A stretch of DNA of 64,000 bases from Nonlabens ulvanivorans (GTDB lineage: Bacteria > Bacteroidota > Bacteroidia > Flavobacteriales > Flavobacteriaceae). The stretch's first letter is position 1. Each line of letters opens with the position of its first letter. Positions 1-64,000 of this stretch are shown in pieces. The stretch covers positions 1-64,000 of the forward strand of contig NZ_BBMK01000010.1 in NCBI RefSeq assembly GCF_000755285.1, given 5' to 3'. The notes below the pieces were generated by a model that worked only from the letters and a program-made list of their open reading frames with translations, was not told the origin of the DNA and ran no database searches. A program made the translations under genes and the position numbers.

Positions 1-56
1 TTGGTGATTTGGTGATTTGGTGATTTGGTGATTTGGTGATTTGGTGATTTGGTGAT
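1..56. repeat. 8-bp tandem repeat, seven units
   Basis: Seven uninterrupted copies of TTGGTGAT run from the first base of the window, so the array may continue upstream. It ends 8 bp before the stop codon of the four-helix-bundle gene. A perfect short-period array with no spacers is a simple tandem repeat, not a CRISPR. Its closeness to that gene is mirrored by other short repeats on the gene's far side and around the second gene of this family. Confidence 0.95.
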
Positions 57-64
57 TAAATGTG

Positions 65-436
65 TTATTTATTTTTGAGGCTTCGTCTTAGTGCTGAAAT
101 CATTTTTCCGATTTCAGTTAACAATTTACGGTTTTCTTCAAATTCTTTATGACTAATATATTTCCTCAAAAATGCTTTAGAATTCCAAGTTACACATTCG
201 TGGCTACTATCCCAAGCCATTTTTAAGTACCTATTGAAATTTGCATCTGTACTTCCATAACCTTCTGAAATATTTGCGGCTATTGAGTCTGCTGCACGAG
301 CGTACTGGGAACTTAAACGATACATTTCTTTCTTAGGAAAACCTTCTGTAATCGTATTGATTTTCTCGCCAAATGCCATAGCCTTTTGATAGACCAGAAG
401 ATCTTCAAATTTAAAATGATAGTCACTCTTAAACAT
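65..436 (-). CDS. four helix bundle protein (23S rRNA intervening-sequence family)
   Basis: A protein of about 123 residues of the four-helix-bundle family first seen encoded in intervening sequences of 23S rRNA. Visible family features are an N-terminal FEDLLVYQKAM segment, the core LSSQYARAADSIAANISEG near the middle, and a lysine-rich helical C terminus. An upstream in-frame start would add MSLILIIK, but the ATG giving MFKSDYHFKFEDL matches family starts and is preferred. No rRNA is nearby, so this is a free-standing chromosomal copy. The molecular role of the family is not settled. Short repeats flank it on both sides. The family call is firm; function is unknown. Confidence 0.85.
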   Translation of the reverse strand: MFKSDYHFKFEDLLVYQKAMAFGEKINTITEGFPKKEMYRLSSQYARAADSIAANISEGYGSTDANFNRYLKMAWDSSHECVTWNSKAFLRKYISHKEFEENRKLLTEIGKMISALRRSLKNK

Positions 437-454
437 TTTTATAATTAAAATTAA

Positions 455-484
455 ACTCAAAGACTCACTGACTCAAAGACTCAC
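455..484. repeat. 14-bp direct repeat, period 16
   Basis: ACTCAAAGACTCAC occurs at 455-468 and again at 471-484, separated by TG. It lies just upstream of the four-helix-bundle gene, and its second copy overlaps the 3' end of the DUF1697 gene. Together with the array at 1-56 it brackets the small gene with simple repeats. Confidence 0.85.
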
Positions 485-972
485 AGCTCCGTAAGTTTCA
501 AAGTAGTATTATAATTCCGCATAGTAGAAACAACATCTAGTTTCTTCTCAAACCACGCATTAGTCATTTTAGTTTTCCCAAAACCGACTCCGCAATAGAA
601 ATAAATCACATTATTTACAATTTTAAAAGTTTCTAATTCAGTTGAGAATGACATCACCTCTTCCACTTTATCTTGTTCTGGAATCTCACTTAAAAAGCCA
701 AAACTCATAAATTTTGCATCATCCATCGTTCTCGTCTTAAATGGATTTACTTGTAGTATTTCCTTAAACTGAGATTGCTTTTTCACAATTACAGGAATGT
801 CCATGTCAAAATCAGATTTCAATAAATCGCTATTAAAAATAATATTCCCAGATTGTATATAAGTTGTCACACCATAAAAAGAGGTTTTCCCAAGTGCATC
901 ACGCAACAGCGCCATGGGTAGTTTGTTCTTACCGCCTACGTTAACGCCTCGCAATAGTGCTACATATCTCAT
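481..972 (-). CDS. DUF1697 family protein
   Basis: A 163-residue cytoplasmic protein starting MRYVALLRGVNVGGKNKLPM, the signature N terminus of DUF1697, followed by TYIQSGNIIF and DIPVIVKKQSQF blocks that are also typical. Family members are usually about 175-180 residues, so this is slightly short, mainly in the segment after LLRDAL. Function is unknown. Its ATG shares one base with the stop of the upstream 3-hydroxyacyl-CoA dehydrogenase gene, so the two are probably translationally coupled, yet nothing in the protein suggests a part in phenylacetate metabolism. The C terminus reaches into the direct repeat at 471-484. Confidence 0.85.
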   Translation of the reverse strand: MRYVALLRGVNVGGKNKLPMALLRDALGKTSFYGVTTYIQSGNIIFNSDLLKSDFDMDIPVIVKKQSQFKEILQVNPFKTRTMDDAKFMSFGFLSEIPEQDKVEEVMSFSTELETFKIVNNVIYFYCGVGFGKTKMTNAWFEKKLDVVSTMRNYNTTLKLTEL

Positions 973-2148
973 TACAGTGAGAATTTAGTTCCAGCAGTAT
1001 TCATCTTGCGCAATAACGGTGAGCATCTATAACGATCTTCTCGGTATAAATCATACATCGCGTCCAGTTCATTCACGCACCAATCGATTCCTTTTTCGTT
1101 TGCCCAGGCGAGTAATCCTTTTGGATAATTCACACCTTTGGTCATAGCACTATCTATTCCTTGTGCCGTTGCGATGTTTAAAAACAAGGCATCTGCTGCC
1201 TCATTGATAAGCATTATGAGTACTCGATCTTGAATTTCTTTTATAAGTTCAGGAGATTTTACTGGGTCCGCTTTCGCGAAAGCGTGCTCACTATCCACAT
1301 TCACATAATCATAAAAACCTCTTCCAGATTTACGACCTAACCAGCCAGCCTCAACCAATCGTTTTTGAGTCAACGCAGGCTTGTAACGTGGATCAAAGTA
1401 AAAGGCTGCAAAAACAGTCTCCGTCACCACATAATTCACATCGTGACCTATATAATCCATCAATTCAAAAGGCCCCATTTTAAAACCCAATCCTTTCAAT
1501 GCATAGTCTATAGTGCAAAACTCGCCATTCCTTCTTCATAAATACGCAGCGATTCACTGTAAAAAGGTCGCGCCACACGATTTACTATAAAACCAGGCGT
1601 ATCCTTTGCTACAGCAACTACTTTCTTCCAGTTCTCAATGGTGGTAACACAAGTATCTGTGACATTTTGAGACGTTTGTACCGCAGGAATCACCTCAACA
1701 AGTTTCATTAATGGCGCTGGATTAAAGAAGTGGATCCCTATACAACGCTCTGGTTTATTGAGTGATGCTGCAATACTCGCGATACTTAAACTAGAAGTGT
1801 TAGAAGCAATAATACAGTTGTCAGACACGTGAGCTTCTAATTCTTGAAACACCTTTTTCTTTATATCAAGGTTTTCAATAATCGCCTCGATGGTAAGATC
1901 AGAGTCGGTAGATCCTTTACCGTACTAACATAAAAGATATTGGATTGTATGCGAGTTTTCTCAGCAGCATCTATTCTACCTTTCTCAATAAGTCGGTTCA
2001 TTATCTTTTCAAGAGCCGCTTGCGCTTTGTCCAGTTGCGCTTGATTTACATCAAACAGTTTTACTTGACAACCAGCCGTGGCAGCTACTTGAGCAATACC
2101 ACTACCCATGGTTCCTGCTCCTATTACTCCTACTTTATTTATATCCAT
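972..2148 (-). pseudogene. paaH: 3-hydroxyacyl-CoA dehydrogenase (PaaH-like), two frameshifts
   Basis: Three consecutive minus-strand fragments make one gene of about 390 residues. The first holds the Rossmann motif GVIGAGTMGSGIAQ; the second has ASNTSSLSIASIA and GIHFFNPAPLMKLVEVI; the third has the C-terminal dimer domain ([12 protein letters not shown]). The enzyme would oxidise 3-hydroxyadipyl-CoA with NAD late in the phenylacetyl-CoA route, which suits its place at the end of the paa block. Frame is lost near 1914-1918 (KGSTDSDLTIEAIIEN continues one frame away) and near 1513-1516 (expected [12 protein letters not shown]). Each needs one restored base. Both breaks are probably sequence errors, since all three parts remain conserved. 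It carries a palindrome copy encoding AFAKA. Confidence 0.85.
1269..1284. repeat. 16-bp palindrome, perfect copy, in paaH
   Basis: CGCTTTCGCGAAAGCG lies inside the third fragment of the dehydrogenase gene and is read as AFAKA within EHAFAKADP. Confidence 0.95.
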
Positions 2149-2201
2149 AGATTTAATAATTCACCTTTAATTTTTCGCTATTATTAGTTTCTTTTGCTCA
2201 C

Positions 2202-2209
2202 CAAATATA
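2202..2209 (-). promoter_or_regulatory. possible -7 element for the dehydrogenase gene
   Basis: On the minus strand this reads TATATTTG, matching the Bacteroidota TAnnTTTG element, 54 bp before the ATG at 2148. No good TTTG -33 box is visible at the usual distance. ACTAACT-type half sites just upstream resemble the paaE operator arms but do not form a palindrome. Confidence 0.35.
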
Positions 2210-2304
2210 ATAAGTTAGTTAGTGAAGTTATCTAATAAACTCATAAGTCTTGACCGGATACACAATATAAACACGTTGATTATTTGCCCTTACAAATAAA
2301 TTGT

Positions 2305-2336
2305 TTTGAACTATTGGGCAATAGGACCTAGATTTG
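2305..2336 (+). promoter_or_regulatory. Bacteroidota-type promoter of the SulP gene
   Basis: TTTG at 2305-2308 is followed after 20 bp by TAGATTTG at 2329-2336, an exact match to the TTTG / TAnnTTTG consensus. Transcription would begin near 2340, giving a leader of about 56 nt. This fixes the start codon at 2396, because an upstream in-frame ATG at 2306 lies inside the promoter. Confidence 0.65.
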
Positions 2337-2395
2337 TTTATAAGCTCAAGGCATTAAGTTACTTTTATAACTGGCCAACTAAAAAACATTGTACT

Positions 2396-4051
2396 ATGCT
2401 TTCTTCTTTTTATGATACTAAAAATTTAAAAGGTGATCTCACTGGTGGTCTAGTCGCTGGTGTTGTTGCACTACCTCTTGCACTAGCATTTGGTGTTCAA
2501 TCTGGTTTAGGAGCTATTGCTGGACTATATGGTGCTATCGCGGTTGGGATTTTTGCAGCTATCTTTGGTGGTACTGCAACTCAAGCTAGTGGACCTACTG
2601 GACCTATGACGGTAGTATCTGCTGCTTTAGTGGTAAAAGCTATTGAACTTACCGGCAGCGTAGAAGCCGCGATGCCTATAATCATACTTACGTTTTTAAC
2701 TGGTGGGATTATTCAAATGCTTTTTGGCTTTATCAACATAGCTGGATACATTAAATACTTCCCTTATCCTGTGGTTTCTGGCTTTATGAGCGGTGTAGGT
2801 TTAATCATTATTTTACTTCAAATATTCCCGCTTTTTGGAATGGTATCGCCTAAAAACACATTGAAAGTTCTAGGTGACATGCCGTTATTAATAGAAGGGT
2901 TTAATTGGCAAGCACTAGTATTAGGCGCACTAACCGTATTCATTTATTATACATTTCCTAAAATTACTAAAGCGATACCTAGCGCACTTGTTGCATTGAT
3001 TGTTGTTTCTGTTGTTGCTTATTTCTTACCATGGCAAGTGCCTATCATAGGTGATATTCCATCTGGATTACCTTCTTTAAAGCTAAATGGGATTTTAGAT
3101 ATTGACTCGAGTGCCTATGCACTTGTGGCCGAATATGCATTAGTTCTAGCTGTTTTAGGATCTATAGATTCTTTGCTCACATCAGTCATTGCAGATAATA
3201 TGACCAAAACTAAACATAATAGCAACAGAGAGTTAATAGGTCAAGGAATTGGGAACATGGTTGCTGCGATATTTGGTGGTATTCCTGGAGCAGGAGCTAC
3301 AAAGGGAACGGTTGTAAATATAAATTCTGGTGGAAAAACACGCTTATCAGGTGTGTTACATGGATTATTTCTTGCAGCAGTTTTACTAGGTTTAAGTGGT
3401 CTTGCAGCGCATATTCCACTAGCGGTTCTTGCCGGAATCTTGATTCCTATCGGTTTTAAAATTATAGATACAAAAGGACTTAAGCATTTACTTGCGGTAC
3501 CACGTGCAGATGCCGTAGTATTAATTATCGTACTGTTGATGACTACATTTGGTAGTCTAATACAAGCGGTAGGTATCGGAGTTATACTGGCATCCTTACT
3601 ATTTATGAAACGCGCAAGCGATCTAGGAGAAAAAGGACTAGAAGTAGGAACTCTTGCAGGATTTGACGGTGAACAACCTTGGAAAGACGAGCAAGAGTTA
3701 TATAATACTTTTAAGGATCAAATTTATATAAAGCACCTCTATGGACCGCTGTTCTTCGGTTTCACGTCACACTTTCAAGAAACCATTAAAGCTCTTTCTC
3801 CAGAAGTAAAAGCGTTGATAATTCGTCTGGATCGAGTTCCTTACATAGATCAATCTGGTTTGTATGCTTTAGAAAATGCGGTTCTAGATTTAGAAAAACG
3901 TGATGTAAGGGTAGTTCTTACCGGTTTACAAGAACAACCTAAAGATAAATTAGAATCGATTGATATCATACCAGATTTGGTAAGTGAGTCTGAGACTTTT
4001 GCAACTATAGAAGAGGCCTTTGAGTACTTAAAAAATCATTTTAAATTATAA
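2396..4051 (+). CDS. SulP family inorganic anion transporter with STAS domain
   Basis: A 551-residue membrane protein of the SulP (SLC26-like) family, probably moving bicarbonate or sulfate across the inner membrane. The N terminus NLKGDLTGGLVAGVVALPLALAFG and the motif QASGPTGPMTVV are typical of the BicA-like branch. Roughly ten or more hydrophobic segments are followed by a cytoplasmic STAS domain (about residue 440 onward, with IIRLDRVPYIDQSGLYALENA). It is transcribed against the surrounding paa genes and ends 8 bp from paaG, tail to tail, with no terminator hairpin between them. It has its own consensus promoter, so it is best viewed as an independent unit sitting within the catabolic cluster. 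The substrate is inferred, not shown. Confidence 0.88.
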   Translation: MLSSFYDTKNLKGDLTGGLVAGVVALPLALAFGVQSGLGAIAGLYGAIAVGIFAAIFGGTATQASGPTGPMTVVSAALVVKAIELTGSVEAAMPIIILTFLTGGIIQMLFGFINIAGYIKYFPYPVVSGFMSGVGLIIILLQIFPLFGMVSPKNTLKVLGDMPLLIEGFNWQALVLGALTVFIYYTFPKITKAIPSALVALIVVSVVAYFLPWQVPIIGDIPSGLPSLKLNGILDIDSSAYALVAEYALVLAVLGSIDSLLTSVIADNMTKTKHNSNRELIGQGIGNMVAAIFGGIPGAGATKGTVVNINSGGKTRLSGVLHGLFLAAVLLGLSGLAAHIPLAVLAGILIPIGFKIIDTKGLKHLLAVPRADAVVLIIVLLMTTFGSLIQAVGIGVILASLLFMKRASDLGEKGLEVGTLAGFDGEQPWKDEQELYNTFKDQIYIKHLYGPLFFGFTSHFQETIKALSPEVKALIIRLDRVPYIDQSGLYALENAVLDLEKRDVRVVLTGLQEQPKDKLESIDIIPDLVSESETFATIEEAFEYLKNHFKL

Positions 4052-4059
4052 AAACGGTT

Positions 4060-4842
4060 CTATTTTCCCTTAAAAACAGGCTTACGTTTCTCCATAAAAC
4101 TAGCAACACCTTCGGCATAATCTTCTGTAGAAGCGCTTTCTATTTGTAGTTTAGACTCAAGCGTTAGTTGCTCTTCTACCGTATTGTAAAACGATTGATT
4201 CAGTGCTTTTTTAGTATTAGCTAACGCTACTGTAGGTAATGCGGCTAACTTTTGTGCTGTTTTTTGAGCGGTCGCTAGAAAATCTGCATCAGGAATAGAT
4301 TTATAGATCATTCCCATTTGGTCAGCTTCTGGAGCTGTAATTTTATCGGCAAGCATCATCGCAGCACTTGCTTTTCCAAAACCTATTAATCTAGGTAAAA
4401 AGAACGTTCCAGCACTATCTGGAATCAAACCTATTTTAGAAAAAGCTTGTATAAAAGCAGCACTTTCTGTTGCGATAACTACATCACAACATAGAGCTAT
4501 GTTTGCACCTGCACCAGCGGCAACACCATTTACGGCAGCAACTACTGGTTTTGCAAGATTTCTTATTTTAAGCACTATAGGGTTATAATGATCGTCTAGA
4601 ATGGCTTTAAAACCTGGGTTCAATTCTGGATCGGTAATTTCTTGAATATCCTGACCAGCACAGAAGGCTTTTCCTTCTCCTACGATAATCACCGCTCTCA
4701 CCTCTTCATTTGAAGCACATTGATCCAGTGCATCTTGCATAGCAAATGCCATCTCGCGATTAAAAGAATTGAATACTTGTGGTCTATTTAAAGTTATGGT
4801 TGCAACGCCGTTATCGACTTGCATTAGGATAGAATCTGACAT
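4060..4842 (-). CDS. paaG: enoyl-CoA hydratase/isomerase, probably PaaG
   Basis: A 260-residue crotonase-fold protein. The oxyanion-hole segments are visible at KAFCAGQDI and VNGVAAGAGANIAL, followed by FSKIGLIPDSAGTFFLPRLIG. AGQD, the HYNPIVLKIRNLAKPVVAAVNG stretch and the acidic residue after PDSAG resemble PaaG, which isomerises 1,2-epoxyphenylacetyl-CoA to the oxepin. Position between paaD and the 3-hydroxyacyl-CoA dehydrogenase supports this. A PaaF-type hydratase is the main alternative; only one crotonase is present in the window. It lies 106 bp downstream of paaD, with a palindrome copy in the gap. Confidence 0.82.
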   Translation of the reverse strand: MSDSILMQVDNGVATITLNRPQVFNSFNREMAFAMQDALDQCASNEEVRAVIIVGEGKAFCAGQDIQEITDPELNPGFKAILDDHYNPIVLKIRNLAKPVVAAVNGVAAGAGANIALCCDVVIATESAAFIQAFSKIGLIPDSAGTFFLPRLIGFGKASAAMMLADKITAPEADQMGMIYKSIPDADFLATAQKTAQKLAALPTVALANTKKALNQSFYNTVEEQLTLESKLQIESASTEDYAEGVASFMEKRKPVFKGK

Positions 4843-4931
4843 GAATTTATTTATATTTAAATATCGTCTTCGACAGGCTCAGACTGATATTTTAGTTTTA
4901 GAAATTTATTATAAAGGTAGTGGTTGTCATA

Positions 4932-4945
4932 CTTTCGCGAAAGCG
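4932..4945. repeat. palindrome copy, 14 of 16 bp, after paaD
   Basis: CTTTCGCGAAAGCG begins three bases beyond the paaD stop codon on the minus strand. The core is perfect; only the outer CG on one side is lost. There is no T-tract, so it is not a normal terminator. Confidence 0.9.
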
Positions 4946-4948
4946 AGA

Positions 4949-5446
4949 TTACTTCAAACACTTAAAATAATCAAATGGCTCTAAGCAAACCTCACACTGG
5001 AACATAGCCTTACAGGCCGTAGAACCAAACTGGCTGACCAACTTGGTGTTTTGTGAACCGCAGTTGGTACATTTCACGAGTTTCTTCTCATTGAGAAGCA
5101 CATCTTTATCTGCTGTTTCTTCTAGTGGAGCGGCGATACCGTATTCTTCTAGCGCTTTACGACCACGCTCGGTAATCCAGTCAGTCGTCCACGGCGGACT
5201 CATAATTAATTGTATGTGAGTTGTGTATCCGTGAACTGCAAATGCTCGCTCTAGATCATCGCCTATAACATCCATCGCCGGACAACCGCTGTAAGTAGGC
5301 GTTAGTTTTATAGTAATCTCTTTTCCTTCAACTATAACTTCTCGGATTACCCCAAGGTCGACCACGTTTAATACAGGTATTTCAGGATCTTTCACAGATT
5401 CTAAAACATCTAATAATTCTTGAGATATGTTATAGTTTTGGATCAT
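4949..5446 (-). CDS. paaD: phenylacetyl-CoA epoxidase accessory protein PaaD
   Basis: 165 residues. The N-terminal MIP18/DUF59 domain (LDVLESVKDPEIPVLNVVDLGVIREV, then TPTYSGCPAMDVI) is the Fe-S assembly type, and the C terminus carries a zinc-ribbon-like set of cysteines (CTNCGSQNTK, CKAMFQCEVC). PaaD helps mature the multicomponent epoxidase formed by PaaABCE. It follows paaC on the same strand after 24 bp. Length and both domains are as expected. Confidence 0.92.
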   Translation of the reverse strand: MIQNYNISQELLDVLESVKDPEIPVLNVVDLGVIREVIVEGKEITIKLTPTYSGCPAMDVIGDDLERAFAVHGYTTHIQLIMSPPWTTDWITERGRKALEEYGIAAPLEETADKDVLLNEKKLVKCTNCGSQNTKLVSQFGSTACKAMFQCEVCLEPFDYFKCLK

Positions 5447-5470
5447 ATTGAATATCGAATATCGATTAAA

Positions 5471-6271
5471 TTACCACTTACTATCAGGATAAGCACGCTG
5501 CATATACTGCATATCTGCAAGAATGTAACCCATGTGTTCACTGTGTAAACCTTCTTTGCCGCCTTTTTGAAAATATTCTACTTCTGGAATATCAAGTGTT
5601 GCTATAGAAAGTAATTCACCTACTTTTTCATAGTAGTATTCTTTTAATTGCAACATATCTGGCGCTACACCAGCAGCAATCATAGCATCATCTGCCTTTG
5701 TGGTGTGAAACAACTCATCTGTATAAATCCAAAGATCATTTACAGCTTGTTGTACACGTGTTTTACTCTCCTCGGTTCCGTCGCCTAAACGTTTTAACCA
5801 GTCACCAGAAAAACGCTCGTGGTAACTTGCTTCTTTGATTCCTTTAAAGGCTAACGCTCTTAAAGTCTCGTCTGCACTTTGTTGTAAAGCACCTAAGAAC
5901 ATTCTATTATATACATCAAAGAAAAACTGACGTACAATCACGTAACCGAAATCAATATTAGGCTGCTCTACCAGTAATACACTTTTATATTCTCGTTCCT
6001 TTCTTAAAAATGCGATGTCATCTTCAGTAGACTTATCACCTCTTAATTGCGCTATATATTGGTAATAACTACGCACTTGACCTAACATATCTAGTGAGAT
6101 ATTAGTAAGTGCAATATCTGGCTCTAGATTAGGACCGTGACCACAAAGTTCTCCTAGACGCTGACCAAGAATCAAATAGTTATCTGCTACTCCTAAAAGG
6201 TAGTTGATTAAGTGTTGCTTGTTTTCCTTTGATTCAAGGAATTGTGGGTTTAATTCTTTTATGGGTTTCAT
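5471..6271 (-). CDS. paaC: phenylacetyl-CoA epoxidase subunit PaaC
   Basis: 266 residues, a ferritin-like helical protein that is the structural partner of PaaA. Diagnostic stretches are NYLLGVADNYLILGQRLGELCGHGP near the start, LDMLGQVRSYYQYIA, and a C-terminal GGKEGLHSEHMGYILADMQYMQRAYPDSKW typical of the family. PaaA and PaaC form the heterodimeric core that epoxidises the ring of phenylacetyl-CoA. A broken four-helix-bundle gene, rather than the usual direct junction, separates it from paaB. Confidence 0.93.
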   Translation of the reverse strand: MKPIKELNPQFLESKENKQHLINYLLGVADNYLILGQRLGELCGHGPNLEPDIALTNISLDMLGQVRSYYQYIAQLRGDKSTEDDIAFLRKEREYKSVLLVEQPNIDFGYVIVRQFFFDVYNRMFLGALQQSADETLRALAFKGIKEASYHERFSGDWLKRLGDGTEESKTRVQQAVNDLWIYTDELFHTTKADDAMIAAGVAPDMLQLKEYYYEKVGELLSIATLDIPEVEYFQKGGKEGLHSEHMGYILADMQYMQRAYPDSKW

Positions 6272-6275
6272 ATAA

Positions 6276-6302
6276 AAGTTTAAGTTGAAGTTGAAGTTTA
6301 AG
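6276..6302. repeat. short degenerate 6-bp repeat (AAGTTT/AAGTTG)
   Basis: Four hexamers alternate AAGTTT, AAGTTG, AAGTTG, AAGTTT between the paaC start and the end of the small broken gene. Related AAACTTAAGTTTA-like sequence is found on the other side of that gene (6700-6716) and again before paaB (7011-7048). Confidence 0.7.
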
Positions 6303-6330
6303 ATAAAGCTTAATTCAGCCTCATTTAACT

Positions 6331-6684
6331 CTATGACTTAGATTTGATTATTGCTCGTAAAATTTTTATTAGTTTTAAAGACTCTTGCGATAATTTCTCA
6401 AGCTCAGTTTTATAATTTAACTCGGCTCCTATTTGGATTAAAAGATTGTTTCGACATTCTTTTATCTCTTTATGAGCAATGTTGAGCTTATTTAAATTGC
6501 CTTTTTGACTACTTGCGCCTAAGAATTCACCAAAGTTTAATGCTACAGATCCTGAAGAACGAATGATTTGTTATTGATAATACCGAGAGGCATAATCAGT
6601 CCAGTCCGCTTTACGTGAAACTTTCACCATATCTACGGCAAACTTGATTAACCTATCCTCTAAATCGTATTTCTTTCCATCCAT
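6331..6684 (-). pseudogene. four helix bundle protein, in-frame stop
   Basis: Reading from the ATG at 6684 gives MDGKKYDLEDRLIKFAVDMV and then, in the same frame after a TAA at 6571-6573, QIIRSSGSVALNFGEFLGA, the hallmark core of the four-helix-bundle family. The full reading would be about 117 residues. The stop replaces a codon just before the core, and either a point mutation or a sequence error would explain it. It is a second, distant paralog of the gene at 65-436 and lies between paaB and paaC on their strand, flanked by short repeats, so it looks like an insertion into the operon. Confidence 0.75.
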
Positions 6685-6724
6685 ATTTAAAGTTGATCCT
6701 AAACTTAAGTTTATACTCAATGAA

Positions 6725-7009
6725 TTACATGTGTTTTAATTCTTCAGGTAACTCATAAAAAGTAGGATGTCTGTACACTTTATCTGTAGCCGGTTCAAAT
6801 AACTCGCCACTTGCCTCTGGACTGCTGGCCGTAATATTATTAGACTCTACTACCCAAATACTCACGCCTTCATTTCTACGTGTGTAGACGTCGCGTGCGT
6901 TATTCATTGCCATTTCAGCATCTTCGGCATGCAAGCTACCGCAATGTCTGTGTTCTAATCCGTTTTTAGATCTTATAAAAACTTCCCAAAGTGGAATTTC
7001 TTGACTCAT
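6725..7009 (-). CDS. paaB: phenylacetyl-CoA epoxidase subunit PaaB
   Basis: 94 residues, the standard length. It begins MSQEIPLWEVFIRSKNGLEHRHCGSLHA and contains NARDVYTRRNEGVSIWVVESN, both strongly conserved. PaaB bridges PaaAC dimers in the epoxidase complex. It sits 101 bp after paaA on the same strand; the gap is AT-rich with AAGTTTAAACTT-type repeats and no terminator, so co-transcription is expected. Confidence 0.93.
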   Translation of the reverse strand: MSQEIPLWEVFIRSKNGLEHRHCGSLHAEDAEMAMNNARDVYTRRNEGVSIWVVESNNITASSPEASGELFEPATDKVYRHPTFYELPEELKHM

Positions 7010-7110
7010 ATATATTTAAATTTAAGTTTAAACTTAAGTTTAGTTTAAAGGTTACTATTGCGCTGACCTCATTATTCTGCAGACATTTCACAAGAGATTT
7101 TTTACAGGCT

Positions 7111-8073
7111 TTAAACCGCTTGCGCAGTTTCTTCTTTTCTTACTTTTTGTTTAGCCGCATAAGCAGTAGCCGCTTCACGTACCCAAGCTCCATTATTCCA
7201 CGCATTGCGACGGTCATCTAGACGTTTTTTATTCATAGGTCCATGGCCTTTTACCACTTGCCAAAATTCGTCCCAGTTAATCTCACCAAAATCATAACTT
7301 CCTTTCTCATCATTCCATTTTAAATCTGCATCTGGAATAGTAAGTCCTAAAAGTTCTGCTTGCGGTACTGTTTGATCTATAAATTGCTGACGCAATTCAT
7401 CGTTCGTCTTACGCTTTAACTTCCATTTCATGGATTGCTCTGTATGCGTACTTGCGGCATCTGTAGGACCTAACATCATTAAAGATGGCCACCACCAGCG
7501 ATTCAACGCATCTTGTGCCATTTCTTTTTGCTCTTCACTACCATTACATAGCGATAACATGATTTCGTATCCTTGACGTTGGTGAAAACTTTCTTCCTTA
7601 CATACACGTACCATAGCACGAGCATAAGGTCCAAAAGAAGTACTACAAAGCGGCACTTGATTAATAATCGCAGCACCGTCAACTAGCCATCCTATCGCTC
7701 CCATATCTGCCCAAGTCATTGTTGGGTAATTAAAAATGGAAGAATATTTTGCTTTACCGGAATGTAAATCTTCATAAAGTTGCTCACGAGTGATACCCAA
7801 AGTTTCACAAGCGCTATATAGATATAGTCCATGTCCAGCCTCATCCTGCACTTTTGCAAGTAAAGCTACTTTACGTCGCAGTGATGGTGCACGAGTAATC
7901 CAGTTACCTTCTGGTAACATTCCTACGATTTCAGAATGGGCATGTTGGGAAATCTGTCTGATATGTGTCTTGCGATACTTCTCAGGCATCCAGTCCTTAG
8001 GCTCAATCTTTTCATCTCTAGCAATTTTGGCATCAAATTGCGCTTCTAAATTTTTGATTTCTGCTTCACTCAT
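7111..8073 (-). CDS. paaA: phenylacetyl-CoA epoxidase catalytic subunit PaaA
   Basis: 320 residues, the di-iron catalytic subunit. Metal-binding helices are visible at [17 protein letters not shown] and [16 protein letters not shown], and family blocks [35 protein letters not shown] and [13 protein letters not shown]-like segments are in place. It activates oxygen to form ring-1,2-epoxyphenylacetyl-CoA, using electrons from PaaE. The gap to paaE (8074-8211) holds a palindrome copy but no terminator. Confidence 0.95.
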
Positions 8074-8169
8074 GGTTTCTATTTTTAAAACGCCTTAAAC
8101 AACACTTGGACATACTCCGTGTCGCATCTTCAACGCTATTTTATTCTTTCTTAAAATTTATTGATGTTT

Positions 8170-8185
8170 CGCTTTCGCGAAAGCG
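8170..8185. repeat. 16-bp palindrome, perfect copy, between paaE and paaA
   Basis: Lies 26 bp beyond the paaE stop and about 97 bp before the paaA start. No T-run follows on either strand. Confidence 0.95.
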
Positions 8186-8211
8186 ATATAACAATATTTT
8201 TATTCTATCCT

Positions 8212-9288
8212 TTACACATCATAACTCACCACCAGTTTCTTACTAGTAGGCACACTCACACAACTTAAAACGAAGCCTTTTTCCACCTCTTCATCAGTCA
8301 GTGCATAATTCACTTTCATGGCTACAGATCCTTCTAGAACCTTACACTTACATGTACTACAAACACCACCTTTACAAGCATATGGTAAGTCTGCTCCAGC
8401 ACCTATCGCGCCATCTAGCACATTATCAAAGTCATCACCTAGGACAAATTTAAACTCGCGACTACCATCTATAATAGTCACGTCTACTCCATCTACTTTT
8501 TTCTCTAACGCTGCTGCGGCACGAGCCTTATCTGCATCACTTAATCCACTTACGAACAATTCAAAATGAACATTTTCTTTCTTCATTCCTGCAGTGACTA
8601 ATTCATCTCTTATTAAGAAAATCATCTCTTCTGGACCACAAATAAAGGCATGGTCTGTATTCGGTGCGTTTATTAAAGTTTTAGTAAGCGTTTGTAATTT
8701 TTCTTGGTCAAAACGTCCATTAAACAATGGAATATCTCTATGCTCACGACTTAAGAAATAAAACACTTCAAAACGGCTTAAATACTTGTTTTTAAGCGCT
8801 TCTATCTCTTCCTTAAATATAATTGATTTTACGGTTCTATTAAGGTAGAATAACTTGAATTTAGCATTAGGTTCACTAGCAAGGTGCGTTTTAATGATAC
8901 TCAACATAGGAGTAATTCCACTACCAGCGGCAAATGCTATATAGTTTTTGGTATCATACTCTTCTGATACTTCAATACCAAAATCTCCACTAGGTGCAGC
9001 AACTTGCAACACATCACCAGTCTTTAACTCGCGATTTACATAAGTAGAAAACTTACCTTCAAAGATTTCTTTAATGGCTACTTTCCACTCGTTATCCAGC
9101 GGACTGCTACACAAAGAATAACTGCGACGCAGGTCTTCTCCATTAATCATAGCGCGCAAGGTCAAAAACTGACCTGGACGATACTTAAATTCTTCTTTAA
9201 GCTCTTGTGGAACGTCAAAGGCGATTACCGTGGTATCATTTGTCTCTTTATAGACTTGAGATAATGTTATGTTATGAAAGTTGCTCAC
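8212..9288 (-). CDS. paaE: phenylacetyl-CoA epoxidase reductase PaaE
   Basis: About 358 residues: an FAD-binding ferredoxin-reductase domain (RPGQFLTLRAMINGEDLRRSYSLCSSP), an NAD-binding domain (FAAGSGITPMLSIIKT), and a C-terminal plant-type 2Fe-2S domain with YACKGGVCSTCKCKVL. It passes electrons from NAD(P)H to PaaA. I start it at the GTG giving MSNFHNITLSQV. A second GTG at 9324 would add 12 residues, but it lies upstream of the predicted transcription start and inside the operator-like inverted repeat. It is the first gene of the paa cluster here. Confidence 0.93.
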   Translation of the reverse strand: MSNFHNITLSQVYKETNDTTVIAFDVPQELKEEFKYRPGQFLTLRAMINGEDLRRSYSLCSSPLDNEWKVAIKEIFEGKFSTYVNRELKTGDVLQVAAPSGDFGIEVSEEYDTKNYIAFAAGSGITPMLSIIKTHLASEPNAKFKLFYLNRTVKSIIFKEEIEALKNKYLSRFEVFYFLSREHRDIPLFNGRFDQEKLQTLTKTLINAPNTDHAFICGPEEMIFLIRDELVTAGMKKENVHFELFVSGLSDADKARAAAALEKKVDGVDVTIIDGSREFKFVLGDDFDNVLDGAIGAGADLPYACKGGVCSTCKCKVLEGSVAMKVNYALTDEEVEKGFVLSCVSVPTSKKLVVSYDV

Positions 9289-9312
9289 AGATATTAGGTC
9301 GTTAAGTTTACA

Positions 9313-9344
9313 CAAAACTAACACTTGTTAGTTTGGAAAGCAAG
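9313..9344 (-). promoter_or_regulatory. paaE promoter
   Basis: On the minus strand CTTG (9344-9341) is followed after 20 bp by TAGTTTTG (9320-9313), an exact TAnnTTTG -7 box with a one-mismatch -33 box. Transcription would start near 9308, about 20 nt before the GTG at 9288. Confidence 0.6.
9315..9334. promoter_or_regulatory. 9+9 bp inverted repeat, candidate repressor operator
   Basis: AAACTAACA, two bases, TGTTAGTTT: a perfect inverted repeat that overlaps the -7 element of the paaE promoter. This size and symmetry suit a TetR-family dimer, the type of regulator (PaaR) that commonly represses phenylacetate genes until phenylacetyl-CoA binds. No regulator gene is in the window. Operator identity is inferred. 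Confidence 0.6.
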
Positions 9345-9438
9345 TATCTTTTTTAGGTGTGTATTTTATGGTATTGTTAATTAACCTTTAACGCCATTTT
9401 CACGACGATAGATAACTTAGTCTTGTATATTGCTATAT

Positions 9439-10041
9439 ATGAAGTATCCTTTTATTACAGCACCAGATTCTATTCTAAATCAAGCAGAAAAAGCGATGTC
9501 TTTTTATCCAGCTTTAAAAGAAACTAAAATAGAATTTAAGTTTAATGACATGGTGCGCAAAAACTTTATGCAAGCGCAACCTACCTGGAAAAGTATTTTT
9601 AAATCGCGTAAGAATAGAAGTTACATCATATTAATAAGTAAAGAGTTTAAAGTAGAAAACGAAATCTTTACTATTAAAGAGGTTCCTAATGATGTATTGA
9701 TAGGTTGGTTAGGTCACGAGCTAGGACATGTCATGGATTACAGATCACGCTCCACTATAGATATGATTTTCTTTGGATTAAAATATTTATACTCACATGC
9801 ACATATCCAAGAAGTAGAACGCGCCGCAGACGATTATGCCGTACGTCATGGAATGGGAGAATATATTCTAAAGACAAAAGAATTTATTTTAAATCACACG
9901 AGCCTGTCTGAGAAATATAAAAAACACATGCGTAAGTTCTATCTATCTCCTGAAGAGATTCTAGAATTGATCAATCGCTATGGGGAAACTGGAGAAAAGC
10001 CTAGTAAAGAAGAGCTGGCGCCGCAGGCGCATAGTCATTAA
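9439..10041 (+). CDS. HExxH-type metalloprotease-like protein
   Basis: 200 residues with the zinc-binding motif HELGH (GWLGHELGHVMDYRSRS, about residue 95) and a downstream VERAADDYAVRHGM that resembles the third-ligand glutamate region (ExxxD) of M48-type peptidases. No signal peptide, and the only hydrophobic segment is short (MIFFGLKYLY), so it is probably cytoplasmic or membrane-associated. I choose the ATG at 9439 over one three codons upstream. It is divergent from paaE. The substrate is unknown, and no closer family name can be given from the sequence. Confidence 0.7.
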   Translation: MKYPFITAPDSILNQAEKAMSFYPALKETKIEFKFNDMVRKNFMQAQPTWKSIFKSRKNRSYIILISKEFKVENEIFTIKEVPNDVLIGWLGHELGHVMDYRSRSTIDMIFFGLKYLYSHAHIQEVERAADDYAVRHGMGEYILKTKEFILNHTSLSEKYKKHMRKFYLSPEEILELINRYGETGEKPSKEELAPQAHSH

Positions 10042-10129
10042 ACTAAAAAACTTTTTGATTACCATGAAGCGAAGCTGTCCTACGACGGCTTGACTAGTTA
10101 AAATTATTTGCTACAACACTCGCTGAGTT

Positions 10130-11650
10130 TTACAGACTACTCACAAACTCTTCCCAAGCCTGAAACTTCTCTTCATCCATTACTTTTTCCATTTTTACCT
10201 GACCACCTTTTTTCTTATTGTGATCATTCCATTTTGCAAACGTTTCTGGTTGTATTTTATGGACTTGAACACCTTTTAGTGCTTTAGTTCTAGCGACTTT
10301 GTAATTCTTATTGGCTTCTTGTAAGGATAGATCTAGTGCCTCAGCAATTTCTGTTTCTGAAGTTTCTGTTTCTGTACCTAAGTACCATACATGGTAAAAT
10401 TCTCCGTCTATCTTTTTGGCACTAACTGTAAATTCTTTGATGCTTGTATTGAATTTTTCTTGTAATTCTGTTATTGCGGTTTCCATCTTAAGCACAGATA
10501 ACTGGCTACCAACTACGTTTAAGAAAAACTTCGTTCGACCGGTTATTTTAATTTCGGCTTTTTCTACGTCTGTAAATTTTATTGTATCACCTATTAAGTA
10601 ACGCCATGCGCCAGACACAGTTGATATAATTAGAGCATAGTCCACTTGTTCTTCTACCTCAGCCATGGTTAGAACTGGCGCATCATCTGAAATACTACCA
10701 TCTTGTTCTACATATTCTGGTTTAAAAGGAACGAATTCAAAATAAATACCACCATCAGTAATCAATTGCATTGAACTTGTTTCTGGACGTTGTTGACACG
10801 CTATAAAACCTTCACTGGCTAGATACGTATCTACGATCTGCACCGGTTTTGTAAAAAGCTTTTCAAAGATAGAACGATAGGGTTCAAAAGCCACACCACC
10901 AGAAGTATAAACCGACAAATTAGGCCATATTTCATGGATGGAATCTACCTTGTGATAATCCATTACTTTTCTAAGCATCATTTCTAACCACGATGGAATA
11001 CCACTCAACATCCCTATATCCCAATTCTTAGCTTCTTCGGCTATTTTTTGAACGCGCTCGTCCCAGTCGTCTATGGAAGATATTTCTTTTCCAGGTCTGT
11101 AAAATGAATCTAAAAATTCTGGTATGTTACTGGCAGATATTCCACTTATCTCACCTATCGTAAAACCATCTTCTACATTTAAATCTGTAGAACTACCTAA
11201 TGCTAGGACTTCACTCTCAAATACATCGGTAGGTAAATCAAAATTAGTCAACGCGCTTACCTGTCTGGTTCCTGCAGCTTTTATCGCCGCAATCATTTCA
11301 TCTGTGACTGGAATTGTTTTAGATTTTTTACCTGTAGTACCACTTGATCTAGCAAGAAATTTTGGCACACCTGGCCATGTGATATCAGGTTTCCCTTCTT
11401 TCATGCGAGACCACCATTGCTCATCCATTTTATGATAGTCGTAAAATGGTACCGCTTCCGCGAAAGCATGCTCCATATCATCATTTTCTATAATATTACG
11501 GAAGTCATAATAAAGACCAAAAGAGGTATTCTTTGCGGTCTTCAATAAATACTCCAAGACTTTGCGCTGTGCAACCACATGATCTGATGTCGCGGTAATA
11601 CTCTCGTGTAGATTTAATGCTGTCTTAATTATAGGACCTAAAAGTGCCAT
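10130..11650 (-). CDS. GH3 family protein
   Basis: 506 residues of the GH3 auxin-responsive-promoter family, adenylate-forming acyl-amido synthetases. Visible blocks include FLARSSGTTGKKSKTIPVT (ATP-binding loop, near residue 105), VYTSGGVAFEPYRSIFEKL, DTYLASEGFIACQ and YLIGDTIKFTDVEKAEIKITGRTKFFLNVVG. Bacterial members are common in flavobacteria, but their substrates are mostly unknown. A minus-strand TATTTTTG box at 11675-11668 and a 7-bp inverted repeat (TGGTATA/TATACCA, 11650-11669) directly precede the start codon. A decayed palindrome copy sits inside the gene. It is a single gene, not obviously in an operon. Confidence 0.88.
   Translation of the reverse strand: MALLGPIIKTALNLHESITATSDHVVAQRKVLEYLLKTAKNTSFGLYYDFRNIIENDDMEHAFAEAVPFYDYHKMDEQWWSRMKEGKPDITWPGVPKFLARSSGTTGKKSKTIPVTDEMIAAIKAAGTRQVSALTNFDLPTDVFESEVLALGSSTDLNVEDGFTIGEISGISASNIPEFLDSFYRPGKEISSIDDWDERVQKIAEEAKNWDIGMLSGIPSWLEMMLRKVMDYHKVDSIHEIWPNLSVYTSGGVAFEPYRSIFEKLFTKPVQIVDTYLASEGFIACQQRPETSSMQLITDGGIYFEFVPFKPEYVEQDGSISDDAPVLTMAEVEEQVDYALIISTVSGAWRYLIGDTIKFTDVEKAEIKITGRTKFFLNVVGSQLSVLKMETAITELQEKFNTSIKEFTVSAKKIDGEFYHVWYLGTETETSETEIAEALDLSLQEANKNYKVARTKALKGVQVHKIQPETFAKWNDHNKKKGGQVKMEKVMDEEKFQAWEEFVSSL
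11453..11467. repeat. palindrome copy with one core mismatch, in the GH3 gene
   Basis: CGCTTCCGCGAAAGC, one T-to-C change in the core, read as AFAEA within EHAFAEAVPF. Confidence 0.75.
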
Positions 11651-11786
11651 GGTATAGTGGTTTATACCAAAAATAACTCTTCGTACGCTTGTGCTAGGTT
11701 AAGGTTCTGATAAGATTTTAAGTACGAGTAAATTTGCATGTTTATCCTAATGACTCAAGGAACTGGACTGCTAAAATAATGATAGC

Positions 11787-12650
11787 CTAATGATATTTAG
11801 TAAAGATCTTTGTAGCCTCGTTATAACTGCTTTCAAAGGACATCGCGTTTACATTAGAATCTGCTTTTACGGCATTAAAATAACTTACCATTTTCTCTGT
11901 AGGCATATTACCTGTAAGCTCATCCTTTGCCATAGGACAACCGCCAAAACCTTGAATCGCACCATCAAAACGACGACAACCAGCTTTATAAGCGGCATCT
12001 ACTTTTTCATGCCACGTGGTAGGTGTGGTATGTAAGTGAGCACCAAATTCTAATTCAGGATATTTAGGAATCAAGTTAGAAAACAAATAGGTAATCGTCT
12101 CGGGATCTGAGCTACCTATGGTATCAGAAAGCGATAAAATCTTAACGCCCATCTTGTATAATTTCTCTGTCCACTCTCCTACGATCTCTACATTCCATGG
12201 ATCTCCATAAGGATTACCAAAGCCCATCGAGATATAAACCACCAACTCTTTATCATGCTTTTGTGCGAGATCAATAACCTCTTGAAGCAACGCTACACTT
12301 TGAGCAATCGTTTTATGGGTATTACGCATCTGGAAATTCTCTGAAATAGAGAACGGATAACCCAAATATTGAATCTCTGGATGCTCACAAGCAGCTTTTG
12401 CACCACGCAAGTTTGCAATAATAGCAAGCAGTTTAGATTCTGTTTTAGAAAGATCTAGTTTTGAAAGAACCTCAGCCGTATCCACTAGTTGTGGTATTGC
12501 CTTAGGAGAAACAAAACTACCAAAATCTATCGTATCAAATCCACAGCGCAATAAGGACTGAAGATATTGAACCTTCAAATCTGTAGGAATCATTTCTTTA
12601 ATTCCTTGCATTGCGTCACGCGGACATTCTATGATTTTCACCTTTTCCAT
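11787..12650 (-). CDS. hydroxymethylglutaryl-CoA lyase
   Basis: 287 residues, a DRE-TIM metallolyase. The substrate/metal-binding start is ECPRDAMQGIKEMIPT, LSLSDTIGSSDP and FGAHLHTTPTTWHEKVDAAYKAGCRRFDGAIQGFGGCPMAKDELTGN contain the metal-binding HxH and the catalytic-loop cysteine (GGCP). It cleaves HMG-CoA to acetoacetate and acetyl-CoA at the end of leucine degradation. The start ECPRDAMQ differs from the common GPRDGLQ, but flavobacterial members share it. It is monocistronic between the GH3 gene and the lysE-type gene. Confidence 0.9.
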   Translation of the reverse strand: MEKVKIIECPRDAMQGIKEMIPTDLKVQYLQSLLRCGFDTIDFGSFVSPKAIPQLVDTAEVLSKLDLSKTESKLLAIIANLRGAKAACEHPEIQYLGYPFSISENFQMRNTHKTIAQSVALLQEVIDLAQKHDKELVVYISMGFGNPYGDPWNVEIVGEWTEKLYKMGVKILSLSDTIGSSDPETITYLFSNLIPKYPELEFGAHLHTTPTTWHEKVDAAYKAGCRRFDGAIQGFGGCPMAKDELTGNMPTEKMVSYFNAVKADSNVNAMSFESSYNEATKIFTKYH

Positions 12651-12714
12651 CAGTGTGTAAAGATAACGTGGATTTAAGATTTACGAAAACGATTTCAACT
12701 TCTTATTTTTATCG

Positions 12715-12741
12715 CAAAAAGCCTCTTAAAAACTAAGAGGC
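12715..12741 (-). terminator. rho-independent terminator
   Basis: Perfect 8-bp stem GCCTCTTA/TAAGAGGC with a 5-nt loop. On the minus strand it is followed by a T-run, so it would stop transcription coming from the LysE/pyrD pair, about 140 bp past the LysE stop. A run of five G lies nearby at 12765-12769. Confidence 0.8.
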
Positions 12742-12879
12742 CTTAAGGTTCAAGCAAAAATTAAGGGGGAAGTTTAATTTTTAATTGTAATTTCTTTTCT
12801 ATCAAATCTGAGTTCAAATATGAATGATAAGAATCACATAAATATCACAAACCTATGAAACCCTAGAAAAGCGTTCCTT

Positions 12880-13500
12880 TTAAGGAATCAGTATCGCCAC
12901 TGCAATTCCTATAAAAACTACGATCTGCGCCCATTTCATAGCTGGGGGGGCAAACCATTTTGAAGATTTTATGAAACTTGCAGCTTTTCCTGCTAGCAAA
13001 GCAATCGTGTAAAAGGTCAATAAAGAAACGAGCATAAAAACGCCACCTAGCATATAGATTTGAATCCAATCTGGATAAGAGTTTGCGATTACAAACTGTG
13101 GTAATAAAGCTAGAAAGAATAAGGTTACTTTAGGATTTAGCAAATTCATGGTGATGCCGACTTTGTAGAGTTTCCATAGACTTCTATTAGATGCTTTTTC
13201 AGCTCCAAATTCAATACTCGCATCTGATTTGAAAATTTTAAACGCCAGATAAAGCAAGTAAATGGCTCCAGCTATTTTTATAGCATATAACAACCACTCG
13301 TTATCTCTTATGACAATGGCAAAACCAAATGCAACTACAGATGTATGAACTATGCAACCTGTAATCAATCCACTAGCAATGGCAATTCCATATTTAGAAC
13401 CACGAGCTACCGATTGTGTAAGGACAAAAATATTATCTGGTCCTGGAGAAATGGCAAGTAGTAAGGTTGCAAATGCAAAAGATACCAGTGACTCTATCAC
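12880..13500 (-). CDS. LysE family translocator
   Basis: 206 residues, an inner-membrane amino-acid/metabolite exporter of the LysE/RhtB family with about six membrane spans. Diagnostic are the N-terminal [29 protein letters not shown] and the [23 protein letters not shown] segment. The start codon overlaps the pyrD stop by four bases, so the genes are coupled. A seven-C tract (12944-12950 on the plus strand) near the C terminus encodes FAPPAM and may include one extra proline relative to the true sequence. The substrate is unknown. Confidence 0.88.
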
Positions 13501-14543
13501 AATCCTCGAGCAACTATAGCATCATTAATATCTTTAATCAACTTAGGTCCTTCATAAACAAAACCAGTGTACAACTGCACTAGACTAGCTCCAGCATTTA
13601 GTTTATCAATGGCATCTTGTGCGGACATGATGCCACCTACTCCTATGATTGGGAAAGCACCGTTGCTTTTTTGATGCAAAAAGGCAATTACTTCTGTGGC
13701 TCTTTGAGTAAGTGGCGCACCACTCAATCCGCCAGCTTGTTTTACTAGACTTTCTTCTGATTGCAATCCTTCTCTAGAAATGGTTGTATTACTAGATATG
13801 ACTCCATCAATTTGAGTATCTTCTACTATTCCTATGATATCTAGTAACTGATCGTCAGTCAAATCTGGAGCAATTTTAAGAAGTATAGGCTTTCTGTTAG
13901 CCTTCTTATTATTTAAGTCTTGAAGTGTTTGAAGTATGTGCGTTAAAGGCTTTCTATCTTGAAGTTCGCGCAATCCTGGTGTGTTAGGAGAACTAACATT
14001 TACAGTAAAATAGTCAACGTGATCAAATAATTTTTCAAAACAGATGATATAATCGTTTACCGCATCCTCATTAGGTGTGAGTTTGTTCTTCCCAATATTT
14101 CCACCTATCAAGACGTGATGAGGTTTCCCTAATTTAGGATTCTTTTTCAATCGTTCTACAGCAGCATCTACTCCACCGTTATTAAATCCCATTCTGTTTA
14201 CAATCGCTTGGTCTTTCTTTAATCTGAACAATCGTTGCTTAGGATTTCCATCTTGCGGCTTTGGTGTCAGCGTTCCTATTTCTATAAATCCAAAACCAAG
14301 ATTTGAAAATTCTTTAAATGCTTTAGCATCTTTATCAAATCCAGCTGCCATTCCTACTGGATTCTCAAACTGTAAACCAAAGAGTTCTCTTTTTAAAGCA
14401 GGATGATTTTGCTTGTAACGCTTTCGCGAAAGCGCACTAAAACCAGGCACTTTGCTCAATAATTTGATGCTTTTAAAAGAAAAATGATGAACTGCCTCTG
14501 GATCAAAGGAGAAAAGTAACGGTCGTACTATAGATTTATACAT
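13497..14543 (-). CDS. pyrD: quinone-dependent dihydroorotate dehydrogenase (class 2)
   Basis: 348 residues. It oxidises dihydroorotate to orotate in pyrimidine synthesis, using FMN and membrane quinone. Class 2 features: the N-terminal membrane-associating extension ([23 protein letters not shown]), [15 protein letters not shown], and the catalytic serine in [19 protein letters not shown] prefer the ATG at 14543; a TTG 18 bp upstream would add MHNLIL. The gene carries a palindrome copy encoding LSRKR in the N-terminal region, where sequence is poorly conserved. It is divergent from lpd. Confidence 0.93.
14419..14434. repeat. 16-bp palindrome, perfect copy, in pyrD
   Basis: Read on the minus strand in the frame that gives ALSRKRYK, different from the AFAKA frame used in most genes. 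Confidence 0.95.
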
Positions 14544-14562
14544 AAGAATAAGGTTGTGCAAA

Positions 14563-14596
14563 TTTACAATCCGTTGGACTTTATTCCATATTTTTG
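14563..14596 (+). promoter_or_regulatory. probable lpd promoter
   Basis: TATTTTTG at 14589-14596 matches TAnnTTTG; TTTA at 14563-14566 is a one-mismatch -33 box at 22 bp. Transcription would start close to 14600, giving a leader of under 20 nt before the ATG at 14619. Confidence 0.5.
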
Positions 14597-14618
14597 TGAC
14601 TCTTAAAAATTGACAGAT

Positions 14619-16013
14619 ATGAGTAAATATGATGTAATCGTTTTAGGTAGTGGACCTGGTGGATATGTAACTGCAATACGCGCGTCTCAATTAGGTTTGA
14701 AAACTGCTATTGTAGAGAAGGAATCTCTAGGTGGAGTATGTTTGAATTGGGGGGGTTGTATCCCTACAAAAGCACTGATTAAAAGTGCTGATGTTTTCAA
14801 TTACCTCAACCATGCCGAAGATTATGGTCTTAAAGTTACTGGTGTAGATAAAGATTTTAACGCGGTTGTAAAACGTTCTCGTGATGTTGCTGACGGAATG
14901 AGTAAAGGTGTACAGTTCTTATTGAAAAAGAATAAGATAGATGTCATCATGGGTTATGGTACCGTGAAAAAAGGAAAGAAAATCGAAGTAAAGGCCGATG
15001 ATGGATCTACTTCAACTGTTGAAGGTAACCATATCATTATCGCTACTGGTGCAAAGTCTCGTGTACTTCCTAACTTACCACAGGATGGTAAAAAAGTAAT
15101 AGGTTATCGTGAAGCAATGACACTAGAAAAGCAACCTAAGAAGATGATCGTAGTAGGATCTGGAGCGATAGGTGTTGAGTTTGCATATTTCTATAACTCA
15201 ATGGGAACTGAGGTTACTATTGTAGAGTATGTAGATCGTATTGTACCTGTTGAAGATATTGATGTTTCAAAGCAAATGGAACGCAGCTTTAAAAAAGCAG
15301 GTATTAAAATCATGACGTCTAGTGAAGTTACTGGTGTAGATACATCTGGTAATGGTGTTAAAGCAACGGTTAAAACTAAAAAAGGAGAAGAAGTTCTTGA
15401 AGCTGATATCGTATTAAGTGCGGTAGGAATTGAGACTAACTTATCTAACATAGGTCTAGAAGAAGTAGGAATCTCTACAGATCGTGGTAAAGTACTAGTT
15501 AATGACTGGTATCAAACTAACATACCTGGATATTATGCCATAGGTGATATTACAGCTGGTCCAGCTCTAGCTCACGTGGCAAGTGCCGAAGGTATTTTGT
15601 GTGTTGAGAAAATTGCAGATATGCATGTAGAACCACTTGATTATGGAAACATACCTGGCTGTACATACTCTACTCCAGAAATTGCGAGTGTAGGTATGAC
15701 AGAAGCACAAGCTAAAGAAGCTGGTTATGAATTAAAGGTTGGTAAATTCCCATTCAGCGCATCTGGAAAAGCAAGTGCATCTGGTGCAAAGGATGGCTTT
15801 GTAAAAGTAATTTTTGATGCTAAATATGGTGAGTGGTTAGGATGTCACATGATAGGTGCTGGTGTTACTGACATGATTGCCGAGGCAGTTCTAGGTCGTA
15901 AACTAGAAACTACTGGTCACGAAGTATTAAAAGCGATACATCCACACCCTACAATGAGTGAAGCGGTAATGGAAGCTGTAGCAGACGCATATGGTGAGGT
16001 GATTCACTTATAA
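14619..16013 (+). CDS. lpdA: dihydrolipoyl dehydrogenase, with an extra glycine in the active site
   Basis: 464 residues, the E3 flavoprotein that reoxidises dihydrolipoamide of 2-oxo-acid dehydrogenase complexes. FAD-binding [22 protein letters not shown]-binding [19 protein letters not shown], and the dimer domain with [13 protein letters not shown] are all in place. The redox motif reads [14 protein letters not shown]: Cys41 and Cys47 are five residues apart, while the family has Cys-x4-Cys ([13 protein letters not shown]). The extra glycine comes from a seven-G tract at 14749-14755 where four are expected. As written the disulfide would be disturbed; a sequence error is more likely. Start at the ATG giving [12 protein letters not shown]. 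Confidence 0.93.
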
Positions 16014-16033
16014 AGTAAGATTAATAATAAATC

Positions 16034-16068
16034 AAAAGCCTCAATTTCTTATTGAAATTGAGGCTTTT
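16034..16068. terminator. bidirectional terminator
   Basis: A 15-bp perfect stem (AAAAGCCTCAATTTC and its complement) with a TTATT loop, and T-runs on both strands, between convergent lpd and the porin gene. Confidence 0.9.
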
Positions 16069-16135
16069 TGTATAAACAATTATTTAAACAATAGAACTAA
16101 TCAATTCTATATTAAACGGACATAAATTCTTGTTA

Positions 16136-16705
16136 CTAATTAAATGTATAGCCTATTGATATCTGTCCTACATTATTACTAATTCTTATATCTTCAAATT
16201 CATCACCTGCAATATTTGCCAATCCTAGGTTATATCTTAGAGAAAGCATTAAACCACCACTAAACTCATAACTAGCACCTAGTCCTACGCCATAATCAAA
16301 AGATTTGAAAATATCTTCTAAGTCTTCGCTATCTCCGTCGTAAGTTAATTTCTTACTCACAGCAAAACCGAATTGAGGACCGATCTCAGCACTTAAACCA
16401 TCGGCAACTAATAATTTAGCCATTATAGGAACGTTTATATAATTAAGTCTAAATTTTAACTCGCTATCCTCTTCACTTTGTGCTCCTTGTGAGGAGTACA
16501 ATAGTTCGGGTTGAATCATGAAAGTATCAGAAATCTCAAATTGAGCAAAACCACCAATATGAAATGCTGTTAATGTCTCTACATCATTATCATCACCACC
16601 TAAATCGGCAAAATTCACGCCTCCTTTAAGTCCAAAATTATCTTGAGCCTGTACCGCTCCAATTCCAAAAACTGCTATTGCAGCACTTAATAGTATTTTT
16701 TTCAT
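16136..16705 (-). CDS. outer membrane beta-barrel protein (porin family)
   Basis: 189 residues with a clear signal peptide (MKKILLSAAIAVFGIGAVQAQ) and OMP_b-brl_2 features: the opening FGLKGGVNFADLGGDD, alternating hydrophobic strands such as IQPELLYSSQGAQ and FRLNYINVPIMAKLLV, and a C-terminal strand ending QISIGYTFN with terminal aromatic residue. It is similar in plan to the barrels at 17628 and 20782. The role is structural or transport; no ligand can be named. Usual family length. Confidence 0.85.
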   Translation of the reverse strand: MKKILLSAAIAVFGIGAVQAQDNFGLKGGVNFADLGGDDNDVETLTAFHIGGFAQFEISDTFMIQPELLYSSQGAQSEEDSELKFRLNYINVPIMAKLLVADGLSAEIGPQFGFAVSKKLTYDGDSEDLEDIFKSFDYGVGLGASYEFSGGLMLSLRYNLGLANIAGDEFEDIRISNNVGQISIGYTFN

Positions 16706-16862
16706 TATTTATAGTTTATGAGGCTATAATCTTACAACTATTTAAATTAATTCAAAACATTTTCAACTACAATTTTTCCGAAGAGTTTAAAACATTCATT
16801 TTTAAGACTGATTAAAAATTCTTTCATCAATAATATTGAACTTTTTAGTACAACATTTTTAC

Positions 16863-17455
16863 TTAAAACTTAATACCTAATCCCAAAGTGACGGTATTTA
16901 TCCTACCTCTAGATGTAGATAAATTTTGAAGCTGAGTTCTTTTAAGAATATCTCCTTCATACCTTAAATCTATAAAAATACTTTTACTTGCTTGGTACCG
17001 CGCACCTAGTTGAAATCTAGCATTACGGATCTGTATTGAGGATTATTTTCTCTACCGTCATAGAAATTATAACTGCCAGCATACTCAACTGCCAGACCAC
17101 CGTAAGCAGTCCAACGAGGCGCAAATTGATAACCGTATTGTATAGATATGGTAGGAGCTAATCTGTAGTATAAACCAGCACTTAATTCCATTTTAAGATT
17201 GGAATTCTTATTGATTTGATACTGTGCAAAAAATGCTAGTCTGGTAATTCCATCAGTTTGAGAAAAACCACCTGTGCCCTGAAAATTAGAATAAGAACTT
17301 CGCTCTAATCCTTGATTCACTTGCAATCCAAAATTCCATGACTTGGGTTCTGGGAATAAATAGGATAAATCTGTCGATCTCTCTTTTTGCGCGTTTGTAA
17401 GTAAGGCACAAGAAAATGCGAGCAGCATGGCTGCAAAAAGTTTGTTTTTCATCAT
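16863..17455 (-). pseudogene. outer membrane beta-barrel protein, one frameshift
   Basis: A signal peptide (MMKNKLFAAMLLAFSCALLTNAQ) is followed by barrel strands up to residue 145. The frame is then lost near 17029-17032; one frame away the reading continues IRNARFQLGARYQASKSIF to a proper barrel end, TVTLGLGIKF, with a stop at 16863. Restoring one base gives about 197 residues. The clean continuation argues for a sequence error or very recent mutation. Family beyond 'outer membrane beta-barrel' is not recognised. Confidence 0.75.
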
Positions 17456-17627
17456 TTAGTTTTTTAGTTCAGAAGATAACGGCATATAAAATATAATTAT
17501 TTGTTAATCAAATTGTTAAATGCTCCCAATTGACAAATGAATATCTTGACCAAAGTATTTTCCTATAAATTGAACTTTTATTTAATAAATTAGATACTTT
17601 AGGGCCTTAACTAACCTAATTTATAAC

Positions 17628-18237
17628 ATGAAAAAACTAATATTAACTTTAATCACCTGTGTATCATTAAGCTTAACTGGACAGGCACAAGAAAAAGCTT
17701 ATTGAAGTGATGGGAAGTGCAGGATTAAACATCTCTAACGTCTCTAATGCATTTGACAATACTAAATCTGATTTCAACTTTAACGCAGCTGTAGGTGCAG
17801 AATATTATTTTAGTGATCGATGGGGAATTAAAGCTAAAATTATACTAGATCAAAAAGGCTGGGCAGATGGTTTTATCTCTGATGAATTCGGTACTTTAAT
17901 AACAGACTTCAGACTCAGCTACACGACAATTCCTGTAACTGGTGTTTTACATTTTGGAAGAAGTGATAATTGGTATTTACACTTTGGAGGTTATGTAGGT
18001 TTTCTAAATGATGCAACAGCTCTTGCAAATGACTCTGATGTTTCTGAAGCATTTAGTAGTACCGATTTTGGATTTAATACAGGTATAGGTGTTCGCATTC
18101 CTATTTCAGATCAAGCAAAAATATTCTTTGAATATGATGCACAATCAGGATTAAACGATGTGTTTAAGGAGAATAACGGTGAAGCAGCTAGAAATGGCCG
18201 CAGTAGTATAAATGCAGGAATTGTGTTTAGTCTTTAA
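17628..18237 (+). pseudogene. outer membrane beta-barrel protein, one frameshift
   Basis: The ATG at 17628 starts a signal peptide (MKKLILTLITCVSLSLTGQAQEK), but the frame then stops at 17703. Removing one A from the five-A run at 17692-17696 joins it to LIEVMGSAGLNISNVSNAF and to the rest of a roughly 202-residue barrel ending SINAGIVFSL. The opening and strands resemble porin-family PF13568 proteins. Almost certainly an intact gene apart from that base. It is divergent from the gene at 16863. Confidence 0.78.
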
Positions 18238-18256
18238 AAACATTTTAAAAAATAAA

Positions 18257-18287
18257 AAAAGCTCTAAAATAATATTTTAGAGCTTTT
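18257..18287. terminator. bidirectional terminator
   Basis: A 14-bp stem (AAAAGCTCTAAAAT) with an AAT loop and T-runs on both strands, between convergent genes ending at 18237 and 18277. Confidence 0.88.
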
Positions 18288-19176
18288 TATTTTTATTGAT
18301 CTGTGGCTTTTCTTTATAAAAAACTAGAGTCACTTCTTCACCTACAACAAGACTTGATAATAAATCGATGGTCTCTCCTTTTCCATCAGATAATTTGATT
18401 TTTGCGGTATTAGGTGCCTCTTTACCTTCATTTAAAGCTGTGACAATAATTGTATTGACATCTTCTGTAAGTTGCAGTTCTATTTCTTTTTGCTTCTTTA
18501 CCGTACTATATGAAGACAAAATATCTTTACCATTTAAAGTGATTTTAATGATATCACCATCTACAGTGCCAGGATCCCAAATCATCAATTTTAAATAATC
18601 TTGGTTCCATATAATATTAACCTTTTCTCCACCTTTCAATCTATTATCTTCAAAACGACTCATGAATTGATTCATGTCTATTTTTTGCTTAGTACTATCT
18701 GCAATTTTATTAGACTTTGCGACCATTCTCTCAAATCGTTCAGTTCGCTTTTCAATTTTATCAGCAGCGTTAAGACTCAACTCACCATCAATGCAACTCG
18801 TTAAGTCATCATAATAGCTTTTAAAAGTTCCTTCTACTGCAGCCTTACCGTTAAGTTTTCTAGTTTTACCAGTAAAGTACACGTAACAAAAATCAAGTTC
18901 GGTAATATCAGACTTGGTATAAATAGTTGAAACCTCTCTAAATTCTAAAGTATTCTTACGATCATTAAATCGCCCAACAATAGAAGATTTAGTCTCGTGA
19001 TCTCCATTCATATCTGTATAAGAATATCCTTTAATAAGACCTTCTTTCTCAGTAAAATTAACTTTATAAGATATAAAGGTACTGTCTGGTAATTTCAAAA
19101 AACCTAGGTATTCATGTTCCTGTGCATTAGAGAATATTGAGAAGAAGATTACTACAATAAGAAGGTGCTTATTCAT
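18277..19176 (-). CDS. hypothetical secreted protein
   Basis: 299 residues with a signal peptide (MNKHLLIVVIFFSIFSNAQ) and no other membrane segment, so periplasmic or outer-membrane-associated. The N-terminal half looks like a beta-rich domain (HEYLGFLKLPDSTFISYKVNF, SYTDMNGDHETKSSIVGRF) with two cysteines; the middle (about 135-180) is charged and helical; the C-terminal part has a compact beta domain (GDIIKITLNGKDILSSY, VNTIIVTALNEGKEAPNTAKIKL) followed by a lysine-rich tail. I do not recognise the family. The C-terminal segment looks like domains that report on small ligands or extracellular scaffolds, but no function is claimed. Confidence 0.75.
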   Translation of the reverse strand: MNKHLLIVVIFFSIFSNAQEHEYLGFLKLPDSTFISYKVNFTEKEGLIKGYSYTDMNGDHETKSSIVGRFNDRKNTLEFREVSTIYTKSDITELDFCYVYFTGKTRKLNGKAAVEGTFKSYYDDLTSCIDGELSLNAADKIEKRTERFERMVAKSNKIADSTKQKIDMNQFMSRFEDNRLKGGEKVNIIWNQDYLKLMIWDPGTVDGDIIKITLNGKDILSSYSTVKKQKEIELQLTEDVNTIIVTALNEGKEAPNTAKIKLSDGKGETIDLLSSLVVGEEVTLVFYKEKPQINKNKKL

Positions 19177-19221
19177 TATAAATTATATATTTGGTAAATA
19201 TAACTAACTAAATTTTCTAAT

Positions 19222-19566
19222 ATGAAAACTAAATTGACTCTAGCTCTTATGAGCATTTTCATGCTGGTAAGCACATTAAGTTTTGCTTCTTTCCCAGTAG
19301 AACGCAACGTTGTTACTACAGTTAACACGGCAACAACTGTTGAAGAATCTACTACAACTGTTACTCTTTCTTCTCCAGCTGCTGCGGCACTTGATGAAGA
19401 AATGTGGATTGCAGCTGCTTTATGGTTCTTCTTAGGAGGATTTGCTGCTCACAGATGGTACTTAGGTAGCCCATGGTACTGGAATGTACTTTTCATTATC
19501 ACTTTAGGTGGTATAGGTATATGGTGGCTAGTTGATGGTATTCAAATACTTTCTGACAACTGGTAG
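19222..19566 (+). CDS. TM2 domain-containing protein
   Basis: 114 residues. A signal peptide (MKTKLTLALMSIFMLVSTLSFA) and a Thr/Val-rich linker precede a TM2 domain from about residue 60: WIAAALWFFLGGFAAHRWYLGSPW, then LGGIGIWWLVDGIQIL. TM2 is two membrane helices joined by a short turn; its role is unknown. A TATATTTG box at 19186-19193 sits 29 bp before the ATG. The gene ends in a strong terminator shared with aroQ. Confidence 0.88.
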   Translation: MKTKLTLALMSIFMLVSTLSFASFPVERNVVTTVNTATTVEESTTTVTLSSPAAAALDEEMWIAAALWFFLGGFAAHRWYLGSPWYWNVLFIITLGGIGIWWLVDGIQILSDNW

Positions 19567-19587
19567 AAATCAGTTCTAGACATTATT

Positions 19588-19615
19588 AAAAGGCCACTAT
19601 TTCTAGTGGCCTTTT
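19588..19615. terminator. bidirectional terminator
   Basis: A 12-bp stem (AAAAGGCCACTA) with a TTTC loop and T-runs on both sides; the right arm abuts the aroQ stop codon, so both convergent genes end here. Confidence 0.9.
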
Positions 19616-20035
19616 TTATAACTTAAAACTTTTAATGGCTAGTTCATAGCCTTTGAGTCCAAAACCACTAATGATCCCAGCGGCATTTTTTGAGATATAG
19701 GAAACATGTCTAAACTCTTCTCGATCCATCACATTTGAGATATGGACCTCAATTACAGGAACGCTTATACCTGCAACGGCATCTCCTATCGCTACAGAGG
19801 TATGCGTGTAGCCACCAGCATTAAAGATCACACCATCTACTCCATTTTCTTGAGCAGCATGTAATTCATTAATTAGTTCTCCTTCAACATTTGACTGGTA
19901 ATATGAAAGCTCAATATCTTTAAAAGAGAATTGTAGCTCTCTAAAATATTCCTCAAAACTTTTAGAACCATACGTTTCTGGTTCTCTCTTCCCTAATAGA
20001 TTTAAATTAGGACCATTAATGATGTGTATTTTCAT
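19616..20035 (-). CDS. aroQ: type II 3-dehydroquinate dehydratase
   Basis: 139 residues, the usual size for the small dodecameric enzyme that dehydrates 3-dehydroquinate in the shikimate pathway. Conserved sites: GPNLNLLGKREPETYG near the start with the catalytic-loop Arg and Tyr, FNAGGYTHTSVAIGDAV, and EVHISNVMDREEFRHVSYIS with the catalytic His. It is divergent from the xerD block with two barrels between, a variation on the common flavobacterial aroQ/xerD neighbourhood. Confidence 0.95.
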   Translation of the reverse strand: MKIHIINGPNLNLLGKREPETYGSKSFEEYFRELQFSFKDIELSYYQSNVEGELINELHAAQENGVDGVIFNAGGYTHTSVAIGDAVAGISVPVIEVHISNVMDREEFRHVSYISKNAAGIISGFGLKGYELAIKSFKL

Positions 20036-20057
20036 GGTTTAAAGATATTAGTAATTA

Positions 20058-20073
20058 CGCTTTCGCGAAAGCG
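20058..20073. repeat. 16-bp palindrome, perfect copy, upstream of aroQ
   Basis: Intergenic, 57 bp past the stop of the barrel gene at 20131 and 22 bp before the aroQ start on the same strand. Confidence 0.95.
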
Positions 20074-20130
20074 TGAAATAGAAAAACAACTACTTAGAAA
20101 AGTAACATTTTGAATGATAACAAAGTTTTA

Positions 20131-20631
20131 CTAAAACTTGAACGCTGCTCCTACTTGAACAGAATTTATTTTATCTCCATCATTTGTAATACCTTGATAG
20201 CCTACAGACAATAAAAGAGTATTATTATTAAATATTAATTTAGGTTCATATAATAAACCACCTTCATTTCCATCATTTACACCAACGGCATATCCAAGGT
20301 CAGCACCTAGAGCAAATTTTGAGCCTTGTAAAAGGTACATTGCCTTAAAGTTAATAGGAAGAAAAGAAATATTTTCAGTTTCGATCGTCTGACCTAATAT
20401 TTTTAAATCATCAATAATATAAGTAGTATACCCCAAAGATCCTCCTACTAAAAATTGATCTGACACAGAATTCAAATACATCAACTCAGCACCTATACCT
20501 AAAGAAGAATATCTGGAAAAATCGCTGATAGGAAAAGCAGATTTTAGACCTAAGGCTAGCTCACCATCTTGAGCATTAGATTTTCCCATTCCTAGTATTA
20601 TCAAAACAGCAATTAGTAGTGTATTTTTCAT
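20131..20631 (-). CDS. outer membrane beta-barrel-like protein
   Basis: 166 residues. Signal peptide (MKNTLLIAVLIILGMGKSNAQ), then alternating beta strands (LALGLKSAFPISDFSRYSSLGIGAELMYL, KFALGADLGYAVGVND) and a C-terminal strand ending VQVGAAFKF. The final Phe and strand periodicity suggest a small outer-membrane barrel. No named family recognised. I start at the ATG at 20631, two codons inside a longer reading. Confidence 0.72.
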   Translation of the reverse strand: MKNTLLIAVLIILGMGKSNAQDGELALGLKSAFPISDFSRYSSLGIGAELMYLNSVSDQFLVGGSLGYTTYIIDDLKILGQTIETENISFLPINFKAMYLLQGSKFALGADLGYAVGVNDGNEGGLLYEPKLIFNNNTLLLSVGYQGITNDGDKINSVQVGAAFKF

Positions 20632-20734
20632 AATCAAATAAGCTATTAATAAAGGTAAGTTAAATGTAGGAATTCATATCTTAAAACCTAATACACAACA
20701 TAAACATTTGGAATTAAGTACCATCATTAAACAA

Positions 20735-20760
20735 AAAAAGCAGCCCTGCGGCTGCTTTTT
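20735..20760 (-). terminator. rho-independent terminator
   Basis: An 11-bp stem (AAAAAGCAGCC) with a CTGC loop and T-runs on both strands, placed just past the stop of the porin gene at 20782 on the minus strand. Confidence 0.88.
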
Positions 20761-20781
20761 AAATCGTCGATTATAATCTCC

Positions 20782-21391
20782 TTAGAATTTGTATCCTAAT
20801 GATATCTGTAAATTTGAATTAGTAATGTCATCACCGAAGGTGTCATTATCCTTATACACATTACTCAATCCTATCATATAACGTGCGCTAACGTTAAATC
20901 CTTCTAGAGAAGTACCTTCTTTAAATTTATAAGCTAGTCCACCACCTACACTTAGATCGATAGTTTCTGCATTAAGTTCTTCATCAACATTTTCACCGTT
21001 AACTTCATACTTATCACTTACTAAGAAACCTATTTGTGGTCCTGCATCAATAGAGAATCCAGAATCAGCGATATAAAATTTAGCTAATACTGGTACGTTG
21101 ATGTAGTCTAATTTTAATACTTGTTCAACATTCTGCCCTAAAATCTCATCTTCTGATTGTAACCCTTGCGTAGAGTATACAACTTCACCTTGAAGTCCAA
21201 AAGTTTCATTAAACATATATTCTCCAGTAAGACCTACATGAAAACCAGTTCTTCCATCTGCGTCTTCAACATTATCTCCTGTTAATTTTGCAAAGTTAAC
21301 ACCACCTTTAACTCCAAAATCAATTTCTTGAGCTGATGACAGTCCAAAAGCAAACACTCCTAAAATTAAACTTAATGCAATTTTTTTTCAT
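20782..21391 (-). pseudogene. outer membrane beta-barrel (porin family), frameshift in the signal peptide
   Basis: The body reads VFAFGLSSAQEIDFGVKGGVNFAKLTG and ends in ISLGYKF, a porin-family barrel (PF13568-like) of about 202 residues. The ATG at 21391 is followed by eight A; with seven the N terminus becomes MKKIALSLILG and joins smoothly to the body. One extra A in a homopolymer therefore hides the start. Closely related in plan to the barrel at 16136 (shared GVKGGVNFA, YINVPVLAKF, GPQIGF). Probably an intact gene. Confidence 0.82.
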
Positions 21392-21563
21392 AATATTTTG
21401 ATTTTTATTAGTTCGATGCAAATATAATTGCACTAAAAACCATCATGTATTAAAAAAATGATAAGGACTCTTAAAGGATGTTAATTGAAAAATGTTGCTT
21501 TTTAATATTCAGTCACTTAAATAATTCCTTTAAATTATATTTAACACAACCTAAATTATATCC

Positions 21564-21593
21564 TTTACAAAAACAGTAATACTTCTACCTTTA
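21564..21593 (+). promoter_or_regulatory. possible xerD promoter
   Basis: TTTA (21564-21567), 18 bp, TACCTTTA (21586-21593): both boxes are one base off consensus. The start codon is only 5 bp further on, implying a very short or absent leader. Confidence 0.4.
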
Positions 21594-21598
21594 CATTT

Positions 21599-22495
21599 AT
21601 GAAATGGGAACACGGCATTAAAGACTTCATGACATACTCTAGACTAGAACGCAGTCTAGCAGACAATACCTTAAAAGCATACCGTCGAGATCTAGAAAAA
21701 CTCATTAAATGGTTATCAGATAATGAAATAACCCAATCACCTATTCACATCACCACAAATACAGTAAGAGATTACATTTATGAACTCGCAAAAAACGTGT
21801 CTGCTCGATCTCAAGCGCGTGCTTTAAGCAGTCTCAAGGCCTTTTTCAATTATTTGATGTTAGAAGATTATAGAAAAGACAATCCATTAGAATTAATTGA
21901 ATCACCTAAAATAGGACGTAAGTTACCAGACACCTTAAGTACTAGCGAGATCGATGCGCTTATCAATTCCATAGATCGTTCTACTCCACAAGGCGAGCGC
22001 AATCGCGCTATTCTTGAGACATTATACGGCTGTGGATTGCGTGTCAGTGAGCTCACAACACTTAAAATTAGTGATCTATTTTTTGACGAAGGTTTTATAA
22101 AAGTGACTGGTAAAGGAGACAAGCAACGATTTGTACCCATAGGTGACTTTACTATAAAAGTAATCAACCTATACAGAAATGAGATAAGATGCCATAAACC
22201 TATAAAACCACAGCATACAGATACATTATTTCTTAATAGGCGTGGCGCTGGACTTACGCGTGCTATGATCTTTCACATCATAAAAGAGCTTAAAATTAAA
22301 GCTGGTATTACAAAAAAAATCAGTCCGCATACCTTCCGTCATTCATTTGCAACTCACTTGTTAGAAAATGGTGCTGATCTTAGGTCTATTCAAATGATGC
22401 TAGGACATGAAAGCATTACCACCACTGAAATTTATATGCATGTCGATCGAGCACACCTCGCTAAGGTCATGGAAAAACACCATCCTAGAGCATAA
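21599..22495 (+). CDS. xerD: site-specific tyrosine recombinase XerD
   Basis: 298 residues, standard XerD length. The N-terminal SAM-like core-binding domain (FMTYSRLERSLADNTLKAYRRDLEKLIKWL) is followed by the catalytic domain: Arg in YGCGLRVSELTTLKISD, Lys in VTGKGDKQRFVPIG, HTFRHSFATHLLENGADLRSIQMMLGH, and the nucleophilic Tyr in EIYMHVDRAHL. It resolves chromosome dimers at dif with its partner. No phage or integron context, so this is the housekeeping recombinase. A palindrome copy lies 47 bp beyond its stop. Confidence 0.93.
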   Translation: MKWEHGIKDFMTYSRLERSLADNTLKAYRRDLEKLIKWLSDNEITQSPIHITTNTVRDYIYELAKNVSARSQARALSSLKAFFNYLMLEDYRKDNPLELIESPKIGRKLPDTLSTSEIDALINSIDRSTPQGERNRAILETLYGCGLRVSELTTLKISDLFFDEGFIKVTGKGDKQRFVPIGDFTIKVINLYRNEIRCHKPIKPQHTDTLFLNRRGAGLTRAMIFHIIKELKIKAGITKKISPHTFRHSFATHLLENGADLRSIQMMLGHESITTTEIYMHVDRAHLAKVMEKHHPRA

Positions 22496-22542
22496 TTAGT
22501 TTCTATTAAAGTTATGTCAAAGTGATGAAATTGCTTTTATCT

Positions 22543-22557
22543 CGCTTTCGCGAAAGC
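22543..22557. repeat. palindrome copy, 15 of 16 bp, after xerD
   Basis: Intergenic copy with a perfect core, 47 bp after the xerD stop and 25 bp before the aldo/keto reductase start. Confidence 0.92.
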
Positions 22558-22582
22558 TAACTTTATAAAAAAACTAAAACAT

Positions 22583-23530
22583 ATGAAATCTTTAAAATTT
22601 AAAAATGGCGATGAGCTATTCCCAATAGGTTTAGGAACATGGAAGTCAAAACCAGGTGAAGTTAAAAGTGCCGTAATCAGCGCACTAGAGTCAGGTTATA
22701 AACACATCGATTGTGCGTCTATATACGGTAATGAAAAAGAAATAGGAGAAGCATTTAACGAGGTATTCTCAAAAGGAGAAATCAAAAGAGAAGATGTATG
22801 GATTACCTCAAAACTGTGGAACAATGCACATCTACCTAATGATGTTGAACCTGCAATGCAGCAAACACTTAAAGATTTACAATTAGATTATCTGGATCTA
22901 TATCTTATACACTGGCCAGTAGCTTTTAAACCTAGTGTGCAATCAGCCGAAGGTCCTGAAGATTACTTAACACCGCAAGAAGCGCCTATTACAGACACAT
23001 GGAATGCCATGAGTAAATTAAAACAAAAAGGCCTTGCAAAGCATATAGGAGTCTCTAATTTCAGCAAACAAAAATTAGAAGCGCTTATCGCAAATACTGA
23101 TGAGGTCCCAGAAATGAATCAAGTTGAACTTCATCCATTACTACAACAAAATGAACTTTTTGAATATTGCAGTAATAAAGGAATCCATCTTACAGGTTAT
23201 TCTCCTCTAGGTAGTGGAGACAGATCTGATGGCATGAAACAAGAGAACGAGCCTAATATGTTTGAAAAAACAGAAGTTCAAAAGATAGCTAGTAAGCATA
23301 ATGTATCTCCAGCACAAGTCTTAATCAACTGGTCAGCACAACGTGGAACTGCAGTAATTCCAAAATCTACAAATCCTGGAAGAATCAAGCAAAATCTCGA
23401 AGCTGCCCAATTGCAACTAGATAAGGATGATCTAAAAGATCTAGCGCAACTAGACGAACATTACAGGTATGTAACCGGTAAATTTTTTGAGGTTGAAGAG
23501 AAAGGTTACAAAAACATTTATGACGAATAA
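22583..23530 (+). CDS. aldo/keto reductase
   Basis: 315 residues of an NADPH-dependent (alpha/beta)8 barrel family. The catalytic set is visible: Asp43 and Tyr48 in GYKHIDCASIYGNE, Lys in WITSKLWNN, and His in LDLYLIHWPVAF. GVSNFSKQKLEALI and the C-terminal IPKSTNPGRIKQNLEA contact the cofactor. It resembles aldose/aldehyde reductases acting on small carbonyls; the natural substrate is not evident. Single gene with a terminator hairpin 38 bp after its stop. Confidence 0.9.
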   Translation: MKSLKFKNGDELFPIGLGTWKSKPGEVKSAVISALESGYKHIDCASIYGNEKEIGEAFNEVFSKGEIKREDVWITSKLWNNAHLPNDVEPAMQQTLKDLQLDYLDLYLIHWPVAFKPSVQSAEGPEDYLTPQEAPITDTWNAMSKLKQKGLAKHIGVSNFSKQKLEALIANTDEVPEMNQVELHPLLQQNELFEYCSNKGIHLTGYSPLGSGDRSDGMKQENEPNMFEKTEVQKIASKHNVSPAQVLINWSAQRGTAVIPKSTNPGRIKQNLEAAQLQLDKDDLKDLAQLDEHYRYVTGKFFEVEEKGYKNIYDE

Positions 23531-23567
23531 ACAAATGTTTAATTTAATGTAAACAAACATGTTACAT

Positions 23568-23591
23568 AAAATACCCTATAAAGGGTATTTT
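23568..23591 (+). terminator. terminator after the aldo/keto reductase gene
   Basis: A 10-bp stem (AAAATACCCT) with an ATAA loop and a short T-run. Confidence 0.75.
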
Positions 23592-23702
23592 TATGAGCTA
23601 GATTTTCTTAACTTTATACCGTAGTAATTAAGCAAAACTTTTTAAGTACGCATTAATTAAAAAGCTGTGAGAGGTTTATTATTAATCATCCCACTAATTA
23701 TT

Positions 23703-23756
23703 ATGAATATGAAAACCTGTAAAAAGGTGATCAAAAAGAAAACTCTAGACGTGTAG
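23703..23756 (+). CDS. possible 17-residue peptide
   Basis: ATG to TAG, encoding MNMKTCKKVIKKKTLDV, very lysine-rich, with a second ATG two codons in. Its end lies inside the loop of the inverted repeat at 23739-23775. There is no homology I can recognise and short readings occur by chance. It is listed because a hairpin directly covers its stop. Confidence 0.2.
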   Translation: MNMKTCKKVIKKKTLDV

Positions 23757-23775
23757 GGGGGGCGACTAGAGTTTT
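23739..23775. terminator. inverted repeat around a seven-G tract
   Basis: Arms AAAACTCTAG and CTAGAGTTTT, 10 bp, separated by 17 bp containing GGGGGGG at 23756-23762. It could be a terminator for a short plus-strand transcript. Confidence 0.5.
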
Positions 23776-23785
23776 ACTTTATAAT

Positions 23786-23816
23786 AAAAGAGCGCTGCAT
23801 TATGCAGCGCTCTTTT
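23786..23816 (-). terminator. terminator of rny
   Basis: A 14-bp stem (AAAAGAGCGCTGCA) with a TTA loop, followed on the minus strand by T-rich sequence, 22 bp past the rny stop. Confidence 0.85.
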
Positions 23817-23837
23817 TAGTTTAAGAAAATAATATAA

Positions 23838-25422
23838 TTATTTTGCAATATTAACTGCTCTTGTCTCTCTAATCACAGTTACTTTAACTTGACCTGGATA
23901 GGTCATATCTGTTTGAATCTTTTGTGAGATTTCAAAAGATAATTGTGCAGCCTTATCATCGCTTACTTTTTCACTTTCTACAATTACACGCAATTCGCGA
24001 CCTGCTTGAATTGCATATGCTTTTTCTACTCCATTAAATCCAAATGCAATTTCTTCAAGATCTTTTAGTCGTTGTATATATGAATCTAGTACCTGGCGTC
24101 TAGCTCCTGGACGTGCACCGCTTATAGCATCACATACCTGTACGATAGGAGAAAGTAATGATGTCATCTCAATTTCATCGTGGTGAGCACCTATCGCATT
24201 ACAAACTTCAGGTTTTTCACCATGCTTCTCAGCCAGGTTCATACCTAAAATTGCGTGAGGTGTTTCATCTTCTGTTTCTGGCACCTTACCTATATCGTGT
24301 AATAGTCCGGCACGTTTTGCAAGTTTAGGATTCAACCCTAACTCTGCCGCCATGGTACCACATAATTTTGCTACCTCTCTACTATGCTGTAACAAGTTTT
24401 GTCCATAAGAAGAACGATATTTCATTCTACCTACCATTTTAATCAACTCTGGATGTAGACCATGTATTCCTAAATCAATCACGGTACGTTTTCCAACCTC
24501 AGCAATTTCTTGATCAATTTGTTTTCTAGTTTTTGCAACTACCTCTTCAATTCTAGCTGGGTGAATACGTCCATCTGTCACTAATTTATGTAATGACAAA
24601 CGAGCTACCTCTCTACGTACTGAGTCAAAACAAGAAAGAATAATTGCGTCTGGTGTGTCATCAACTATAATCTCCACACCAGTCGCAGCTTCAATAGCTC
24701 TAATATTGCGACCTTCACGTCCTATTATACGACCTTTTACATCATCTGACTCAAGATTGAATACAGATACACAGTTTTCCACAGCTTCTTCAGTACCTAT
24801 GCGCTGTATTGTATTAATAATAACTTTACGTGCTTCTTGTGTTGCTGTAAGTTTTGCCTCTTCGATAGTACTTTGCACTATACTCATCGCTTCGGTCTTT
24901 GCCTTATCTTTGAGAGACTCTACTAATTGTTTTTTAGCATCTTCACCGGACATACCGCTGATTACCTCAAGTTGCTTTACTTGAGACTCGTGCATTTTTT
25001 CAACTTCGGCTTGTTTTTTTAGAATCGATTCTCTTTTGGAATCTAAGTCTTCTATTTTACTAGATAGTTTCTGTTCTAATTGTTTAGTTTTAGCCAGTTC
25101 ACTAGACGCTTTAGACTCCTTATCCCTTGTACGCTTTTCGGCGTCGCTCATTTTCTTTTCGCGATTCATGATTTCTTTCTCATGTTGCGATTTAAGCTCT
25201 ATAAATTTTTCTTTTGCCTTAAACGTTTTTTTCGTTTTTAATTTTTTCGCCTTCTACTTGGGCTTCTTTAATTAAAGACTTTGCTTCTTTCTGTGCATCG
25301 GCTATAAGTTGAGAGGCCTTGCCTTTTTCAACTATTGATTTTGCTATGAAGTAGCCTATTGCTAGACCTACTACTAATGCTACGATAGCATATATGATTG
25401 GTGTCATTGCTGATGTTTCCAT
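23838..25422 (-). pseudogene. rny: ribonuclease Y, one frameshift
   Basis: Two fragments make a full RNase Y of about 525 residues: an N-terminal membrane anchor (MTPIIYAIVALVVGLAIGYFIAK), a long charged coiled coil, a KH domain ([30 protein letters not shown]), and an HD phosphohydrolase domain ([21 protein letters not shown]). It is a membrane-bound endoribonuclease that starts mRNA decay. The frame breaks in the coiled coil at a seven-A run (25226-25232 on the plus strand); with six, [22 protein letters not shown] reads through. The intact conserved domains and the gene's importance suggest a sequence error. Confidence 0.88.
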
Positions 25423-25439
25423 TGGTTATTATATATAAA

Positions 25440-25600
25440 AAACCTGCACAAGTTGGGTTTTGAATGAACTCCTTAAATAAAGTTTAAGGTTAACTGGTTG
25501 ATCAAGGATCCGGCTCATAGGTCCGGCTTGCTTTTACAACCACGACTCACCTTTTTTAAAGAATTACGTGTTGAGTTCACCAAAAAATGAAACAAGTCAG
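25440..25600 (-). ncRNA. ssrS: probable 6S RNA
   Basis: The gap between zapA and rny is GC-richer than its surroundings and folds well. On the minus strand TGAACTC near the 5' side pairs with GAGTTCA near the 3' side, CAACACG pairs with CGTGGTTG, there are GCCGGACC and GAGCCGGATCC segments in the centre, and a CCTTAAA/TTTAAGG hairpin. It ends near an AAACC/GGTTT stem with a T-run at 25436-25442. 6S RNA is commonly found just downstream of zapA, including in flavobacteria, which is the main reason for the name. Ends are approximate. Confidence 0.5.
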
Positions 25601-25628
25601 GTAGTAACTGTTTATGTTTAAAGAACGA

Positions 25629-25919
25629 CTAAGGTAGTTGTTGAGACAATAACTGGTTCAAGACTTCTAATTGTTCTTGCGCCTGGGCTACATCTTCACT
25701 ACTATCTATATTTATTTGTTCAGCTTTTGCTGCAAATTGAAGAGCACACATTGCTAGAACGTCTTGCTTATCTCTTACGGCATAACTGCTTTCAAGCTGT
25801 TTAATCATTGCCTCAATATTTTTTGCTGCTTTACGCAAACCTTCTTCACGAGAAGGATCTATGGTTAGTGGATAAACACGATCTGCAATTGAAATCTTTA
25901 TTTTTAGTTTATCTGCCAC
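25629..25919 (-). CDS. zapA: cell division protein ZapA
   Basis: 96 residues: an N-terminal beta-rich ZapA core (ADKLKIKISIADRVYPLTIDPSREEGLRKAAKNIEAMIKQL) and a coiled coil ending in a Gln-rich tail. It bundles FtsZ filaments at the division ring. I start it at the GTG giving MADKLKIK, since that is the family start and this GTG shares a base with the stop of the upstream gene (TAGTG); an ATG eight codons earlier overlaps that gene. The downstream neighbour is the probable 6S RNA. Confidence 0.9.
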   Translation of the reverse strand: MADKLKIKISIADRVYPLTIDPSREEGLRKAAKNIEAMIKQLESSYAVRDKQDVLAMCALQFAAKAEQINIDSSEDVAQAQEQLEVLNQLLSQQLP

Positions 25920-26209
25920 TATGAAGCTATTTGATCTATACACTGATCGAGTTCACGAATCAATGCGTTTATTTTGAGCTTGGTTTTTGTTTTATAATCG
26001 TCACTACCCAGCATAGCATTTGCGGTTTTAAGGGCCACAATTCTCTCTTCACTAACTTTTAACGCCTCAACGAGCTCTTTATTATCGTCTTCTAGCAAGG
26101 ACATTTCAGCCTTTTGCTGTTCATTCTGCGTTTTTAATCGCACATTTTCTTCAATTAAAGCTTTGATTTTAAGCTCTATGGTTGCTATTTGAGAAGAAAG
26201 TGTTGGCAC
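25919..26209 (-). CDS. coiled-coil protein upstream of zapA
   Basis: 96 residues, almost entirely a charged heptad-repeat coiled coil (IATIELKIKALIEENVRLKTQNEQQKAEM...). No signal peptide or membrane span. It overlaps zapA by one base and is co-transcribed with it, and a small coiled-coil gene in this place is common in flavobacteria. A ZapB-like role beside ZapA is plausible but inferred only from size, coiled coil and neighbour. Confidence 0.75.
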   Translation of the reverse strand: MPTLSSQIATIELKIKALIEENVRLKTQNEQQKAEMSLLEDDNKELVEALKVSEERIVALKTANAMLGSDDYKTKTKLKINALIRELDQCIDQIAS

Positions 26210-26305
26210 TTGAGCAAATTTTATACTGTTCTTACAAAATTAGGATTACCGCGAGACTTATCAAACATTATTGGAACAAAGTTTGAAAGACCAGTAAGAA
26301 ATCTC

Positions 26306-26336
26306 TTTGCAAGTTGGCGCAAGCCTATTATATTTA
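26306..26336 (+). promoter_or_regulatory. promoter of the M23 peptidase gene
   Basis: TTTG at 26306-26309, 19 bp, TATATTTA at 26329-26336: near-perfect Bacteroidota promoter. The ATG follows four bases after the -7 box, so the transcript may be leaderless. Confidence 0.55.
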
Positions 26337-26340
26337 GCCT

Positions 26341-28050
26341 ATGTTACATAAAAAAATAATTTTCTTCTTCTCTTTGCTAGTTGCATCACATTTTGGCGCA
26401 AGCCAAAACCAAAAGAATATTCCTGAAGGTTATTTCAAGAATCCGTTGGATATTGAATTAAAACTTTCTGGAACTTTTGGAGAATTGCGCTCCAATCATT
26501 TCCACAGTGGCCTAGACATTAAAACAAACCAGCGTACTGGTCTTAAAGTTTATGCAACCGCATCTGGTTATGTAAGCCGTATAAAAATTGAACGCTATGG
26601 ATACGGTAAAGCCATTTATATCACACATCCCAATGGGTATACAAGTGTATATGCACATCTAGATAAATTATCACCTAGGATTGAAGAATATTTGAAGCAA
26701 CGACAATATGAGAATGAAACTTATGAAATCCAACTTTTCCCTAGTGACCTAGAATTAAGAGTAGACCAAGGTGAAGTAGTTGCTTATAGTGGTAATAGTG
26801 GTGGTAGCGGTGGACCTCACCTACATTTTGAAATAAGAGACAGTGCCGCAAGACCTATAAACTATGATGATGGGTATTAATGTGCCAGATAGTAAAAAAC
26901 CATTGGTGAAGCAAATAATGGCCTATCCGCTAGATGAAAACGCAACGATAAATGGAAAGAATGAGCCTGCGCTTTTAAGGCTTATTCCTTTAAAAAATGG
27001 TGGCTTTAAAACAGAAAAGCTAAACGCATATGGCAGTATAGGTATAGGTGTTAATACCAGCGACCGTCAAAATGGTGGTAATAATCAGAATGGTGTTTAC
27101 CAAATCAAAACTAGCTTTAACGGCACACCTAACTTTGAAATCTGTTTTGACACTTATGCCTTTAGTGAGACGAGATATTTAAATCAAATGATTGATTATG
27201 AGTTTTTCAAAGAAAAGAAAAGTCGCATTTCAAAATTATTTATTCCACCAGGAAGCCCTTTAAGTCTTTATGGCAATTCTATTAATGATGGTAAACTATC
27301 CCTTTATGAACCTGGATCAAATAGTAGTTATAACATAGAAATTAAAGATTACCAAAACAACACAAGTAAGATTGTTGTTGACATTATTAACGATCAACCA
27401 CCTACTGAATTACTAGCACCTGATAATGAAGGATTAGAATACGTAGGTCATTCAACAACATTCAATAGTAAAATGGGGAAATTTAACCTCACAATACCTA
27501 AAGGCGCTTTATATGAAGATGCACTTTTAGAAATTAAAGAAAACTTAGACACCATCACGATACATAGAGATATCATACCATTACATAAAAACTTTATTCT
27601 AGAATATGATATAAGCTCAAAAGCTGGTGATAATCTAGACCAGTACTATATTGCTCGTATTACCTCATGGGGGGGCGCAGCCTATCATGTCAACACAAAA
27701 CGTAATGGAAATAAATTGACCGCTTATAGTAAAATAATGGGTACTTATGCCATTACTAAGGATGATAAAAAACCAACTATCAACCTATCAATTTTAAAAA
27801 TAAACAATGGATAAGCAATAATAAAAGTTTAAGACTATCGATTGCAGATAAAGAAAGCGGAATAGATGGATATCGAGCAACAGTAAATGGTAAGTTCATT
27901 CTTATGGAATATGACTATAAAACTGGTATCATAAAACACGATTTTTCAGATAACGCCGTTACTGATAGTGAAAACCACCTTAAAGTAATCGTAACGGACA
28001 ATGCTGGAAATAGCACTACATTTGAAGCTACGTTTTTCCGCAAGATTTAA
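26341..28050 (+). pseudogene. M23 family metallopeptidase, two frameshifts
   Basis: About 570 residues. Signal peptide (MLHKKIIFFFSLLVASHFGAS), then an M23/LytM domain with HSGLDIKTNQRTGLKVYAT, YGKAIYITHPNGYTSVYAHLD and GGSGGPHLHFEIRDS, the HxxxD, HxH zinc site of peptidoglycan endopeptidases. A long C-terminal beta-rich part follows. Frame is lost at about 26862 (two bases missing; INPMMMGINVPDSKKP would restore it) and about 27790-27796 (one base missing before FKNKQWISNNKSLRLS); the third segment ends FEATFFRKI. A seven-G tract at 27669-27675 adds a Gly in SWGGAAYH. It is followed after 9 bp by the TonB receptor, so they are one unit. Confidence 0.85.
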
Positions 28051-28059
28051 AAAAGACAT

Positions 28060-30546
28060 TTGAAGACCTACCTTTTCCTCGCTGCATTTCTTTTAAGCCT
28101 TATCGCTTTGGCACAACAAGCCACTGTACAAGGTGTTATCCTAGACGAATTTAATGAACCCGTTAAAGATGTCAATGTATCTGTACAAGGTACAACTATA
28201 GGAACAGCATCTAATGAAAATGGATTCTATCAATTAAAGGTTCCTGCAAATCAAAAAGTGGTCATCACATTTACTGCCATAAGTTATAAAGGTGGACAAA
28301 AAGAATTAATCCTCAAAAACCTTCAGGTTTATGAATTAAATCCAGTGATGGTTTCTAGTATAGAAATTATTGATACTGTTGTTTTAAACACTACCACACG
28401 TGAGGATCTAGAAGGAATTACAACCATAAGTGCAAAAGTGATTCGTAAAATCCCTGGTGCTCAACCTGGTGTAGAAAACATTTTAAAATCTTTACCAGGT
28501 GTCAGTGGTAGTAATGAGTTAAGTACACAATATCGCGCTCGTGGTGGAAATTTTGATGAGAACCTTGTTTATATTAATGAGATAGAGGTCTACAGACCTT
28601 TTTTAATACGTAGTGGTCAGCAAGAAGGATTGAGTTTTGTGAATTCAGACATGGTGCGCAGTGTAGACTTTAGCGCAGGTGGTTTTCAATCTAAATATGG
28701 TGATAAGTTAAGCTCTGTATTAGACATTGACTATCGTCGTCCTACAGATTTTGGTGCAGGAATAGATGCTAGCTTACTAGGTGTGAATGCGTTTGTTGAA
28801 GGAGACGCTTTCGCGAAAGCGTTTACAGGAATCCTAGGAGTTCGTTACAGAGACAATAGTTTACTAGTAAACTCTCGAGAAACTGAAGCTAACGCTATAC
28901 CAAGGTTCTTTGACGCACAGACCTATCTAACTTACAAGGTTAATTCAAAATTAGAACTGGGCTTTTTAGGTAACATTGCGATTAACAGTTATGAGTTTGA
29001 GCCACGATTTAGACAAACTAATTTTGGGACACTACAAGATCCACAAGCTATCGTGATACGTTATCAAGGTCGTGAAGATGATCAATATGAAACTTATTTT
29101 GGAGCCCTTAAAGCTAGTTATGATGCAACAGAAAATTTAAGCCTAAGGTTTATTACTAGTGTTTATCATACTCAAGAACAAGAGCATTATGATATTTTAG
29201 CTAACTATGGTCTTGGAAGACCAAACACGGATATAGGTGGCGCAGACTTAGGTCAGGTTGATTTCACGACAGCTATAGGATCTGAACTCGAGCATGGCCG
29301 TAATGATCTAGATGCTCTTATTGTTACTGCAGAACATCGAGGAACACTAGAATTTCCAAGTGATAAAAAAGAAAACGATCGCCTCGATTGGGGAATTAAA
29401 TATTCTAAAGAAGATATAAGAGATCGTGTACGCGAGTATAATGTTATCGACAGTGCAGGCTTTAATATAAGACCACCATTACCTAATTTAAGTAATGACC
29501 AACCTTATGAGCCTTTCACAGGACCACTAGTCCCATTTGAATCTACGAGTGCAGATAATGATGTGCAGGTGGCACGTTATCAGGTGTTCGGTCAGTACAG
29601 TAGCCGTGGCTATATTAAGGACACAGAGGTTTTTTGGAATGCTGGAATACGTTCTCATACGTGGAATGTAAGTGGTGATGGAATTGAAAGCACAACGCAA
29701 ATGGTAGTCTCGCCACGTGGTCAACTCGCTATAAAACCAGCATGGACTAATACTGATATGCTCTTCCGTATCTCTGGTGGACTGTATTACCAGCCGCCAT
29801 TTTATAGAGAATTGCGAGACCAGCAAGGTGTGGTAAATCCTGCTGTAAAAGCACAAAAATCCATTCATGCTGTAATAGGAAACGACTGGAGTTTTAACTG
29901 GATATCTAGCGATGGTAAAAAGCGACCTTTTAAATTAACAACTGAAGTCTACTACAAAGATCTGACAGACGTAAATACGTATACATTAGAAAACGTACGC
30001 ATCAGATATAGAGCAAATAATGATGCCGTTGCTTATGCCTATGGTGTAGACTTGCGTATTAATGGTGAATTTGTACCAGGTACGGAAAGCTGGTTTAGTG
30101 CTGGATATTTAAAAACAGAAGAGAATTTAAATGGAAGAGGATATATCGCGAGACCAACAGATCAACGATTGAAATTTGCTGCATTGTTTCAAGACTACGT
30201 TCCCAACATGCCGCATTTAAAAATGTATTTAAACTTAGTATATAATACAGGCTTACCTGGCGGATCACCTAATTATGCAGACCCATACGATTTCCAGTTC
30301 CGTCTACAGGATTATCGTAGAGCAGATATAGGTATTAATTTAGTATTAAAAGACGATAAAAAGTCTAGTAAATTATTCAGCAATTTTGCTGAGGTGACAA
30401 TTGGTGCAGAGATTTATAACATCTTTGATGAAAGCAACTCTATTACTAACATTTGGGTACGAGACGTTTCTAGCCAGCAGCAATTTGCTATTCCTAATGA
30501 GTTAACACCACGAGTATTTAACGTTAGACTGGTAGCGAGATTGTAA
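28060..30546 (+). CDS. TonB-dependent receptor with CarboxypepD-like N-terminal domain
   Basis: 828 residues, an outer-membrane active transporter. A signal peptide (KTYLFLAAFLLSLIALAQ) is followed by a carboxypeptidase-D regulatory-like domain (VQGVILDEFNEPVKDVNVSVQGTTIGTASNENGFY), a plug (RKIPGAQPGVENILKSLPGVSGSNELSTQYRARGGNFDENLVYINEIEVYRPF), and a 22-strand-type barrel with C-terminal RVFNVRLVARL. No SusD partner is adjacent, so it is not a classical polysaccharide locus; substrate unknown. The start is TTG, nine bases after the M23 gene. It contains a palindrome copy read as AFAKAF. Confidence 0.9.
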   Translation: MKTYLFLAAFLLSLIALAQQATVQGVILDEFNEPVKDVNVSVQGTTIGTASNENGFYQLKVPANQKVVITFTAISYKGGQKELILKNLQVYELNPVMVSSIEIIDTVVLNTTTREDLEGITTISAKVIRKIPGAQPGVENILKSLPGVSGSNELSTQYRARGGNFDENLVYINEIEVYRPFLIRSGQQEGLSFVNSDMVRSVDFSAGGFQSKYGDKLSSVLDIDYRRPTDFGAGIDASLLGVNAFVEGDAFAKAFTGILGVRYRDNSLLVNSRETEANAIPRFFDAQTYLTYKVNSKLELGFLGNIAINSYEFEPRFRQTNFGTLQDPQAIVIRYQGREDDQYETYFGALKASYDATENLSLRFITSVYHTQEQEHYDILANYGLGRPNTDIGGADLGQVDFTTAIGSELEHGRNDLDALIVTAEHRGTLEFPSDKKENDRLDWGIKYSKEDIRDRVREYNVIDSAGFNIRPPLPNLSNDQPYEPFTGPLVPFESTSADNDVQVARYQVFGQYSSRGYIKDTEVFWNAGIRSHTWNVSGDGIESTTQMVVSPRGQLAIKPAWTNTDMLFRISGGLYYQPPFYRELRDQQGVVNPAVKAQKSIHAVIGNDWSFNWISSDGKKRPFKLTTEVYYKDLTDVNTYTLENVRIRYRANNDAVAYAYGVDLRINGEFVPGTESWFSAGYLKTEENLNGRGYIARPTDQRLKFAALFQDYVPNMPHLKMYLNLVYNTGLPGGSPNYADPYDFQFRLQDYRRADIGINLVLKDDKKSSKLFSNFAEVTIGAEIYNIFDESNSITNIWVRDVSSQQQFAIPNELTPRVFNVRLVARL
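28806..28821. repeat. 16-bp palindrome, perfect copy, in the TonB receptor gene
   Basis: Encodes AFAKA in GDAFAKAFTG, in the early barrel region. Confidence 0.95.
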
Positions 30547-30565
30547 AAGTATAGCTTTGAAATAA

Positions 30566-30581
30566 CGCTTTCGCGAAAGCG
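30566..30581. repeat. 16-bp palindrome, perfect copy, between convergent genes
   Basis: Lies 19 bp after the receptor stop and 2 bp from the cysteine desulfurase stop. No other terminator is seen between these convergent genes, so here the palindrome could itself act as a hairpin (6-bp stem, CGCG loop). Confidence 0.93.
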
Positions 30582-30583
30582 TT

Positions 30584-31735
30584 TTAAATAGACTTTAGAT
30601 ACTCTACTAAAACATCCACCACGTAATCCAGCTCTTCTTTGGTATTAAAGATAGAGAAACTAAATCGCAGACTAGGCTTATTTAAGTCTTCATCTGCTAG
30701 CACATTAGTTAATACGTGAGATCCTTTTTGAGAACCACTTTGGCAAGCACTACCTTTAGAACAAGCAATCCCTTTCAAATCCATTGTGAAAAGCAACATC
30801 GCTGCCTTATCTGCAGGACAAGGAAGACAGACATTTAATAAGGTAAACGTACTGTTTTCATGATCACCACAATTCCCGTTGAACTTGACACCTGGTATTT
30901 TTTCTAAAAGCTGAGCTTTAAAATAATCTTTTAGACCTTTAACGTATTCACGTTCTTTTTCTAGATTTTCATAAGCCATAGATAAAGACTTATCCATACC
31001 TACGATATTATGCACACTTTCTGTACCAGCACGGTAACCACGTTCTTGTGCACCACCTAAAATCAGTGGTTTCAAACCGGTACCTTTCCTAATAAAAGCA
31101 AATCCTACACCTTTAGGACCATGGAATTTATGAGCACTCACCGCTGTAAAATCAACAGGTAGTGTGGAGAAATCCATTTCATAATGACCGATAGATTGCA
31201 CACAATCACTATGAAAAAGTGTATTGTATTTTTTACACATATTCCCCACTCGATCGATATCTAATTTATTACCTATCTCATTATTAATATGCATCAAGCT
31301 CACAAGAGTTTTTTGAGACTCATCTTTAAGTAACTCTTGTAGGTGATCATAACTAGGCGTTCCACAATCTTGTAAATCTAGATACTCAACATGAGTTCCA
31401 TATTTCTCTTTACAGTAGTCTACAATATAAAGAACAGCATGGTGCTCAATTTTTGTGGTAATGATACGTTGTACTCCTAGATCACGAACACAACTGTGAA
31501 TGGCTAGATTATCTGCTTCAGTACCACCAGATGTGAAAATGATTTCTGCTGCTGTAACACCTAATTGGGCTGCAATGTTTTTACGAGCATTTTCTATTAA
31601 CGATTTTGCACTGCGACCATAACTATGTGTGCTACTAGGGTTACCATAAACGTCCTGCATTACTCGAGTCATCTCGTCGATTACTTCAGTTCTCATTTGT
31701 GTGGTAGCGGCACTATCTAAATATACTTGTCTCAT
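30584..31735 (-). CDS. cysteine desulfurase (NifS/IscS-like)
   Basis: 383 residues, a PLP enzyme that takes sulfur from cysteine for Fe-S clusters and thiolation. YLDSAATTQMRTEVIDEM opens the protein; the PLP lysine is in VSAHKFHGPKGVGF; the active-site cysteine loop is GIACSKGSACQSGSQKGSHVL. No iscU, sufE or other assembly gene adjoins it, so it may be a stand-alone form acting in tRNA thiolation or general Fe-S supply. Length and motifs are complete. Confidence 0.9.
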   Translation of the reverse strand: MRQVYLDSAATTQMRTEVIDEMTRVMQDVYGNPSSTHSYGRSAKSLIENARKNIAAQLGVTAAEIIFTSGGTEADNLAIHSCVRDLGVQRIITTKIEHHAVLYIVDYCKEKYGTHVEYLDLQDCGTPSYDHLQELLKDESQKTLVSLMHINNEIGNKLDIDRVGNMCKKYNTLFHSDCVQSIGHYEMDFSTLPVDFTAVSAHKFHGPKGVGFAFIRKGTGLKPLILGGAQERGYRAGTESVHNIVGMDKSLSMAYENLEKEREYVKGLKDYFKAQLLEKIPGVKFNGNCGDHENSTFTLLNVCLPCPADKAAMLLFTMDLKGIACSKGSACQSGSQKGSHVLTNVLADEDLNKPSLRFSFSIFNTKEELDYVVDVLVEYLKSI

Positions 31736-31772
31736 GCCGGCAAAAGTAAAAGAAATGACCTTAAAAATTAAC

Positions 31773-31803
31773 TTTAAAGCTCGAATAGTAATCCTTATTT
31801 TTG
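31773..31803 (+). promoter_or_regulatory. possible promoter of the Ca-binding lipoprotein gene
   Basis: TTTA (31773-31776), 19 bp, TATTTTTG (31796-31803). The -7 box is exact; the ATG begins five bases later. Confidence 0.45.
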
Positions 31804-31808
31804 AAGAT

Positions 31809-32699
31809 ATGAAAAAACTGCTTTACCTTATAATCCCTATAGCTTTAATAGGCTGTGATGATGGCGACTTAATTTTAGAAGATCTAGATTTTGAAAGCTC
31901 AACTGTTCAAGCATGTGACATCCCAGAAGATGACGACATATCAGACTATCTTTTTTATATGATTAATGATACCGAAACGATATCATTACAACTATCTACA
32001 ACAGATAATATTTTAAGTACTCAAGCAACTTATGGCCCATACTCTTTAATTACTAATGATTTGGAGTACCGTAAACTTAGTGACGCAGCTGGTAGTGATT
32101 ATTATTGTAATGATATACCACCGTCAAGCCCTACTACATTACAAACTTTTATAGGAGAAGATGGTGATGTCTATATTACAACCAGTATAGAAGAAGAAGA
32201 TAATGATGGAATCAGTGCTGTGGACGAAGGAATAGCCACGTTACAAGACACAGATATGGACGGCTTACCAGATTACATCGATGAAGATGATGATGGTGAT
32301 AATGTATTAACCATTAATGAAGGTATTAACCTTACCGACCTTTCTTTGAGTCAAGACACAGATGGTGATGGAACACCAGATTATCTAGATAATGATGACG
32401 ATGGTGATGGCATCCTAACCATACAAGAAGATCTTAACCGTGATTTAAGCCCTGCAAATGATCGGCTATTAGTAGGGACAGACTTACAACCATATTACCT
32501 AATCAACTCCACACAAACAGCTAGTCCAGCGATAGATTCTTTTATACCTCATGAATATTCTAACACCGCAAGTCTAGATATAGCCATAGAAGACTTAAAT
32601 GCAACTAGCGATAGTAGAGAAATTATAATTGCTTTTTATGAATTTGGAACTTTTGTAAGAACGGTCACAAAGACGATAACACCAAATTTTGTTCCTTAA
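31809..32699 (+). CDS. lipoprotein with thrombospondin type 3-like calcium repeats
   Basis: 296 residues. Lipoprotein signal MKKLLYLIIPIALIGCDDGD with lipobox LIGC. The central part has acidic repeats DTDMDGLPDYIDEDDDGDNV and DTDGDGTPDYLDNDDDGDGI, the Asp-rich DxDxDGxxD pattern of calcium-binding TSP3 repeats. The ends have two cysteines (near residues 37 and 100) and a beta-rich C terminus. Probably an extracytoplasmic outer-membrane lipoprotein, since acidic residues follow the Cys (a flavobacterial surface-export signal). Its role is unknown; it stands alone, tail to tail with the Smr gene. Confidence 0.8.
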   Translation: MKKLLYLIIPIALIGCDDGDLILEDLDFESSTVQACDIPEDDDISDYLFYMINDTETISLQLSTTDNILSTQATYGPYSLITNDLEYRKLSDAAGSDYYCNDIPPSSPTTLQTFIGEDGDVYITTSIEEEDNDGISAVDEGIATLQDTDMDGLPDYIDEDDDGDNVLTINEGINLTDLSLSQDTDGDGTPDYLDNDDDGDGILTIQEDLNRDLSPANDRLLVGTDLQPYYLINSTQTASPAIDSFIPHEYSNTASLDIAIEDLNATSDSREIIIAFYEFGTFVRTVTKTITPNFVP

Positions 32700-32701
32700 G
32701 A

Positions 32702-33235
32702 CTATTTAGGATTCTGATAAATGTATACTTCTGTGGCGCCTCTTCCATATTTCTGAAAATCTGCATCATAGTAGGTAATATCACTATAACGATCAAATAA
32801 ATATTCTAGTTCTTTTTTGAGTACACCTTCACCTACACCATGAATAAAAACGAGTTTAGGAATGCGTTCTTTACGAGCCCATTCTAGTTTATATCGAGCA
32901 GTATCCATTTGTGTATTGAGCTTATCATATGCATCCATACCGCGTTCACTTTTCACTAATTGATGAATATGCAGATCAATTTCTACAGCTGGAATTTCCT
33001 TAGCTTTTTTACGTGAAACCTGTCGCTTTTTTCCTTTCTGAATAGCAACCTCTTCCTTAACAACAACACGATCAACTTTAAACCTTTGATCTAGAATAAG
33101 CTCTGATTCATTGTATTCAATTTCAATATCGTCATCTGTAATGATCGTTATTTGTTCCGCTTTCGCGAAAGCTACCACTCCACCAAACTCATCGTCTAAA
33201 ACCAAGACTCGATCTCCTTTTTGAAATTTACTCAT
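32702..33235 (-). CDS. Smr/MutS2-type domain protein
   Basis: 177 residues. An N-terminal basic KOW-like part (FQKGDRVLVLDDEFGGVV) is followed by a lysine-rich linker and a C-terminal Smr domain with EIDLHIHQL and LVFIHGVGEGVLKKELEYLF, the DLHxH and HGxGxG nuclease motifs. It resembles the free-standing flavobacterial Smr proteins often annotated as DNA mismatch repair-related. It overlaps the small upstream membrane protein gene by 8 bp. A palindrome copy encodes AFAKA in the N-terminal part. Confidence 0.85.
   Translation of the reverse strand: MSKFQKGDRVLVLDDEFGGVVAFAKAEQITIITDDDIEIEYNESELILDQRFKVDRVVVKEEVAIQKGKKRQVSRKKAKEIPAVEIDLHIHQLVKSERGMDAYDKLNTQMDTARYKLEWARKERIPKLVFIHGVGEGVLKKELEYLFDRYSDITYYDADFQKYGRGATEVYIYQNPK
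33158..33172. repeat. palindrome copy, 15 of 16 bp, in the Smr gene
   Basis: Encodes AFAKA in VVAFAKAEQ, in the loop between the second and third beta strands of the N-terminal domain. Confidence 0.92.
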
Positions 33236-33416
33236 TTTCTTCAAAATTATCATCTTCTCGATTGCGACTATAAAGATAAGCAGCAATCATAAGTAAAACG
33301 ATTCCAGTGATTTGAAAGAACAAAACACCTTTATCAAAATACATAGAACATATCAAAAGTAGTATACCTGCGATAAGTGCAATCCCGTTAAATTGTTTTA
33401 TATTTATCATATTCAT
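33228..33416 (-). CDS. small two-helix membrane protein
   Basis: 62 residues from the ATG at 33416 (a further 7 codons are open upstream). Two hydrophobic segments (GIALIAGILLLICSMYF and VLFFQITGIVLLMIAAYLY) and a short charged tail SRNREDDNFEENE suggest a small inner-membrane protein. It overlaps the Smr gene and lies in a two-gene unit with it. Unknown family. Confidence 0.6.
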   Translation of the reverse strand: MNMINIKQFNGIALIAGILLLICSMYFDKGVLFFQITGIVLLMIAAYLYSRNREDDNFEENE

Positions 33417-33532
33417 CGTCAAATTTACACCATACATCTAATTTAAGTGTACTTAATTAATATTTACATGAAACTTTTACGGTATAGGTATGAAAAGCTT
33501 TTATTTTGTAGTCGCTAGTTAATAGTATTTAT

Positions 33533-35545
33533 ATGAAAAATTTTATTTTAAGCATTATCGCGGTTCTTTTTATCAGTTCATTATCTGCACAAGTATATGT
33601 AGGTGATGGATTTATTTATTCAAAAGGAACTAATCTATATGCTAAAGGGAAAATAAATCTTTCTACAAACGGGAAGTTATATTTAAGAAATGAAGCTCAG
33701 TTAATTCAAGGTGATGATGTAGATAATGAAGGAGCTGGTGTTTTATCTGTATTTCAAGAAGGTACATCAAATGAGTATACCTATAATTATTGGGGCTCAC
33801 CTGTTGGAGAAGCTACCAGTATTGGTAATCAAGATTTTGATTTAAACTCGCAAATATATTTTCCTACATTACAAGAAGGATTTACTGAAACGGGTTTTAG
33901 TTCAACTGCTCCTAACGCAGACTTGAGAACTAACCTAGTTATTGATGCAAGTTTAGCTACTATTTCTGGTACGTCAGATGCTACAGGAACAACGGATACG
34001 CAAGATGCTAGTCTACTACCTGGTAGTCCAGTAACTAATGCTTTAAAAATTTCGGGAAGATGGCTGTATAAATATGATACTAGTGGATCAACTGCATCTT
34101 ATGGAGCTTGGAGAAGCGTACAAGGCGCTACTGATGTAGAGCCTGGTGTAGGTTTCACTATGAAAGGTGTGGTACAGTCTTCTGGTCCTAACCTAGTAAA
34201 TGTTGGTGCATATAGTACATTCTTTGGGCAGCGTTATGACTTTAGAGGTCGACCTAATAATGGAACTATTAATGTTAACGTTAACGTTGATAATGTTGCT
34301 GTAGTAGGTAATCCTTATCCTTCTGCATTAGACTTAAAAAGCTTTTTAGAAGACAATATAGCTTATGATGGAATGGGTGCTTTTGACACCAGTATGTCAC
34401 AGATTGATGCAGTAGTTTATTTCTGGGAATCAAAAAGTACAAGTCATCAACTGACAGATTACATCGGTGGTTATGGTTCATATGTACCTAACGGTTTTGA
34501 TCCAGGTACGGAAGATGGATATGATAACAACGGTACATACGTTCAAGCAGCTTATAGTAGATATAATACAGATGGAACACCTTCTGCAGGTAGCACGGCA
34601 GGTGGTATTGACGGTTTAACAGGACCTATCGGAACCTTAAGTAGAAGATACGCGCCAATTGGTCAAGGTTTTGTAGTTACAAGATCATTATTTAGCGGCA
34701 CAAACCCAAGTGGCTTCCTTGTAGCAGACGGATTAGGATCAGTTGAATTTAATAATACACAGAGAGCATTTTACAAAGAATCTGATGGTAGTCTTTCATT
34801 TTTTGCAGCTGCTCCAGGTAGTAACAATAACAATCCTATTAACAGCACACCAGCACATGTTTTACCTAAGATAAGAATTAATGTTGCAGTTAATGATTTA
34901 TATGTACGTGAATTAGTACTTCAATTCCACTCTTCAACAACTATGGGAAGAGATATAGGTTGGGAAGCTCCTGTTTCACAAAATCAGCAAGCAAATGACG
35001 TATATATGCCAGTTGCAAATCAAGGACTGATTATCAATTCTATTCCTTTTTCTACAGATAAAAAAGTGCCATTAAGTTTTGATCTTGCTAGCAATAGCTC
35101 ATTTGATTTCAGTATCAAAACACTAGAAAACTTTGACACTCCATTTATCCTATTACATGATAAGCAAACTAATACTACCTATGACTTAAAGAATGGCACA
35201 TCTACTATTTCTTTAACAGCAGGAACAATTGATGATCGTTTTGAAATTATTTTCCAAGACCCAACAACACTTTCTAACGATGAAATTGTTAACGCTGAAA
35301 AAGAATTTGATATAGTACAAAACAATAGTCGCCAAGAATTAACAATCTTCAATCCTAATGGTATCGAAGTAAGCAACATCTCTTTATTTGATCTTTCTGG
35401 AAAGGAACTAATCTCTAGTAAAGAAGGAACCTCTAATAATGCTTACACTTTTGAAACAAGCAACTTTAGTACAGGAATCTACATCGTAAGAGTGATTACT
35501 GCTGACCAAAGAGAAGCTGCTGTAAAAGTGAGTATCAGTAACTAA
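33533..35545 (+). CDS. T9SS type A sorting domain-containing protein
   Basis: 670 residues. A signal peptide (MKNFILSIIAVLFISSLSAQ) is followed by a long beta-rich, Gly/Ser/Thr-rich extracellular part and a C-terminal T9SS type A domain of about 75 residues (LTIFNPNGIEVSNISLFDLSGKEL ... STGIYIVRVITADQREAAVKVSIS), which directs export through the type IX system and anchoring. The middle contains NVAVVGNPYPSALDLKSFLEDN, seen in many flavobacterial surface proteins of unknown role. It heads a unit with DUF2752 and the CCC-motif genes (2-bp gap). Confidence 0.88.
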   Translation: MKNFILSIIAVLFISSLSAQVYVGDGFIYSKGTNLYAKGKINLSTNGKLYLRNEAQLIQGDDVDNEGAGVLSVFQEGTSNEYTYNYWGSPVGEATSIGNQDFDLNSQIYFPTLQEGFTETGFSSTAPNADLRTNLVIDASLATISGTSDATGTTDTQDASLLPGSPVTNALKISGRWLYKYDTSGSTASYGAWRSVQGATDVEPGVGFTMKGVVQSSGPNLVNVGAYSTFFGQRYDFRGRPNNGTINVNVNVDNVAVVGNPYPSALDLKSFLEDNIAYDGMGAFDTSMSQIDAVVYFWESKSTSHQLTDYIGGYGSYVPNGFDPGTEDGYDNNGTYVQAAYSRYNTDGTPSAGSTAGGIDGLTGPIGTLSRRYAPIGQGFVVTRSLFSGTNPSGFLVADGLGSVEFNNTQRAFYKESDGSLSFFAAAPGSNNNNPINSTPAHVLPKIRINVAVNDLYVRELVLQFHSSTTMGRDIGWEAPVSQNQQANDVYMPVANQGLIINSIPFSTDKKVPLSFDLASNSSFDFSIKTLENFDTPFILLHDKQTNTTYDLKNGTSTISLTAGTIDDRFEIIFQDPTTLSNDEIVNAEKEFDIVQNNSRQELTIFNPNGIEVSNISLFDLSGKELISSKEGTSNNAYTFETSNFSTGIYIVRVITADQREAAVKVSISN

Positions 35546-35546
35546 T

Positions 35547-35840
35547 ATGAGTATACTAAGTGCCGATGATAGCTGGATGCTACCATGCATGAGTAAAAAA
35601 ATGACTGGAATGGACTGTCCTGGATGTGGTATCCAGCGGTCCTTTTCTCTTTTAATGCAAGGTGAAGTCGTTGATGCATTCTTTATGTATCCAGGAATTT
35701 ACCCTATGTTTTTTCTTTTTGTTTTTCTTACATTTGACTGGTTCTTTAAAATTAAACATGGAGAGAAAATCAAGCTAACGCTTGCCATACTTACCATAGG
35801 AACTATTTTAATCAACTATATCATTAAATTAATCTTTTAA
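35547..35840 (+). CDS. DUF2752 domain-containing protein
   Basis: 97 residues. DUF2752 features: CPGCGIQRSFSLLMQGEVVDAFFMYPGIYPMF, with the CPGCG motif in a short turn before a helix, and two membrane segments (MFFLFVFLTFDWFF; LAILTIGTILINYIIKLIF). Function unknown. It starts one base after the T9SS gene ends and is followed by two CCC-motif genes, a common flavobacterial grouping. Confidence 0.88.
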   Translation: MSILSADDSWMLPCMSKKMTGMDCPGCGIQRSFSLLMQGEVVDAFFMYPGIYPMFFLFVFLTFDWFFKIKHGEKIKLTLAILTIGTILINYIIKLIF

Positions 35841-35853
35841 CCAATCAATCATT

Positions 35854-36195
35854 ATGCAAAAATTAAACACAACCCTAGTTTACATACTATCTGTAGTAGG
35901 TTTTATATGCTGTTGCTTTAGCGGTGTCGGAGTGATACCAGCGGGAATAGCATTCTACCTAGCTAACAAAGGAGTTAAAGAATATGAAGCTAATCCAGAG
36001 GCATACTCTAACGGACCAGCTATGAAAACAGCAAAAACAGTTTCTTTAGTTGTTACTGTGATCGCTGGACTAATGGCTCTTTATAGCATTTACAACTTTG
36101 CTTCTACAACTCCAGAAGAAAGAGCTCAACAACAACGTGAAATGCTAGAGCAATTTGGTATGGATCCAGAAATGATGGAAGACGCTGGATATTAA
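35854..36195 (+). CDS. CCC motif membrane protein (first copy)
   Basis: 113 residues with the diagnostic ICCCFSGVGVIPAGIAFYLANKG in the first membrane segment and a second segment later (VVTVIAGLMALYSIYNF). The first half is nearly identical in plan to the next gene (shared MQKLNTT, YILSVVGF, CCCF, ANK, AMKTAKT). Function unknown. A hairpin terminator separates the two, so they may be transcribed independently despite being tandem. Confidence 0.85.
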   Translation: MQKLNTTLVYILSVVGFICCCFSGVGVIPAGIAFYLANKGVKEYEANPEAYSNGPAMKTAKTVSLVVTVIAGLMALYSIYNFASTTPEERAQQQREMLEQFGMDPEMMEDAGY

Positions 36196-36216
36196 TCAGG
36201 ACTTTTCATAAATTTT

Positions 36217-36245
36217 AAAAGGGAACGCAATGCGTTCCCTTTTTT
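36217..36245 (+). terminator. terminator after the first CCC-motif gene
   Basis: Stem GGGAACG/CGTTCCC with a CAATG loop, A-run before and T-run after. Confidence 0.88.
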
Positions 36246-36277
36246 ATTATTTTTACATTTCAATTTAAAAACTTATT

Positions 36278-36640
36278 ATGCAAAAATTAAATACTACTGC
36301 GATATACATTCTCTCTGTTGTCGGTTTCTTATGTTGTTGCTTTTATGGAATCGGTACTATTGCAGCTATCATAGCTATAGTGCTCGCTAACAAAGAACTT
36401 GCTAAATACAATGCAGATCCTGAGCTTTATAGTAACGGAAAAGCAATGAAAACAGCAAAAACACTAGCTATAGTATCACTAGTGATTTCACTTATCGGAT
36501 TAGCCTTTATAATTTGGTTCTATTTCAACCAGTGTGCATTTTATGAGTGGTATATAGAATTTGCTTTAAATAATCCAGGCGTTACTGAAGAGCAACTAGC
36601 TCCATTATACGATGCCATGGAAGAGGCAGGATGTAGATAA
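36278..36640 (+). CDS. CCC motif membrane protein (second copy)
   Basis: 120 residues, a tandem paralog of the preceding gene with LCCCFYGIGTIAAIIAIVLANKEL. The second half differs, ending in an acidic, cysteine-containing tail (ECGR-like end: EAGCR). Tandem duplication with divergence in the tail suggests two related membrane partners, perhaps for the DUF2752 protein. That idea rests on neighbourhood only. Confidence 0.85.
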   Translation: MQKLNTTAIYILSVVGFLCCCFYGIGTIAAIIAIVLANKELAKYNADPELYSNGKAMKTAKTLAIVSLVISLIGLAFIIWFYFNQCAFYEWYIEFALNNPGVTEEQLAPLYDAMEEAGCR

Positions 36641-36662
36641 TATCACGACAATATTTTAAAAT

Positions 36663-36692
36663 AAAAAAGGCTCGCAATTGCGAGCCTTTTTT
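36663..36692. terminator. bidirectional terminator
   Basis: A 13-bp stem (AAAAAAGGCTCGC), AATT loop, T-runs on both strands, between the second CCC-motif gene and rocD. Confidence 0.9.
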
Positions 36693-36709
36693 ATTTCAAC
36701 TAATATGTT

Positions 36710-37985
36710 TTATTCAAAACTCTTAAGAGTTTTAATAATGATATCTATACATTCATCAAGTTGATCTTGAGTCATTACCAATGGTGGTGCAAATCTAATG
36801 ATATTACCATGCGTAGGTTTTGCTAGCAATCCGTTATCACGAAGCTTTAAACATATGTTCCAAGCTGTATCACCTTCTTCAGTATCATTAATCACAATCG
36901 CGTTTAATAAACCACGACCTCTAACTAAAGTTACTGTATCAGTAGTTTCTATGTATTCGTTAATTCGAGATCTAAAGTGATTACCTAACTCGCGTGCGTT
37001 TTGGGCTAACTTTTCATCTTTCACAACATCAAGAGCTGCCATCCCTACTACCGCTGCTACAGGATTACCACCAAAGGTACTCCCATGCTGTCCTGGTTTA
37101 ATGACATTCATTATCTCATTATTTGCAAGAACTGCACTTACTGGATAAGCTCCACCAGACAACGCTTTTCCTAATATTAAAACATCAGGCTGTGCATAAG
37201 TTGCAGCTTGCTTTTCACAATGGGCAGCACAATCACATTTACCACAAACCGCAAGTAAAGCACCCGTTCTAGCGATACCAGTCTGTATTTCATCTGCAAT
37301 AAAAAGAGCGTTGTACTTTTTACAAAGTTCTTGTGAGGTCCTCATGTAATTATCATCTGGAGTGTAAACACCAGCTTCACCTTGAATAGGCTCTACTAGA
37401 AAACCTGCCACATTATCTTGTTGTAATGCTTCTTCTAGAGCAGCCGTGTCATCATAAGGGATTTTAATAAAACCAGGTGTATATGGACCAAAGTTCTTAC
37501 GTGCACCTTCATCATTTGAAAAAGATATAATAGTAGTGGTACGACCATGAAAATTATTCTCAGCTACAATAATTTTCGCTTCATGCTCTGCAACTCCTTT
37601 TTTCTCATAAGCATTTACGAGCGATTTTTATGGCAGTTTCCACAGCCTCAGCACCAGTATTCATTGGTAATACTTTATCAAAACCAAAATACTCAGTCAT
37701 GTATTTCTCATAAACGCCTAATTTATCGTTATGAAAAGCACGTGATGTTAAAGTTAGTGTCTGCGCTTGCTGGTTCATGGCATCAACAATTGCTGGATGA
37801 CAATGTCCTTGATTAACTGCAGAGTAAGCACTTAAAAAATCATAATAACGTTTTCCTTCAACATCCCATACATATACACCATCACCTTTTTCAAGTACTA
37901 CTGGTAATGGATGATAGTTATGCGCTCCATGTTCATCTTCTAGATCTATATAATATTGACTTCCGTTTTTAGTCGCTGTGCTCAT
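36710..37985 (-). pseudogene. rocD: ornithine aminotransferase, one frameshift
   Basis: Two fragments form one class-III aminotransferase of about 425 residues. The start [31 protein letters not shown] and [16 protein letters not shown] (substrate/PLP fold) end at a frameshift near 37611; the gene continues [44 protein letters not shown], and the PLP lysine in LILGKALSGGAYPVSAVLAN. Expected TGGGC is written TGC, so two G are missing. It converts ornithine and 2-oxoglutarate to glutamate semialdehyde. Both halves are well conserved; probably a sequence error. Confidence 0.88.
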
Positions 37986-38104
37986 AAGTTGTTTTTTATC
38001 TAAGTCGCAATTTACAAAAAGAGCTGTCCAAGACATGAAGCTATAGCTTAAATTTTATAGAAATTATGAGCTACACCTCAGTCTATTCTCTTAAATTTGG
38101 ACTC

Positions 38105-39526
38105 ATGTCAAAAAGAAGAAATCGAGCAAATAAAACCTTTGAAAATGTTCCTGTAGTAGATGCCGGAGCAAAAGGGAAAAGCGTAGCCAAAACTGAGGAT
38201 GGCGCCGTTATATTTTTAAAAAATGCAGTGCCAGGTGATGTGGTAGACATCAAAACTTTCAAGAAAAGAAAATCTTTTTATGAAGGAGAAGCGACTGTTT
38301 TTCATACCCTTTCAGATCGACGTACAACGCCAGTCTGTAAACACTTTGGAACCTGTGGTGGTTGTAAGTGGCAACATATGGGTTATGATAGCCAGCTGTT
38401 TTTCAAACAGAAAGAAGTTGTTGAAAACCTTACTAGAATAGGTCATTTAGACCTACCAGAGGTTACTCCTATAGCAGGATCTGCAGATCAATATTATTAT
38501 CGTAATAAAATGGAATTCAGCTTTTCAGCCAGTAGATGGTTGACCTTAGAAGAAATCCAGAGTGATATTCAAATCGAAGACAAAAAAGCGTTAGGCTTTC
38601 ACATTCCTGGGATGTGGGATAAAATATTGCACCTAGATGAATGTCATTTGCATCCTGCCATTGGAGAGCAGATAAGGTTGAGTGTTCACGCTTTCGCGGA
38701 AGCGGAACATATAGAATACTTTAATCCTAGAGAAAAAACTGGTGTTTTAAGAACTTTAATGCTGCGCATGTCATCCACAGGAGAAACCATGGTCGTGATA
38801 CAGTTCTTTAAGGAAGATGAAAAAGCTAGAATCGCCCTATTGGAGCATTTGAAAACTACTTTTCCTCAAATTAAATCGTTGCAATACATTATAAATGAAA
38901 AGGCAAACGATACTATTTATGATCAGGACGTTATATGCTATGATGGCCGCAATCATATCTTTGAAGAGATGGAAGGATTACAGTTTAAAATTAATGCAAA
39001 ATCTTTCTATCAAACTAACTCACAGCAAGCCTATGAATTATATAAAATCACTCGTGACTTTGCAGGATTAACAGGCGAAGAATTAGTTTATGACTTATAC
39101 ACAGGTACTGGAACTATTGCACAATTTGTAGCAAAGAAGGCTAAACATGTAGTAGGAATTGAGTCTGTACCGGTAGCAATTGAAGATGCAAAGGCAAATG
39201 CTGCACACAACAATATAGATAACACCACCTTTTTTGCCGGTGATATGAGAGATGTTTTTACTGCAGATTTCATCGCTGAGCATGGTGCCCCCCCAGATGT
39301 TGTAATTACTGATCCACCTCGAGATGGTATGCATAAAGATGTTGTAGCGCAATTACTAGCTCTTGCAGCACCTCGTATCGTTTATGTAAGTTGTAACAGC
39401 GCAACACAAGCTAGAGATCTAGCGTTATTAAAAGAACAATATAAGGTAGTAAAATATCAACCTGTTGACATGTTTCCACAAACGCACCATGTTGAAAGTG
39501 TTGTACTTTTAGAAATAATAAAATAA
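38105..39526 (+). CDS. rlmD: 23S rRNA (uracil-5-)-methyltransferase RlmD
   Basis: About 473 residues from the ATG giving MSKRRNRANK (a longer reading begins at 38066). An N-terminal TRAM-like OB fold precedes the 4Fe-4S cluster cysteines (CKHFGTCGGCKWQHM), the SAM-binding YDLYTGTGTIAQFVAKKAKHVVGIE, and the catalytic cysteine in VYVSCNSATQARDL. It methylates U1939 of 23S rRNA. A seven-C tract at 39288-39294 gives HGAPPDVVITDPPR; with four the motif is HGAPDVVITDPPR, closer to the family. The gene also has a decayed palindrome. Confidence 0.92.
   Translation: MSKRRNRANKTFENVPVVDAGAKGKSVAKTEDGAVIFLKNAVPGDVVDIKTFKKRKSFYEGEATVFHTLSDRRTTPVCKHFGTCGGCKWQHMGYDSQLFFKQKEVVENLTRIGHLDLPEVTPIAGSADQYYYRNKMEFSFSASRWLTLEEIQSDIQIEDKKALGFHIPGMWDKILHLDECHLHPAIGEQIRLSVHAFAEAEHIEYFNPREKTGVLRTLMLRMSSTGETMVVIQFFKEDEKARIALLEHLKTTFPQIKSLQYIINEKANDTIYDQDVICYDGRNHIFEEMEGLQFKINAKSFYQTNSQQAYELYKITRDFAGLTGEELVYDLYTGTGTIAQFVAKKAKHVVGIESVPVAIEDAKANAAHNNIDNTTFFAGDMRDVFTADFIAEHGAPPDVVITDPPRDGMHKDVVAQLLALAAPRIVYVSCNSATQARDLALLKEQYKVVKYQPVDMFPQTHHVESVVLLEIIK
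38689..38704. repeat. palindrome copy with one core mismatch, in rlmD
   Basis: CGCTTTCGCGGAAGCG, one A-to-G change, encoding AFAEA. Confidence 0.75.
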
Positions 39527-39533
39527 TTCTATT

Positions 39534-40967
39534 ATGAAAAAAATACTCTTTATCGCACTTATCATCGCTAGCTTTATCGCGTGTGATGATAAACAAAATA
39601 ATGAATCAATACTTAAAGAGGCTCAAGTATCAGGTAAGATCACTGCTGTTGACTCAATAGTCATTCCAGAAAAACTGGTTGCTTATCTATATAATGAAAC
39701 TAAAGCAGATTATGACCAGATAGAAATTGAAGTAGGGAAAGATGGAACTTTTGCATCTACTCTACCAGTAGATAGACCTATGAGTATTTCCATATATGGA
39801 GATTATGGTGTTCAATTACTGACTAGTCCTGGTGATTCGATTTTCATGAACACAGACGCTAGATTTGAAAATGTAACTTATGATGGAAAAGGTGGCGATG
39901 TTAACACGGCGCTTATCACTTATAAAGACAACAATCCTACAGAGGAATTATTGCAATCAAAAGAGTCCTTATCTCCGCAAGATTATGCATCGTTATTAGA
40001 TAGTGTTTTTATTGAAGTTCAATCTTACAACAAGAATTTTTTATTTAATAATGACCAACAAATATTAAAAGATTATGTTACTTCAGAAGAGGCTTTTCTA
40101 ATACCAGCAAAAAAATTAGCCTATGCCCTTTATACACCTCAAGGTGCAGCCGCTTTAAGTGATAGTGCGTTTATGAATAGCTTCAATAGTTTATCAGAGT
40201 ATAAAAACACCTATGATATAAACACCAATAACCCAGCAATGATTGCAAACTATTTAGGCTATGTATGGGAAAGAGAAGCGTTAGAAGATAATGCAGAGGA
40301 AAGAGAAATAGCTTTCATGAACCGTTTAATGTCTTTAGAAAATAACGATTATCTTAAAAAGAAAATCTTGCAGAGCAAGGTAATGAATAAGCTAGAAGAC
40401 AACAATGTTTCTTTTTATGAAAACCATAAAGATGAAATTAACCAAGTATTTAAGGATACTTCTATTCTAGCAACAGTGTCACAAAAATATGACGAAGTAA
40501 AAAAATTACTTAATAACCCAGAATTACCTGTAGACGCAGAGCTTTTAACTTTTAAATCTGAAGACGCTACTCAATTCATAAATGAAATTATAGCAAATGC
40601 TAATGGTAAAGTGATCTATATCGATAATTGGGCAACATGGTGTGGACCGTGTAAAAGTGAGTTTAAAAATGCCTCACCAGCATTGCATGAGAAATTTAAA
40701 GATGATGTTGAATTTGTGTATTTATGTCACCAAAGTAAAGAAACTGGTTATTTACCTTCTATTTCTAAATTCAAAATCGCTGGAAAGCATTACTTTCTAA
40801 AGGAAGATCAATCTAGACCTATTTTCAAACAAATTAATTTAGAAGGTTTCCCTACTTATACGATAATCAATAAAAATGGAGACATCGTTTTATCTGACTA
40901 CATTCACAGACCTAGTTATGCTAAAACTTCAGAGATTCTTACAGGACTAATTAATGAAGAAATATAA
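39534..40967 (+). CDS. TlpA-like thioredoxin lipoprotein
   Basis: 477 residues. A lipoprotein signal (MKKILFIALIIASFIACDDKQ) precedes an N-terminal DUF4369-like beta domain (VSGKITAVDSIVIPEKLVAYLYN), a helical central part, and a C-terminal thioredoxin fold with the redox motif in WATWCGPCKSEFKN. It faces the periplasm and probably reduces or exchanges disulfides. It follows rlmD after 7 bp and overlaps the DUF6452 gene by 14 bp, so it is part of the operon. Confidence 0.88.
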   Translation: MKKILFIALIIASFIACDDKQNNESILKEAQVSGKITAVDSIVIPEKLVAYLYNETKADYDQIEIEVGKDGTFASTLPVDRPMSISIYGDYGVQLLTSPGDSIFMNTDARFENVTYDGKGGDVNTALITYKDNNPTEELLQSKESLSPQDYASLLDSVFIEVQSYNKNFLFNNDQQILKDYVTSEEAFLIPAKKLAYALYTPQGAAALSDSAFMNSFNSLSEYKNTYDINTNNPAMIANYLGYVWEREALEDNAEEREIAFMNRLMSLENNDYLKKKILQSKVMNKLEDNNVSFYENHKDEINQVFKDTSILATVSQKYDEVKKLLNNPELPVDAELLTFKSEDATQFINEIIANANGKVIYIDNWATWCGPCKSEFKNASPALHEKFKDDVEFVYLCHQSKETGYLPSISKFKIAGKHYFLKEDQSRPIFKQINLEGFPTYTIINKNGDIVLSDYIHRPSYAKTSEILTGLINEEI

Positions 40968-41472
40968 CTACACTTTATTATTAAGTATTGTCCTTTTAAT
41001 GACTGGATTATCCAGTTGTGAAAAGGATGACTTATGTGACCCATCATTAAGCGTGACACCACGTTTAATTATTAAATTCACAGATATAGGAAATCCAGAA
41101 GAGTCTAAAGAGGTAGATCAATTACAAATAAGGGAAATAGGCTTTACAGAATTTGCTCCTTTAGATAGTGATGGTTCAACCTTGCTTACCGCTGTTGACT
41201 CAATAGCTATACCATTAAGAACCGATAGTAATAATACGAGCTATGAATTTTTCTTAGACGATGATGACGGCACTAATATAGATAGTATAGACTTTAATTA
41301 TAATCTAGATGAAATTTACATTAATAGAGCATGTGGTTTTAAAGTCGTGTATAACGAGCTAGGCGCTTTCAGATTACCAGAACCTGCCGGTGATGAATGG
41401 ATCATTAATATTCAAGTAGTCACTCCTGAAGTAACATCTAATAATGATATTCACATTGAGATACGTCACTAA
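40954..41472 (+). CDS. DUF6452 family lipoprotein
   Basis: 172 residues with a lipobox (MKKYNYTLLLSIVLLMTGLSSCEKDDLCD) and DUF6452-type beta strands (LSVTPRLIIKFTDIGNPEESKEV; ACGFKVVYNELG). The extra cysteine pair (CDPS..., ACGF) may form a disulfide. Family function unknown. The next gene, DUF6048, starts inside its 3' end. This rlmD-DUF6452-DUF6048 order is common in flavobacteria, suggesting a role in the envelope. Confidence 0.88.
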   Translation: MKKYNYTLLLSIVLLMTGLSSCEKDDLCDPSLSVTPRLIIKFTDIGNPEESKEVDQLQIREIGFTEFAPLDSDGSTLLTAVDSIAIPLRTDSNNTSYEFFLDDDDGTNIDSIDFNYNLDEIYINRACGFKVVYNELGAFRLPEPAGDEWIINIQVVTPEVTSNNDIHIEIRH

Positions 41473-42148
41473 AATATTATTTCTATTCTTTGGCTTTATG
41501 GCGTTTTCACAGACGCGAGAAACAGCCGCAATTGACAGTGTACAATACAAGCGTACTTATGGATTGCGATTAGGGATAGATGCTGCTAGCTTAATACGCA
41601 CCGGTATTGATCCAGAATATAATGGGTTTCAAATTTTAGGAGATTATAGAATTAAAGATAAACTATACATTGCTGGTGAATTAGGTAATGAAAACATAGA
41701 TCGTAATTCTGATAGAATAGACTTTAAAACTAGCGGTTCATATTTTAAGGCAGGTATCGATTATAACCTTTATCAAAATTGGTTAGACATGGATAACATG
41801 ATCTATTTTGGCGCACGACTAGGTGCAGCAAACTTTTCGCAAAATCTATTGAGATATGATTATGCTCAAGACAACAGCTATTTCCCTGTATTTACTAACG
41901 TCGTAGACAGAGAATTTAAAGGACTTACTGCTGTATGGCTAGAAATACAACTGGGTATTAAGGTTGAAGTATTACCTAATTTATATATGGTGGCAAATGT
42001 GCAATTAAAGAGAATGATTACAGAAAAAACACCTGATAATTTTGACAACTTATACGTACCTGGATTTGGCAAAACTTATGACACCAGTGAGATAGGTGTC
42101 GGTTATACCTACGGTATCATGTATCGCATTCCATTTTTTAAGAAATAA
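41444..42148 (+). CDS. DUF6048 family outer membrane protein
   Basis: 234 residues from the ATG. A TTG at 41456 gives a tidier signal peptide (RYVTKILFLFFGFMAFSQ) and may be the true start. The body is barrel-like (YGLRLGIDAASLIRTG, KLYIAGELGNENID, ACR-free strands, ending YTYGIMYRIPFF). It overlaps the DUF6452 gene by 29 bp or 17 bp depending on start. A terminator hairpin follows. No function is known. Confidence 0.85.
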   Translation: MIFTLRYVTKILFLFFGFMAFSQTRETAAIDSVQYKRTYGLRLGIDAASLIRTGIDPEYNGFQILGDYRIKDKLYIAGELGNENIDRNSDRIDFKTSGSYFKAGIDYNLYQNWLDMDNMIYFGARLGAANFSQNLLRYDYAQDNSYFPVFTNVVDREFKGLTAVWLEIQLGIKVEVLPNLYMVANVQLKRMITEKTPDNFDNLYVPGFGKTYDTSEIGVGYTYGIMYRIPFFKK

Positions 42149-42170
42149 AAACATTAAATAATCACTTATA

Positions 42171-42200
42171 AAAAAAGCCTTTCTTTTCAGAAAGCTTTTT
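42171..42200. terminator. terminator between DUF6048 and DUF5606 genes
   Basis: Stem AAAAAAGC(C)TTTCT with AGAAAGCTTTTT, one bulged base, T-runs on both strands between convergent genes. Confidence 0.6.
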
Positions 42201-42221
42201 AAGTTTTATATCCTGCTCAGT

Positions 42222-42623
42222 CTATTCTTCTTCTTGATTAAGAGAAGTTAATAAATCATTAGATTGAAGTAGATTATACCACTGCACTACCTTTTTAATA
42301 TCACTAGCATAAACGCGCTCCTCATCATAGTTAGGCAATACCTCACTAAAATAAGACTGCAGCTCATTCTTACTTACCTTATGATTAATTGAAGGACCTT
42401 GATTTTCTTTTTCAGCAATCTTTTGAAACACCTCTTTAAGTGGCACTTCAGTTTCATAAGTGTAAATAGAGATATCTTTAAGAACACTCACGTTATGATT
42501 GATTCCTATAATAGCTGTTTTCTTATCGATTAAAGATTCGACCACAAAACCATTACGTGTCTTAGTCTTTAATTGATATAAACCTGGCTTACCTGTAACT
42601 GATAAAATGTTTTCTAAACTCAT
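42222..42623 (-). CDS. DUF5606 domain-containing protein
   Basis: 133 residues beginning MSLENILSVTGKPGLYQLKTKTRNGFVVESLIDKK, the DUF5606 signature, followed by an acidic helical C terminus. Cytoplasmic, function unknown. It lies downstream of def in the same strand, a conserved flavobacterial pair, with a 55-bp gap. Confidence 0.88.
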   Translation of the reverse strand: MSLENILSVTGKPGLYQLKTKTRNGFVVESLIDKKTAIIGINHNVSVLKDISIYTYETEVPLKEVFQKIAEKENQGPSINHKVSKNELQSYFSEVLPNYDEERVYASDIKKVVQWYNLLQSNDLLTSLNQEEE

Positions 42624-42678
42624 ATTCTTCTTTTTCTGAGGACGGCAAATATATTAAACCTCAACTTTAAAATGGTGA

Positions 42679-43269
42679 TTATTTTCTTCCTTTCACTTCT
42701 GGAAAACGCATGCGGTAATCGATACTCACTTTTCCTTTAGAAATATTAGCAAGTTTTCCCTTTATTAATCGCTTTTTTAGAGAAGATATTTTATCTGTAA
42801 ATAAAATTCCTTCAATATGATCATATTCATGTTGAATAACACGAGCCATTAATCCAGTATAAGTTTCAGTTACTTCATTAAAATTCTCATCACTGTATCT
42901 TATGGTCACCTCTTCTGGTCTAAAAACATCTTCTCTTACATTAGGAATGCTTAAACATCCCTCATTAAAAGCCCATTCTTCTCCATTTTCTTCTACGATA
43001 TGCGCGTTTATAAACGCTTTCTTGAAAGAACCCAGTTGTTTTTGCTCTTCTGGAGTAAGATCTGGATCATCGCCAAAAGGTGATGTATCTACCAAAAATA
43101 TACGAATAGGCATGCCTACCTGCGGTGCTGCCAGGCCTACTCCACTGGCGCCATACATGGTTTCCCACATATTTTCTAGAACCTTTTCTAGATTAGGATA
43201 GTCAGGTGTGATATCCTTTGCTACTTTTCTTAATACTGGATCGCCATAAGCGACTATAGGATAAATCAT
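42679..43269 (-). CDS. def: peptide deformylase
   Basis: 196 residues. The three metal-enzyme motifs are present: GVGLAAPQVG (motif 1), EGCLSIP (motif 2, zinc-binding Cys) and QHEYDHIEGILF (motif 3, HExxH). Removes the formyl group from nascent proteins in the cytoplasm. It follows ruvX on the same strand after 26 bp and precedes DUF5606. Confidence 0.95.
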   Translation of the reverse strand: MIYPIVAYGDPVLRKVAKDITPDYPNLEKVLENMWETMYGASGVGLAAPQVGMPIRIFLVDTSPFGDDPDLTPEEQKQLGSFKKAFINAHIVEENGEEWAFNEGCLSIPNVREDVFRPEEVTIRYSDENFNEVTETYTGLMARVIQHEYDHIEGILFTDKISSLKKRLIKGKLANISKGKVSIDYRMRFPEVKGRK

Positions 43270-43295
43270 GTGTTCTGAATGATTAATTTTTATTC

Positions 43296-43718
43296 TTAAT
43301 TAAAAGGACTTTTCTTGTCCATAAATGTTTGCAATATGATAGTAGCTGCTATTTCATCTACTAGCGCCTTATTTCTACGTTTAGACTTACTTAATCCACT
43401 ATCTATCATGGTTTGAAATGCCATTTTTGAAGTAAACCGTTCATCCACTCTTTCAATAATTATATGAGGATATTTTTCTTGTAACGCTTTCGCGAAAGCG
43501 TGAATAACACCACCCAACTCACTATCTGTATAGTCCATCTGTTTAGGCTCACCTATGACAATGGTATCGACAGCTTCAGTACTTAAATACTTTTCTATAA
43601 AGGCTGATAACTCGTGTGTGGCAACTGTGGTAAGACCAGATGCTATGATTTGCATAGGATCTGTTACCGCAATGCCAGTTCGCTTTTTACCATAATCTAT
43701 TGCCAGTATTCTACTCAT
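43296..43718 (-). CDS. ruvX: Holliday junction resolvase RuvX (YqgF)
   Basis: 140 residues: ILAIDYGKKRTGIAVTD (RNase H-like first acidic residue), VIGEPKQMDYTDSELG, and VDERFTSKMAF. It is implicated in rRNA maturation and recombination. A palindrome copy encodes HAFAKAL in the surface helix between the second and third motifs, at a place that tolerates variation. Confidence 0.92.
   Translation of the reverse strand: MSRILAIDYGKKRTGIAVTDPMQIIASGLTTVATHELSAFIEKYLSTEAVDTIVIGEPKQMDYTDSELGGVIHAFAKALQEKYPHIIIERVDERFTSKMAFQTMIDSGLSKSKRRNKALVDEIAATIILQTFMDKKSPFN
43485..43500. repeat. 16-bp palindrome, perfect copy, in ruvX
   Basis: Encodes AFAKA in VIHAFAKALQE, fitting an amphipathic helix. Confidence 0.95.
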
Positions 43719-43798
43719 AAGGACTGCAAAAATAAGGTTATTTGTGAACTAGTTGCTAAAATCGAGCCAAGGCGTGAAAACCTATAAATGTTTCCATT

Positions 43799-43806
43799 TA
43801 TATTTG
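43799..43806 (+). promoter_or_regulatory. possible -7 element of dapD
   Basis: TATATTTG, 16 bp before the TTG start; no clear -33 box. Confidence 0.4.
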
Positions 43807-43822
43807 TAAAAAATCATAAGCT

Positions 43823-44638
43823 TTGGATCAATTACAAAACGTTATAGAAGCAGCATGGGATGATCGTTCCCAGCTAGAAAATGCAGTGACACAATCTGCT
43901 ATTAGAGAAGTTGTAGAAATGCTAGATCGCGGTACCTTGCGAGTAGCAGAACCTACTGACGATGGATGGGTCGTAAACGAATGGATTAAAAAAGCAGTAG
44001 TCCTTTATTTCCCTATACAGAAAATGGAAACTATTGAATGTGGCCCATTAGAATTTCACGATAAAATTCCGCTTAAAACTGGATATGCAGATAAAGGAAT
44101 ACGTGTTGTACCACATGCCGTTGCTAGACATGGTGCTTATATTTCAAAAGGTGTGATAATGATGCCTAGTTATATCAACATAGGTGCCTATGTAGATGAA
44201 GGTACTATGGTTGATACTTGGGCAACAGTAGGTAGTTGTGCTCAAATAGGAAAAAATGTACACTTGAGTGGTGGCGTAGGTATCGGTGGTGTTTTAGAGC
44301 CTTTACAAGCCGCACCAGTAATTATAGAAGATGGCGCGTTTATAGGATCTAGATGCATCGTTGTAGAAGGAGTGCATGTAGAAAAAGAAGCCGTACTAGG
44401 TGCAAACGTTGTACTTACAATGAGTACAAAGATTATCGATGTTACCGGAGATGAGCCTGTCGAAATGAAAGGTCGTGTCCCTGAAAGATCTGTAGTGATT
44501 CCTGGTAGTTATGCAAAAGAGTTTCCTTCTGGAACTTATAATGTACCATGTGCTTTAATCATAGGTAAACGCAAAGAAAGTACTAATAAAAAGACTTCCT
44601 TGAACGACGCACTGCGTGAGTATAATGTAGCAGTATAG
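43823..44638 (+). CDS. dapD: 2,3,4,5-tetrahydropyridine-2,6-dicarboxylate N-succinyltransferase
   Basis: 271 residues with TTG start (MDQLQNVIEAAWDDR). A left-handed beta-helix of hexapeptide repeats covers the middle (GAYVDEGTMVDTWATVGSCAQIG, GGVGIGGVLEPLQAAPVIIEDGAFIGSRC), as in DapD. Lysine/meso-diaminopimelate synthesis, supplying peptidoglycan. Its TAG stop overlaps the GTG of the following glycosyltransferase, coupling the two. Why a lysine gene is linked to LPS-type genes is unclear, but both feed the envelope. Confidence 0.95.
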   Translation: MDQLQNVIEAAWDDRSQLENAVTQSAIREVVEMLDRGTLRVAEPTDDGWVVNEWIKKAVVLYFPIQKMETIECGPLEFHDKIPLKTGYADKGIRVVPHAVARHGAYISKGVIMMPSYINIGAYVDEGTMVDTWATVGSCAQIGKNVHLSGGVGIGGVLEPLQAAPVIIEDGAFIGSRCIVVEGVHVEKEAVLGANVVLTMSTKIIDVTGDEPVEMKGRVPERSVVIPGSYAKEFPSGTYNVPCALIIGKRKESTNKKTSLNDALREYNVAV

Positions 44639-45702
44639 TGAATATACTGCTCATTCAATATAAAATGATAGGTGATGTACTGACCAGTACCATCATCGCA
44701 GAGCAGTTAAAAATCATTTATCCAGACGCTCAAATTCATTATCTTATTTCTAAAACAGCTCTTGCTGTTGTAGAAGGTAACACAGCTATTGATAAATTTA
44801 TCTGTGTAAATAACAATGAGTTTGATAGCTGGAGAGGTATTATCATGCTTGCGCGAAAGCTCAAAAAAAATAACTATTCTATTTCCATTGATGCCTATGG
44901 GAAAAATAACAGCGCATTACTATCTAGACTAGTAGGCGCTGTTCAAAGAATAGGATATAAAAAGTGGTTTGCACCATGGACTTATACAACTGCTATCAAA
45001 AATAGTCCTGATCCTGCAATTTATAAAACAGGATTATCCCTAGGTAGTCGTATGCTACTTACAACACCATTGACAAATGAAGTAAAATGGAATTTACTAC
45101 CTAAAATCTATCTTACCGATACTGAAAAGCTGGATGGCAAAAAATGGTTGTCAGAAAACGGACTTGATTTGAACTTACCTATCACTATGGTGAGTGCTTT
45201 AGGATCCAGTGTAGACAAAACCTTACCATTAACTTTTATGGCACAGGTGGTAGACCAAATGGTTAAAATAACCAGTAGCCAGATACTATTCAATTATTTA
45301 CCGGCGCAAAAGGAACAAGCGTATAAAATTTACAATGCCTGTCTTCCTGAAACGCAAAAACATATTTTTATAGACGCAATTACTCCTAGTTTACGTGACT
45401 ATCTAAAAGTTCTTCACCACTGTACTACCGTAATAGGTAATGAAGGTGGCGCTATCAATATGGGTAAGGCACTGGATATACCTAGTTTTGCTATTTTCAG
45501 CCCATGGATCAATAAGCGATCATGGAATGCTGGCGAAGATGGTAAAAAACACATTTCTGTTCATCTTAAGGATGTTAAACCAGAACTGTACGGTACTAAA
45601 AAAGCAAGTGCTTTTAAAAAACAAGCGCAAGAACTATATCAAGATTTCAGGCCAGAGTTGATTTTTGAAGAACTGAACAAGTTTGTGGATGGGAATTATT
45701 AG
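44638..45702 (+). CDS. glycosyltransferase family 9 protein
   Basis: 354 residues, GT-B fold of the heptosyltransferase type. N-terminal MNILLIQYKMIGDVLTSTIIAEQLK, then the acceptor/nucleotide part with VSALGSSVDKTLPLTFMAQVVDQM and the C-terminal TVIGNEGGAINMGKALDIPSFAIFSPW (ADP-heptose-binding-like). It probably adds a sugar to the lipid A-core. GTG start overlapping dapD. A decayed palindrome (44847-44860) encodes LARKLK. The sugar donor is unknown. Confidence 0.88.
   Translation: MNILLIQYKMIGDVLTSTIIAEQLKIIYPDAQIHYLISKTALAVVEGNTAIDKFICVNNNEFDSWRGIIMLARKLKKNNYSISIDAYGKNNSALLSRLVGAVQRIGYKKWFAPWTYTTAIKNSPDPAIYKTGLSLGSRMLLTTPLTNEVKWNLLPKIYLTDTEKLDGKKWLSENGLDLNLPITMVSALGSSVDKTLPLTFMAQVVDQMVKITSSQILFNYLPAQKEQAYKIYNACLPETQKHIFIDAITPSLRDYLKVLHHCTTVIGNEGGAINMGKALDIPSFAIFSPWINKRSWNAGEDGKKHISVHLKDVKPELYGTKKASAFKKQAQELYQDFRPELIFEELNKFVDGNY
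44847..44860. repeat. palindrome copy with one core mismatch, in the GT9 gene
   Basis: GCTTGCGCGAAAGC, one T-to-G change in the core and loss of the outer bases. Confidence 0.6.
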
Positions 45703-45717
45703 GTTTTACTGTGGTAA

Positions 45718-46545
45718 TTAAGAATTCTTCACAATTCCAAAAGGTGTGAAATCTTTCTTTTCAGTACGTGTTGCTTTTCTTATGGCTAGGTTTTTATCAA
45801 TAGACTCTTGATTCTTATAGCCACGTGCATGATCTAAATGAAGACATATAGCACTATATCTAATCTGTTTAGATTTAATACCATGATTAAATAATCGTTC
45901 TCCCAGCTCGCGATCTTGTCCACCATATTGCATACGCTCATCAAAACCATTTACAGCTTTTAAATCCTTTAACCAGCCACTAGAGTTATGACCATTCCAG
46001 CTAGCGTTAGTAGGCGTTAATCGTTCCATCACACCTGCCTGCACAAATCCTGAAGTAAGCTTTTGATTTTTATATGAAGATGGCAACCCATTTTCTTTTA
46101 ACCATTTTAAATCAAAACATTTTTGTGTTGCAATATCTTCCTTAGTAATTGATTGAGATAAATCTAGAGGTAATTTATAGTATCCACCAGATAAAAAATA
46201 TCCTGGAGAACGGCGCTCATAATGAATCTGCAAAAAATCTTCTCTAGCAATACAGTCTCCATCAGTCATTACCACATATGGAGAAGTACAAGCCATCAAT
46301 GCCTTGTTAAGAATCTCACTTTTTTGAAAACCATTATCCTCATGCCAGACGTGTATAATAGGTTTTGAAGAAATGGTTCTATAATGATCTATAAAATCTT
46401 TAGTTTCCTGACCACTTCCATCATCTGCAATTACGATTTCAAATTCTCTAAAGATTTGATGCTCATAACTCCACAAGGTTTTCTCTAACCACTCTACTGA
46501 GTTATATGTACTAATGACAACAGATATAGACGGATTTTCTATCAT
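45718..46545 (-). CDS. glycosyltransferase family 2 protein
   Basis: 275 residues from the ATG giving MIENPSISVVISTYNSVEWL. GT-A features: VIADDGSGQET (nucleotide), VVMTDGDCIAREDF (DxD-like), YGGQDRELGERL (C-terminal glycosyltransferase domain with a second conserved acid pair). It is convergent with the GT9 gene (15 bp apart). Likely a sugar-adding enzyme of LPS or exopolysaccharide core; acceptor unknown. Confidence 0.85.
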   Translation of the reverse strand: MIENPSISVVISTYNSVEWLEKTLWSYEHQIFREFEIVIADDGSGQETKDFIDHYRTISSKPIIHVWHEDNGFQKSEILNKALMACTSPYVVMTDGDCIAREDFLQIHYERRSPGYFLSGGYYKLPLDLSQSITKEDIATQKCFDLKWLKENGLPSSYKNQKLTSGFVQAGVMERLTPTNASWNGHNSSGWLKDLKAVNGFDERMQYGGQDRELGERLFNHGIKSKQIRYSAICLHLDHARGYKNQESIDKNLAIRKATRTEKKDFTPFGIVKNS

Positions 46546-46652
46546 AAAAAAGAATAATACTGTAAATTTCGACAAATTTAGTGATTCATAAGCGGTTATA
46601 TGAATTACAAGTTTATTTTTGCTCATATTAAACCCAAGAACCTACCTGCCAT

Positions 46653-47420
46653 ATGTCCAAAGTTTCATTATCTGCTATAGTACCTGCATACAATGAGGCA
46701 CACAATATTGTTGAAGTTTTAAAGAGTGTTGATTTTTGTGACGAAGTCATTTTAGTAGACAGTAATAGTACTGACAACACTATAGAACTAGCACAACCAC
46801 ATATCACAAAACTATTAACTAGAGAGTATGTACATAGTGCTTCTCAAAAAAACTGGGCCATACCGCAGGCAAAGCATGAATGGATTCTATTAGTAGATGC
46901 AGATGAGCGAGTAACGCCTGCATTAAGAGAAGAAATCCTTACCTTACTTGAGACCATTGATGATCATGAAGAAGTAGGCTACTGGATGAAGCGTCGCAAC
47001 TTCTTTATGGGAAAGCAAATACGCCATAGTGGATGGAAGAATGATCGCGTTATTCGTCTATTCAAAAAATCTAAATGTAAATATGTCGATAAGCATGTGC
47101 ATTCAGAAATTGAAGCTGATGGTAAAGTAGGCTGGCTAGAAAATAAACTATTACACTACAAATACATCAGTATCGATCACCACGTGGATAAGCTGCAACG
47201 ATATGCTGGTTTACAAGCTCGTGATTTTGATAAAAAAGTAGGTAAAATAACTGCTTTCCACGTAGTTATTAAACCGATGTGGGGGGGTTTTATAAAGCAC
47301 TACTTTGTACAACTAGGATTTTTGGACGGTTTTGTAGGCTTCTCTATTGCTTACTTAAGAAGCTATGGGATCTTTATGCGTTATGTGAAGTTGTGGCTTT
47401 ATCGTCGCGATCTGGAGTAA
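46653..47420 (+). CDS. glycosyltransferase family 2 protein (WaaE/KdtX-like)
   Basis: 255 residues. SAIVPAYNEAHNIVEVLKSVDFCDEVILVDSNSTDNT, LLVDADERVTPALREEI, and KHVHSEIEADGKVGWLENKLLHY resemble LPS-core beta-glucosyltransferases of the WaaE group. The C-terminal IKPMWGGFIKHYFVQLGFLDGFVGFSIAYLRS matches the family except for one extra glycine: family members read like PLFRFFKHYFLKLGFLDG, so the seven-G tract at 47281-47287 (four expected) adds a residue. It is divergent from the GT2 gene upstream. Confidence 0.87.
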   Translation: MSKVSLSAIVPAYNEAHNIVEVLKSVDFCDEVILVDSNSTDNTIELAQPHITKLLTREYVHSASQKNWAIPQAKHEWILLVDADERVTPALREEILTLLETIDDHEEVGYWMKRRNFFMGKQIRHSGWKNDRVIRLFKKSKCKYVDKHVHSEIEADGKVGWLENKLLHYKYISIDHHVDKLQRYAGLQARDFDKKVGKITAFHVVIKPMWGGFIKHYFVQLGFLDGFVGFSIAYLRSYGIFMRYVKLWLYRRDLE

Positions 47421-47421
47421 A

Positions 47422-48261
47422 CTACCCTATCTTTTCTTTTAATTTTTCAGGTGTGAGTTTAAAATAATCCATCAAGGCGTTCCATTGTACCCTATTAAGA
47501 TCTTGACCTTTATTTACCGTTTTAAGAGCTACAAATTGTGTTCCCATAATAGGTACTGGATCGATGATCTTTGAACTGTTCTTAATTGATAAAGTGCCAT
47601 TTAACACAGCCATCATTTTAAACCATAGATCGTCTGCCTTAGGAGCTAGTTTCATAAACAATTCTACATCCTGCACTCTACTATCTAGACTACCTGCTGG
47701 ATACAACACACAAAAAGCACCTACTGGCATTACCAGTTGAGGATCTGGTGGCATTTGATTTATGAAAGGCCACTTTCCATAGGACAATAACTTGCCATCT
47801 TTATAGGTAATATTACGACAGCGATTTCCTATGACGCTTTGTGGATACTTAAGATACTCTTCATAAGTGATCCTTAACGTAGATGGATGGTAAATTACAT
47901 CATCATCACAGGTAATGATAGCTTTATCTGGAAATGCCTCTAGGCTATGAATCAACTTGCGGTGTGAAAAACCATATTTAGAAAATCTAATCTCAAATAA
48001 ATCACCTTCTAATTTGCGCAATGAAGCCGGGATTTCATCTTTCAAATCTTCCTTGAGCCATAGAATGATTTTCTCTGGTTGGTATTCTTGCATCATCATA
48101 CTGCGTATGGTGATTGATAATGTTTTAAGTCTCGTAGGGATTGAAGTAAGAGATACGATTACCGGAATACGTTTCACCGGATTCTTCCCTAACTTCTTTC
48201 TAGAAATACATAACATCCTAGCGCTATGATAAATGGAACCTGGTATTTCACTTAACTTCAT
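47422..48261 (-). CDS. glycosyltransferase-like protein
   Basis: 279 residues. It opens RIPVIVSLTSIPTRLKTLSITIRSMMMQEYQPEKIILWL and has ITCDDDVIYHP (a DxD-like metal/nucleotide site) and VGAFCVLYPAGSLDSRVQDVELFMKLAPKADDLWFKMMAVLNG, all seen in a group of bacterial glycosyltransferases of GT-A type with poorly known acceptor. It forms a two-gene unit with the kinase-like gene (2-bp gap), convergent with the WaaE-like gene. Confidence 0.8.
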   Translation of the reverse strand: MKLSEIPGSIYHSARMLCISRKKLGKNPVKRIPVIVSLTSIPTRLKTLSITIRSMMMQEYQPEKIILWLKEDLKDEIPASLRKLEGDLFEIRFSKYGFSHRKLIHSLEAFPDKAIITCDDDVIYHPSTLRITYEEYLKYPQSVIGNRCRNITYKDGKLLSYGKWPFINQMPPDPQLVMPVGAFCVLYPAGSLDSRVQDVELFMKLAPKADDLWFKMMAVLNGTLSIKNSSKIIDPVPIMGTQFVALKTVNKGQDLNRVQWNALMDYFKLTPEKLKEKIG

Positions 48262-48263
48262 AG

Positions 48264-49031
48264 CTATTTGTTTCCTTTAAAAATAGATTTAAACTTTTTT
48301 TTCAAACGCTTCTTCCGATGAAAAGCCTCTTGAAAGTCCTGTGTGTACTTCCACATTTGTGAGATGGTTTCCTCAGGACGCTTTCGCGAAAGCGTAGCAT
48401 ATTCTAGCCCCCCCATTACGTCATACATCCATTTATGAGGTGACAGTCTTTCAAAATTTTTAAGACGGTCATCCCACGGAATGTCATAAAACTTCATGCG
48501 GTTCAAATCGACCAAAGCAAATTCATAATGATCACCTACCTTAGTGATTAAGGTGTTTCCTGGTGAATTATCTAGGAAGTAAACACCGGACTCGTGCATA
48601 TGATAAATAAATCTAGTGAACTCTTTTAAAATTTGTTCTTTATCTTCTATCGAATCGTCATTAATAAGCTCTCGATAGGTAAAATCGCAATTTAATTGCT
48701 TTGAAATATAGAAACTAGTACCAAAATTAAACAAGGATTTTTGTTCTAGATAAGCGATAGGATCTGGTGTACCTATTCCTTTTTCCATAAGGATTGTAGC
48801 ATACTCAAAAGAACGTTGTGCTTTTGATTTTCTAAAAAATTTATATACTATTTTATTAATAGCATTAGGCTTTCTAAATCTCTTAAAATTAAGAGATTCA
48901 CCATCTACATCAATTACTTTTACCACATTACGCCCGTCATGTAATGACCTTCCTATCTGGTCAAAACGAGTAATCACGCCTTCTATAGAAGGTCTTAAAA
49001 ATTGATATGAGTCTTGATAAACACTTTTCAT
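48264..49031 (-). CDS. lipopolysaccharide kinase InaA/Kdo kinase-like protein
   Basis: 255 residues with a protein-kinase-like fold: a Lys-containing VKVIDVDGESLNFKRF, a catalytic loop HMHESGVYFLDNSPGNTLI (HxDxxxxN-like, with Asn-Thr) and a VDLNRMKF (DFG-like Asp). Similar to WaaP/KdkA kinases that phosphorylate sugars of the LPS inner core. A seven-C tract at 48408-48414 gives YDVMGGLEYA (four would give one Gly). A palindrome copy encodes TLSRKR near the C terminus. Its neighbours are all glycosyltransferases, which supports the role. Confidence 0.82.
   Translation of the reverse strand: MKSVYQDSYQFLRPSIEGVITRFDQIGRSLHDGRNVVKVIDVDGESLNFKRFRKPNAINKIVYKFFRKSKAQRSFEYATILMEKGIGTPDPIAYLEQKSLFNFGTSFYISKQLNCDFTYRELINDDSIEDKEQILKEFTRFIYHMHESGVYFLDNSPGNTLITKVGDHYEFALVDLNRMKFYDIPWDDRLKNFERLSPHKWMYDVMGGLEYATLSRKRPEETISQMWKYTQDFQEAFHRKKRLKKKFKSIFKGNK
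48379..48394. repeat. 16-bp palindrome, perfect copy, in the kinase gene
   Basis: Read as TLSRKRPEE, the same frame as in pyrD. Confidence 0.95.
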
Positions 49032-49088
49032 GTGTCAAAACTACGAGAAGTTGATAAATACACATCCTTTGTTTTCATTTATCTTCAA

Positions 49089-50189
49089 TTATAAAATAGA
49101 TTTATAAAGGTCATAGGTTTGTTGTGCAACTTGCTGTGCTGTAAAATTGGAATTAAAGATATCTAAAGTGTTTTCAGAAAATTGTTCTCGTAGTTTTGAA
49201 TTATTTGCAAGTTCTACTAAAGAGATTGCCATTTTTTTAAAATCTTTTACAGGAACCACATACCCATTAATTCCATTCTTTACCGCATCAGGAATAACAC
49301 CTACGTTAGTACTTATAACCGGTAAACCATGACACATGGCTTCTAGCACGGCAGATGGTCCACCTTCACGTTCGGAACTCATCATAAATATATCAAATGA
49401 TGGCAGGTATCCACTAGCATTGTCCATAAAACCATAAAATTGAATGTAATCCTCAATTTTATACGCTACAACTTGACGGTTTAATTGCTCTGTTAATTTA
49501 CTACGGTAGCCAAACTGGTGCACTTTGAAATCCTTATATCCTAAATGATTTACTGTATAATCAATAGCCTTTACTAAAGTTTCTAGATCCTTTGCAGCGT
49601 TATGATTTGCAATATTCACTACATGAATAGAAGAACTATTTTTTACGATTATATCCTCAACTCGCGCAGATTGTGATTCACATCGTTCTCTTAAAATACC
49701 ATCAGTGATAATGTGTAATTTATGATGATTCTTTTTAAACATCACTTCTTTTTCCATTGCCTCTTTTATAAAAGTAGAAATACAAGAAATCACATTGATC
49801 TTATGAAAATTATATTTGTACTTACTTAATATACTCATGCTAGAACTCATTCCTTTTTTAGACATTACCACTGGAATTTCTAGCTTATGAAATAAATAAG
49901 CAAAATAAAAAAGTGTTATTGCATTACTAGTATGTAAATGAATTATGTCTGGTTTTATTTGAGTTACTAAATTTCTTAAAATCTTCTGCGAACTGCGGTT
50001 TTTATATTTCCTAGGACTTTGATGAATAGTAAAATCTGGGAATTCATTTAATTTTTCATTTAGAATACCATGAGGTAATAAATAGACGTGATTCTCTACA
50101 TCCAGACTATTCATTGCATGAGCAATATCAATTAATTGTTGCTCATTACCGCCATAAGGCCTGTGACCGTTAAGGTGAAGAATTTTCAT
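49089..50189 (-). CDS. glycosyltransferase family 4 protein
   Basis: 366 residues, GT-B fold: MKILHLNGHRPYGGNEQQLIDIA (acceptor-side start), DIIHLHTSNAITLF, and the C-terminal donor-binding SSEREGGPSAVLEAMCHGLPVISTNVGVIPDAV with the E-x7-E motif typical of retaining GT4 enzymes. It adds a sugar to an envelope glycan; identity unknown. It is the last minus-strand gene of the block and is separate (57 bp) from the kinase gene. Confidence 0.9.
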   Translation of the reverse strand: MKILHLNGHRPYGGNEQQLIDIAHAMNSLDVENHVYLLPHGILNEKLNEFPDFTIHQSPRKYKNRSSQKILRNLVTQIKPDIIHLHTSNAITLFYFAYLFHKLEIPVVMSKKGMSSSMSILSKYKYNFHKINVISCISTFIKEAMEKEVMFKKNHHKLHIITDGILRERCESQSARVEDIIVKNSSSIHVVNIANHNAAKDLETLVKAIDYTVNHLGYKDFKVHQFGYRSKLTEQLNRQVVAYKIEDYIQFYGFMDNASGYLPSFDIFMMSSEREGGPSAVLEAMCHGLPVISTNVGVIPDAVKNGINGYVVPVKDFKKMAISLVELANNSKLREQFSENTLDIFNSNFTAQQVAQQTYDLYKSIL

Positions 50190-50231
50190 AATTGTACTTT
50201 AAATACAAATATTCAACTTTTTAAAATAAAA

Positions 50232-50255
50232 AAGGGTTGTCAATTGACAACCCTT
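50232..50255 (-). terminator. terminator of the broken lipoprotein gene
   Basis: A 10-bp stem (AAGGGTTGTC) with an AATT loop; minus-strand T-run follows, 22 bp past the stop at 50278. Confidence 0.85.
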
Positions 50256-50277
50256 ATAATTGATAATTTAAAAAAAA

Positions 50278-51206
50278 TTAATTTACATTCCATATAGGGT
50301 TATGATTCCAGATGTTAGAATCATCTCCATTAACTTGATGAGTTAGATTACCGCTCATTCTAATAATAGGAGTTGGTGTCGATCCAAATTCAATATAATC
50401 ATAATTTGCTAAAATATCGATAATATTACTTTTTGCTGGATTCTGACAATTATAAAAACCACTATTATTTACAGTAAAATAGGCAATCTGACTGTTAGGA
50501 CTATTAAATCCACCAACAACACGAATATCACCGTTAAAACTATAATTTAGTAATCTTTCTGTTTGATTAGCATCTCTCCATTTCGAACCACTTTTATAGT
50601 TCATACGTAGTACAGTATAAATTTCTACAAAAATTTGATCAGCATTAATATTATTTATTCGTGTTTTTTTATTTTAAGTTCATGAACCAATCTATATTTC
50701 AGCGATTTGTTGAATCTTGGATTGCAACCGTTTCTGTAATAGACTCTATTGTATTGTTCATATTCCTTACGAAGTTCAGAAATATTCGTTGATTTTAATG
50801 AAGGCTCATTAATATCTGTTGTTTCTTCCGTAATAGAGCCAATTATTTCATAATCACTCAGAGAATTTTTTAAACTTAACCTAAGTTCATTTCCAGTTAA
50901 AATTAAAATTTTATTTCCTATTAAGCATTTTTTATTTTTATTCAAATAAAGTTGCATTAATCTAGGTACATTGTTTTTTATATCGCTATCATTGGAAAAA
51001 TAGAGTGCATTGGGATTATTGTTATTGACCCAATTTAAGATTTCATTGTTGTCAGTTATTTTATTTAGATTTGATAAAGTTTTAGTAAAATCTTCTAAAT
51101 CCTTAAATGTCATCATCGACTCAGCCGATTTATCATGTAATATTTCTTCTTTCTCACAAGAAATAATTGCTAGACAAGTAAACGCCAGTAAAAATAATTT
51201 TTTCAT
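50278..51206 (-). pseudogene. secreted lipoprotein, one frameshift
   Basis: The first fragment (from 51206) has a lipoprotein signal MKKLFLLAFTCLAIISCEKEEI and a polar body ending at 50655. Past a seven-A run (plus 50664-50670) the other frame is open through the next fragment, giving TRINNINADQIFVEIYTVLRMNYKSGSKW and onward to 50278. Joined, it is about 309 residues, with a YTVLRMNYKSG and QIAYFTVNNSGFYNC region in the second part. I do not recognise the family; similarity to DUF4848-like lipoproteins is only a loose impression. Base composition is AT-richer than its neighbours, perhaps acquired. Confidence 0.6.
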
Positions 51207-51416
51207 AATATTTTGAATTTGTTAGTTTGTCAAAACTATAACTTTTAAATGAATCGTAGGACTTTACCTATTACTAAATATTTTTAATAATGTAAATTAT
51301 TAGTAAATTTAAAAAGCATCGATAAAGGACGGATTGTTAGAGGAATGTCGTGAGCTTAATCGTAATTTTGTCAAAAGAGCTTTTGAATACCTAGAAGTCT
51401 AATAATACAGTAGATT

Positions 51417-52067
51417 ATGCCACGACGCAGTGAACGCGATAAAAATAGAAGAGATCAAGTAAGAGGACGCACTCCTAGCCAGAAAAAGCAAGAAGTAGTA
51501 GACTTACCTATGGAAGATGTAAGAGAAGCAGTAACTGCTTTAAAGAAAGGTAAAATCATTCTTTATCCTACTGACACTATTTATGGTATAGGCTGTGATG
51601 CTACTAACTATGATGCTGTAGAAGAGCTTTATAAAATTAAAGAAAGAGATCCTGCAAAATCACTAATTATTTTAGTAGATAGTTTTGACATGCTAGACCG
51701 TTACATTGAAGAAGTACCAGAAATGGCATGGCAAGTTTTAAAATTAAATAAAAAGCCACTTACCATAATCTATGACAGACCTAAAGCTGTTGCAGAAAAT
51801 CTAATCGCAACAGACAATACACTAGCCATAAGAGTGACTAACGATTCAGTATGTCGTGCATTGATCAGAGGATTAAGAAAGCCGATAGTTTCAACTAGCG
51901 CAAACTTAAGTGGTGAAAAAACTCCTGTAGGATTTATAGACATTAGTGAAGAATTAAAAAGTAGAATAGATCACATCCTAGATTTACCACTTGCCAAAAC
52001 TAATGTCCCACCATCATCCATTATTAAAATATCAAATGATGGAACAATGAAAATATTGAGAAAGTAA
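51417..52067 (+). CDS. L-threonylcarbamoyladenylate synthase (Sua5/YrdC/YwlC family)
   Basis: 216 residues. A basic N-terminal extension (MPRRSERDKNRRDQVRG) precedes the YrdC domain: GKIILYPTDTIYGIGCDATNYDAVEELYKIKERDPAKSLIILV, KKPLTIIY and RKPIVSTSANLSGEKTP. It makes threonylcarbamoyl-AMP for t6A on ANN-decoding tRNAs. It is followed after 4 bp by cca, so two tRNA-maturation genes form an operon. Confidence 0.92.
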   Translation: MPRRSERDKNRRDQVRGRTPSQKKQEVVDLPMEDVREAVTALKKGKIILYPTDTIYGIGCDATNYDAVEELYKIKERDPAKSLIILVDSFDMLDRYIEEVPEMAWQVLKLNKKPLTIIYDRPKAVAENLIATDNTLAIRVTNDSVCRALIRGLRKPIVSTSANLSGEKTPVGFIDISEELKSRIDHILDLPLAKTNVPPSSIIKISNDGTMKILRK

Positions 52068-52071
52068 TATC

Positions 52072-53508
52072 ATGGAGCAACTGCTATTTAAAGATGCAAT
52101 CTCACATCCAGTATTTAAAACCATTAGTGAAGCTGCTGCATCATTAGGTGTTGACGCCTATGTGATTGGTGGATTTGTGAGAGACTATTTTCTCAAACGT
52201 GGTGCAAAACAAGATATAGACATCGTCGCAGTAGGCAGCGGTATTGAACTAGCTCAAAAAGTAGCAGAATTGTTACCGCAAAGCACTAAAGTATCTGTCT
52301 TTAAAACCTACGGTACTGCCATGGTAAAGACAGATGATTTTGAACTTGAATTTGTAGGTGCTCGCAAGGAAAGTTACACTAGAGATAGTCGCAATCCGAT
52401 TGTAGAAGATGGCACTCTAGAAGATGATCAAAACCGTAGAGACTTTACCATTAACGCTATGGCGTTCTCATTAAACCCAGATAACTATGGGGAATTAATA
52501 GACCCTTTTAACGGTATGGTAGATCTTGAAAAAAAGATTATTAAAACCCCCATTAGAACCAGACGTCACCTATAGTGATGACCCATTGCGCATGATGCGA
52601 GCCATTAGATTTGCTGCTCAATTAAACTTTAGGATTAACGATGATTCATTTCATAGTATAAAGAATAATGCAAGCCGCATTAAAATTATCACTAATGAAC
52701 GCATCATCACAGAATTAAATAAAATTATGATGTGTGATGAACCATCACATGGCTTTATTTTATTAGAAAAGACAGGCCTCTTGCCTACTTTTTACCAGAA
52801 CTTACAGCCCTTAAAGGTATTGAAGAAGTAGAAGGTCAAAAGCATAAAGATAACTTTTACCACACACTAGAAGTAGTCGATAACATCTCTCGCAATACAG
52901 ACAACTTATGGCTGCGATGGGCTGCTTTATTACATGATATAGGTAAGGCACCGACAAAGAAATTTAGTAAAAAAGTAGGATGGACCTTCCATGGTCACGA
53001 ATTTAAAGGTGCAAAGATGGTATATCATCTTTTCAAACGTTTGAAAATGCCCCCCCTTAACGATAAGATGAAATTTGTGCAATTAATGGTGCGCATGTCT
53101 TCTAGACCTATCGCCGTTATTGATGAGAGTGCTACAGATAGCGCTGTGCGCAGACTAGTGCATGACGCAGGCGACTACATTGAAGATTTAATGATATTGT
53201 GCGAGGCAGATATCACTACTAAAAACCCATACCGCTTTAAGAAATATCATAACAATTTTAAGAAAGTAAGGGATAAAATTGTAGAAGTTGAAGAACGTGA
53301 TCATGTGCGCAACTTTCAGCCACCAGTAAGTGGAGAAGAGATAATGAAAGCTTTTAACTTACAACCATGTCGCGAGATTGGTATGATTAAAAGCGCTATT
53401 AAAAACTCCATCCTCGATGGCGATATCCCAAATGAACATGATGCAGCCTATGCTTTTATGATTGAAAAAGGTATAAAACTAGGCCTTACACAAGTAGAAG
53501 AACTTTAA
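52072..53508 (+). pseudogene. cca: CCA tRNA nucleotidyltransferase, two frameshifts
   Basis: About 478 residues in three pieces. The first has VIGGFVRDYFLKRGAKQDIDIVAVGSG (nucleotidyltransferase, DxD) and RRDFTINAMAF; the second DPLRMMRAIRFAAQ; the third the HD region (WAALLHDIGKAPTKKFSKKVGWTFHGHE) and a helical C terminus. It adds CCA to tRNA ends. Frame 1 breaks at a five-C run, 52547-52551 (four give KTPLEPDVTYSDDPLRMMRAIRFA, the family sequence). Frame 2 breaks near 52783 (one base missing, giving LLAYFLPELTALKGIEEVE). A seven-C tract at 53050-53056 adds a Pro. An essential gene with three defects points to sequence error. Confidence 0.9.
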
Positions 53509-53515
53509 GAGTATT

Positions 53516-53530
53516 GCTTTCGCGAAAGCG
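53516..53530. repeat. palindrome copy, 15 of 16 bp, after cca
   Basis: Begins 7 bp after the cca stop codon; no T-tract. Confidence 0.92.
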
Positions 53531-53619
53531 AAATATCATTATTAATGTGCAAATATCTTAGTCATTACAGCGCTTATTTTATAACTCCATAAACTGAAAA
53601 TGAAGTTTCAGCAATCGGA

Positions 53620-53651
53620 TTGAATAAAAACACTTGAAAATATTAGTTTTA
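53620..53651 (+). promoter_or_regulatory. possible promoter of the propeller histidine kinase gene
   Basis: TTGA (53620-53623), 20 bp, TAGTTTTA (53644-53651); one mismatch in each box, about 20 bp ahead of the TTG start. Confidence 0.4.
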
Positions 53652-53671
53652 CCATAACCTAAAAACCAATA

Positions 53672-56612
53672 TTGAGAGTTTTTATCTGCTTTTATTTTCT
53701 ACTGTGTAACTTAATCACGGCACAGCAACCGGTTTCCATACACTTAACAGAGCAAGATGGATTACCCGACAAAGAATTCTATGGAATTGCTGAAGACAGT
53801 AAGGGATTTATATGGATCGCCGGCAATAAAGGTTTAACCAGATTTGATGGTAAAAACTATAAAACGTATTCACATCCAAAAAAACGTGGGCTTTCCGTTT
53901 TTGAAATTAATGTGGATCAACAAGATCGTATCTGGTGTATAAATATTTCTGGCCAAATTTTTTATGTAGAAAATGATGAATTAATACTTTTTAAGGATTT
54001 AAAAAAAGATCTAACGGAATGTTACCCGAACTGGCCATCTATGATCACCAACTGGTGATAAGCTGTCATCTATTTGTTAAGGTATATGATTTGAAATCTG
54101 GATTAGAATATTCTGAGTTTGAAAAGAATGAAAACGAGATAATCTTAAATCCCTTTATTATAGATCATAAAGTTGTGTTTACTTTTAAAAATGATCTTTA
54201 TACTTTAGAAAATAACAAGCCAGTATTATGGGAAAAACTACCTAAAAACCTCACCGCTTTTAAAAATAAGCGAGGAATCAAAGAAATCGTAGGTTACTTA
54301 GGAAATAATAGAACGCTCTTTATTTATCAAAATAATTTAAAAGAGACATTCATAGAATTATTAGATAACGGAATATGGAAAAAACCATCAACATCTCATA
54401 AATTAAATGAGGTGAGAATAACTCAAATTAAAAAAATAGAAAATGATATATGGATTTGTACCTCAAAAGGGGTTTTTATAATGCACTTGGATAATCGTGA
54501 TGAACTGATTTATAAAAAAACCATACTAAATGATATTTTCACGTCAGACATTATAAAAGATCGTGATGATAATTACTGGGTAACAACCACATCTCATGGG
54601 ATATTTGTATTTCCTAATATCCATATAGAAAAGGTTGATCTTCCAGAAAAAACAGGAGATTCCAAAGTCCTAGAATCAAACGCAAATCAAACTCTATATA
54701 TAGGTACATCAACAGGAGCTGCGTTTCAGTTCAACTCTAGTACTAAATCATTAGAGAAATTAAACATAGAAGGTGATAGATCAGTAAGTGAAATTATTTA
54801 TGACCCTTATAGAGATCAAAAGACATTTCTACAAGATATAGTAGTCACCACACTCAATGCAAAGAACGAGCCTGTTGAAAAATCATTGGACTACGGTACC
54901 GTAAAAAGGGCTTTGTTTATATCTGCCGACAGTCTTCTGGTAGTGAGCTCAAACAAGGCCGCTGTTGTTGATTTTAAATCAATAGAAGTAGAAATGAAAA
55001 AATTTAAAATCAATTATCCTAAAAGGGGGGCTACACTTGTTTCTACGATTCCATAAGTGGAGACCGCTATTTTGCTCTAGTCGACGAGTTGATTAAAGTT
55101 TCTAAAGACGGAGATTCAAATATTTTATTAAAAAATAACGGTGATAACATATTAACAGGATCGATAGACATGGATTCTAGAAACCATTTATGGATCGGCA
55201 CTTATAATGAAGGACTTTATGAGTTCTATAATGATCAAATGATTAAAAAGTGGTCCACAGAAAATGGCTTGCTATCTAATAACATTAATAAAATTAAAGT
55301 AGATACCAATTTTTTATGGATTACAACAGATCAAGGAATCCAGCGATTATGCTTAAAAACAAATACTTTTAAAAACCTGACTAAACAAGATGGGATTCCA
55401 TCCTACTCTATTAATGATATAGAAGTATTGAATGAAAAAGTGTTTTTTGCAAGTAACTCAGGCGTTTTCTGTATCGATAAAGAATTTACTTTTAAAAACT
55501 TTAAACCTATTGAAATCTATTTTACCGACGTTGAGATAAACTACAAAAAAGCAGAACTAAAATCTCAATATTTTTTAAAACAAGATGAGAGTCAATTTCA
55601 GGTCAGCTTTAATTCAAATGGCTTACGAGCTATGACCAGTGGCAATTATGAGTACCGACTTCATGGTCTTTTTAATGAATGGAACAGTATCCCTACAGGA
55701 AGTAACAATATCATATTCCCATCTATCCCACAAGGTAGATACACCTTACAATTACGTGCAGTAGATACCGATGGAACAACCAGTGATCTAGAAGAAATTA
55801 GAATTCAAGTAACCATTCCTTTTTATAAAAAGAACTGGTTTTGGATTATAGTCATGTCTATTTTAATTGCTGGTTTAGTTATCTACTATAGGTGGCAATT
55901 ACGCTTTCGCGAAAGCGAGAAAAACAAACAACTTCTTTCTCTACAAAAGGAGAAGGAAATGATAAATCTTAAATTAGAAAACCTACGCTCGCAGATGAAT
56001 CCGCATTTTGTATTTAATGCATTGAATTCTATCCAAGAATACATCATGAAAAATCAGCGAGTACAGGCAGGAGATTATTTGGGGGGGAAATTTGCCGATT
56101 TAATAAGAACTTATCTCGATCATAGTGTTAAAGGTCGCATCACAGTTCAAGAAGAAATAGACAGTTTAAACATGTATCTAGAGTTAGAACAACTGCGTTT
56201 TGAAGAACGATTGCAATATGAAATAAAGATAGATATAGAACAAAATCCAGATCATTTCTTTATTCCTACCATGTTAATCCAACCTTATGTAGAGAATGCC
56301 CTTAAACATGGACTGCTACATATAGAAGGAGAACGATTACTTAACGTTACATTCTCACTAGATGCGGCACAACATCTTATTATTTGTACTGTTGATGACA
56401 ATGGAATAGGTCGAGAAAAGGCAAGAGAGATACAGGCCAAAAGATTAAGACATCACAAATCGTTTGCCACAAAAGCTACTGATGATCGCATTTCTTTACT
56501 CAATTATGTACTGGAAAAAGAAGCCAGTATAGAAATTACCGATAAGCACAATGGCACTCAAGCTACAGGAACACTAGTAACCATTAAGATACCATATACC
56601 ACAGAAGGATGA
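53672..56612 (+). pseudogene. propeller-type sensor histidine kinase, two frameshifts
   Basis: About 980 residues of a periplasmic-sensor kinase in three fragments. A signal peptide (MRVFICFYFLLCNLITAQ), many two-component-regulator propeller repeats (GLPDKEFYGIAEDSKGFIWIAGNKGLTRFDG), a Y_Y_Y domain (NEYRLHGLFNEWNSIPTGSNNIIFPSIPQGRYTLQLRAVD), one membrane span (WFWIIVMSILIAGLVIYY), and a LytS-type kinase (NPHFVFNALNSIQEYI, HATPase with DNGIGREKA). Frames are lost at about 54016 and at a six-G run, 55025-55030 (four give KRGYTCFYDSISG). A seven-G tract at 56081-56087 gives YLGGKFADLIR where the family has one residue fewer. Stop overlaps the regulator start. Confidence 0.88.
55902..55917. repeat. 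16-bp palindrome, perfect copy, in the kinase gene
   Basis: Read as RFRESE just after the membrane span, the third reading frame used by this repeat. Confidence 0.95.
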
Positions 56613-57358
56613 AAGCACTGATCATAGATGATGAGCCTAAGGCAAGAGAAGTACTTAAAATATTACTGGAAGATCACTGCCCAGAAGTACACACTATTAT
56701 AACAGCACCAAATTTACTTCAAGGTGTTGAGCTTATAAAAAATGAATCACCTGATCTCGTATTTTTAGATATAGAGATGCCGAGACATAGTGGTCTAGAA
56801 ATCACAGAATTTATAGATAAAAATCATTTTAACTTTGAAATCATTTTCACAACTGCCTACAGTGATTATGCTATACAAGCATTTCAATTAAATGCGATAG
56901 ATTATTTATTGAAACCACTAAGCCCAGAGAAATTAAAACAGGCCCTTAAAAAAGTGATTGAATTAAGAGGTAAAACACAACTTACTGAACGACTTCTAGA
57001 ATTAAAAAACAGCTTTAAGGAAGCTAATTTTTCTAAAATTGCACTTCCCTATTCTGATGGAATAAAATTTGTTGAATTTGATAATATCATCGCTATAAAA
57101 GCAGATGGGATGTATACAGAATTTCATATCATCGGAAAAGAAAAAATAATAGTAAGTAAACCACTCAAACACTTTACAGATATACTCGACAGCTTAAAAA
57201 CATTTTATAAACCACACCGCTCTTACCTCATCAATTTGAGACATATTAAAGAATACGTGCGTAAAGATGGTGGTTATATCCTTATGGAAAACGATATTGA
57301 CGTATTGATATCTAAAGATAAAAGAGAAGAATTTTTAACAATAGTACAGAGTATATAG
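56609..57358 (+). CDS. LytTR family response regulator
   Basis: 249 residues: a receiver domain (KALIIDDEPKAREVLKILLEDHCPEV, phosphorylation Asp in VFLDIEMPRHSG, KPLSPEKLKQAL) and a C-terminal LytTR DNA-binding domain (IALPYSDGIKFVEFDNIIAIKADGMYTEFHIIG, FYKPHRSYLINLRHIKEYVRKDGGYILMEND). Its ATG overlaps the kinase stop by four bases, so they are a cognate pair. The adhesin-like gene downstream on the same strand is a possible target. Confidence 0.93.
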   Translation: MKALIIDDEPKAREVLKILLEDHCPEVHTIITAPNLLQGVELIKNESPDLVFLDIEMPRHSGLEITEFIDKNHFNFEIIFTTAYSDYAIQAFQLNAIDYLLKPLSPEKLKQALKKVIELRGKTQLTERLLELKNSFKEANFSKIALPYSDGIKFVEFDNIIAIKADGMYTEFHIIGKEKIIVSKPLKHFTDILDSLKTFYKPHRSYLINLRHIKEYVRKDGGYILMENDIDVLISKDKREEFLTIVQSI

Positions 57359-57642
57359 TTAGGTAAAATATAATACCTATTATGGCATTAAGAGTATTAA
57401 CTTAAATTCAAAATAGAGAATAATTGTACAACAAAATTAATTCTCAACGGTAGATTCTATATCATAAAAATTCATTGTTAACATACTTCAAAGGTAATTT
57501 CATAACAATTTTGTATATATCGTCTTTAACTCAATAAGTTGAATAAAACCTTTATAAGTTGAGAATGTACTTTCATAAGTTCTTATAAAAATCAGTATTC
57601 CTCTTACCGCACTTTTGTGGTTGTAAACTAATTAATACAATC

Positions 57643-59871
57643 ATGAAAAAAACATTACCTTTTTTAATTATCGCTTTTCTATTTTCATTAGGCGCTAATG
57701 CTCAATTACCTGCAGGCGCACTTTACGACTTCACATTTACTAATGGAAGTCTAGTTAATCAAGCATCACCTGGAACTGCAGATCTTACCGATAACAATCA
57801 GAGCGCCCAACTAGTTGCAGATCGCACAGGAAGTTCAAATGATGCTTACAGAATGAATACCGATAACTTTATAAATACCCGACAAGGTAATACTAGTGAT
57901 CAAAAAGAAGTAAGTATAAGTTTCTGGATGAGAGCAAACGATTCTGACATAACCGCTACACTTACCCAGTTACTTTTAATAGATAGCCCTAATGGATATT
58001 TTAATATTAGAATCGATAACAGCGTTCCTGCCGATGGAAAAAAATTATCATTCTATTCTAGAGGCAGCACTACTAGTGGCGATCGTTTTGCTAGTGGAAG
58101 AAAAAGCATTCCTTCTTTGCTAGATGGCCAGTGGCATCACATTGGTATTACTACTGCGGTAACAGGAAGTACTATAAATTTCACAACCTATGTAGATGGA
58201 GTCGAAGAAACTAACTTTCAACAATTTGCACTTAGCAACCCTAATTCAGGAAGCGCGCCGTTGTTTTTATCAGATCCTAGAATGGTTGTAGCACCACAAG
58301 GTGGTTTCCCTGGTTCTATAGACGATATCAAATATTATCAACGCACTTTAACAAGTGCTGAGGTTACAGCACTTGCAAACGACAACGCGCCTCCAACTAT
58401 AGGAAGTGAAGTCTATGTTAATACCAGTGCAACTGGAACAGGTACAGGAGCAGACTGGACAAATGCATATACTAATCTAAGATTAGCACTAGACAACCAC
58501 CCAGGGAAAGATTTTTGGGTAGCCGCTGGAACTTATACCATCGCTGATGGAACTATAGCTGGTAAATCTTCATCCTTTATAATAACAGATAATACAAATG
58601 TATACGGAGGTTTTAACGGCACAGAATCGCTACTCGCTGACCGTGATCCTGTTGCAAACGAAACCATTATTACTGGTGACCAATCTAATGACGATATTGC
58701 TACTGGCTTGAATGAATCCTCAACAGATCGCAGCGATAATATTTACACCGTTATTAAAGTAGCCGGCGATAACATCACTATAGATGGAATAACGATTACA
58801 GGTGGTCATGCAAACGGCACAATAGGTGATGACAGAAGTGGTTCTGCTATTAAGGTGACGCCAGGAAACGGTAATGGTCTTCTTGTTACAAATTGCACAT
58901 TCAAGTCTAATTTCTCCTTAGCTGCTGGTGCATTTCACGTGCCGCTTACCGGTAGTAGTGCTACCATGATTATAGACCGCTGTGTATTTACAAAAAATGT
59001 AGCGCAACTGGCGCCGGTAATTTATGGCTCCATACAAACGTCAAATATCACTTTAGACCTTACACTAAGCAATAGCTTAATTTATGATAACAGTACCATA
59101 GACGTATCCACAGGAAGTCAAACTGGGAATATGATTTGGTTTAGAAGCGATATAGGTTTAGGACAGTTCGATGGAACCATTACAAACAACACCATAACTG
59201 GAAATTCAACAAATCAACCAAGTTCGTCAAATAGAGGTGTTTTGTGGCTTACGCGTATTCAGGGTTTTTCTAACATTGATGTCACTAACAACATTATCGT
59301 AGGGAATACAAATGGAGCCATGAACCTACAGGCAATTGCAGTTCCTTCAGGAAATTTCAACTATCCTAATGATACACGTTTAATTAATAATCTCACGAGC
59401 TCAAGCATTCAATCCTCAGGATCTTTTTTGCTATTTAATAATATAACCGGTACTGCAATGTTCAACGACGCAGCGAACAATGATTTCACGTTAGCCGCTA
59501 GCTCTCAAGCAATCAACGCTGGAGATAACAATGAGGTGCCCGCAACAAATTTATACGACTTATTAGGCAATGACCGCATTGCTAATACAACCGTAGACAT
59601 GGGTGCATACGAGTTCGGAGCAACCGCAGGAATTGAAGAAAACAGCAAACTAGATTTCAGTCTCTATCCTAATCCTGCGATTGATATGATCACCGTTGCT
59701 ATTGACCATAACGCTTTCGCGAAAGCTAACATCTACAACCTACAAGGTCAATTAATAGCCTCATCGCAAGAGTCAAGCATTCAAATATCTGATTTAACAG
59801 CTGGAATGTATATTATTAAGATAGAAACTACAAATGGAACAACAGCCACACAGCAGTTTATTAAAAAATAA
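57643..59871 (+). CDS. LamG and right-handed parallel beta-helix protein with T9SS sorting domain
   Basis: 742 residues, surface-exposed. Signal peptide (MKKTLPFLIIAFLFSLGANAQ); a LamG/concanavalin-type domain (about residues 40-240, SFWMRANDSDITATL, GQWHHIGITTAVTG, SIDDIKYYQRTLTSAEVTALAND); a right-handed parallel beta-helix of the choice-of-anchor Q type (VAGDNITIDGITITGGHANG, NLLDVTNNIIVGN repeats); and a type A T9SS C-terminal domain (FSLYPNPAIDMITVAIDHNAFAKANIYNLQGQLIASS). Probably adhesin or carbohydrate-binding. A palindrome copy is in the sorting domain. Confidence 0.88.
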   Translation: MKKTLPFLIIAFLFSLGANAQLPAGALYDFTFTNGSLVNQASPGTADLTDNNQSAQLVADRTGSSNDAYRMNTDNFINTRQGNTSDQKEVSISFWMRANDSDITATLTQLLLIDSPNGYFNIRIDNSVPADGKKLSFYSRGSTTSGDRFASGRKSIPSLLDGQWHHIGITTAVTGSTINFTTYVDGVEETNFQQFALSNPNSGSAPLFLSDPRMVVAPQGGFPGSIDDIKYYQRTLTSAEVTALANDNAPPTIGSEVYVNTSATGTGTGADWTNAYTNLRLALDNHPGKDFWVAAGTYTIADGTIAGKSSSFIITDNTNVYGGFNGTESLLADRDPVANETIITGDQSNDDIATGLNESSTDRSDNIYTVIKVAGDNITIDGITITGGHANGTIGDDRSGSAIKVTPGNGNGLLVTNCTFKSNFSLAAGAFHVPLTGSSATMIIDRCVFTKNVAQLAPVIYGSIQTSNITLDLTLSNSLIYDNSTIDVSTGSQTGNMIWFRSDIGLGQFDGTITNNTITGNSTNQPSSSNRGVLWLTRIQGFSNIDVTNNIIVGNTNGAMNLQAIAVPSGNFNYPNDTRLINNLTSSSIQSSGSFLLFNNITGTAMFNDAANNDFTLAASSQAINAGDNNEVPATNLYDLLGNDRIANTTVDMGAYEFGATAGIEENSKLDFSLYPNPAIDMITVAIDHNAFAKANIYNLQGQLIASSQESSIQISDLTAGMYIIKIETTNGTTATQQFIKK
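59712..59726. repeat. palindrome copy, 15 of 16 bp, in the T9SS adhesin gene
   Basis: Encodes AFAKA in HNAFAKANIYN, within the conserved sorting domain. Confidence 0.92.
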
Positions 59872-59951
59872 AGTGAAGATGAACATGACTGCTTTTTACA
59901 GTAATTTAGAGCAGTTATAGAAAGAGCAATTCCTTATGAAAGCTAGGGTAA

Positions 59952-59987
59952 ACGAGTCGCTTTATAATATAAGCGGCTCGTTTTTTT
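59952..59987 (+). terminator. terminator of the LamG gene
   Basis: An 11-bp stem (ACGAGTCGCTT/AAGCGGCTCGT, one G-T) with an 8-nt loop and seven T, 80 bp past the stop. Confidence 0.88.
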
Positions 59988-60047
59988 ATGTGATATTTTG
60001 ATAGTTTCATTTTAGTAAAAGCGAAACACAATTGTTATCTTTAACCT

Positions 60048-60485
60048 ATGAAAAATAATGTGCTATTTATTATTCTATTATATCTTATAAGTTGGAACGC
60101 TAGCTCACAAATAGATAATGGTAGTGACCTAGAACAATTCAACTTATATGTATTACCACAGGCACAAATTGAAGTGAAACTAAGTTTTGACAGCAGGATA
60201 CTACGTAACGATCCTAGAGCTTTTTCAGTAACTCCAGGACGTGAAGGTATTGATATGATGGCCATCTATAGAGAAAAAGAAGATCTAGAAGAAAAAGAAT
60301 ACACGCCATATGTCGTTGCTCACTTTGAACTTAAGAGACAACAACAGCAGCAACAAAACACCTTATCTAGACCATCAAGTCTTAGCGTACAAAACCCATA
60401 CTACAGTAATTCAAATTTTGCTTTTCAACAATTGCGCCGACAAAGTTATTTCAATCAATTATACAGACCTATTTACAGATATTAA
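60048..60485 (+). CDS. hypothetical secreted protein with Gln-rich stretch
   Basis: 145 residues. Signal peptide (MKNNVLFIILLYLISWNASSQ), a region of about 70 residues, then a run of six glutamines (KRQQQQQQN) and an Asn/Ser/Tyr/Arg-rich tail ending YNQLYRPIYRY-like. The tail looks disordered. It directly precedes pepT (the stop is next to its ATG) but shows no enzymatic features. I do not recognise it. Confidence 0.6.
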   Translation: MKNNVLFIILLYLISWNASSQIDNGSDLEQFNLYVLPQAQIEVKLSFDSRILRNDPRAFSVTPGREGIDMMAIYREKEDLEEKEYTPYVVAHFELKRQQQQQQNTLSRPSSLSVQNPYYSNSNFAFQQLRRQSYFNQLYRPIYRY

Positions 60486-61733
60486 ATGATCAATAAACAA
60501 GAAATTACAGACAGATTCATAAGTTACATTACTATTGATACAGAATCTGACCCTAATAGCGAAACTACACCTAGTACCGAAAAGCAATGGGATCTCGCTC
60601 GCAAGCTTCATCAAGAATTAATTGACATGGGAATGAGTGATGTGAGCATTGATAAAAATGCTTATGTCATGGCTACATTACCATCTAACGTAGATCATGA
60701 TACGCCAGTTATAGGTTTTATATCACATTTTGATAGTACACCAGACTTTACAGGAAAAGACATCAAGCCACAAATCATACACGATTATGATGGTGGCGAT
60801 ATACCACTTAAAGGTAGTGACCTGGTTTTAACACCAGACTATTTTGAATCTTTAACGCAATATAAAGGGCAAACTATAATAACAACCGATGGTACTACCC
60901 TACTTGCTGCAGATGACAAAGCCGGTATTACAGAAATAATGACAGCGATGAAGGTAATGATTGACAATCCATCTTTAAAGCATGGAACCATTAAAGTAGG
61001 TTTTACACCAGATGAAGAAATAGGACGTGGCGCACATAAATTTGATGTTGAGAAATTTGGTGCTGACTGGGCTTACACGATGGACGGCAGTCAAATAGGT
61101 GAGCTAGAATATGAAAACTTTAACGCTGCTGGCGCTGTGGTGACATTCCATGGTAAAATTGTACATCCTGGATATGCCAAAGGAAAGATGATCAACTCTA
61201 TGTATATCGCGCAAGAGTTTATAGAATCTCTTCCTAGAATGGAAACACCAGAGCATACTGAAGATTACCAAGGTTTTTTTCATTTACACAATATGAAAGG
61301 TGCTGTTGAAAAAACAGAACTACAATATATCATTAGAGACCATGATCGCGGCCATTTTGAGGCACGCAAAGAAGTCATGAATAAACTTGTTACTGATCTA
61401 AATGCACAATATGATCGTGAGGCTGTAACCATTGAAATTAAAGATCAGTATTTCAACATGCGTGAGAAAGTTGAGCCAGTAATGCATATTGTTGATGTGG
61501 CAGAGAAAGCTATGCGTGAACTGGGCATAGAACCACTTATCAAACCTATACGTGGTGGAACAGACGGCTCTCAATTAAGTTATATGGGATTACCATGCCC
61601 TAATATTTTTGCAGGTGGCCATAATTTTCATGGACCTTATGAGTACGTACCTGTTGAAAGCATGATGAAGGCTACAGAAGTTATAGTGAAAATAGCAGAG
61701 TTAGTCGCTATGGACACTATTGATAAACAATAA
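60486..61733 (+). CDS. pepT: tripeptide aminopeptidase PepT (M20 family)
   Basis: 415 residues, a co-catalytic zinc peptidase. Metal/catalytic motifs: GFISHFDSTPDF (His, Asp), LLAADDKAGITEIM (bridging Asp), FTPDEEIGRGA (Glu), DWAYTMDGSQIGELEYENFNA, and IRGGTDGSQLSYMGLPCPNIFAGG with NFHGPYEYVPVESMM. It removes the N-terminal residue of tripeptides in the cytoplasm. It starts immediately after the previous gene and is followed by a barrel gene. Confidence 0.95.
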   Translation: MINKQEITDRFISYITIDTESDPNSETTPSTEKQWDLARKLHQELIDMGMSDVSIDKNAYVMATLPSNVDHDTPVIGFISHFDSTPDFTGKDIKPQIIHDYDGGDIPLKGSDLVLTPDYFESLTQYKGQTIITTDGTTLLAADDKAGITEIMTAMKVMIDNPSLKHGTIKVGFTPDEEIGRGAHKFDVEKFGADWAYTMDGSQIGELEYENFNAAGAVVTFHGKIVHPGYAKGKMINSMYIAQEFIESLPRMETPEHTEDYQGFFHLHNMKGAVEKTELQYIIRDHDRGHFEARKEVMNKLVTDLNAQYDREAVTIEIKDQYFNMREKVEPVMHIVDVAEKAMRELGIEPLIKPIRGGTDGSQLSYMGLPCPNIFAGGHNFHGPYEYVPVESMMKATEVIVKIAELVAMDTIDKQ

Positions 61734-61798
61734 AATTTAATTTAGATATCGACGCAACGATATTCCTATTATTACATCTAGTAACTACAAACTAAACT

Positions 61799-62398
61799 AT
61801 GAAAAAAATACTTATAACAGCGATTGCACTTTGTACATTGAGCATTGCTATGGGTCAAGAACAAGAACTTACAGACTCGCAAGAAAGAATGGATGAATTC
61901 AATTCTGTAAAGAAACATGAAGTTAGTCTAGATGTTATTGCAGCTATAGGTGGTCTAGGTATCAACCCAAGATATGAGTATGTTTTAGGAAGGTATTCTG
62001 GTGTAGGAGTTGATCTTAATATCGGGATTTTTGATAACGATGATAATTTTGAATATATAGAAACATTTAGTTTAACGCCATATTACAGACAGTACTTTTT
62101 TTCAAAAGAAGATTATGGTGCTAAAGGCTTTTATGGAGAAGGCTTTGTAAAAGTTTTCACGTTTGATGATGGTTATTTTGTAGGAGATCCTTTTGGCCCA
62201 GGAAGTTATAGGACTGACTCATATACTGAAGCAGCAATTGGTGTTGGAATAGGATGGAAATGGGTGAGCGACAGCGGTTTCTTAATTGATGTAGGTTTTG
62301 GAGTAGGTCGTAATTTAGGCATTGCCAGTGATCCTAGAGATTATGAACTACCTGCCGTTACTGGCCGTGGTGGTGTCAACTTTGGATGGAGATTCTAG
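61799..62398 (+). CDS. outer membrane beta-barrel-like protein
   Basis: 199 residues with a signal peptide (MKKILITAIALCTLSIAMGQ) and beta strands (VSLDVIAAIGGLGINPRYEYVLGRYSGVGVDLNIGIF; YGEGFVKVFTFDDGYF; GVGIGWKWVSDSGFLIDVGFGVGRNLG) ending in GRGGVNFGWRF. Resembles the DUF3575-like OmpA-type barrels of Bacteroidota. Function unknown. A terminator follows. Confidence 0.78.
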   Translation: MKKILITAIALCTLSIAMGQEQELTDSQERMDEFNSVKKHEVSLDVIAAIGGLGINPRYEYVLGRYSGVGVDLNIGIFDNDDNFEYIETFSLTPYYRQYFFSKEDYGAKGFYGEGFVKVFTFDDGYFVGDPFGPGSYRTDSYTEAAIGVGIGWKWVSDSGFLIDVGFGVGRNLGIASDPRDYELPAVTGRGGVNFGWRF

Positions 62399-62420
62399 AT
62401 TAAGATTTAAATAAAACATC

Positions 62421-62450
62421 AATACGAGCCTTTCGGCTCGTATTTTTTTT
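62421..62450 (+). terminator. terminator of the barrel gene
   Basis: A 10-bp stem (AATACGAGCC) with a TTTC loop followed by eight T. Confidence 0.9.
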
Positions 62451-62477
62451 ACCTTTCTTTTATCAAAATTTTTGATA

Positions 62478-62847
62478 ATGGCAAATCCAAAAGCTCAAAA
62501 TACCACAGAGTATATCTCTTTTTTTCCTAAATGGAAATCTCATTTTAATGCTATTCACAAAGTTTTACAAAACACAGAATTGGAGGAAACTATAAAATGG
62601 GGGCGCGCCCTGCTATACCTATGATGGAAGGAACTTAATAGGAATGATAGGATTTAAATATCATTGTGCTGTGTGGTTTCATAAAGGAGCCCTTTTACTA
62701 GATGATAACGATGTTCTTATAAACGCACAACCTGGTAAAACACAACTATTGAGACAATTGCGCTATAATGAGAATGATGTCGTTGATATAAAACTGCTTG
62801 AAGTCTATATTCAAGAAGCTATAGGGATAGAAAAAAATAATACATAA
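62478..62847 (+). pseudogene. DUF1801 family protein, one frameshift
   Basis: The reading from 62478 is MANPKAQNTTEYISFFPKWKSHFNAIHKVLQNTELEETIKWG; past a five-G run at 62599-62603 (four expected) the other frame continues APCYTYDGRNLIGMIGFKYHCAVWFHKGALLLDDNDVLINAQPGKTQLLRQLRY, the DUF1801 (YdhG-like) core. The corrected protein is about 122 residues, and other members are often about 130-200. It ends one base into the start of the SRPBCC gene, a coupled pair. Probably an intact gene. Confidence 0.8.
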
Positions 62848-63338
62848 TGCCAGATTTACATTTAAAGACTTATATAAAAGCGCCTATTGAAATAGTTTTT
62901 GATCTAGCTAGAAGCATCGATTTACACATGCTATCTCTAGAACACACCAATGAGAAGGCAATAGCAGGAAGAACAACTGGACTGGTAAAGAAAGACGAAA
63001 CGGTAACCTGGCGTGCAAAACATCTAGGAATCACACAAATGCTTACCAGTCATATCACAGACGTAGAACCTCATCACTTTTTTGCAGATAAAATGGTAAG
63101 TGGAGCATTTAAAAACTTTAGACACGAGCATCATTTTGAAAAGTTAGAAAATGGCGACACCTTTATGAAAGATCTATTTTCTTATACATCACCACTAGGG
63201 ATTTTAGGCATTATCGCAGATAAGCTTTTCTTAGAAAACTACATGACTAAATTATTAGAGCAACGCAATTTGACACTCAAACAGGTCGCTGAAGATGGTA
63301 GATGGAAAGAGTTGCCAGGTATGGAAAAGCACTTATAA
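62847..63338 (+). CDS. SRPBCC family protein
   Basis: 163 residues with the START/SRPBCC-like opening LKTYIKAPIEIVFDLARSIDLHMLSLEHT, then HHFFADKMVSGAFKNFRHEHHFEKLENGDTFMKDLFSYTSPLGILG and a helical C terminus, as in cell-division-inhibitor-like/ligand-binding proteins of flavobacteria. Function unknown; a hydrophobic ligand pocket is typical of the fold. It overlaps the DUF1801 gene by one base. Confidence 0.82.
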   Translation: MPDLHLKTYIKAPIEIVFDLARSIDLHMLSLEHTNEKAIAGRTTGLVKKDETVTWRAKHLGITQMLTSHITDVEPHHFFADKMVSGAFKNFRHEHHFEKLENGDTFMKDLFSYTSPLGILGIIADKLFLENYMTKLLEQRNLTLKQVAEDGRWKELPGMEKHL

Positions 63339-63400
63339 ACTTATGATCTGTTCTTAATTGTAATAAAGCTCAACTTTTAATAATCTCCATTTTAAATATA

Positions 63401-63428
63401 AAAAACCCTTGATTTCTCAAGGGTTTTT
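63401..63428. terminator. bidirectional terminator
   Basis: A 12-bp stem (AAAAACCCTTGA) with a TTTC loop and T-runs on both strands, between the SRPBCC gene and yajC. Confidence 0.9.
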
Positions 63429-63448
63429 CATTTATGAAGCATTACTTC

Positions 63449-63745
63449 TTAATTTTCTTTAGGTGCTGCAGTCAGCTTTTTAGATAACTCAGTAGAAATC
63501 GCTGATCTCTCAAACGTTATTTTTCCTGCTCCAGTTTCCACTTGAACAGTAGCTTTATCTGCATTAATCTGGCTTATTTTTCCGTGTATACCACTAGACA
63601 TAATAACCTTATCACCTACTTTAAGAGTTTCTGCAAACTCTTTTTCTTCTTTTCTGCGTCGGGCCTGAGGTCTTAAGATGAGAAAATAAAAAATCACCAC
63701 CATAAGTGCAATAGGTCCCCATTGCATGATCAAATCTTGATTCAT
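63449..63745 (-). CDS. yajC: preprotein translocase subunit YajC
   Basis: 98 residues from the ATG giving MNQDLIMQWGPIALMVVIFYFLILRPQARRRKEEKEFAETLKVGDKVIMSSGIHGKISQ, the classic YajC N-terminal helix and cytoplasmic beta domain. A TTG codon directly before it is the alternative start. It works with SecDF in protein export. It follows the DUF1573 gene at a spacing of 3 bp. Confidence 0.93.
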   Translation of the reverse strand: MNQDLIMQWGPIALMVVIFYFLILRPQARRRKEEKEFAETLKVGDKVIMSSGIHGKISQINADKATVQVETGAGKITFERSAISTELSKKLTAAPKEN

Positions 63746-63748
63746 CAA

Positions 63749-64000
63749 TTATGCGTTTGGAGCAGCAGGCTTAGCCTTAGGAGTAACAAATCCTTTGATA
63801 CGGATAGACTCAGTACCAGATTCAGTGTTAGCCTTTATTGTAACCGTTTTAGTCTGGTTGTTAGGCTTTCCGTTAGTATTAAATTTAACTAACATAGATC
63901 CTTCTTCACCTGGAGCGATAGCTCTTTAGACCAAGTAGGAACTGTACATCCACAGCTACCTTTTGCGTTAACAACGATAAGTGGTGCACTACCTGTATTC
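63749..64000 (-). pseudogene. DUF1573 family protein, partial, one frameshift
   Basis: The minus-strand reading runs off the window's right edge. It includes NTGSAPLIVVNAKGSCGCTVPTWSKE, the hallmark C-x-C of DUF1573, then is out of frame until IAPGEEGSMLVKFNTNGKPNNQTKTVTIKANTESGTESIRIKGFVTPK. Restoring one C near 63921 (GAGCCT for GAGCT) gives KEPIAPGEEG and an open frame to the stop at 63749. It is a secreted Ig-like protein of unknown function, next to yajC as often in flavobacteria. The N terminus lies outside. Confidence 0.82.

What the first reader, a model, noticed from the sequence alone, without database searches (positions are those of the whole stretch)
1269..59726. A 16-bp palindrome, CGCTTTCGCGAAAGCG, recurs about every 4.6 kb
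Seen directly: the 12-bp core CTTTCGCGAAAG is perfect at 14 places (1271, 4932, 8172, 14421, 20060, 22545, 28808, 30568, 33160, 43487, 48381, 53518, 55904, 59714) and once mutated at 3 more (11453, 38689, 44847). At this GC content a 12-mer of that composition should occur well under 0.01 times in 64 kb. No adjacent sequence is shared, so it is not a mobile element. Known parallels are HIP1 of cyanobacteria, DNA-uptake sequences and methyltransferase or nucleoid-protein sites, none of which I can identify here. It may be a genome-wide signal in this lineage.
Basis: partly seen in the sequence, partly recalled or inferred. Interest (0 to 1): 0.8.

Follow-up and report, generated by a model that had tools for sequence, protein, structure and literature searches.

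The report
Genome-wide palindrome in Nonlabens bacteria
Marine bacteria of the genus Nonlabens carry one exact 14-letter DNA palindrome hundreds of times, regularly spaced and kept almost unchanged between species even inside genes, which points to an undescribed DNA-reading system, perhaps one that recognises the cell's own DNA.

Summary
CTTTCGCGAAAG occurs 14 times in the window and 503 times in its genome; the reversed control occurs 0 times. All 23 genomes held of the genus (Nonlabens) carry 297-879 copies. In a 397-genome family sample only two other genera, sisters on an RpoB tree, reach hundreds (445, 917). The unit is GCTTTCGCGAAAGC, usually CG-extended, in a weak symmetric T-rich, C-poor frame. 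Copies avoid each other and are about six times denser between genes in Nonlabens, yet over half lie in genes, mostly read as AFAKA. Between species at 74% DNA identity, 20 of 22 alignable sites are unchanged (nearby 12-mers: 6%). Synonymous shuffling gives 0.8 copies against 55. It is a selected or driven DNA recognition site. Its reader is unknown. Two methyltransferase families are missing from 7 and 8 of 18 motif-rich genomes, pilus-type ATPases from 16 of 18; ComEC is universal. Best guess: an uptake-signal-like 'self' motif (about 0.4); main rival: chromosome-organising sites. Some phage records carry it too. The paper searches made here found no description. New variant of a known kind of iterated genomic signal.

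The parts
1271..1282. exact core, full 16-bp palindrome, inside gene 972-1499 (-) (3HCDH domain)
   Evidence: exact in G399 and G404, not alignable in G414
4932..4943 (.). exact core (left extension TA, so not the 14-mer), intergenic, 3' of the PaaD-like gene 4949-5446 (-)
   Evidence: exact in G399
8172..8183 (.). exact core, 16-bp palindrome, intergenic
   Evidence: exact in G414 and G404
11455..11466 (.). one-mismatch copy CTTCCGCGAAAG in the GH3-like gene 10130-11650
   Evidence: exact in the G414 and G404 orthologues, same mismatch in G399
14421..14432 (.). exact core, 16-bp palindrome, in the dihydroorotate dehydrogenase gene 13497-14561 (-), read as LSRKR
   Evidence: exact in G414, G399, G404
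20060..20071 (.). exact core, 16-bp palindrome, intergenic upstream of a type II dehydroquinase gene
   Evidence: exact in G414, G399, G404
22545..22556 (.). exact core, intergenic between 21599-22495 and 22583-23530
   Evidence: exact in G404, one mismatch in G414 and G399; exact in L022, L023, L025, absent in L021
28808..28819 (.). exact core, 16-bp palindrome, in the TonB-dependent receptor-like gene 28060-30546 (+), read as AFAKA
   Evidence: exact in G414 and G404, one mismatch in G399; exact in L020, L022, L023, L024, L025, absent in L021
30568..30579 (.). exact core, 16-bp palindrome, between convergent genes
   Evidence: exact in G414, G399, G404 and L021
33160..33171 (.). exact core in the Smr-domain gene 32702-33286 (-)
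   Evidence: one mismatch (A to G, position 8 counted from 0) in G414, G399, G404; exact in L021 and L025
38691..38702 (.). one-mismatch copy CTTTCGCGGAAG in gene 38066-39526
43487..43498 (.). exact core, 16-bp palindrome, in the RuvX-family gene 43296-43718 (-)
   Evidence: exact in G414, G399, G404
44848..44859 (.). one-mismatch copy CTTGCGCGAAAG in the glycosyltransferase-9 gene 44638-45702
48381..48392 (.). exact core, 16-bp palindrome, in the Kdo/WaaP-kinase-like gene 48264-49031 (-)
   Evidence: exact in G399 and G404, one mismatch in G414
53517..53528 (.). exact core, intergenic, just 3' of gene 53017-53508 and at the left edge of a segment absent from this place in three relatives
   Evidence: exact in G414, G399, G404
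55904..55915 (.). exact core, 16-bp palindrome, in the histidine-kinase gene 55089-56612, inside that segment
59714..59725 (.). exact core in gene 57643-59871 (T9SS sorting-tail protein), inside that segment

Best explanation
Shown: GCTTTCGCGAAAGC is a genome-wide DNA element, repeated hundreds of times, kept sharp, kept apart from its own copies and retained at fixed places between diverged species, against amino-acid and codon pressure. Inferred: a sequence-specific protein, probably a symmetric dimer with weaker contacts out to about 20 bp from the dyad, reads it, and DNA that carries it at least every few kilobases gains something. My most likely specific role is an uptake-signal-like 'self' motif: the competence system of these bacteria prefers DNA carrying the site, transformation with such DNA restores decayed sites, and one site per few-kb fragment suffices, so close pairs bring nothing. 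The receptor would have to be of a new kind, not a type IV pilin. The confidence below is for this specific role; for the general statement (a selected or driven DNA recognition site) it is about 0.93.
For: Genus-wide and lineage-bound: 23 of 23 genus genomes, 3 of 237 genera in the family sample above 21 copies, 1 of 395 genomes above 6 copies of the 14-mer in the phylum sample. Spacing: the first 99 gaps in G190 with none under 1319 bp, 42 gaps in G000 with none under 1760 bp; even spacing is reported for uptake sequences (passages of PMC1939737). Spacer density 5.7 times gene density, with 113 of 189 Nonlabens sites in genes; the same paper gives 65% of H. influenzae uptake sequences in genes with excess outside genes. 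Preferred frame AFAKA, 75 of 113 genic Nonlabens sites. Sharpness: one-mismatch to exact copies 62 to 879 in G400, 88 to 759 in G402. Retention 20 of 22 at 73.6% identity. ComEC in 35 of 35 genomes, including all 23 motif-rich ones in that call. A 20-kb piece with an NRPS cluster has no site.
Against: Known uptake sequences are not palindromes (passages), and the known or predicted receptors are type IV minor pilins (abstract and passages), whereas a PF00437 secretion/pilus ATPase passes its cut-off in only 2 of 18 motif-rich genomes. ComEC is equally present in motif-poor genomes, so it does not discriminate. Ten of 50 virus records hold 3-8 spread sites, three of seven of these examined with temperate hallmarks, which a direct advantage inside the cell would explain at least as well. 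No paper in the library held both Nonlabens and 'natural competence'. One-mismatch copies are less rare in G000 (135 to 503), G206 (304 to 917) and G190 (248 to 445). In G190 spacer excess is only 1.8-fold. No receptor was identified.
Confidence: 0.4

Rival explanations
1. Chromosome-organising sites: a lineage-specific dimeric DNA-binding protein binds the palindrome every few kilobases to shape, tether or segregate the nucleoid; prophages that stay in the chromosome come to carry it too.
For: Perfect dyad and a symmetric weak footprint; regular spacing; no placement trend in 20 evenly spaced 20-kb samples of G400 (0-7 sites each); near-invariance of the 14-mer within otherwise fast-changing spacers; ten virus records with 3-8 spread sites, three of seven examined with temperate hallmarks.
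Against: No such protein was identified. Gaps up to 22 kb and a 20-kb piece without a site are tolerated. I know of no chromosome organiser with 500-900 sites of 14 bp (recalled).
Confidence: 0.3
2. Recombination or nuclease-licence signal (Chi-like): the site stops or redirects a DNA-degrading machine so that self DNA is recombined and foreign DNA destroyed.
For: Copy spacing of the order of Chi in E. coli (recalled); sites in virus records; C-poor, T/G-rich 5' flanks.
Against: Known Chi sites are short and polar (recalled), while this one is a 14-16 bp palindrome; it is abundant in only 3 of 237 genera of the family sample. AddAB/RecBCD genes were not tested.
Confidence: 0.1
3. HIP1-like motif tied to a DNA methyltransferase and mismatch repair.
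For: A GC-rich-centred palindrome iterated in genes and spacers, like HIP1 and the alternate HIPs (PMC4390886 abstract and sections 2.6 and 3.1).
Against: No match to the C5 methylase family PF00145 in 7 of 18 motif-rich genomes nor to PF01555 in 8 of 18; G405 and G406 lack both and carry 776 and 577 copies. The inner TCGCGA outside the motif is at 108 against 92.7 expected. Copies number about 120-260 per Mb against the 1000-2000 per Mb given for HIPs. Other methyltransferase families were not tested.
Confidence: 0.07
4. Not a special signal: codon bias, protein motif, RNA hairpin/terminator, mobile element or contamination.
For: An isolated RNA copy can fold into a 6-bp hairpin; over half of the sites lie in genes.
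Against: Synonymous shuffles give 0.8 against 55; three reading frames are used; intergenic sites are not concentrated in convergent spacers (5 of 34 in G400); hairpin z-score -0.79; no flanking identity; present in 23 of 23 genomes.
Confidence: 0.02

Closest known systems
DNA uptake sequences (DUS of Neisseriaceae, USS of Pasteurellaceae)
   Same: Hundreds of copies, lineage-bound, enriched between genes yet often inside genes, evenly spaced, big drop at one mismatch (passages); USS has AT-rich flanks (recalled)
   Different: This motif is a perfect palindrome, is 14-16 bp long, occurs in Bacteroidota of which 16 of 18 tested lack a pilus-type ATPase over cut-off, and also lies in some phage records; preferential uptake is untested
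HIP1 and alternate HIPs of cyanobacteria
   Same: Iterated palindrome in genes and spacers, lineage-bound, function unknown
   Different: Longer, roughly 4-16 times rarer per Mb, no universal member in the two methyltransferase families tested, its inner 6-mer not enriched alone; in the Nonlabens samples deviations fall most often at core position 3 rather than at the ends
Chi (crossover hotspot instigator)
   Same: Kilobase spacing across the whole chromosome
   Different: Chi is short and polar (recalled); this is a long palindrome abundant in only three sampled genera
parS / Noc / matS sites
   Same: Palindromic sites for chromosome-handling proteins; TTTC/GAAA half-sites recall parS and Noc sites (recalled)
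   Different: Those are few and placed near origin or terminus (recalled); here 300-900 copies without a placement trend in the G400 samples; ParB paralogues were not tested
REP/BIME or other dispersed intergenic repeats
   Same: Palindromic, dispersed, denser between genes
   Different: No longer repeat unit around the core, and more than half of the copies are in genes

Membership tests
DUS/USS | strong genome-wide over-representation with a sharp consensus | tested here: met
   503 against 0 for the reversed control; 62-135 one-mismatch copies to 503-879 exact in three Nonlabens genomes, but 248 to 445 in G190
DUS/USS | even spacing and excess outside genes | tested here: met
DUS/USS | non-palindromic consensus | tested here: not met
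   perfect palindrome; for known uptake sequences see passages of PMC1939737
DUS/USS | type IV pilus machinery with a minor-pilin receptor | tested here: not met
   PF00437 over cut-off in 2 of 18 motif-rich genomes; receptor literature: abstract and passages of PMC12616744
DUS/USS | inner-membrane competence channel ComEC | tested here: met
   35 of 35 genomes, motif-rich and motif-poor alike
DUS/USS | preferential uptake of DNA carrying the motif | not testable with these tools
   needs a wet assay
HIP1/HIP | iterated palindrome in genes and spacers | tested here: met
HIP1/HIP | a methyltransferase specific for the sequence in the motif-rich genomes | tested here: inconclusive
   no universal PF00145 or PF01555 member; other methyltransferase families not searched
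HIP1/HIP | about 1000-2000 copies per Mb | tested here: not met
   about 120-260 per Mb from the counts and rounded sizes; HIP range from PMC4390886 section 3.1
Chi | polar sequence with strand bias to replication | tested here: not met
   palindrome, so no polarity is possible in the core
Chi | attenuates RecBCD/AddAB | not testable with these tools
   biochemical
restriction site | avoidance of the recognised sequence in the genome | tested here: not met
   the motif is enriched and TCGCGA outside it is at 108 against 92.7 expected
mobile element | shared sequence beyond the core | tested here: not met
   flanks show only weak base preferences
parS/Noc | clustering near the origin, ParB-family reader | tested here: inconclusive
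   no positional trend in 20 evenly spaced 20-kb samples of G400; ParB paralogues not searched

The most novel reading that the evidence does not exclude
A new kind of genome-wide self-DNA code in Bacteroidota: a 14-bp palindrome inside a weak symmetric frame, read by an unknown dimeric protein that needs neither a pilus nor (so far as tested) a methyltransferase. It is kept every few kilobases by selection strong enough to rewrite proteins, and it also marks some phages of such hosts. The motif-rich genera form two patches on the RpoB tree, so it was gained twice, or gained once and lost; one gene loop (dihydroorotate dehydrogenase) holds the motif in different reading frames in the two lineages.
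Probability: 0.45. Interest if true: 0.9.

Novelty: new variant of a known kind. Interest (0 to 1): 0.77.

Why it matters
Few genome-wide iterated DNA signals have a known reader; HIP1, described in 1995, has no settled one that I know of. Here the signal is long, exact, palindromic and present in a cultured genus beside family members that lack it, so its reader can be sought by affinity capture or by comparing gene content. If it is an uptake signal, it implies a DNA receptor that is not a type IV pilin. If it organises the chromosome, it would be a nucleoid code with hundreds of exact addresses. It also marks DNA origin: small clusters in other genera flag an efflux island that probably came from a motif-rich donor, and motif density in virus records may point to their hosts.

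Tried and rejected
Codon or protein effect: rejected by synonymous shuffles and by the use of three reading frames. The spectrum of one-mismatch copies is not that of synonymous drift: core position 3 (counted from 0, mirror included), which is non-synonymous in the main frame, is hit most in Nonlabens (7 of 12; 9 of 21 in the G405/G397/G410/G402 stretches) and in G190 (4 of 5), though not in G206 (0 of 6) nor in G400 alone (1 of 5); position 1, a third-codon place in the main frame, was never hit, while position 4, also a third-codon place, was hit in 7 of 21.

RNA hairpin or terminator: the hairpin is no better than shuffles for the isolated motif, and spacers of all orientations hold sites. 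Rejected as the general explanation.

Restriction-site logic: TCGCGA outside the motif is not avoided.

Methyltransferase: two families lack universal members. Other families were not searched.

Recombination breakpoints at motifs: 2-3 of 10-22 breakpoints in three window comparisons lie within 40 bp of a site (0.33-0.75 expected), but these are largely the same two places counted thrice, and other pairs give 1 of 12 twice (expected 0.78 and 0.85), 4 of 30 (2.02) and 2 of 30 (2.48). Dropped.

Other iterated palindromes: one 20-kb stretch from each of 18 other family genomes showed nothing comparable; the strongest was ATGATATCAT, 3 copies in L263 against 0.038 expected, not followed up. A rarer signal would be missed.

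Origin/terminus bias: no trend in 20 samples of G400.

Literature: searches for the 10-mer as letters, Nonlabens with palindromes, over-represented palindromes with flavobacteria, highly iterated palindromes, HIP1 spacing, uptake signals, Nonlabens with natural competence and a mixed query listed no paper that by its title, abstract start or the passages I read describes this motif. The library holds open-licence papers only, and most listed papers were not opened. PMC5217627 was read in passages only and does not mention Nonlabens or flavobacteria. Two papers that I looked for by DOI are not held.
Full report
CHECK. The window holds 14 exact copies of CTTTCGCGAAAG and 3 copies with one mismatch; dinucleotide shuffles give 0.17. 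The 16-bp form is complete at 9 of the 14 exact sites and the 14-mer GCTTTCGCGAAAGC at 13 of 14. The genome (3.09 Mb in 25 contigs, 87% complete) holds 503 exact copies; the same letters read backwards occur 0 times.

WHOSE GENOME. Of the eight best-matching named records for a dihydroorotate dehydrogenase of the window, seven are called Nonlabens and one Flavobacteria bacterium BBFL7. Contig lengths tie two handles to names: N. ulvanivorans PLR (720,589 bp, G414) and BBFL7 (692,184 bp, G404). The 3,914,632-bp contig of G400 is, from memory, N. dokdonensis DSW-6, and the 2,952,962-bp contig of G087 is, from memory, Croceibacter atlanticus. G190 and G206 remain unnamed.

DISTRIBUTION. All 23 genomes held of the genus carry 297 to 879 copies (the lowest is a 78% complete genome); the control is 0-1. 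In an even sample of 397 genomes of the family, hundreds of copies occur only in the genus (4 of 4 sampled) and in G190 (445) and G206 (917); every other genome has 0 to 21. In 395 genomes across the phylum, the 14-mer exceeds 6 copies only in the window's own genome. An RpoB tree of 29 genomes (the window's own was left out because its RpoB match is in two pieces) puts four Nonlabens in one clade (100/100) and G206 with G190 as sisters (97/89), with motif-poor G144 (13 copies) just outside them (100/99). The label needs two changes on the tree, two gains or a gain and a loss; the backbone is unresolved.

ANATOMY. In 571.7 kb of Nonlabens DNA (G400 samples, the window, G404 stretches, and 15 loci fetched because they hold a site, which favours exact copies) there are 128 exact 12-mers, 124 with the G..C extension, 101 complete 16-mers and 12 one-mismatch copies. 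Whole genomes, without that bias: one-mismatch copies number 135 (503 exact) in G000, 62 (879) in G400, 88 (759) in G402, 304 (917) in G206 and 248 (445) in G190, with controls of 13-25; in motif-poor G144 and G329 they are 45 and 41 against controls of 19 and 13. Sharpness therefore differs between lineages. Around intergenic Nonlabens sites (76 sites) the 5' flank prefers T at -4, -5, -8, -11, -13 and -14 and A at -6 and avoids C, mirrored on the other side; in the two other genera together (106 sites, genic and intergenic) T leads more weakly at -4, -5, -8, -11 and -14, but -13 does not follow and -3 prefers A. In spacers the flanks themselves turn over: at 75-80% identity they match at 0.69 for 3-8 bp from the core, against 0.94 at 1-2 bp and 0.81 at 41-60 bp; in genes the near flank does slightly better than the far one (0.88 against 0.79). 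The firm element is 14-16 bp and the frame is a preference.

WHERE THE SITES LIE. In 764 kb of Nonlabens (G400, G405, G410, G402 and the window; G397 and the window's three close relatives left out as near-copies; only sites with 60 bp on each side), 113 sites are in genes and 76 between them, a density ratio of 5.7. For G206 it is 33 and 27 (8.0), for G190 39 and 7 (1.8); these two sets are not random samples and each includes a 10-kb stretch chosen for a close pair. Gene frames are 75 AFAKA, 24 LSRKR, 14 RFRES in Nonlabens (a simple longest-ORF caller of my own). In coding DNA of G400 and the window AFAKA occurs 36 times against 0.13 expected, RFRES 8 against 0.04, LSRKR 9 against 0.08, so the DNA motif has rewritten proteins. 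Dihydroorotate dehydrogenase shows it: Nonlabens enzymes read LSRKR in a loop where other genera mostly have other residues, and G190 has the motif in the same loop in another frame, AFAKA. Of 30 rpoB loci, all 7 from motif-rich genomes have a site next to rpoB and none of the 23 others has one: it lies 32-44 bp after the frame in G000, G400, G402, G412 and G206, and just upstream in G406 and G190.

SPACING. The first 99 gaps of G190 have CV 0.67 and none is under 1319 bp; the first 49 gaps of G206 have CV 0.72 and one gap below a quarter of the mean (10.7 expected); 42 gaps on six contigs of G000 have CV 0.48 and none under 1760 bp; the G400 samples have 1 pair under 1 kb against 15.8 expected. 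The tool lists only the first places of each genome, so these are not whole chromosomes; among later places listed for G190 one pair is 623 bp apart. Other close pairs exist (109-799 bp), one of about 650 bp shared by four genomes.

RETENTION. Counting only sites aligned in both: G405 to G397 27 of 27 exact, the reverse 27 of 28; G405 to G410 (79% identity) 21 of 24, the reverse 21 of 25; G405 to G402 (73.6%) 20 of 22, the reverse 20 of 24; G410 to G402 20 of 24; window to G414 7 of 10, G399 9 of 12, G404 10 of 11. Nearby 12-mers are exact in 59-60% (G405/G397), 10-11% (G405/G410), 6-7% (pairs with G402) and 16-40% (window pairs). One to eight sites per comparison could not be aligned. In eight loci of other species, six hold sites: that at 28808 is exact in five and absent in one; two loci of 6.4 kb hold none.

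PHAGES AND ISLANDS. Each record was chosen for having at least one match, so density is biased upward. Proteins of seven of the ten were searched: three look temperate (G810 with a CI-like repressor and transposition proteins, G802 with a Mu-type portal protein, G794 with a tyrosine integrase); the other four gave no sign either way. In several motif-poor genomes the few copies cluster; five share a pair 933 bp apart (G215, G087, G078, G101, G160), and in G078 the cluster covers an AcrB-type pump and an outer-membrane efflux protein, which suggests transfer from a motif-rich donor. A 20-kb sample of G400 without a site is an NRPS cluster.

READER. Of 18 motif-rich genomes, 2 have a PF00437 ATPase over its cut-off, 11 have a C5 methylase match and 10 a PF01555 match; G405 and G406 have neither methylase family. 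ComEC is present in 35 of 35 genomes, rich or poor. No candidate reader was found; all 12 genome searches are used.

READING. The element is a DNA recognition site under selection or drive. Even spacing, sharpness, spacer excess with many genic copies and lineage-bound occurrence are the profile of uptake sequences (passages of PMC1939737). The palindrome, the scarcity of pilus ATPases and the phage copies speak for a reader inside the cell. I put 0.4 on an uptake-like self signal, 0.3 on chromosome organisation, 0.1 on a Chi-like licence, 0.07 on a HIP-like methylation link, and leave the rest open.

LITERATURE SEEN. PMC4390886: outline, abstract, passages and sections 2.6 and 3.1. PMC1939737: passages. 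PMC12616744: abstract and passages. PMC5217627: passages. Others: search listings only.

Noticed in passing
window 25466-25576 (-): 6S-Flavo RNA above the Rfam gathering score, which first pointed to a flavobacterium.
   Followed up: no
window 53534-59996: A 6.4-kb segment absent from this place in three close relatives begins right after the motif at 53517 and ends beside what looks like a half motif (AAAGCGAAACACAATTG); it holds two sites itself.
   Followed up: partly
L040, L042, L043, L045; G160:C1:311231-312177: Five motif-poor genomes of five genera share two sites 933 bp apart; in L043 they lie in an outer-membrane efflux gene beside an AcrB-type pump. Probably a transferred island from a motif-rich donor.
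   Followed up: partly
virus records behind L168, L192, L155, L135, L164, L172, L204, L205, L206, L181: Ten virus records with 3-8 spread sites; some share the same gaps between sites (8011 or 4480 bp), so some are related phages. The motif may serve to assign hosts.
   Followed up: partly
G405, G206 and G190 stretches: Another palindromic spacer repeat, with CTGCCGGCAG / GCAGGCAGG; in G405 it lies at two places where a relative (G402, G410) has the motif.
   Followed up: no
G000:C25:1081391-1085178: rpoB of the window's own genome is matched in two overlapping pieces, which looks like a frameshift and may be an assembly error.
   Followed up: no
window 32351-32409: A 58-bp stretch inside a gene has second matches at other places in several Nonlabens genomes at 72-90% identity.
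   Followed up: no
G144, G329, G042: Motif-poor genomes with a modest excess of one-mismatch copies over control (45 to 19, 41 to 13, 38 to 11): decayed former sites or transferred DNA.
   Followed up: no
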